IMG/VR virus record: IMGVR_UViG_3300032288_003550
Span: 1 to 25,551 of that record
DNA from: a virus
Length of the DNA stretch: 25,551 nucleotides
Reading direction: 5' to 3' (one strand)
Positions 1 through 25,551 of the stretch are shown here, one piece after another. The notes under the pieces are model-generated. The model was not told the origin of the DNA. It saw only the letters and a program-made list of their open reading frames with translations, and searched no databases. The position numbers and the translations under genes were made by a program. Every line of letters starts with the position of its first letter. Position 1 is the first letter of the stretch.

Positions 1-1
1 A

Positions 2-268
2 ACAACAACACAATTAGGCAGACCAGTAAATCCTAATTCAGCAAGACAACAACGCTTAGCAGAGCTAGCAGAAAAAAGAGCTAACGGAACATGTAAGCGT
101 GGCCGACCAGTTAATGGTAATAGTAAAAGACAAGAAGTGTTAAAAGCTAGGGAAGCAAAAGTAAAAAGTGGTGTTGAATTAAAACGTGGACGCCCTGTAG
201 TTGAAGGCAGTGCTCGTCAATTAAGATTAGCAGCACAAGCAGCACGTAAAGCAGCGGCTACGAAGTAA
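2..268 (+). CDS. C-terminal part of basic AT-hook-like repeat protein
   Basis: Open frame entering from the left edge; 88 residues are visible before the TAA at 266-268. It contains three copies of a GRPV core, at visible residues 6-9, 34-37 and 63-66, spaced 28 and 29 residues apart. Two are preceded by Lys-Arg (KRGRPV) and each is followed by an N/S/R/Q-rich stretch and a charged helix-like segment. K-R-G-R-P is the core of the AT-hook, which binds the minor groove of AT-rich DNA, so a nucleoid- or genome-binding role is plausible. The protein is strongly basic and ends in an Ala/Arg/Lys tail. The start and total length lie outside the window, so the number of repeats is unknown. The frame is clear; the DNA-binding function is an inference. 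A terminator hairpin follows at once. Confidence 0.8.
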   Translation, partial: TTTQLGRPVNPNSARQQRLAELAEKRANGTCKRGRPVNGNSKRQEVLKAREAKVKSGVELKRGRPVVEGSARQLRLAAQAARKAAATK

Positions 269-288
269 TTGATTGAAACGATTGGAAA

Positions 289-310
289 AAGGACCTCGTA
301 AGGGGTCCTT
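289..310 (+). terminator. Hairpin terminator after the AT-hook-like gene
   Basis: AAGGACC (289-295) pairs perfectly with GGTCCTT (304-310) around an 8-base loop, 20 bases after the stop codon. Only a short T/A-rich tail follows, so termination may be modest. Confidence 0.65.
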
Positions 311-563
311 ATCTATTCGTGTATATATGCGTACGTATGCATACTACAATTATATATAGCCCATGCGCGCTGATGTCCATATAACGGCGGCGCCGCAACA
401 AAAGTGAATATGATGAACTCACAGAGCTTATACACTAAACTCACGCCGATGCGTATATCCATATATCACACATACATTTCCAACTAACCCATTTTGCATA
501 AAATCCACAGGTGCGCGACCAAAGGAAAACCAAAATTTCTTTACCATCGACAAAGTATATACT
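311..563. other. GC-rich, palindrome-dense intergenic region
   Basis: About 250 bases with no convincing gene. Base composition differs from the AT-rich surroundings. Short palindromes crowd the first 90 bases: an imperfect 24-base inverted repeat at 321-344 centred on CGTACG (330-335), ATGCAT at 337-342, GCGCGC near 365-370 and the perfect 10-base palindrome GCGGCGCCGC at 387-396. A TCCATATA string occurs twice, near 376 and 464. It could be a control region, a replication-linked element or a remnant of inserted DNA. The sequence alone does not decide. Confidence 0.4.
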
Positions 564-568
564 TATAT

Positions 569-597
569 TTGGCCCCCTAAATTTACTTTACTATATT
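569..597 (+). promoter_or_regulatory. Two-part promoter P1 (TTGGCCCCC ... TATATT)
   Basis: TTGGCCCCC at 569-577 and TATATT at 592-597, with 21 bases from the first G to the first T of TATATT. The same arrangement recurs at 1117, 1853, 23359 and 25144. TTG and TA-n-n-TT at this spacing fit Bacteroidota housekeeping promoters; the C-rich extension is extra. Expected transcription start is about 603-606, close before the lipoprotein start at 615. Confidence 0.65.
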
Positions 598-614
598 AAC
601 CAAAAATAAAAGTT

Positions 615-851
615 ATGAAAAAATTATTATTACAAAAGTATATTTACTTTTGGCTCTCATTATTTGTTGTGTTATCAATGGCATCGTGTATCGCGCCTTG
701 GAACACAAGACACCAAGCAAGAACCATGAGGAATATTTCCAGACCTCATCATTATCGTGATCGCAATGTATCACCTAATCATCGTGGTGACTATCGTCAC
801 CCAGCAGTTCGTAAACAAACTCGTAAAGCGCTTATACAAAATGGTAATTAG
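615..851 (+). CDS. Small basic lipoprotein
   Basis: 78 residues. The N-terminus is a classic lipoprotein signal: Met-Lys-Lys, a hydrophobic core at about residues 10-24, then S-M-A-S-Cys with Cys25 as the lipidated residue. The mature part is about 53 residues, rich in Arg and His, without a recognisable domain. It would be anchored in a membrane facing the periplasm or the outer surface. Small phage lipoproteins often alter the host envelope, for example in superinfection exclusion, but nothing here shows that directly. The start follows promoter P1 with an A-rich leader and no Shine-Dalgarno. The 3' end overlaps the next small gene by 11 bases, suggesting co-translation. The gene is credible; its function is unknown. 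Confidence 0.75.
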   Translation: MKKLLLQKYIYFWLSLFVVLSMASCIAPWNTRHQARTMRNISRPHHYRDRNVSPNHRGDYRHPAVRKQTRKALIQNGN

Positions 852-954
852 TATTATAATCGCAACAATAATTTCAGTACTTTGGGTACGTGGTATTGAC
901 CACATGAAAAATAACCACCCAGATTACGATGGTAAAGATCTATTTAACGAATAA
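841..954 (+). CDS. 37-residue single-pass membrane peptide
   Basis: The ATG at 841 lies inside the end of the lipoprotein gene in another frame. The product has a hydrophobic helix at about residues 2-16 and a polar tail with N-H-P-D-Y-D-G and a C-terminal L-F-N-E. That tail resembles short conserved membrane peptides I associate with T4-like marine phages, though I cannot name a family. A longer frame from 757 exists, but it would overlap the lipoprotein almost entirely and add an unneeded N-terminus, so I prefer 841. Probably an inner-membrane micropeptide; role unknown. Confidence 0.6.
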   Translation: MVISIIIATIISVLWVRGIDHMKNNHPDYDGKDLFNE

Positions 955-966
955 AAAACAAACTAT

Positions 967-1068
967 ATGTCAAAAAACAGCCCAAAACAAGCAACCGAGG
1001 CCATCAAAGAATGGTTACAATGGATGAAATCCAAAACTACTAAAAATGTTACACCATATCGTAGATAG
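967..1068 (+). CDS. 33-residue hypothetical peptide
   Basis: ATG at 967, stop TAG at 1066-1068. The product is a short basic peptide with a predicted amphipathic helix (A-T-E-A-I-K-E-W-L-Q-W-M-K) followed by a Lys/Arg-rich tail. It lies 12 bases after the previous gene with an A-rich leader like those of other genes here. No family recognised. Its position in a tight run of small genes and its position just before a hairpin terminator favour a real gene, but the short length keeps confidence moderate. Confidence 0.5.
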   Translation: MSKNSPKQATEAIKEWLQWMKSKTTKNVTPYRR

Positions 1069-1098
1069 GTATATACGTATGGAGGTAGTGTAGTGGTG

Positions 1099-1126
1099 AG
1101 GACTTCATGTTAATGCTTGGAGTCCT
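1099..1126 (+). terminator. Hairpin (terminator) overlapping promoter P2
   Basis: AGGACTTCA (1099-1107) pairs with TGGAGTCCT (1118-1126): nine pairs including one G-T, with a 10-base loop. It lies 30 bases after the 33-residue gene. Its 3' arm is also the upstream box of the following promoter. Confidence 0.55.
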
Positions 1127-1145
1127 TAGATATTTATATTATATT
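1117..1145 (+). promoter_or_regulatory. Two-part promoter P2 (TTGGAGTCC ... TATATT)
   Basis: TTGGAGTCC at 1117-1125 and TATATT at 1140-1145. First G (1119) to first T (1140) is 21 bases, as in the other four copies. The C-rich box is the most diverged of the five. Predicted start near 1152, giving a leader of roughly 35 bases before the lipoprotein at 1189. A TATTTATAT string overlaps at 1131-1139. Confidence 0.55.
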
Positions 1146-1188
1146 AACATATTATTAACCCTTTAAAAATTTAAACCTTAAAAACAAA

Positions 1189-1374
1189 ATGAAAAAATTA
1201 TTTGTTCTATTTGCTTGCGTAGCATTATTTGCCGCTTGTAATTCTGGCGCTACTGAAACTACTTGTACTTCGACTGAAGAAGTTAGTGATTCTACTGCTG
1301 TAGAAATGGTAGCTACATCAACTGAAACTGTTGATGCTAGTACAGCTACTGTAGAAGCTACTGCTACTAAGTAA
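1189..1374 (+). CDS. Small Thr/Ser/Glu-rich lipoprotein
   Basis: 61 residues. The signal peptide M-K-K-L-F-V-L-F-A-C-V-A-L-F-A-A-Cys ends in a lipobox (F-A-A-C) with Cys17 as the lipid attachment site. The mature 44 residues are almost entirely Thr, Ser, Ala, Val and Glu, acidic and low in complexity, as expected for an extended or disordered chain rather than a folded domain. No Bacteroidota surface-export signal is evident after the Cys. The gene is monocistronic in appearance, with promoter P2 upstream and a strong terminator 12 bases downstream, which suggests independent and perhaps high expression. Its likely place is an envelope membrane; host-envelope modification or entry exclusion is a guess only. 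Confidence 0.8.
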   Translation: MKKLFVLFACVALFAACNSGATETTCTSTEEVSDSTAVEMVATSTETVDASTATVEATATK

Positions 1375-1385
1375 TTAGATAAACA

Positions 1386-1412
1386 GGCCTCGTATTTATA
1401 TGCGAGGCTTTT
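1386..1412 (+). terminator. Rho-independent terminator
   Basis: GCCTCG (1387-1392) pairs with CGAGGC (1403-1408), extended inward by three further pairs including a G-T, with a TTAT loop, followed by TTTT at 1409-1412. The clearest terminator in the window; it ends the lipoprotein transcript. Confidence 0.85.
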
Positions 1413-1425
1413 ATCGTGCTTTATT

Positions 1426-1851
1426 ATGAATATCAAAAATATATTTGATGCTTTTAACTCGGAGAACTTTCAAAACGATGACGAGACATCGCTTTTGATG
1501 GATTTTTCCGAGCATCCTTTGTTCTGGATTAGTGGTTTTAATAAAATTATTGATAACCATTTGTTTTTTACTCAATACACTGTTAAAACATTTAAGAATA
1601 TTTCCCCTGATGTTAATATCGATGAATTAGAGAAAGCTGGAGAGGAATTAATGTTTAGGAAAGCTTGGGATTATATCAAGAGTATTGATTTAAATAAAAA
1701 TTTTCATGTGGAGTGTCTAAAGAGTAAGGCAAGTAGGGATTTTATGTATAATCTACAAATCAGTATACAATTTTTTGAGTTACATGAGGAATATGAGAAA
1801 TGTGCTCTTTTGAAAAACATTGAAACAACAATTGAAGAGTTTTTGAAATAA
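1426..1851 (+). CDS. Conserved-looking hypothetical phage protein
   Basis: 141 residues, acidic and helical, with no signal peptide or membrane segment. Features: an acidic N-terminus (D-F-S-E-H-P-L-F-W at about 26-34), a central F-R-K-A-W-D-Y-I-K helix at about 77-85, and a C-terminal F-F-E-L-H-E-E-Y-E-K-C-A-L-L-K helix at about 116-130. I recognise no domain; the C-terminal pattern resembles uncharacterised proteins of T4-like phages. It starts 14 bases after a terminator, so transcription must come from readthrough or an unseen promoter. Its stop codon lies two bases before promoter P3. It is probably cytoplasmic; function unknown. Confidence 0.75.
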   Translation: MNIKNIFDAFNSENFQNDDETSLLMDFSEHPLFWISGFNKIIDNHLFFTQYTVKTFKNISPDVNIDELEKAGEELMFRKAWDYIKSIDLNKNFHVECLKSKASRDFMYNLQISIQFFELHEEYEKCALLKNIETTIEEFLK

Positions 1852-1852
1852 C

Positions 1853-1881
1853 TTGGCCCCCAGAATTTTTGTATGTATATT
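1853..1881 (+). promoter_or_regulatory. Two-part promoter P3 (TTGGCCCCC ... TATATT)
   Basis: TTGGCCCCC at 1853-1861, identical over nine bases to the P1 box, and TATATT at 1876-1881 with the same 21-base offset. The TATATT box lies in the loop of a small inverted repeat (GTATG 1871-1875, CATAC 1885-1889). It would produce a leader of about 90 bases before the gene at 1979. Confidence 0.6.
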
Positions 1882-1978
1882 TTTCATACGGGGTTCAAGA
1901 GAAAGATGGATATGAGAGAAAGGGATGAATGAATAAACGGGTGATGGGGTAAGAAATAAACTATATAAATATAAACTT
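1882..1978 (+). promoter_or_regulatory. Purine-rich leader with T4-type late promoter TATAAATA
   Basis: The stretch 1891-1960 is rich in G and A and contains several short ATG-started frames that close quickly (for example 1906-1932, eight codons). An exact copy of the T4 late promoter core, TATAAATA, lies at 1964-1971. A start about seven bases further on would coincide with the ATG at 1979. So the downstream genes may have one early/middle and one late start. The motif is AT-only in an AT-rich genome, so chance occurrence is possible. Confidence 0.4.
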
Positions 1979-2179
1979 ATGAGAAACAGAGAAGCATCTC
2001 TTAGAAAAGTCGATCAAATCGATTCATCTTTGAAAAAATTAATTTCATTCCTTAGAAGGGGTGATGAACAATCTTTTAATAGCACATTAGAAGATATGAA
2101 TGAACAAATTGATCAACTTAGAACCTATATTGAATCAGAACGTATCGATGGATATGAAATGAATCCTTCAGCACAATAA
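1979..2179 (+). CDS. 66-residue coiled-coil hypothetical protein
   Basis: A short, highly charged, helical protein. Heptad-like hydrophobic spacing runs through V-D-Q-I-D-S-S-L-K-K-L-I-S-F-L and again through L-E-D-M-N-E-Q-I-D-Q-L-R-T-Y-I, so two helices or a helical hairpin are likely. No catalytic motif, membrane segment or Cys. It ends two bases before the HD-domain gene and is surely co-transcribed with it. It may act as a partner or regulator of that enzyme, judged from position only. Confidence 0.65.
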   Translation: MRNREASLRKVDQIDSSLKKLISFLRRGDEQSFNSTLEDMNEQIDQLRTYIESERIDGYEMNPSAQ

Positions 2180-2181
2180 TT

Positions 2182-2964
2182 ATGAAATTAACAGAAGAAC
2201 AAATCAAATCTAATTGGGATGAGTTCATTGGTTATATTGATACTTACATCTCAGAACCACGTAAAAACGCTTTAAAGGCGTTTTATGAAAAATATGCGGA
2301 GCGTATAGCACTTATGCCGGCCGCTCATAAAAAAGAATATCATAACGCTTTTCCCGGCGGATATATCGAACACGTTAACCGTGTTATTCAAGCTGCTCTT
2401 AAATTTGAAGAATTATGGTCTGAATTTGGTGTGACTAAAAATTACACTATTGAAGAATTAGTATTCTCAGCTATGAATCACGATTTAGGTAAAATGGGTG
2501 ATGAAAACCATGAAGCATATATTCCTCAAACAGACCAATGGCGTAAAGATAAATTAGGTGAAGATTATAAATTTAATGATAAACTTGAATTTATGTCAGT
2601 TCCAGATCGTGGTTTATATTTACTTACTCAGCATGGTATTTTATATACTAAAAATGAAATGTTAGCTATTAAATTACATGATGGTTTATATGATGATGCT
2701 AACAAGCCATATTTAATGTCTTACATGCCAGAAACTAAACCACGTACATCTTTGGTTTATATTCTACATCAGGCTGATTTAATGGCTGCGCGTATTGAAT
2801 TTGAGCGTGAATGGTTTCCAAAACTATATGGAGATAATTTGGAGAATAAAGGAAAGGGTAGTACATTGAAATCAGATAAAAAAACTAACATTAAAACCAA
2901 AGCATTAGGTAATATTAAAAGCGAAGGTTTAAAAAATGTAATGCAAGATTTTTTTAACGACTAA
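2182..2964 (+). CDS. HD-domain phosphohydrolase
   Basis: 260 residues. The HD superfamily signature is visible: His64 in G-G-Y-I-E-H, the paired His100-Asp101 in N-H-D-L-G-K, a further His166-Asp167 in L-H-D-G, and a distal Asp199 in H-Q-A-D. These are the usual ligands of one or two divalent metals in enzymes that hydrolyse phosphate esters of nucleotides. The catalytic region spans roughly residues 55-215; a Lys-rich low-complexity segment (about 221-245) and a short C-terminal helix follow. Substrate cannot be read from sequence: dNTP, cyclic or alarmone nucleotides, or nucleoside monophosphates are all possible. It may serve nucleotide metabolism or counter a nucleotide-signalling defence, both inferences. 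A terminator hairpin follows. Confidence 0.8.
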   Translation: MKLTEEQIKSNWDEFIGYIDTYISEPRKNALKAFYEKYAERIALMPAAHKKEYHNAFPGGYIEHVNRVIQAALKFEELWSEFGVTKNYTIEELVFSAMNHDLGKMGDENHEAYIPQTDQWRKDKLGEDYKFNDKLEFMSVPDRGLYLLTQHGILYTKNEMLAIKLHDGLYDDANKPYLMSYMPETKPRTSLVYILHQADLMAARIEFEREWFPKLYGDNLENKGKGSTLKSDKKTNIKTKALGNIKSEGLKNVMQDFFND

Positions 2965-2983
2965 TAAAAAATAAAAATAAATA

Positions 2984-3013
2984 AAGGTTGTAATCTCATG
3001 GTTACAGCCTTTT
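2984..3013 (+). terminator. Rho-independent terminator after the HD gene
   Basis: AAGGTTGTAA (2984-2993) pairs with TTACAGCCTT (3002-3011): ten pairs with one G-T, an 8-base loop and TTTT at 3010-3013. Confidence 0.8.
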
Positions 3014-3028
3014 CTTATACTAAAAACT

Positions 3029-3298
3029 ATGACAATTATTATTTCAATATTATCAGTATTAATAATTTTATTATTTTATACTAATTATAATTTATTAAAG
3101 AAAAATGAGAAATGTGAAGATATAATTACCACATACGAAAGGTATATGGTCAATTTATCTAATACAATTAAAGATGCAGATAAACGTTTAAAAGAAGTTG
3201 ATAGAAAAGGTTCATTCGAGAGTGATGATGAAGTAGGATTCTTTTTTATAACGCTTAAAGAAATCCAAGATCAACTTAATAATTTCAAAGTTAATTAA
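3029..3298 (+). CDS. Membrane-anchored coiled-coil peptide
   Basis: 89 residues. An N-terminal hydrophobic helix (about residues 2-19) is followed by a Lys-rich cytoplasm-type boundary and a long charged helix (about 24-62). The C-terminal part, S-D-D-E-V-G-F-F-F-I-T-L-K-E-I-Q, resembles a motif of uncharacterised proteins in T4-like phages. One transmembrane segment with a soluble helical tail suggests an inner-membrane anchor protein. The stop overlaps the start of the sigma-factor gene (TAATG at 3296-3300), so the two are translationally coupled. No promoter was recognised in the 15 bases between terminator and start. Function unknown. Confidence 0.7.
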   Translation: MTIIISILSVLIILLFYTNYNLLKKNEKCEDIITTYERYMVNLSNTIKDADKRLKEVDRKGSFESDDEVGFFFITLKEIQDQLNNFKVN

Positions 3299-3999
3299 TG
3301 AGCAAAAACTATTTTACCCAAGACACCGAAAATGCTATTGTAGCATATAATTTATGTACTGACCCAGAGGAACGTAGTAGAATTTATAATGATAGAATTC
3401 ATTATGCTTTTTTCAAACTTACTCAAAATATTATTCATACATTTAAATTTTATTATACTGAGGTGGAGAATATTGAAGATTTACAACATGAAATTATCAC
3501 ATTCCTACTCAGTAAAATGTATTTATTTGATCCCTCTAAAGGTGCTAAAGCATATTCATATTTTGGAACTATTGTTAAACGTTGGTTAATTTTATATAAT
3601 GAAAAAAATTATAAAAAACGTGTTAATTCAGTACCAGCCTCTATTCTAGAGGAAGATAATGGACATACATACGTTATTGAGGAGAATAATTCACCAAGTG
3701 ATAAATTAGGACATAATGATAAAATATCTTTATTTACAGATTTATATGTTGATCATTGTACTACAAATATATACAAATTATTTCCTAAAGAAGGTGATGC
3801 TAAGATAGCAGATGCTATACTTGAATTATTTAGAAAGCGAGATGATTTAGAGGTGTTTAATAAAAAAGCACTATACATTTATATTAGAGAAATGGTAGAT
3901 GCAAAAACTCCTAAAATTACTAAGATAGCTGATAAACTTTACGATATTTATAGAAATAGTTATGTATTCTATTTAGAAAATGGATATATAAAATTTTAA
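3298..3999 (+). CDS. gp55-like RNA polymerase sigma factor for late transcription
   Basis: 233 residues, somewhat longer than T4 gp55. Residues about 57-107 look like sigma region 2: a helix with N-I-E-D-L-Q-H-E-I, then F-D-P-S-K-G-A-K-A-Y-S-Y-F-G-T-I-V-K-R-W and a basic N-Y-K-K-R-V. This is the core-binding and promoter -10-recognising region. A C-terminal segment at about 199-220 (K-T-P-K-I-T-K-I-A-D-K-L-Y) could be a helix-turn-helix-like element. In T4, gp55 replaces the host sigma, works with the sliding clamp and gp33, and reads TATAAATA promoters. Position just upstream of the structural block fits. The assignment rests on motif recognition, so very distant sigma types remain possible. 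Confidence 0.7.
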   Translation: MSKNYFTQDTENAIVAYNLCTDPEERSRIYNDRIHYAFFKLTQNIIHTFKFYYTEVENIEDLQHEIITFLLSKMYLFDPSKGAKAYSYFGTIVKRWLILYNEKNYKKRVNSVPASILEEDNGHTYVIEENNSPSDKLGHNDKISLFTDLYVDHCTTNIYKLFPKEGDAKIADAILELFRKRDDLEVFNKKALYIYIREMVDAKTPKITKIADKLYDIYRNSYVFYLENGYIKF

Positions 4000-4006
4000 T
4001 TTTTGG

Positions 4007-4015
4007 TATTTATAA
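4007..4015 (+). promoter_or_regulatory. TATTTATAA motif, candidate late promoter
   Basis: TATTTATAA in the 29-base gap after the sigma gene and 13 bases before the first structural gene. Repeated at 6799, 8559, 19803 and 25130. Its complement contains TATAAATA, the T4 late core, in the opposite direction. Confidence 0.4.
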
Positions 4016-4028
4016 TAAATAAAATGCT

Positions 4029-4394
4029 ATGAGTAGTTTAGAATCCGATATTTTTGGTGATAAAAAGTTAAAAGACTTATTTCAAGAAATTTATCAAAAC
4101 CAAAAGAAAAAAGAAAAACAAATATCTACATTAATTGAAGAATTAAAACCTTTAATTGATGATATTGGTGACGCTACCTTAGTTGTTCCATTAATCAAAG
4201 AATATCTAGAATTAGGTGTTAAAAATGATGAACAACTTATCAAAATGGCCACTATCATCCAGCGTTGTATAGCAAACGATAATAGTGGTGGAGGAGGTGA
4301 AGGTGCATTATTAATTTCTGATGAAGAAAAAGCACAATTGCTAGGTGAAATAAATAAAATTCAAGAAAATTTAGATAAAAATGGCAAAGACTAA
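4029..4394 (+). CDS. Small hypothetical structural-block protein
   Basis: 121 residues, mainly helical and charged. It opens with an acidic D-I-F-G-D-K-K-L-K segment, continues through a Lys/Gln coiled-coil stretch (about 17-45), a hydrophobic helix with D-A-T-L-V-V-P-L-I-K-E-Y-L, a short S-G-G-G-G-E-G flexible linker (about 86-92) and a final charged helix. I recognise the general type from other T4-like genomes next to the baseplate spike gene but cannot give it a T4 number. It could be a hub or assembly protein. Its 3' end overlaps the next gene by 14 bases, which indicates coupling. No catalytic motif. Confidence 0.7.
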   Translation: MSSLESDIFGDKKLKDLFQEIYQNQKKKEKQISTLIEELKPLIDDIGDATLVVPLIKEYLELGVKNDEQLIKMATIIQRCIANDNSGGGGEGALLISDEEKAQLLGEINKIQENLDKNGKD

Positions 4395-5694
4395 TTATGG
4401 ATATAATGCACTTAATTCTAGGCTAAACTCCCAGTTATCTAATACTTCTAAAACAACCCAACCTAGTTTAACAGCTGCTAGAGTTATATCTGTTATAAGT
4501 GATGATACACATCCTAGATTTAAAGAATTAGGAGGTTGGTCAGCTTTAGGTGCTATAGAATATGATTTAGTAGCATCCCCTAGTTTTGGTTCAGATAAAT
4601 ATCCTATAGCATATCCTTTAAATTCTAATATTAAACATTATCCTTTAATTCATGAAATTGTAGAACTTAAATCTTCATTTGATAGTTCTGTTAATTCTAT
4701 TGGATCAGGACAAAATATTGTAGGACCTAGTGTAATATCTAGTCCAAAAAAATATTATACTAATATTGTTAATGTATGGAATCATCCACATCACAATGGA
4801 TATTCTTTTAAATTAAATTCATCTTTATCACAAACTAAAGACTATGATCAAACTCAAATTGGAAGTAACGTAATTACCCCAGATGAAGTACCTTCTCTTA
4901 TTTTAGGTAAAACTTTTAAAGAAAGAGATACTGTTAATCCATTATTTCCTTTTGAAGGTGATATTATATATGAAGGAAGATGGGGAAATTCAATTCGTTT
5001 TGGTAGTACTGTTATGGCTAGTGCTTCATACTCTAGTAATGATTGGTCAACAGAAGGAGTTGGAAATGATGGAGATCCAATTACTATAATTAGAAATGGT
5101 CAAGGACAAAAATTACCTTCTGGAGCTGAACCTGTTTTAGAAAATATTAATGCTGATCATTCTTCTATTTATTTAACTAGTACTCAAAATATCAAATTAG
5201 GAGCTTCTGCTGCTGATTATACAAGTTATAATCCAAATAATACCCCTGCAGAACCAAGTTCATATATAGGAGCCCAAATACTTTTAAACTCAGGCAGATT
5301 AGTTTTTAATACTTATAATGATCATTTATTATTAACATCTGCTAGATCAATTAATTTAAATGCTTTAGAATCAGTTAATATTGATTCACCTGAATTATCA
5401 GTTCAAGCTAATAAAATATATTTAGGTAAATACAAAGCAAATGAGCCATTAATGTTAGGTATTCAAACTGTAAATTTACTTAAAAATCTAGTTAAATCTT
5501 TAACTACATATATGTCTATCTCATCAATAGCTACAACTAATGTTTGTGTTCCTGGTGAAGCATTAACTTTACCTACTATTAATAGTGCGGCTCAAGATGT
5601 TTTAGATGATTTATATAATTTAAGTAAAGTTTTAGGTAGTGATCCTGAATTAAAGGATTGTAATTTAACTTCTAAAAGAAATTATACTGTATAA
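4381..5694 (+). CDS. gp5-like baseplate central spike protein, no lysozyme domain
   Basis: 437 residues. An OB-fold-like N-terminal part (about 30-210) ends with F-E-G-D-I-I-Y-E-G-R-W-G-N-S-I-R-F-G-S, a segment typical of gp5/VgrG-type spike proteins of T4-like marine phages. Residues about 260-345 carry short strand repeats (S-I-Y-L-T-S, L-L-N-S-G-R-L-V-F-N, S-I-N-L-N-A, S-V-N-I-D-S) like the triple-stranded beta-helix that forms the spike. A helical C-terminus follows. T4 gp5 has a lysozyme domain between these parts; no such domain is present here. It should form the trimeric centre of the baseplate that pierces the outer membrane. The overlap with the upstream gene gives the start; the next gene follows after three bases. 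Confidence 0.75.
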   Translation: MAKTNYGYNALNSRLNSQLSNTSKTTQPSLTAARVISVISDDTHPRFKELGGWSALGAIEYDLVASPSFGSDKYPIAYPLNSNIKHYPLIHEIVELKSSFDSSVNSIGSGQNIVGPSVISSPKKYYTNIVNVWNHPHHNGYSFKLNSSLSQTKDYDQTQIGSNVITPDEVPSLILGKTFKERDTVNPLFPFEGDIIYEGRWGNSIRFGSTVMASASYSSNDWSTEGVGNDGDPITIIRNGQGQKLPSGAEPVLENINADHSSIYLTSTQNIKLGASAADYTSYNPNNTPAEPSSYIGAQILLNSGRLVFNTYNDHLLLTSARSINLNALESVNIDSPELSVQANKIYLGKYKANEPLMLGIQTVNLLKNLVKSLTTYMSISSIATTNVCVPGEALTLPTINSAAQDVLDDLYNLSKVLGSDPELKDCNLTSKRNYTV

Positions 5695-5697
5695 AAT

Positions 5698-6807
5698 ATG
5701 GCACTTCAAAATGACGCAGAAGATAAATTTATAACTAGTAAAAGTGGAGCAGGAGTAGCAGATACTACATTAGATGCTATATTCATAGCTGGATTAACTA
5801 CTGTAATACCTCTTGATAAACAAAAAGAAAAATTAAAAGCTGGCTTTGGAGAGAAAAAAGTTCTTAAATCATTCAAACATGATGATCCAGTAAATACTAT
5901 AACAACATATATAAAAAATCATCCAGATGTTTATATATTTTTATACAGTGCAGGTTGTGTTCTCTCAAAAGCTGTATCTACAACATCAGGTGTAAATTTA
6001 AATAAAGTATATATTGTTGAACCTTATAGTCCTAGCACAGCTGATAACTCAGTTAAAACTGCTAATCAAAATGGAGTTCCTTTAAAAAATATATTTTTAG
6101 GTCCTGTCGCAGCAAGAGGTAAAGGAATATTATCTGGAACATCAAAAACACCTGATGGATTAAGCCATGGAGAGGCTTTAACACATGCTGCTAAAGAGGC
6201 TGCTAATGCAGCTGCATCAACCCCCCCACCACCTCCATCACCCCCTGCTCCTCAATCTTCTACTCCAACACCAAGTCCATCACCACCCCCTCCTCCTTCA
6301 ACACCATCATCAACAACTTCAACAGAACCTACTAATAATGATGTTAATGGTAAAGAAACAGGAGCTTATGCTAATTTAAGTAATGGATGGTGTATAACAG
6401 TATATAAAGATGGGATTAGAAAAATAACTGTAGTTAGAGATGGAAAAGGAAATTTAATAAGAACTGATTATTATAATAATACTACAGATAAAGATGCTGT
6501 ATCATTTACATTAACTAAATTAAATGATTCAACAGCTGTAACTCCAAATCAAGATCAACCATCTAAAGTTAAATCAACAGAAGTTGCTCCTAATACTCAA
6601 AATAATGTTGAAATTATAAAAACAGATAGTGTTAATGTATTAGAATCTCCTGAAGATAATGATGCTGGAGAATATGTTTATGAAGTACTTTTAGTAGTTA
6701 AAAAAAATGGTAAAACAATTTTAATTAGTGGTGAAGGTAGAGGATTAGATACTGATACTGCTATAAAAAATGCAACCGAGAATGCTAAGAAAAATGCTTA
6801 TTTATAA
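5698..6807 (+). CDS. Virion-associated protein with hydrolase-like N-terminus and proline-rich linker
   Basis: 369 residues in three parts. Residues 1-170 alternate strands and helices: V-Y-I-F-L-Y-S-A-G-C at 78-87, V-Y-I-V-E-P-Y at 104-110, and S-H-G-E-A-L at 156-161. The order Ser84, Glu108, His157 matches an alpha/beta-hydrolase triad, although the canonical first Gly of G-x-S-x-G is absent, so activity is a hypothesis. Residues 175-209 are almost pure Pro/Ser/Thr. Residues 220-369 look like two small beta-rich repeats, the second containing T-I-L-I-S-G-E-G-R-G followed by an Ala/Asn helix. It sits directly after the spike gene, so it may be a hub or tail-tip component and could supply the envelope-degrading function the spike lacks. 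Confidence 0.6.
   Translation: MALQNDAEDKFITSKSGAGVADTTLDAIFIAGLTTVIPLDKQKEKLKAGFGEKKVLKSFKHDDPVNTITTYIKNHPDVYIFLYSAGCVLSKAVSTTSGVNLNKVYIVEPYSPSTADNSVKTANQNGVPLKNIFLGPVAARGKGILSGTSKTPDGLSHGEALTHAAKEAANAAASTPPPPPSPPAPQSSTPTPSPSPPPPPSTPSSTTSTEPTNNDVNGKETGAYANLSNGWCITVYKDGIRKITVVRDGKGNLIRTDYYNNTTDKDAVSFTLTKLNDSTAVTPNQDQPSKVKSTEVAPNTQNNVEIIKTDSVNVLESPEDNDAGEYVYEVLLVVKKNGKTILISGEGRGLDTDTAIKNATENAKKNAYL
6799..6807 (+). promoter_or_regulatory. TATTTATAA motif at a gene junction
   Basis: The motif overlaps the stop codon of the preceding gene (TAA at 6805-6807) and ends six bases before the ATG at 6814. If it is a promoter, transcripts would begin at or next to that ATG. Confidence 0.3.
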
Positions 6808-6813
6808 TTAAAA

Positions 6814-8553
6814 ATGGGGATATATAAAGACGAAGATATTAAAGTAGTTAAATCAATTACTATTACAGTAACAGATACAGGAAGAAAATCTGAAAAATAT
6901 CCTTACGGACCTTATTATGAAATTATAAGATATGGTGATGGTGTAATAATAGATAAAGAATATGTAACTTATCTATCAGGAGACGGTACTGGTGGAGGAA
7001 TAGAAGAAATAAAAAAGGAACAAGAACATTTTGCATATGATAATGGTTATGTGTATGTATCTGAATCTGGAGGTAAAACAAGATATGTTGTAGAAAACTC
7101 TCCAGCATATAAAGATGCTACAAGATTAGATAGAGGAAATGTTATATATGTAACTAGACCTAGAGATGTTAAATCATCTCCAGAAGTAAAAAATGTATCA
7201 ACAAGAACTTTATCAACAGAAGGTGAATATCAAATTCAAGAAGTTACTTTTGAATATTGGGATTGGGGTGCTATCACAGGTATAGATAAAGAACTTGAAA
7301 GTTTTAAAAAAGCAGATAATGAAGGAGATAAATTATTAGAAAATAATGGTCAAAATATCTTAGAACCAGGTTCTGCTAAAACTGATCTTACTAGAAGATC
7401 ATTTCAAAAAATAGTATCTCAAGAAAAAAATTTTTTAGGTAAAGTTAAAGAAGGTACTGATAAAAATGAAGGATATGTAGTTACTATTACTCGTCAAGGA
7501 AAAGTAAAACCTAAAAATGCTAATAAAGCTATTGAGCCAACTACTTCTCCTATTACTATAGTAGATGAATATTATCCTCCTGAAGATCCACCCACAACTA
7601 CTAAAACGCCAGAAGAGGTCAATGATGAAACTCAAAAGGAAACAGATAAAAAGGAAGAACAACAAAAAACAACAGATGTAACTCAAACCGAACCTGAAGT
7701 TACAACAAAAAATACTCCAACAGAGTTAACTCCTAAAGGACCTAGTAAATTAGCAATATTTTTAAATAGTAAACGCAGTGAAATAAAAAGAAATATTATT
7801 CCATTACTTATGCCTTTAGCTACTCAATTAGGAATTAAAGCTATAGGAACATTACAATCCAAATTACCTGATTTTTGTCTTCCAGAACATGAACTTAATA
7901 GAATAATAAATGCTAGAAATCAAATAGTTAATAAATTAAATGCTATAGTTAAAATCATTGATACTTTTTCTAAAATATTAACTGGTTTTAATTTAATTAT
8001 TTCTATAACAACATCATTAAATAAAACTATAGATGCTGGTGGGCAAGCTTTAGGAATAGCATTAAAATTAACCCCTATCCCTCCAGGTGTTCCTGGTTCT
8101 TTAGTTACAGGATATGTAGATATTTTATATAAAAAAGAAGAAATTAATAAAAAATTAAATAAATTCAATGGAGCAATAGCTGCTGCTAGTGTATCATTAG
8201 CTGTATTAAATGCAACTTTATTAACTGTAATATCAATAATAAATTCAATAGATATTTGTATAGCAAAGTGTAAACCTGATGCTTCATTATTACCTTTATC
8301 TCCAACATTATTAGAATTAGAAAGAGTAAATAAACAAATTGATATGGGTGAAACTCAACAATCTTATAAAGGATTTTCTTTAGATATAGTTGAAGAACCA
8401 TATTCTCCAACTGTAAATAGAAGAAGAGCTGTAGCTAGAAATCAAAATGGAATTATTGAATTACAAACACCTTTAACATTTTCCACAGATACTCAAACTT
8501 TAATTAACGAAATTAAACTAGTTATCGACTCAAATAATTTAAAAGCTAATTAA
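6814..8553 (+). CDS. Large linker-containing structural protein with hydrophobic helices
   Basis: 579 residues. Residues 1-250 are mixed alpha/beta with repeated V-T-I-T and Y-V-T-style strands. Residues about 255-310 form a Thr/Glu/Lys/Pro-rich linker. Residues about 312-500 are helical and include long hydrophobic stretches around 385-420 and 450-478, with a Cys pair (I-C-I-A-K-C) near 479-484. The C-terminal 80 residues contain N-Q-N-G-I-I-E-L-Q-T-P-L-T-F and a final helix, a pattern I associate with structural proteins of T4-like phages. The hydrophobic helices may contact the host membrane or pack in the hub. No T4 equivalent can be assigned. A hub, tail-tip or tape-measure-like role is possible from position only. 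Confidence 0.65.
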   Translation: MGIYKDEDIKVVKSITITVTDTGRKSEKYPYGPYYEIIRYGDGVIIDKEYVTYLSGDGTGGGIEEIKKEQEHFAYDNGYVYVSESGGKTRYVVENSPAYKDATRLDRGNVIYVTRPRDVKSSPEVKNVSTRTLSTEGEYQIQEVTFEYWDWGAITGIDKELESFKKADNEGDKLLENNGQNILEPGSAKTDLTRRSFQKIVSQEKNFLGKVKEGTDKNEGYVVTITRQGKVKPKNANKAIEPTTSPITIVDEYYPPEDPPTTTKTPEEVNDETQKETDKKEEQQKTTDVTQTEPEVTTKNTPTELTPKGPSKLAIFLNSKRSEIKRNIIPLLMPLATQLGIKAIGTLQSKLPDFCLPEHELNRIINARNQIVNKLNAIVKIIDTFSKILTGFNLIISITTSLNKTIDAGGQALGIALKLTPIPPGVPGSLVTGYVDILYKKEEINKKLNKFNGAIAAASVSLAVLNATLLTVISIINSIDICIAKCKPDASLLPLSPTLLELERVNKQIDMGETQQSYKGFSLDIVEEPYSPTVNRRRAVARNQNGIIELQTPLTFSTDTQTLINEIKLVIDSNNLKAN

Positions 8554-8558
8554 TTAAA

Positions 8559-8567
8559 TATTTATAA
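8559..8567 (+). promoter_or_regulatory. TATTTATAA motif before the gp25 cluster
   Basis: The motif fills most of the 17-base gap after the linker protein gene and ends three bases before the ATG at 8571. A start six to seven bases downstream would fall just inside the coding sequence, which argues for another role here or a later start for the transcript that expresses gp25. Confidence 0.3.
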
Positions 8568-8570
8568 TAG

Positions 8571-8927
8571 ATGAAAACTGACGCATTAAAAAAACTTATT
8601 AAAGAAGCGGTTAAAGAAGCAATTCAAGATGAATTAAAAGATATTCTACTTGAAGCAGTTCGCTCTAATAAACAACCTATCAAAGAATCTTATCAAGTAA
8701 ATGACGATAGAACTTTAAACTTTACATCAAATCAAGTACCTAAAACTCCAATAAATACTAAACAAGCATATATGGATATTTTAGGTGAAATGGCTCAAGG
8801 CCCTAAATCAGAATTTGCAGGTGAATTTAGAGTAAATGGTCCTGTAAATACTGTATCTGAAGGTAGTTCTTTACCATCAGGTCAACTAGGATTAGATCAA
8901 ATAATGGGATTAATAGGAGGTAAATAA
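8571..8927 (+). CDS. Small structural-block protein preceding gp25
   Basis: 118 residues. An amphipathic, strongly charged N-terminal helix (residues about 1-30, with K-K-L-I-K-E-A-V-K-E-A-I) is followed by an extended segment and a C-terminal glycine-rich end (I-M-G-L-I-G-G-K). No domain recognised. Similar small helical proteins precede the gp25 gene in related genomes as I recall them; a baseplate assembly or scaffolding role is plausible. Stop and start overlap with gp25 (TAATG at 8925-8929), so the two are coupled. Confidence 0.7.
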   Translation: MKTDALKKLIKEAVKEAIQDELKDILLEAVRSNKQPIKESYQVNDDRTLNFTSNQVPKTPINTKQAYMDILGEMAQGPKSEFAGEFRVNGPVNTVSEGSSLPSGQLGLDQIMGLIGGK

Positions 8928-9334
8928 TGGCGTTTGGAGCAAGAAAAATATTTCCTATAGATACTAAACCTGGAACTGCGGTTGGAGTAGCTATTCCATT
9001 TAATGCTCCTGCTGTATTTTTTTCAACTTATACAACTAAAGATGCTATTAGAAATAATATATTAAATTTTTTATTAACTAATAAACAAGAAAGATATTTA
9101 AATAATAATTTTGGAGCTAATATAAGAGCTCTGTTATTTGAACAAATAACTTCTAATAATCTAGATACCCTTAAAAGTACAATTCAAGATACACTTAGTC
9201 AATATTTTACAAATGTAACTATAACTAATATAAACATAATCGGAGATTCAGATACTAATAGTGTTAAAATTAATATAACATTTAATATAATAAATACAAA
9301 TATAGTTGATCAAATTGAAATAACATTAGAATAA
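8927..9334 (+). CDS. 25: Baseplate wedge protein gp25 (GPW/gp25 family)
   Basis: 135 residues, about the T4 gp25 length. The family signature is clear: A-I-R-N-N-I-L-N-F-L-L-T-N-K-Q-E-R-Y at about 41-58, then N-F-G-A-N-I-R-A-L-L-F-E-Q at about 61-73, followed by alternating strands (V-T-I-T-N-I-N-I-I, S-V-K-I-N-I-T-F). Proteins of this family lie at the inner edge of the wedge and link the sheath initiation site to gp6 and gp53. Despite older naming as lysozyme-like it is structural. It overlaps both neighbours by one base (TAATG at each end), and gp6 follows immediately, the conserved order in contractile injection systems. Confidence 0.9.
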   Translation: MAFGARKIFPIDTKPGTAVGVAIPFNAPAVFFSTYTTKDAIRNNILNFLLTNKQERYLNNNFGANIRALLFEQITSNNLDTLKSTIQDTLSQYFTNVTITNINIIGDSDTNSVKINITFNIINTNIVDQIEITLE

Positions 9335-11199
9335 TGGCAGTAATAAGAAACATAAAATATATAAATAAAAGTTTTAGTGAATATAGAACTAGTTTGATAG
9401 ACTATGCTAAAACATACTATCCAACAACATATAATGATTTTAGCCCAGCATCACCAGGTATGATGTTTATGGAAATGGCTGCATATGTTGGTGATGTTTT
9501 ATCATTTTATTTAGACAATCAAGTACAAGAAAATTATTTACAATTTGCTCGTCAATCAAATAATTTATTTGAATTAGCATATATGTTTGGTTATAAACCA
9601 AATGTAACTGGAATAGCTACTACTATTGTTGATTTTTATCAAAAAGTACCTGCTAAATTATCAGGTGGTTCTTATGTTCCTGATTTTGATTATGCTTTAT
9701 ATGTTGGTCCTAATTCAACTGTTAATAATACTAGTGGAAACTCTTCTTTTTTAATAAACGATCCTGTAGACTTTACAGTATCTAGTTCTAGTGATCCAAC
9801 TGAAGTAACTATTTTTCAATTAACTGGTGGTGCTGGTTCTAATCCTCAATCATTTTTATTAAAAAAATCTAGAAAAGCAATATCAGCTACCATTAATTCA
9901 ATAAATTTTACATTTGGAGCCCCAGAAAAATTTCCAACTATAGAAATAAATACAGCTGATTTAATAGGAATATTAGATTGTGTTGATACTGAAGGAAACA
10001 ATTGGTATGAAGTAGATTATTTAGGTCAAGAAATGGTTTATAATACTATTAAAAATACTAATATTAATGATCCTAATTTATCCTCCAACTCAGGGAATAC
10101 TCCTTATTTATTAAAACTTAAAAAAGTTCAATATAGATTTACTACTCGTTTAAAAAATTCAACAACACTTCAAATTCAATTTGGAGCAGGAACAGTAGCA
10201 GACTCAGATGAAATAATAATACCTAATCCGGATAATGTAGGTATTGGTTTACCATTTGAACAAGATAAATTAACAACAGCATATTCTCCTTCTAATTTTT
10301 TATATACAAAAACATATGGGATTGCTCCTTCTAATACTATTTTAACATTTAGATATTTAACTGGAGGAGGAATTGGAGCTAATGTTGATTCAAATACATT
10401 AACAGGATTTAATGGTAGTCTTAATTTTTTAAATCCTAATATTTCTAATACAATTTTAGCTAATGATATTTACAGTTCATTTGCTGTTACAAATCCCGAA
10501 GCAGCAAGTGGTGGTGGTGATGGAGATTCAATTGAAGAAATTAGACAAAATTCTATGGCTAATTTTGCTAGTCAACAACGAAATGTTACTCAAGATGATT
10601 ATTTAGTTAGATCATTAGCTATGCCTTCTAAATATGGAGAAATAGCTAAAGCATATATTGAACCAACTAAATTACAAAGTATATTACCTGGTGAATCTCT
10701 TGGAATATTAGATTTATATGTTTTAACTTATGATATTAATAGAAAATTGAACTACGCGTCATATGCCTTAAAACAAAATTTAATAACATATCTCTCTCAG
10801 TATAGAATGATAAATGATGCTATTAATATTAAAGATGGTTTTATTATTAATATCGGAGTAAATTTTGATATTATAGTATTACCTAATTATAATAATAATC
10901 AAATATTAATTAAATGTATAGATGCTTTACAATCTCATTTTAATATAAACAATTGGCAAATAAACCAACCAATAATATTAAGAGATATATATGTTTTATT
11001 AGATAGAATAGAAGGTGTTCAAACAGTTAAAACCATAGATATATACAATCTAACAGATACAGCTCTAGGATACTCTGATTTCGCATATGATATCTCAGGA
11101 GCAACAAGAAATAACGTAATTTATCCATCATTAGATCCTATGATATTTGAAGTTAAATATCCTGATATTGATATTCAAGGAAGAGTAGTACCATTATAA
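9334..11199 (+). CDS. 6: Baseplate wedge protein gp6 (baseplate J-like)
   Basis: 621 residues, close to T4 gp6. The N-terminal region has S-P-G-M-M-F-M-E-M-A-A-Y-V-G-D-V-L and L-D-N-Q-V-Q-E-N-Y (about 40-68), the dimer and wedge-contact part. The baseplate-J core appears at about 388-440: G-G-G-D-G-D-S-I-E-E-I-R, then Q-R-N-V-T-Q-D-D-Y-L-V-R. The C-terminal region (about 480-600) is alternating strands and helices ending in a receptor-type V-K-Y-P-D-I-D-I. Two gp6 chains per wedge form the iris that encircles the hub and rearranges during contraction. Coupled to gp25 upstream; the next gene starts after a nine-base gap. Confidence 0.9.
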   Translation: MAVIRNIKYINKSFSEYRTSLIDYAKTYYPTTYNDFSPASPGMMFMEMAAYVGDVLSFYLDNQVQENYLQFARQSNNLFELAYMFGYKPNVTGIATTIVDFYQKVPAKLSGGSYVPDFDYALYVGPNSTVNNTSGNSSFLINDPVDFTVSSSSDPTEVTIFQLTGGAGSNPQSFLLKKSRKAISATINSINFTFGAPEKFPTIEINTADLIGILDCVDTEGNNWYEVDYLGQEMVYNTIKNTNINDPNLSSNSGNTPYLLKLKKVQYRFTTRLKNSTTLQIQFGAGTVADSDEIIIPNPDNVGIGLPFEQDKLTTAYSPSNFLYTKTYGIAPSNTILTFRYLTGGGIGANVDSNTLTGFNGSLNFLNPNISNTILANDIYSSFAVTNPEAASGGGDGDSIEEIRQNSMANFASQQRNVTQDDYLVRSLAMPSKYGEIAKAYIEPTKLQSILPGESLGILDLYVLTYDINRKLNYASYALKQNLITYLSQYRMINDAINIKDGFIINIGVNFDIIVLPNYNNNQILIKCIDALQSHFNINNWQINQPIILRDIYVLLDRIEGVQTVKTIDIYNLTDTALGYSDFAYDISGATRNNVIYPSLDPMIFEVKYPDIDIQGRVVPL

Positions 11200-11208
11200 A
11201 ATTAAACT

Positions 11209-12321
11209 ATGGCCATATATAAATTATTTCCCACTCAAGATACTACAATTTATTCATTTTATCCTGATAAAAATACAGGATTAGATGAAATATTAGATGT
11301 ATCTATTGATTTAAATTTAGATTTAAACCCAGATCCACAAACAAATAGAGTATTAATTCAATTCTCTAGTACTGAGATAAATGATATTATTAATAATAAA
11401 ATATCTGGATCACAATGGCAATCTAATTTAAGATGTTTTATAGCAGATATTAATTCTTTAACAACTGATACTACAATTGAAATATATCCTGTTTCCCAAT
11501 CATGGAATATGGGAACGGGAAAATTTGCTTATATACCTGAAATAACTAATGGAGCTAGTTGGAATTATAAAGATTATGAAAATGGCACATTATGGACAGA
11601 TGGTACTTTTAATCCTGGTACAACAGGTTCTTATACTTCTTCTGTAACTATAGGTGGTGGTACATGGTATGTAACTCAATCATTAAGTGGATCTCAAACA
11701 TTTGGATTTTACGATGATAAAGATCTTGACATAAATGTTACTAATATAGTAGATGCATGGTATAGTGGATCTTATGATAATAATGGTTTTATAATAAAAC
11801 AAAAAGATGAATTTATTAACAATATTAATAATCAACCTAAAATAAAATATTATTCAATTGATACTCATACAATATATCCTCCATGTTTAGAATTTAAATG
11901 GGACGATTGTATAATCAACACTGGATCCTCAGGTATAATAACCATTAATACCCAACCATTTACTATTAGTCTAAATGAAAATCCAGGCACTTTTTATCCA
12001 GGTAGTGTAAATAAATTTAGAGTATATTCAACACCTGAATATCCTATTCGTGTATGGTCTACATCTTCATTTTATACTAAAAATTATTATTTACCTGAAG
12101 AATCATATTACGCAATTCAAGATCTATATACTAATGAATATGTTATAGATTTTGATACAACGTACACTAAATTAAGTCAAGATACTATAAGTAGTTATTT
12201 TACACTTTATATGAATGGACTAGAACCAGAAAGATATTATAAAGTTGTAATTAAAACTATTTATGATGGACAAACAATAATAGTAGATAATAATTATTAC
12301 TTTAAAGTAATTAATGGATAA
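11209..12321 (+). CDS. Baseplate-associated protein with DNRLRE/CBM96-like domain
   Basis: 370 residues. Residues about 1-233 match the DNRLRE/CBM96 beta-sandwich pattern: P-T-Q-D-T-T-I-Y with D-K-N-T-G-L-D at 8-26, R-V-L-I-Q-F at 47-52, a central S-W-N-M-G (98-102) and W (118), the hallmark D-I-N-V-T-N-I-V-D-A-W-Y-S-G followed by N-G-F-I-I-K (174-197), and P-P-C-L-E-F-K-W near 224-231. Residues about 240-370 form a second beta-rich domain resembling an immunoglobulin-like or fibronectin-like module. Such sandwiches usually bind polysaccharide or decorate surface proteins. Placed after gp6, it takes the position of outer wedge proteins in T4 and may bind host glycans or join fibres to the wedge. 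Confidence 0.7.
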   Translation: MAIYKLFPTQDTTIYSFYPDKNTGLDEILDVSIDLNLDLNPDPQTNRVLIQFSSTEINDIINNKISGSQWQSNLRCFIADINSLTTDTTIEIYPVSQSWNMGTGKFAYIPEITNGASWNYKDYENGTLWTDGTFNPGTTGSYTSSVTIGGGTWYVTQSLSGSQTFGFYDDKDLDINVTNIVDAWYSGSYDNNGFIIKQKDEFINNINNQPKIKYYSIDTHTIYPPCLEFKWDDCIINTGSSGIITINTQPFTISLNENPGTFYPGSVNKFRVYSTPEYPIRVWSTSSFYTKNYYLPEESYYAIQDLYTNEYVIDFDTTYTKLSQDTISSYFTLYMNGLEPERYYKVVIKTIYDGQTIIVDNNYYFKVING

Positions 12322-12701
12322 TGGAAATTCTCAATTTAACTAAAAAAGCATACGCTAGAAATCAATACGCTAGAGTGATTAGTACCCAATTTTCTCAACT
12401 AGCTATAACTCAACCAACTCAAACCCCAGTTGATTTAGCAACAGCAGCAGCAGCCGCTGCTACTACTTTAACAGTTAGTGATTTTTTTCAAAATTATAAT
12501 CAATTATTTTATCAAATACCAAAAGAAGGAGAAACAAACTCACATGAGTATTTAATTAAAAGAAGCTCTGAATATGCTAATTTTAATGCTACTAATGATG
12601 ATATTCAAGCTTTAATTGATGAAATTAATATTTTACAACAACAAAATTTAGAACTTAATCAACAAATAGTTGCATTACAACCAACTGGTTCACAAGTATA
12701 A
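12321..12701 (+). CDS. Small wedge-region protein with coiled-coil tail
   Basis: 126 residues. The N-terminus is basic; a run of Ala and Thr at about 40-52 is followed by S-D-F-F-Q-N-Y-N-Q-L-F-Y-Q-I-P-K and H-E-Y-L-I-K-R-S-S-E-Y (about 53-85). The last 35 residues, D-I-Q-A-L-I-D-E-I-N-I-L-Q-Q-Q-N-L-E-L, form a strong coiled coil. TAATG overlaps at both ends mean it is made together with its neighbours. It may be an adaptor that oligomerises and connects the larger baseplate proteins. No T4 homologue recognised. Confidence 0.75.
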   Translation: MEILNLTKKAYARNQYARVISTQFSQLAITQPTQTPVDLATAAAAAATTLTVSDFFQNYNQLFYQIPKEGETNSHEYLIKRSSEYANFNATNDDIQALIDEINILQQQNLELNQQIVALQPTGSQV

Positions 12702-15700
12702 TGGAAGAAACAATAGCTAACATACAGGTCTTAGATCCGAATACTCTTCAATTACAAAATTATTCTACTGAAGACGAAGCTTTAATATCTAGTTTTACTC
12801 AAGATATTTCTTTTGATCCAAATGAAGATTATATTGAATATTATATTTTAGATTTAAATAAAAATATTCTTTATGGAGACGATGTATATACTAATTTTAG
12901 TATATTAAATAATTTAGTAAGTATTAATCCTCAAAAAGATCTAGAAGAAGCAGGATATGTTGAAGGTTCGTATTATACTATTTATAATTTTTTAAAAAGA
13001 AGATTATCTTCATCTCCTAATGATACTTTATTTATTCAAGAAATTAGTTCTGATAGGACTGAGTTAAGATTAAATACTAATCAAATTAATAATATTGATA
13101 TAACTGATTTAACAAATCAATTAGCTAATGAAATAGCATTAAATACTGGAACATATTTAGATTTTTATTTAAATTTTGGAGATAATCAATTAGTAATTGC
13201 TAATAATATTTTATTAGACAATCTTGATCCTAATGATCCCACAGTTCTAGTTAAATTATATGAACCATTACCTCAAAATTTTACAATAAATTCTCAATGT
13301 TGGGTAGTTGAACAAGTAGCTGAATCTCAAGCATATCAAATTGATTTACAAACTATTTTTAATTTTGAAGTAGAACCAAATTATATAGCAGGCCCAAATT
13401 TTAATCTAGATCTCCAAGATCAAATTAATAATTCAACACCGTATTATAACGAAACATATCTAACCCAAAACTATTCAGCATTAGGATCAGGTAGTTTATT
13501 ATATCAATTAAACAGTTTATTAGCAGAAAAAGGAATTGAAATAAATATAGATTACTCAGATTATTCTCAATTTTGCCATTTTTCCTCAGCCGAAACTCGT
13601 TTAGAAAATTTTTATTATAAATTATCTTTAATTGAGCAATATGCTATTAATGCTGGATTATCTAATACTAGTTTACCTCAAAATGGTTTTACCTCAGGTA
13701 GTCAATTGATTTGGTTAAATAAAATGAATGATATTATAACTAATTTTGATGGTTATGAATATTATCTTTTTTATGAATCAGGTAGTACATCATGGCCAAA
13801 AATTAATTCAGAATATCCATATATAAATGCATCAGTCAATGATTTAAATGCTCTAAATTGGTTGCAAGGACAAATATTATCAGCATCATATTTTGATTTA
13901 GAAAATAAAGATGCTTTAACTTATTCAATTCCTGATTATTTAATAGATGATTCAAATAATGACCAATATAAATTATTTACTCAAATGGTTGGTCAACATT
14001 TTGATAATATCTGGGTTTATTTAAAAGACATTACTAATAAATTTGATAATGATAATAGATTAAATTATGGTATTTCTAAAGATATAGTAGCACAAGCTAT
14101 TCGTGATTTAGGAGTTAAAATATACCAAAATAATTTTTCTACAAATGATTTATATTCAGCTTTATTAGGTATAACTACAACTGGTGATTTATACAATTTA
14201 CCTTATACTACAGGTTCATTACCTACACCTACAGGATATGAATACGTTGATACTTACATAACAGCATCATTAACTTCTTCTATAGAACCAGTAGACGATA
14301 TTAATAAAGAAATTTATAAACGTATATATCATAATCTTCCAATGTTACTTAAGAAAAAAGGAACAGCAGAAGGTTTAAGAATGTTAGTAAATATTTATGG
14401 TATTCCTGATACTATTGTTCGTATAAATGAATTTGGTGGTAAATCATATGAAAATCAAGCATGGGATAATTTTGTAGATCAATTTAATTATGCATTTACT
14501 TCTCCTGGAACTGGATATATAAGAACACTTCTCCCAAATACTTATTTTAATTCTAATGATTTACAATCAATTGAATTTAGATTTAAAACTTTTGGTATTC
14601 CTAATTTTGCTCAATCTAGCCAATCTATAGCTTATATTCCTAATGTTTTTCATCTTGGATTACAATATACTGGAAGTAGATATACCTCAGGTAGTTATAA
14701 TGGCTCTATTCCTGATCCTTATAATATATACGGAACATTAGTTTATAGAGATTTAGTAGATACAACTAAATCTGCAAGTGTATATTTACCATTTTTCGAC
14801 GGAGGATGGTGGTCTATTTTATTAACTAAAGATAATTCTAATGATGAATTAAAATTATATGCTAAGAATAATATATATGATGGCTATGATGGAAGTCAAT
14901 TAGGATTCCAAGCTTCTGATAGTTTTATTGGAGCAGAAAATTGGGTAACAGGATCCGCAACTAATACTCTATATCTTAGTCAACAACAACCCGTAAGTCT
15001 TTCTATTCTAGGAAAAACATACACCCGATTTTCAGGTTCATTCCAAGAATTAAGATTTTATCATGATGTATTAAAAGAGAAAAAATTTGATGATTATGTA
15101 ATGAATCCTTATTCTATTGAAGGAAATTCTATAGAAGAAGCAAATGATGCTTTCAATCAATTATTTTTTAGAGCACCTTTAGGTACTGTATTAGATAATG
15201 ATGTAAATCAAACATCTAGAATCTCAATTCATCCATCAATTACTCAAATTCCAATTACTCAATCTTTTGGATCAACTAGTAATTATGATTTAAATGGTAC
15301 TTTTACATTTGAACCTAATACTGAAATATTGTACCAAAATCAATTTGTAGCAGGTATTAAAAATTCTGTATCTGAGAAAATTAGAATAGTTAATATGATT
15401 TTACCTCCAGGTAATACTTTATCTCCTTATATTTCAATTCAACAAAATTCTCCTGTTAATGAAACATTTACAAAAGATGTAAATTATGTTGAAGCAGCTT
15501 TTTCACCTCAAGATGAAGTTAACGATGATATTATATCTCAACTTGGATATTTCAATATAGGTTCGTATATTGGAGATCCAGGACAATTAATATCAGGCTC
15601 AAATAATTATTATCCTGATTTTAATAAATTAAGAGATAATTATTTCTCTAAATATACTCATAATTATGATTTAAATGATTATATAAGACTTATAAAATTT

Positions 15701-15886
15701 TATGATAATTCATTATTTAAAATGATTAAAGACTTTACACCAGCAAGAGCAGGATTAGCATCTGGAATAGTAATTAAACCAACATTACTAGAAAGATATA
15801 GATATCCTCAACCTAAAGTCAATACTCATACATCAACTGTATTTTTAGGAAGCCCAACATCTCAAATATTAAATATTCCAAACTAA
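12701..15886 (+). CDS. Large baseplate/tail-periphery protein with LamG-like domain
   Basis: 1061 residues. Residues 1-500 are mixed and rich in Asn, Tyr and Leu. A conserved-looking block at about 535-580, I-Y-K-R-I-Y-H-N-L-P-M-L-L-K-K-K-G-T, then G-L-R-M-L-V-N-I-Y-G-I-P, is one I associate with large tail proteins of Bacteroidota phages. Residues about 620-805 look like a concanavalin/LamG beta-sandwich: I-E-F-R-F-K-T-F, G-G-W-W-S-I-L-L, F-S-G-S-F-Q-E-L-R-F-Y, then N-P-Y-S-I-E-G. The C-terminal 150 residues return to a helical form with T-P-A-R-A-G-L-A-S-G. It probably occupies the outer wedge, as gp7 or gp10 do in T4, and may bind sugars. Homology to those proteins is not shown by the sequence. 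Confidence 0.75.
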   Translation: MEETIANIQVLDPNTLQLQNYSTEDEALISSFTQDISFDPNEDYIEYYILDLNKNILYGDDVYTNFSILNNLVSINPQKDLEEAGYVEGSYYTIYNFLKRRLSSSPNDTLFIQEISSDRTELRLNTNQINNIDITDLTNQLANEIALNTGTYLDFYLNFGDNQLVIANNILLDNLDPNDPTVLVKLYEPLPQNFTINSQCWVVEQVAESQAYQIDLQTIFNFEVEPNYIAGPNFNLDLQDQINNSTPYYNETYLTQNYSALGSGSLLYQLNSLLAEKGIEINIDYSDYSQFCHFSSAETRLENFYYKLSLIEQYAINAGLSNTSLPQNGFTSGSQLIWLNKMNDIITNFDGYEYYLFYESGSTSWPKINSEYPYINASVNDLNALNWLQGQILSASYFDLENKDALTYSIPDYLIDDSNNDQYKLFTQMVGQHFDNIWVYLKDITNKFDNDNRLNYGISKDIVAQAIRDLGVKIYQNNFSTNDLYSALLGITTTGDLYNLPYTTGSLPTPTGYEYVDTYITASLTSSIEPVDDINKEIYKRIYHNLPMLLKKKGTAEGLRMLVNIYGIPDTIVRINEFGGKSYENQAWDNFVDQFNYAFTSPGTGYIRTLLPNTYFNSNDLQSIEFRFKTFGIPNFAQSSQSIAYIPNVFHLGLQYTGSRYTSGSYNGSIPDPYNIYGTLVYRDLVDTTKSASVYLPFFDGGWWSILLTKDNSNDELKLYAKNNIYDGYDGSQLGFQASDSFIGAENWVTGSATNTLYLSQQQPVSLSILGKTYTRFSGSFQELRFYHDVLKEKKFDDYVMNPYSIEGNSIEEANDAFNQLFFRAPLGTVLDNDVNQTSRISIHPSITQIPITQSFGSTSNYDLNGTFTFEPNTEILYQNQFVAGIKNSVSEKIRIVNMILPPGNTLSPYISIQQNSPVNETFTKDVNYVEAAFSPQDEVNDDIISQLGYFNIGSYIGDPGQLISGSNNYYPDFNKLRDNYFSKYTHNYDLNDYIRLIKFYDNSLFKMIKDFTPARAGLASGIVIKPTLLERYRYPQPKVNTHTSTVFLGSPTSQILNIPN

Positions 15887-18800
15887 TGTCGTTACAAGAT
15901 ATAACAATAACCGGATCAATAAGAAGTATTGCTACTCAATCATATGGGCAAAGAACATATATTGCTTCTACTGATGAACAATCATTTCCAATAGAACATA
16001 TTACTGGTAGTCAAGCAGGAGCATGGACTAATTTTATTCCATATACTAATTACACCACAGATTTAATAGTAAATGTTACTCAATCTTGGACAGAATCTAT
16101 TGTTACTCCTTCAGGAATAATTCCTTACATACATAATACAATGGAAGAATTTATTGATGGAGAATTTAGTGGTTCAAATTATGTAGTAAGTGATGGTAAT
16201 CTAACAGATGCCGATTGCCAACAATTTTTAGTAGCTAATAATGAATCTTTTGAATATAGTATATTCCCATATGCTTCTGGATCTTCTTATCCATTTTTCC
16301 ATCCTAATACTATCCCCAGAGATGGAGAAATATTAATATATTATATTGACAATCCATATCCAACAGAAAGTGTTCAATACGCTAAAATATCTAAATTAGA
16401 TAAAAATGGAGTTGATCTTACTAATACATTATCTCAATTAACAGTAGGTAATTTTATAGAATGGATAGACTCCGGAATACCTGATTTAGTTAAACTAGAA
16501 ATAGAATATAGAACAAGTTTTGCTAGTTATTTTCTTTTTAAATTTAAACCAAATCTAATCCAAACTCCTGGATATTTTGATGATAATTACTTAGATTATA
16601 CTTTTATAGCTACATCTAGTTTTTCTAATTTTACTGCTAGTGCAACTGGAAATTTTTATTATATAAAAAATGGTTCATGGACTATTACTAGTGATAATGC
16701 TAATGGATGGAATCCAACAACAGAACAATATTTCTTTCCATTAAGTCCAAATACCATTATTTATACAACTGCTTCTATTAGTATGAGTATAAGTGCTCCA
16801 GTAACGTTTTCATGGGGTATTCAAGCATGGCAACCTAGTACTAACCAAATTATTGATGGAATACCATCAACTGTACCTGTTTGGAATAGTTCAAATTATT
16901 TATATTTAAATACTGGACAACATAATTTGTTTATATCTAGTAGTACTTATCAACCTATTCAAAGTTATGCTTATGAAATTGATTTTTATGCTGAATCACA
17001 ACATTATAATACAAATTATCTTTTAATAGGTACTGGATCATATGCTGCTCAAACTAACGTCCCTGAATGGTTTAAAGCATGGTATGAAGATACACCTGGT
17101 TTATTTAAAACTTCTCCTGCTCCTGCTGGCGGAGACTCAGAAACATTCATCTCATATGAAACTTTTATTAATCCAATAAATCAAGGAGGATATACATATC
17201 CTGGAGGAGTGTATGGAGTACAAGATTTAAATGAAAATTATTTATTAACATGGAGAGGTTCTACTTCTAGTGATGATTTATGGGGTGCTAGTGATGATAA
17301 CCAGTTATTTGACATCATAATAGAAATACCTAATGAATTTAAAGTAACAGGTGATTTTTTTGGTCCTCCATCTAAAGATTTAAAAATATATACATGTCCA
17401 AGATCAGTTGGTGGACCTTTAGGAAACCAAACATATACTGGTTCTTATATAGGAATTATCCCTTCAGGTTCTAGTGGAATTTTTAGTTTTCCTCATGTTG
17501 TAAACTATGGTACTCCTTCAACTGGTGATAGAACAATAGGAATATTTGCCCCATCTGGATCTAGCACTTCAGATATAAATGGTGCAATACATTATGCTCT
17601 TATTTCTCGTATAGATATATCCCCAAGAACTACTGCCTCAGTTCATGATGTAAAATGGCAAATGACTCAAAGTAATTTTCCTGCAACATCAACCAGTTCA
17701 TTTTTATTTGAACCATATTATCCTGGAAATTTTTACAACACAGATTGTGATGTATTAATGAATAATTATAGTCAAAATGATATTAATGGTTTATATAGAG
17801 ATGTTTTATATGATAATGGAGGAACTATACCTTCAAATTTACAACAAATTATAAGTGGTACTGCCCAATATGCTGAGGTAAATGATTTTTTATATAAATC
17901 TAATGCTAGTAAATTGCCTAGATATAATGGAGTAAAAGTAATCCAACAAAAAGAAAATAAATGGACCCCAGGTGACATAGGCTTTAGTCGAACCCCTTCA
18001 GTTACAAACGAACAAACATATTTTGCTTATTTTGATTATTTACAAGATACATCATATGAATTAGCAGGTAAATCCGCTGCTCACATTATATATTTAATTG
18101 ATAAAGATGGAAATATTCAAACCCCAACTTTAACAGGTTCATATTACTATAATTTAATAGATAATTTTGAAACAGATAAAAATGTTAATTTAACTGTAAC
18201 TACATTAAATGGAGATAAAATATTTTTAGGAACTAAAAAAATAATTAGACCTGGAGTTTTTCCTAGAGCTATATTGTATTCTCAATTAAAAGACGACCCA
18301 ATTGTAATATCTCCATTAACATTTGGAAACCAACAATTTGGATATGTTCCTACATACAATTCAGTATATAATTGTAGTCAATTTTTTGTTGATGGTACAG
18401 CTACAGCAGTAACAGTTCCTATGAATTTATCAACTATATTTGTTCCTTCTTCTGAAATAATTTTAGATGCTACAAATGAAAGAATTAAAATTTTATCTAA
18501 TTCTAATGTAACTAAATTAATATTTACTGTAAATATATTCAATTATGTTGGCACTTTTATTCCTTGGGCTGTACCTGGTGGAGAACGCAATACTTATGTA
18601 GGTTTATCTTTACAAAAATCATTAGATGGAATAAATTGGAATACTGTAGATATAGCTACTGGTTTTTATATGGGGAATAGAAATACTGGAAATTCTGGTG
18701 CTGGTGGTTATATTTATAAAAGTGGTATTAATTTTAATTCTTATACTTTTAATTTTCAAGATAATCCTATAGAAGATACATGGTATAGAGTTTTAATATA

Positions 18801-19782
18801 TAGTGGTAATGGATATGAATACTTCGAGATTCTTAATTATTCAAATTTAGAAATATCTCAAACCATTCCTGGTACAAGTACAAGTACTATGACATATGAC
18901 CCTAATAATGATATATATTATTGGACAACAGGATCATCTTCTCCAAATGTATTAACCAGTTCACAATTCTACTCAGTCTATAACCCTGGATATCCAGTAA
19001 CACAAGCCCCTACTCCATACTCAGGATACTCAGATTGTATTCCTTTTTATATTACTCCAAATATCGATCAAATAAGATTTGAAGGAGATGAAAATCAAGT
19101 ATATACTATTACAAATGTAGATTTTAATATAGGTTCTGCTTCATTTGATGATCTTAATAATTATGTTCCTAATGGTGGATCTACTTGGACTATACCTGGT
19201 GGAGGTAAAGCTACAGTTATTCCTGGGGTAGTATCAACATCTTCTAATTATATAGAAAGATCATTACCCTCTACATTAATCCCAGATAAAGCATATACTA
19301 TATTATTTAATGTTTCTGAAAGTTTTGCTGGGGGAAAATTATATTTTGATTTTAATGATGGATTTACCTCAGGTCCTACATATTATTCAGAATATACTAT
19401 TCCTAATAGCTCAGGTTTAGGTTTTGGATCATCTATTAATGTTATTGCCCCAAGTAATATTCCTGGTGGTAACTATCTTAGAATTAGAGGAGATGGAGGA
19501 GCGGATATAACTTTGGATTATGTTAGTGTTTATTATGAAAATACTTTATATCTTTATTTAGATAGAAATATAGTTCCTGGAACTGATATAAATTCATTTT
19601 TAATAAGAGAATTTCAACCTAATCCAAATTATGTAGTAATAGATAATCCTCCTATTAGTAGTAGTTATGATGCTTTAGGTATAAATTATGATGGATATTT
19701 AATGGCTGAGTATACAACTAATGATTTAAGACAAAACTTTGATGATATCATTGTTTCTTTAAAAGAAAGAAGTTTAATTTAA
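15886..19782 (+). CDS. Very large beta-rich tail/baseplate adhesin-like protein
   Basis: 1298 residues, the largest in the window, rich in Ser, Thr, Asn, Tyr and Gly. After an N-terminal anchor-like segment, several probable beta-sandwich modules follow: about 235-385 (paired Trp and alternating strands), about 845-990 (L-S-L-Q-K-S-L-D-G-I-N-W and D-T-W-Y-R-V-L-I) and about 1075-1218. The last has the plan of a CBM4/9-type carbohydrate-binding module, ending in G-N-Y-L-R-I-R-G-D-G-G-A-D-I-T-L-D-Y-V. The C-terminus is a short helix. No catalytic motif is visible. It is coupled by TAATG to the preceding gene and likely forms part of the host-contacting periphery. Assignment to fibre or baseplate is uncertain. 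Confidence 0.7.
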   Translation: MSLQDITITGSIRSIATQSYGQRTYIASTDEQSFPIEHITGSQAGAWTNFIPYTNYTTDLIVNVTQSWTESIVTPSGIIPYIHNTMEEFIDGEFSGSNYVVSDGNLTDADCQQFLVANNESFEYSIFPYASGSSYPFFHPNTIPRDGEILIYYIDNPYPTESVQYAKISKLDKNGVDLTNTLSQLTVGNFIEWIDSGIPDLVKLEIEYRTSFASYFLFKFKPNLIQTPGYFDDNYLDYTFIATSSFSNFTASATGNFYYIKNGSWTITSDNANGWNPTTEQYFFPLSPNTIIYTTASISMSISAPVTFSWGIQAWQPSTNQIIDGIPSTVPVWNSSNYLYLNTGQHNLFISSSTYQPIQSYAYEIDFYAESQHYNTNYLLIGTGSYAAQTNVPEWFKAWYEDTPGLFKTSPAPAGGDSETFISYETFINPINQGGYTYPGGVYGVQDLNENYLLTWRGSTSSDDLWGASDDNQLFDIIIEIPNEFKVTGDFFGPPSKDLKIYTCPRSVGGPLGNQTYTGSYIGIIPSGSSGIFSFPHVVNYGTPSTGDRTIGIFAPSGSSTSDINGAIHYALISRIDISPRTTASVHDVKWQMTQSNFPATSTSSFLFEPYYPGNFYNTDCDVLMNNYSQNDINGLYRDVLYDNGGTIPSNLQQIISGTAQYAEVNDFLYKSNASKLPRYNGVKVIQQKENKWTPGDIGFSRTPSVTNEQTYFAYFDYLQDTSYELAGKSAAHIIYLIDKDGNIQTPTLTGSYYYNLIDNFETDKNVNLTVTTLNGDKIFLGTKKIIRPGVFPRAILYSQLKDDPIVISPLTFGNQQFGYVPTYNSVYNCSQFFVDGTATAVTVPMNLSTIFVPSSEIILDATNERIKILSNSNVTKLIFTVNIFNYVGTFIPWAVPGGERNTYVGLSLQKSLDGINWNTVDIATGFYMGNRNTGNSGAGGYIYKSGINFNSYTFNFQDNPIEDTWYRVLIYSGNGYEYFEILNYSNLEISQTIPGTSTSTMTYDPNNDIYYWTTGSSSPNVLTSSQFYSVYNPGYPVTQAPTPYSGYSDCIPFYITPNIDQIRFEGDENQVYTITNVDFNIGSASFDDLNNYVPNGGSTWTIPGGGKATVIPGVVSTSSNYIERSLPSTLIPDKAYTILFNVSESFAGGKLYFDFNDGFTSGPTYYSEYTIPNSSGLGFGSSINVIAPSNIPGGNYLRIRGDGGADITLDYVSVYYENTLYLYLDRNIVPGTDINSFLIREFQPNPNYVVIDNPPISSSYDALGINYDGYLMAEYTTNDLRQNFDDIIVSLKERSLI

Positions 19783-19802
19783 ATAAAAATATAATTTAAT
19801 AA

Positions 19803-19811
19803 TATTTATAA
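19803..19811 (+). promoter_or_regulatory. TATTTATAA motif, candidate late promoter
   Basis: Lies in the 47-base gap between the 1298-residue gene and the next structural gene, the largest gap within the structural block, and ends 18 bases before the ATG at 19830. Of the structural-block copies this has the best promoter-to-start geometry. Confidence 0.45.
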
Positions 19812-19829
19812 CAAAATACTTAATAACAA

Positions 19830-20480
19830 ATGGGATATTTAAATAACGCCGTTATAACAGTAGACGCGATTTTAACAACAAAAGGAAGACAATTATTAGC
19901 AAAAAATGATGGTTCATTTAGAATTACTCAATTTGCTTTATCAGATGATGAAGTAGATTATACAATGTATAATCCTAATCATCCATCAGGTTCAGCATAT
20001 TATGGTGAAGCAATTCTTAATATGCCTTTATTAGAAGCATTTCCTGAGGAAACACAAATTATGAAATATAAATTAGTAACACTTCCTCGTGGTACTGCTA
20101 AAATGCCTGTTCTTGATTTGGGTTATCCATCTATTATAATTAAACAAGGTGCTTCACTTGCTATTACACCTCAAACATTAAATTATTTTGGTGGAAATAC
20201 TTATGAAACAGCTGGTTATACATTTACTATTTCTGATGTTCGTTTAATGAATACATTTGAAGGAGTAGGTATTAATACAACCCAAGCACAAGCTTTAAAT
20301 AGTACAACTACATTAGGAACTAGTGTTTCTAAAACAGTTGTTGGTACTACTCTTAATTTAAGAGCAACCACTGTTAACACATTGTTTGGTTCAAATCTAG
20401 AAATATATGCTACATTAACTGTTCAAGGTAGAGATAGTGGAGCTCGTTTAAATATTCCCGTAACTGTAAAAAAAGTATAA
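19830..20480 (+). CDS. Conserved phage structural protein
   Basis: 216 residues. The N-terminal half has a well-defined pattern: a hydrophobic T-V-D-A-I-L-T-T-K-G-R-Q-L-L-A (about 10-24), F-R-I-T-Q-F-A-L-S-D-D-E-V-D-Y-T (30-45) and N-P-N-H-P-S-G-S-A-Y-Y-G-E-A-I (48-62). I associate this with a protein widespread in tail regions of T4-like marine and Bacteroidota phages, without known function. The C-terminal half is a beta-rich domain with alternating Val/Thr strands. Gene composition is slightly less AT-biased than the preceding adhesin gene. It may have its own transcript start at 19803. Likely a virion component near the tail. Confidence 0.75.
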   Translation: MGYLNNAVITVDAILTTKGRQLLAKNDGSFRITQFALSDDEVDYTMYNPNHPSGSAYYGEAILNMPLLEAFPEETQIMKYKLVTLPRGTAKMPVLDLGYPSIIIKQGASLAITPQTLNYFGGNTYETAGYTFTISDVRLMNTFEGVGINTTQAQALNSTTTLGTSVSKTVVGTTLNLRATTVNTLFGSNLEIYATLTVQGRDSGARLNIPVTVKKV

Positions 20481-20504
20481 TATAAAAATAATTAATATAA
20501 AAAT

Positions 20505-21506
20505 ATGTCATTTAATCGTTTATCCGCAGAAGATTTTGTAGTAAGCTCAGACTCTATAACCGGTCCATTATGGTCAGCAGGTTCACCAACTTTAGTTCAA
20601 TTTTATACCTCATCAGTTCAAGAACTTGGATCTTCTGGATTATTTTATTTAAATGTTTATCAAACAGCTTCAAATAATTCAGCAGCAGAAATTCAGTTTG
20701 CTATAGCATATGGTAACAAAAATGGGTATGGAAGTACTTATTATAATCCTGCAGTTCCTGGAGCATCACCCACAAGAACAACTTATGGTCAATATAGAAA
20801 CTTAGTATTGGGTGATGAATATTCTGATTTTATTTTTGGTGGTACAATATCAAATGATTTTTGGGTAATATCAGTTGATAGAAATCATTATAAAGAATCT
20901 TTACTCCCAGGTACAATGACATTAATATTATCAGGAAGTGGTGGTTCTTTATTTTTAACAGATGATAGTAATGCTAGTAGTACTATTCTTTTTAATGATG
21001 CTGGTAGAGTATTCCAATTGGTTAGTGGATCAGCAGGAACTGTTAATACTACTAATCCTAATGGATATAGTGTAGCTAGTGGTTCATATGGTTGGTTTTT
21101 ACCAGATATTGGAACAATTTTATTGCATCCCGCAGCTATTAGTTCTTCAATTCAATTAAATTCAAACCCAACTGTTAACTCAGATGGTCAAAATTATCAA
21201 CTTTTATTTAATGCTTTAAATTTAGGAGGACAATTTACCGCAAATAGTCAAGAAACAATTACAGCAGATTATATCTTTGTAAGAGCAAGAAACGCAGAAT
21301 TTAATTACTCAGAAAATCCAAGTTATATTTCGGGTAGTACAGGTGAAGTTATATTTAATAATTTTATTAATAATCCTCAAACCTTCCCTACTACAATTGG
21401 ATTATATAATGATACAAACGAACTTTTAGCTGTCGCTAAATTATCAAGACCTTTATTAAAAGATTTTACAAAAGAAGCATTAGTAAGAGTTAAATTAGAT
21501 TTCTAA
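20505..21506 (+). CDS. Structural protein sharing a C-terminal domain with its downstream neighbour
   Basis: 333 residues. It starts with F-N-R-L-S-A-E-D-F-V-V-S-S-D-S, an exposed-looking N-terminus, then beta-rich segments with many Ser/Gly/Asn. Repeated aromatic positions (G-Y-G-S-T-Y-Y-N-P, D-F-W-V-I-S-V-D-R-N-H-Y) suggest a globular head. The last 72 residues, from R-N-A-E-F-N-Y through I-S-G-S-T-G-E and T-T-I-G-L-Y-N to V-K-L-D-F, align with the end of the next protein. The shared tail suggests duplication of an anchoring or trimerisation module. Located after the conserved 216-residue protein; probable virion surface component. No enzyme motif. Confidence 0.7.
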   Translation: MSFNRLSAEDFVVSSDSITGPLWSAGSPTLVQFYTSSVQELGSSGLFYLNVYQTASNNSAAEIQFAIAYGNKNGYGSTYYNPAVPGASPTRTTYGQYRNLVLGDEYSDFIFGGTISNDFWVISVDRNHYKESLLPGTMTLILSGSGGSLFLTDDSNASSTILFNDAGRVFQLVSGSAGTVNTTNPNGYSVASGSYGWFLPDIGTILLHPAAISSSIQLNSNPTVNSDGQNYQLLFNALNLGGQFTANSQETITADYIFVRARNAEFNYSENPSYISGSTGEVIFNNFINNPQTFPTTIGLYNDTNELLAVAKLSRPLLKDFTKEALVRVKLDF

Positions 21507-21511
21507 AATGA

Positions 21512-22912
21512 ATGGGCGCTTACAAACAACTTCTTACTTCGGATGTAATTACTACTCCTCTTAGGGTACATAAAGATTTTACCTTTCAAGGTAGTTCATC
21601 ACTTAATACAGCTTCTATAGGTAGATTTATAGGTCAAAATATATATCAATTTGATTTTGAACCTGGTAAAGATCCATATACTGGAAATTATACTATTGTA
21701 ACCCCAGGAACTACATCATCAGCACAATTTAATTTTTTAAATCTTCATGCTGAAGCAGTAAGTGTAGGTTCTAGTTCATTTATAATAAATAATACCGCTT
21801 TTATTATAACTGGGAGTAATAATTTATTACCCAATGGATATAATGCTATATTTATCCCATCAGGATCTACAGGAAATGGTACCGGAATTAATATAGTAAA
21901 TCATATTAATAATAGTGCTTCTTTATTTTCAGGAACATACAACATAACATCTTCAAGATCTTCACCATTAATAAATTTATATACTACAAATACTGGATAT
22001 ATAAACAATTATAATTATGTAACCTCAGGTAGTACAACTTCATATTTTACAGGTGGTACAAATGATATAATTTCAGGATCATACCAATATCAAAGATTAG
22101 TTTATGATTCTATAAAACAATTATATTATTCAAATTATTTATCTTCTTCACATGGAGATAGAATAAACAGACCTATTCTAATACCAGGATCGGATCCAAG
22201 TGGAGATAGATATATTGGTTCTTCTAGTAATCCTTCATATGATAATTTTTTACAAACAACATTACCTTATGAAAGATATTTTCCTACATATACAGGCAGT
22301 ATAATTGGGGTATTATCTATTCCAATGACATTATTTGGAGAATATATTAATCCACATTCATTCAAAATGAGTTTTGATGGATCAGATTTTTATGATGATG
22401 GTGAAGGTAATTTAATATCTGGTTCTCAAATAATGGGTAATATTATATATACTCATGGTATTGTAGCATTGGTTGGAAATCAATATTTAGCAAATTTTGC
22501 TGCTGCTCAATCTGTCTCTACAACTAATGTAGGATCAGTATATGCAAATGCAATATATGGAACTTCATATGTTTATGGTGTAGCACCAAATGTTCAAACT
22601 ACAACATTGGGTTTTGCTGTTACAAATAATTTTACTTGTTCATTTTCAAGTTCATATACAATTTTTGAAAAACAATATAAATGTACTATTAGGGAAAATG
22701 AATTTAATTTTACTTTAAACCCAAGCACCATATCAGGTAGCACTGAAGGTACATTATATGGATACGTAACAGAATCATATTTTTCACCTTATATTACAAC
22801 AGTAGGTTTATATGATGAACAACAAAATTTATTAGCAATAGGTAAATTAGCACAACCAGTTCCTGGTTCACCAACAACAGATACAACGATATTGATTAAT
22901 TTAGATATGTAA
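21512..22912 (+). CDS. Structural protein, partial paralogue of the upstream gene product
   Basis: 466 residues, Ser/Thr/Asn/Gly-rich and beta-type. Its C-terminal 75 residues, from R-E-N-E-F-N-F through I-S-G-S-T-E-G and T-T-V-G-L-Y-D to I-N-L-D-M, match those of the preceding protein, including a shared A-x-A/I-x-K-L-x-x-P strand. The N-terminal 390 residues differ, so the pair share an end but carry different heads. A second ATG four bases upstream (21508) is out of frame and closes quickly, so 21512 is used. The stop overlaps the next start (TAATG at 22910-22914). Likely a virion peripheral or tail-tip protein. Confidence 0.7.
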   Translation: MGAYKQLLTSDVITTPLRVHKDFTFQGSSSLNTASIGRFIGQNIYQFDFEPGKDPYTGNYTIVTPGTTSSAQFNFLNLHAEAVSVGSSSFIINNTAFIITGSNNLLPNGYNAIFIPSGSTGNGTGINIVNHINNSASLFSGTYNITSSRSSPLINLYTTNTGYINNYNYVTSGSTTSYFTGGTNDIISGSYQYQRLVYDSIKQLYYSNYLSSSHGDRINRPILIPGSDPSGDRYIGSSSNPSYDNFLQTTLPYERYFPTYTGSIIGVLSIPMTLFGEYINPHSFKMSFDGSDFYDDGEGNLISGSQIMGNIIYTHGIVALVGNQYLANFAAAQSVSTTNVGSVYANAIYGTSYVYGVAPNVQTTTLGFAVTNNFTCSFSSSYTIFEKQYKCTIRENEFNFTLNPSTISGSTEGTLYGYVTESYFSPYITTVGLYDEQQNLLAIGKLAQPVPGSPTTDTTILINLDM

Positions 22913-23352
22913 TGTGGTTATACGAAAATAAGGTTATAGAAAAAATAGAAGATTTTCCTGAAAATACATTTGGTTTTATTTATATGACTACTCATATGCC
23001 AAGTGGAATATCTTATATAGGTAAAAAATCACTTTACCATAACATCAAGAAAAAATTTACTAAAAAAGAATTAGCAGAGCAATCAGGTCCTGGGCGTAAA
23101 TCGGCCACTAAAACCGTTTTAAAGGAATCTGATTGGAAAACTTACTACGGTTCTGCTAAACCAATATTAGGTTTATTAAAGGAAAATAAACACGAAGAAT
23201 TTAAACGTGAGATAATAACAACTGCTACTAGTAAAAAATTACTAACATATTATGAGTGTAAATATTTATTCCATTATGGAGTACTAGAACACCCAGTTGA
23301 ATATTTCAACGATAATATTTTAGGTAAATTTTTCGCTAAAGATTTTTTATAG
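22912..23352 (+). CDS. GIY-YIG-like nuclease family protein
   Basis: 146 residues. G-F-I-Y at 21-24 and S-Y-I-G-K-K at 34-39 match the two halves of the GIY-YIG motif at suitable spacing. A following W-K-T-Y-Y-G-S (75-81), F-K-R-E-I (97-101) and Y-Y-E-C-K-Y (113-118, with Glu115 as possible metal ligand) agree with phage relatives. No C-terminal DNA-binding domain of a homing enzyme follows, so it is more like a free-standing nuclease than a typical Seg homing endonuclease. It lies at the boundary between structural and replication genes and is translationally coupled to a structural gene, an odd partner. It could act in genome processing or host DNA degradation, neither shown. Confidence 0.65.
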   Translation: MWLYENKVIEKIEDFPENTFGFIYMTTHMPSGISYIGKKSLYHNIKKKFTKKELAEQSGPGRKSATKTVLKESDWKTYYGSAKPILGLLKENKHEEFKREIITTATSKKLLTYYECKYLFHYGVLEHPVEYFNDNILGKFFAKDFL

Positions 23353-23358
23353 TAAGGC

Positions 23359-23387
23359 TAGGCCTCCAAAAATATATTTTATATATT
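23359..23387 (+). promoter_or_regulatory. Two-part promoter P4 (TAGGCCTCC ... TATATT)
   Basis: TAGGCCTCC at 23359-23367 and TATATT at 23382-23387 keep the exact 21-base offset. The gap between the nuclease and primase genes is only 41 bases and the element fills most of it. Predicted transcription start falls at about the ATG of the primase gene (23394), implying a leaderless or nearly leaderless message. Confidence 0.6.
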
Positions 23388-23393
23388 GAAGTT

Positions 23394-24326
23394 ATGACTA
23401 ATAATGCTCTAGTATTCTTAATTGATTCTGTTTTAGGTAAAGGTAAACCAACATCCAAAGGTAATAGAGCTTACCATTGTCCTGAATGTAAACACCATAA
23501 ATTAAAATTAGAAGTTAATCTAGAGGAAACATCACCCCATTTCCAATCATATCAGTGTTGGGTGTGTGGTTTTAAAGGTAAAAAATTAACTACTTTATTT
23601 AAAAGGATAGAAGTTGATTCTAGTAAAATTAGTCAATTAAAACTATTAGTTAAAACTGATGGTAAACAAGTTGAAATAACTGATAATAAGAAAGCAGAAC
23701 TACCTAAAGAATTCATACCATTAATCAATCCACCATTAAACAGTTTAACCGCTAAAAAAGCTATATCATATCTTAAAAATAGAGGTATTACTAAAGAAGA
23801 TATAATCAAGTATAATATAGGTTATTGTGAATTCGGATTATTTTCTAATATGATTGTTATTCCTTCGTACGACACGAATGGAAATCTTAATTATTTTACC
23901 GCAAGAAACTTCGATAAAAACTCGTCTATTAAATACAAAAATCCTGACGTAACTAGAGATATCATTGGTTTAGAGCATTTTATTAATTGGAATGTACCTA
24001 TTATTTTATGTGAAGGTATGTTTGATGCTATTGCTATTAAACGTAATGCTATACCATTATTAGGTAAAACAATACAGAAGAGTTTAATGAAACGTATTAT
24101 TAACTCCTCAGTTGAAAAAATATATATTGCTCTAGACAAAGACGCTATTAAACAAGCATTAAATTTTTGCGAAACACTAATGAACGAAGGTAAAGAGGTT
24201 TATTTAGTGAATCTTGAAGATAAAGATCCTAGTGAAATGGGATTTGAAAAATTCACTAATCTAATTCAAAACACTTTACCATTAACATTCTCGAATTTAC
24301 TCGAGAAAAAACTGCAAACATTATGA
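23394..24326 (+). CDS. 61: DNA primase, gp61/DnaG-like
   Basis: 310 residues, close to T4 gp61. A zinc-binding domain begins with Y-H-C-P-E-C (Cys29, Cys32) and ends with C-W-V-C-G (Cys55, Cys58). A linker leads to a primase core: Y-L-K-N-R-G-I-T (126-133), M-I-V-I-P-S-Y (153-159) and a TOPRIM fold with L-C-E-G-M-F-D-A (Glu207, 205-212) and I-A-L-D-K-D-A (Asp248, Asp250). These acidic residues bind the metal used to join ribonucleotides. It would synthesise primers for the lagging strand with a replicative helicase that is not in this window. Promoter P4 lies just upstream; the 3' end overlaps the nuclease gene by four bases (ATGA). Confidence 0.85.
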   Translation: MTNNALVFLIDSVLGKGKPTSKGNRAYHCPECKHHKLKLEVNLEETSPHFQSYQCWVCGFKGKKLTTLFKRIEVDSSKISQLKLLVKTDGKQVEITDNKKAELPKEFIPLINPPLNSLTAKKAISYLKNRGITKEDIIKYNIGYCEFGLFSNMIVIPSYDTNGNLNYFTARNFDKNSSIKYKNPDVTRDIIGLEHFINWNVPIILCEGMFDAIAIKRNAIPLLGKTIQKSLMKRIINSSVEKIYIALDKDAIKQALNFCETLMNEGKEVYLVNLEDKDPSEMGFEKFTNLIQNTLPLTFSNLLEKKLQTL

Positions 24327-25111
24327 TAGAAAAAGGACAGTCAATACATAAGAAAAGTATTAAAAGAACACTTGAATTTGATGGTGAAGGACAACAAGTA
24401 AATTTTTTAGATAATCGATTTTATAAACGAAATGACTTATATTATCCATCAGTTACAAGTATATTACAATATTTTCCTAAAGGTAAATTTTTTGAAAATT
24501 GGCTTAAAGATGTAGGACATAACTCAGATGTTATAGTTAAAAAAGCAGCCGATGAAGGTACTCAAACCCATAGTTTAATTGAGCGTTATTTAACAGGTGA
24601 AAAAATTAATTGGTTAGATGAAAAAGGACATGCTATATGTTCTTTATCTGTTTGGCAAATGTTACTTAAATTTGTTGAATTTTGGGAAACTGAAAAACCT
24701 GAATTAATTGAAAGCGAAATTCATTTATATTCAGACACTCATAAAATTGCTGGTACTTGTGATTTAGTAGTTAGAATGAGAGATGAATTATGGATTTTAG
24801 ATATTAAAACATCTAATAGTGTTCATACAAGTTATGATTTACAAATGGCTGCGTACACAGTATGTTGGAATGAAACATTTGAAGAAAAAGTAACTAAAAA
24901 TGGTATCATTTGGTTAAAATCATCTAAACAAAAAGCTGATAAAAAAGGTGATAAAATACAAGGTAAAGGATGGGAAGTAATTTCATCATCTAGAACAATA
25001 GAGGAAAATTGGGACTTATTTAACAAAGTATATGATTTATATAAATTGGAAAACCCCAACTCCGAACCATCATTTAATAAATTTCCAGTATCGGTTCAAT
25101 TAAATTCATGA
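24323..25111 (+). CDS. PD-(D/E)XK nuclease, RecB/Cas4-type
   Basis: 262 residues. The order of motifs matches RecB-family exonucleases: G-T-Q-T-H-S-L-I-E (His83), an acidic E-S-E-I-H-L region (131-135), G-T-C-D-L-V-V (Asp147), L-D-I-K-T-S (Asp160, Lys162) and Q-M-A-A-Y (Gln174, Tyr178). Asp147, Asp160 and Lys162 are the expected catalytic set with metal. No iron-sulphur Cys cluster as in Cas4 or AddB is evident. Start ATG at 24323 overlaps the primase stop in the ATGA arrangement, so they are co-expressed. A role in end processing, recombination or host DNA breakdown is likely; the choice cannot be made from sequence. Confidence 0.8.
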   Translation: MIEKGQSIHKKSIKRTLEFDGEGQQVNFLDNRFYKRNDLYYPSVTSILQYFPKGKFFENWLKDVGHNSDVIVKKAADEGTQTHSLIERYLTGEKINWLDEKGHAICSLSVWQMLLKFVEFWETEKPELIESEIHLYSDTHKIAGTCDLVVRMRDELWILDIKTSNSVHTSYDLQMAAYTVCWNETFEEKVTKNGIIWLKSSKQKADKKGDKIQGKGWEVISSSRTIEENWDLFNKVYDLYKLENPNSEPSFNKFPVSVQLNS

Positions 25112-25129
25112 TTTCCCGTAATTTTTAAA

Positions 25130-25138
25130 TATTTATAA
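25130..25138 (+). promoter_or_regulatory. TATTTATAA motif upstream of promoter P5
   Basis: Lies in the 69-base gap between nuclease and P-loop genes, before a hairpin and the two-part promoter. It is the only exact intergenic copy not directly in front of a structural gene. Confidence 0.3.
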
Positions 25139-25139
25139 G

Positions 25140-25164
25140 GGACTAGGCTTTCGAAGTCTTTTTA
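25140..25164 (+). terminator. Short hairpin with T-tract
   Basis: GGACT (25140-25144) pairs with AGTCT (25155-25159) with one G-T at the base, followed by Ts to 25163. It is short and overlaps the upstream box of promoter P5, so it may attenuate readthrough from the nuclease gene. Confidence 0.4.
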
Positions 25165-25172
25165 TTTATATT
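25144..25172 (+). promoter_or_regulatory. Two-part promoter P5 (TAGGCTTTC ... TATATT)
   Basis: TAGGCTTTC at 25144-25152 and TATATT at 25167-25172, again 21 bases from first G to TATATT. ATG at 25181 follows after eight bases, so the start of transcription should be next to the start codon. Confidence 0.55.
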
Positions 25173-25180
25173 TAAAATAT

Positions 25181-25551
25181 ATGATTAAACTTACTGAATT
25201 ATTACGTGAAGTTATGGATTCGCCTAAAGCTATATTTTTAGCTGGTCCTGCTGGAAGTGGTAAATCATACATCACTAAACAATTGTTACCTAGTAATTTT
25301 ACAACTATAAATGTTGATGACACTTATGAGGAATTACTTAAAGCTAGCGGTTTAGGTTTAAAACAGACAGATTTTAATTCTGATGAATTGTCTCAAGCAG
25401 CAAAATTAATGGGACGAGCTCAAAAAGCTACTAAAGAAAAATTTGCTCAATCATCAAGTGAAAGACAAAATTTAATTATAGATGGTACAGGTGCTGCTTC
25501 AAAACCACTATTTAAGAAAAAACAAGAATTAGAAGATTTAGGATATGAATG
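25181..25551 (+). CDS. P-loop ATPase/kinase, zeta-toxin-like (partial)
   Basis: The frame from ATG 25181 runs off the window end after 123 codons. Walker A is exact: G-P-A-G-S-G-K-S at residues 22-29, after a hydrophobic A-I-F-L strand. A T-I-N-V-D-D-T-Y segment (about 44-51) and N-L-I-I-D-G-T-G (about 99-106) fit the second and third strands of small kinases, including zeta toxins and polynucleotide kinases. The N-terminal helix, I-K-L-T-E-L-L-R-E-V, is short. The substrate-binding and lid parts are beyond the edge, so the precise activity is open: nucleotide kinase, polynucleotide kinase or zeta-like modifier. Preceded by promoter P5. Confidence 0.75.
   Translation, partial: MIKLTELLREVMDSPKAIFLAGPAGSGKSYITKQLLPSNFTTINVDDTYEELLKASGLGLKQTDFNSDELSQAAKLMGRAQKATKEKFAQSSSERQNLIIDGTGAASKPLFKKKQELEDLGYE

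What the first reader, a model, noticed from the sequence alone, without database searches (positions are those of the whole stretch)
569..25172. Five copies of a two-part promoter with exactly conserved spacing
At 569, 1117, 1853, 23359 and 25144 a box of the form T-T/A-GG-C-pyrimidines-C is followed by TATATT, with exactly 21 bases from the first G to the first T in every copy. The base seven after the first G is C in all five and base ten is A in all five. TTG and TA-n-n-TT at this spacing match known Bacteroidota housekeeping promoters, but the C-rich block directly after TTG is not part of that consensus and may be the site of a phage activator, as the MotA box is in T4. All five precede non-structural genes.
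Basis: partly seen in the sequence, partly recalled or inferred. Interest (0 to 1): 0.7.

Follow-up and report, generated by a model that had tools for sequence, protein, structure and literature searches.

The report
Phage-specific two-part promoter class
Five identically spaced start signals in this phage fragment belong to a promoter family that occurs dozens of times in each related phage of Flavobacterium-type bacteria but not in the bacteria themselves, so these phages appear to use their own signal, distinct from the host's, to switch on early and DNA-replication genes before a second signal turns on the virion genes.

Summary
TWGG-N19-TATATT occurs at the five stated places, and relatives show it is a genuine promoter class: 27-49 coding-strand copies in each of six large relative contigs, against 1-4 on the other strand and mostly 0-5 at other spacings; 74-94% are intergenic although only 4-9% of the DNA is. 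Positions outside the search pattern are conserved too: box TWGG(C/A)TTnCAAAA from -35, TATATTTA at -12 to -5, A at +1. Eight Bacteroidota genomes show no enrichment. The phage -7 element ends in A where the host's ends in a nearly invariant G, and host-type promoters are practically absent from the phages. A second, -10-only class, (A)TATTTATA, precedes virion genes. The promoter at 1853 heads the operon of a phage sigma-like protein (ORF 3298-3999), whose next gene carries TATTTATA. So this is the pre-late promoter class of an immuto-like phage family. I favour host RNA polymerase reading it, alone or with a virion-borne factor. No transcript data exist.

The parts
569..597 (+). Promoter 1: box TTGGCCCCCTAA (569-580), TATATT 592-597, predicted +1 near 604; before ORF 615-851 (small, membrane/lipoprotein-like)
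1117..1145 (+). Promoter 2: TTGGAGTCCTTA, TATATT 1140-1145; overlaps late-type ATATTTATA (1130-1138); before ORF 1189-1374 (lipoprotein-like). Likely orthologous sites in G001 (66183) and G003 (64392) keep both
1853..1881 (+). Promoter 3: TTGGCCCCCAGA, TATATT 1876-1881; heads the operon 1979 / 2182 (HD phosphohydrolase) / 3029 / 3298 (sigma-like). A TTGG promoter of this class is conserved at this operon in relatives
23359..23387 (+). Promoter 4: TAGGCCTCCAAA, TATATT 23382-23387, predicted +1 at the A of the primase ATG (23394); box and spacing kept upstream of primase in most of 80 relative loci
25144..25172 (+). Promoter 5: TAGGCTTTCGAA, TATATT 25167-25172, predicted +1 near 25179; before kinase-like ORF 25181 (Zeta_toxin/AAA match). 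Box lies in a short hairpin followed by a T run
3298..3999 (+). Sigma-factor-like protein: sigma region 2 domain in residues 5-111, unassigned helical C-terminal domain; candidate sigma for the TATTTATA class
   Evidence: Pfam Sigma70_r2 in 30 of 30 relatives, best 8.4e-5; model pLDDT 74; 4x8k sigmaA domain 2, Z 8.4, rmsd 2.4 over 96
4007..4014 (+). Late-type promoter TATTTATA before ORF 4029, directly after the sigma-like gene; exact TATTTATA after this gene in 66 of 78 relative loci
8559..8566 (+). Late-type promoter ATATTTATAAT before baseplate-region ORF 8571
19803..19810 (+). Late-type promoter ATATTTATAAC before ORF 19830 (conserved, in the virion gene block)
6799..6806 (+). Possible late-type promoter TATTTATAATTAA at the end of ORF 5698-6807, before ORF 6814
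25130..25137 (+). Late-type promoter ATATTTATAAG, 14 bases upstream of promoter 5: gene 25181 appears to have both classes

Best explanation
The five sites are copies of the pre-late (early and replication-gene) promoter class of an immuto-like family of T4-type phages of Bacteroidota. The class is RTWGG(C/A)TTnCAAAAT - spacer - (C)nTATATTTA with G-33 fixed 21 bases before T-12 and an A at +1. The bacterium's own RNA polymerase transcribes from it. TTG/TAG at -35 to -33 sits where the host -33 element sits and TATATT where the host -7 element sits, while the extra bases (-32 to -23) and A-5 make it a phage class distinct from host promoters. One copy (1853) drives the operon that makes a phage sigma-like protein, which is then inferred to switch RNA polymerase to a second, -10-only class, (A)TATTTATA, in front of virion genes. 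Shown here by sequence: the class, its spacing, its conservation, its absence from hosts, the second class, the operon order, and the sigma region 2 fold (predicted). Inferred: that these are transcription starts, the timing, the reading by host polymerase, and the role of the sigma-like protein.
For: Spacing and strand: in the isolate immuto, TTG-N20-TATATT 39 forward against 3 reverse, 0-4 forward at every other spacing; in six relatives TWGG-N19-TATATT 27-49 forward, 1-4 reverse, mostly 0-5 forward at other spacings with a few of 8-9. Intergenic: 74-94% of copies in 3.6-9.5% of the DNA, p from 1e-20 to 1e-50. Bases not in the search pattern carry 5.0-9.2 bits in the box, T-6 A-5, and A at +1 in 79% of 275 sites. 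Not host: 17 hits against 15 reversed-pattern controls in eight Bacteroidota genomes of about 39 Mb. Flavobacterium promoters are TTG-N18-20-TAnnTTTG, 28 forward/5 reverse, with no excess of TAnnTTTA. Phages: TTG-N18-20-TAnnTTTG 0 or 1 per genome, TATATTTA 18-50 forward against 1-14 reverse; intergenic gaps with neither class hold a TAhhTTTG in 4 of 119. Late class: TATTTATA is the top or among the top three intergenic 8-mers in every group; in immuto 14 of 24 intergenic copies lie in the virion block against 4 of 31 for the TTG class, p = 0.0005. Operon logic; 35 of 50 loci keep a TWGG-type promoter upstream of the sigma-like gene (loose pattern; about 30 of them in the orthologous position), and 66 of 78 have exact TATTTATA after it.
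Against: No transcript 5' ends or infection time course were available for any of these phages, so 'early' and 'late' rest on gene content and order. The host of the window's phage is not known; only immuto has a known host. In immuto the box is plain TTG (TTGC, TTGT or TTGG), so the extended box is not universal in the family. A at -5 where the host has G, and A at -34, speak against unmodified host sigma being an easy reader. The box (about 16 bases) is longer than sigma region 4 normally contacts, which leaves room for a second protein. ORF boundaries in contigs are mechanical.
Confidence: 0.58

Rival explanations
1. Sigma appropriation: a phage DNA-binding activator binds the -35 to -23 box and redirects host polymerase, as MotA with AsiA does at T4 middle promoters.
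For: Box longer and better conserved than any host -33 element; host -33 motif is weak in F. johnsoniae (PMC6847099); host polymerase should dislike A-5; core GGCTT resembles MotA box TGCTT and lies one base outside the T4 range of 12 +/- 1 from the -10 (PMC2988021). TAGG in the small-ORF cluster and TTGG elsewhere suggests two sub-classes (regions chosen after looking).
Against: No MotA domain in seven phage records. No other promoter class from which an activator could be made first, so it would have to arrive with the virion or come from a few unrecognised promoters. Spacing is rigid, whereas MotA tolerates box changes and +/- 1.
Confidence: 0.27
2. The phage sigma-like protein (ORF 3298-3999) itself reads the TWGG/TATATT promoters and feeds its own operon; another factor reads TATTTATA.
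For: It has a sigma region 2 domain and a C-terminal helical domain; phage sigmas can read two-part promoters, e.g. 7-11 gp47 (PMC8948821).
Against: Its own operon is headed by a TWGG promoter in most relatives, so first synthesis would need another start. The C-terminal domain has no clear sigma 4 match (Z 3.8 to sigma H among unrelated folds), and Sigma70_r4 was not found.
Confidence: 0.1
3. Ordinary host-type sigma A promoters with no phage-specific character.
For: Same geometry: TTG-N20-TAnnTT lies within the host spacing of 18-20.
Against: Host -5 G absent (93% A), TAG instead of TTG in many, extended box with 5-9 bits at positions outside the search pattern, no host enrichment.
Confidence: 0.03
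4. The box is the 5' arm of intrinsic terminators or another RNA hairpin, not a promoter element.
For: About 9% of sites (29 of 319) carry a terminator-like hairpin across the box, against about 3 expected; site 25144 is one.
Against: The other ~90% form no such hairpin; -26 is A in most sites, which breaks TTGG/CCAA pairing.
Confidence: 0.02

Closest known systems
Bacteroidota primary sigma (sigma ABfr) promoters, TTTG/TTG -33 and TAHHTTTG -7
   Same: Position of TTG and TAnnTT, spacer within the host range, start about 12 bases after the first T
   Different: A instead of the nearly invariant G at -5, fixed TATATT, A at -34 in many, fixed 20-base spacer, strong extended box to -23
T4 middle promoters (MotA box, AsiA, sigma appropriation)
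   Same: Phage-specific box centred near -30 over a host-like -10; serves replication genes; GCTT core
   Different: Keeps the host TTG-like start of the box, rigid spacing one base outside the T4 range, no MotA found, also heads the presumed earliest gene cluster
T4 early promoters
   Same: Host-geometry promoters with additional conserved positions, used before any phage protein is made (proposed here)
   Different: T4 early promoters are excellent host consensus matches (PMC2988021); these depart from host consensus at -5 and -34
T4 late promoters and gp55
   Same: The second class here, (A)TATTTATA, is -10-only and sits before virion genes; a phage protein with a sigma region 2 fold is encoded
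   Different: Sequence is TATTTATA, not TATAAATA; ORF 3298 shows no detectable sequence relation to T4 gp55
phiEco32-like phage sigma factors and their promoters
   Same: Phage sigma with its own late promoter class on host core polymerase
   Different: Different motifs; the role here is inferred only

Membership tests
Bacteroidota sigma A promoter | -7 element TAHHTTTG with near-invariant G-5 | tested here: not met
   A-5 in 93% of 275 sites; TWGG-N19-TATATTTG 0-2 per genome; host definition from PMC6847099
Bacteroidota sigma A promoter | TTG at about -33 with 18-20 base spacer | tested here: met
   All copies have a 20-base spacer; TTG in some, TAG in most sites of several contigs, so met for geometry and only partly for sequence
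Bacteroidota sigma A promoter | Recognised by host holoenzyme | not testable with these tools
   No biochemistry available
T4-type middle promoter | MotA box (a/t)3TGCTTtA 12 +/- 1 bases before the -10 | tested here: not met
   Box is TWGG(C/A)TTnCA; aligned on GCTT it ends 14 bases before the -10, with rigid spacing (PMC2988021)
T4-type middle promoter | Phage encodes MotA | tested here: inconclusive
   PF09114 no match in 7 records; a diverged or analogous protein could be missed
T4-type middle promoter | Phage encodes AsiA | not tested
   No AsiA search was run
T4-type late promoter (for the TATTTATA class) | TATA box without a -35 element, before virion genes | tested here: met
   Logo of 199 sites shows nothing conserved near -35; enriched in the virion block of immuto
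T4-type late promoter (for the TATTTATA class) | Consensus TATAAATA | tested here: not met
   Coding-strand consensus is (A)TATTTATAA; the T4 consensus TATAAATA is from my own knowledge
Phage-encoded sigma factor (ORF 3298) | Sigma region 2 domain | tested here: met
   Sigma70_r2 in 30 of 30 members, best 8.4e-5 but below the curated cut-off; predicted fold matches sigma domain 2, rmsd 2.4-2.9 over 93-96 residues, Z 8.4-9.1 (helical folds can score in this range by chance)
Phage-encoded sigma factor (ORF 3298) | Sigma region 4 domain | tested here: inconclusive
   C-terminal model: weak sigma H and sigma 28 matches (Z 3.8, 3.1) among unrelated folds
T4 gp55 | Sequence homology to gp55 | tested here: inconclusive
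   hhalign of a shallow profile against single T4 gp55: no alignment of note

The most novel reading that the evidence does not exclude
These Bacteroidota phages use a promoter class that unmodified host polymerase reads poorly, so a virion-delivered or otherwise pre-positioned phage factor, unrelated to MotA or AsiA, retargets host polymerase to the TWGGCTTnC box from the first minutes of infection; a phage sigma made from that class then runs the late genes.
Probability: 0.3. Interest if true: 0.8.

Novelty: new variant of a known kind. Interest (0 to 1): 0.6.

Why it matters
It gives a genome-wide promoter map, with predicted start sites, for a group of large phages of Bacteroidota that is common in freshwater metagenomes and in which I found no described transcription programme (library searches only). 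It makes a specific question testable: does the unusual Bacteroidota polymerase accept promoters lacking the G-5 it otherwise almost always uses, or do these phages remodel it? The promoters could also serve as Flavobacterium expression tools.

Tried and rejected
Chance spacing: rejected by relatives. A C-rich block as the conserved feature: rejected; consensus is TWGG(C/A)TTnC. A host element: rejected; two look-alike hits in Flavobacterium genomes lie inside a coding gene. A general hairpin: rejected except for about 9% of sites. MotA, Sigma70_r4: not found. A phage RNA polymerase among ten large or unknown immuto proteins: no Pfam match, an incomplete test. Wider relatives (Microcystis phage Mel-JY01, a 484 kb uncultured phage) and T4: no enrichment of the class. 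hhalign of ORF 3298 with T4 gp55: nothing. My first pattern had the C and A one position off and found only two sites; corrected. Paper searches found no description of promoters in immuto-like phages.
Full report
Observation. The pattern TWGGN4CN2AN11TATATT has five matches in the window, all on the + strand, at the stated places. Shuffles give 0.04 on average, but the pattern was chosen after the fact, so relatives were used as the test. The window is a whole 25,551-base IMG/VR record. It holds T4-type baseplate genes, a primase, an exonuclease and a kinase-like gene.

Relatives. The primase found 80 viral loci and, among phage records, Flavobacterium phage immuto (160 kb, host Flavobacterium sp. 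LMO8, primase 45% identical). Upstream of the primase, most loci keep a TTGG or TAGG box and a TATATT-like box at the same spacing while the bases between vary.

Spacing and position. In immuto TTG-N20-TATATT occurs 39 times forward and 3 reverse, with 0 to 4 forward at any other spacing from 14 to 26; 30 of the 39 are intergenic, though intergenic DNA is 4.6% of the genome. In six large relative contigs TWGG-N19-TATATT occurs 27 to 49 times forward and 1 to 4 reverse; other spacings give mostly 0 to 5, with 8 or 9 in two cases. Between 74% and 94% of copies lie in the 3.6-9.5% of DNA that is intergenic.

Anatomy. Positions that were not part of the search pattern are conserved: C or A at -31, T-30, T-29, C-27, A/T-rich -26 to -22, C-14 in some, T-6, A-5, and A at +1 in 79% (G 8%) of 275 sites. 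The box carries 5.0 to 9.2 bits beyond TWGG. In four contigs TAGG dominates in a cluster of small ORFs and TTGG elsewhere (67:10 against 15:52; regions chosen after inspection).

Not a host element. Eight Bacteroidota genomes give 17 matches to the full pattern against 15 to the reversed control. In 0.76 Mb of a Flavobacterium genome, promoters are TTG-N18-20-TAnnTTTG (28 forward, 5 reverse), with no excess of TAnnTTTA. This agrees with F. johnsoniae data, where T-12 A-11 T-8 T-7 T-6 G-5 are nearly invariant and the -33 motif is weak (PMC6847099). The phages hold 0 or 1 TTG-N18/19/20-TAnnTTTG each but 18 to 50 intergenic TATATTTA on the coding strand. Of 119 intergenic gaps with neither phage class, 4 hold TAhhTTTG. 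T4 and two distant relatives lack the class.

A second class. After masking the first class, TATTTATA is the top or among the top three intergenic 8-mers in every group of relatives. Its logo is ATATTTATAnnAAA with nothing near -35. In immuto 14 of 24 intergenic copies lie in the virion block against 4 of 31 for the TTG class (p = 0.0005). In the window it stands before ORFs 4029, 8571, 19830, 25181 and possibly 6814.

Link between the classes. Promoter 1853 heads an operon ending in ORF 3298-3999. That protein matches sigma region 2 in 30 of 30 relatives (best 8.4e-5, below the curated cut-off), and its predicted residues 5-111 superpose on sigma domain 2 with rmsd 2.4-2.9 over 93-96 residues. 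The C-terminal domain stays unassigned. A TWGG-type promoter is found upstream of this gene in 35 of 50 testable loci with a loose pattern, about 30 of them at the orthologous distance, and exact TATTTATA follows the gene in 66 of 78. Hence the sigma-like protein is made from the first class and is placed to serve the second. This is inference from gene order.

Who reads the first class. By elimination it should work before any phage protein is made: there is no third enriched class and no host-type promoter. That favours host polymerase as it stands or with a virion-borne factor. Against simple host reading stand A-5, A-34 in many copies, and a box longer than a sigma 4 contact. A MotA-like mechanism (PMC2988021) is not excluded; no MotA was found, and AsiA was not searched for. 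I put host polymerase reading at 0.58 and a newly made activator at 0.27.

Fused terminator-promoters. About 9% of sites (29 of 319 against about 3 expected) place the box in the 5' arm of a terminator-like hairpin whose T run forms the spacer, so one 35-base module may end one transcript and start the next.

Limits. No transcript data; host of the window's phage unknown; contigs may be incomplete; ORFs in contigs are mechanical; the extended box is weak in immuto.

Noticed in passing
window 2986-3014: Terminator hairpin (AAGGTTGTAAnnnnnnTTACAGCCTTTT) between the HD phosphohydrolase gene and ORF 3029, upstream of the sigma-like gene, with no obvious promoter after it. A hairpin is kept with compensatory changes in seven of eight sequences looked at: it may delay sigma synthesis by limiting read-through.
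   Followed up: partly
window 1886-1975: Purine-rich leader after promoter 1853 (ACGGGGTTCAAGAGAAAG...ACGGGTGATGGGGTAAGAAATAAAC) with a conserved TACGGG(T) start and an ACGGGGATAAG-like end in several relatives; function unknown.
   Followed up: no
relatives G001-G007, immuto: Terminators fused into promoters, e.g. GGCTTGGATTTCCAAGCCTTTTTTCTTATATT: TTGG in the stem, T run in the spacer, TATATT directly after.
   Followed up: partly
window 23382-23394 and 25167-25181: Predicted starts for the primase and the kinase-like gene fall 0 to 2 bases from the ATG, so these mRNAs may be nearly leaderless; primase upstream regions in many relatives look the same.
   Followed up: no
window 2-268: Truncated ORF with repeated RGRPVnxxSxRQ motifs, resembling AT-hook-like or DNA-binding repeats.
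   Followed up: no
window 15543-15571: TTGGATATTTCAATATAGGTTCGTATATT inside a virion gene; the same segment matches in G001, G003 and G010, probably through protein conservation.
   Followed up: no
window 6034, - strand: Only minus-strand matrix hit of note (TAGGACTATAAGG...TATACTTTA, score 15.1), antisense inside ORF 5698-6807.
   Followed up: no
immuto 67-76 kb (L087): A series of small ORFs, many with TTG-N20-TATATTTAGGTATCAATAATTAAAA, i.e. the transcribed start is conserved too.
   Followed up: no
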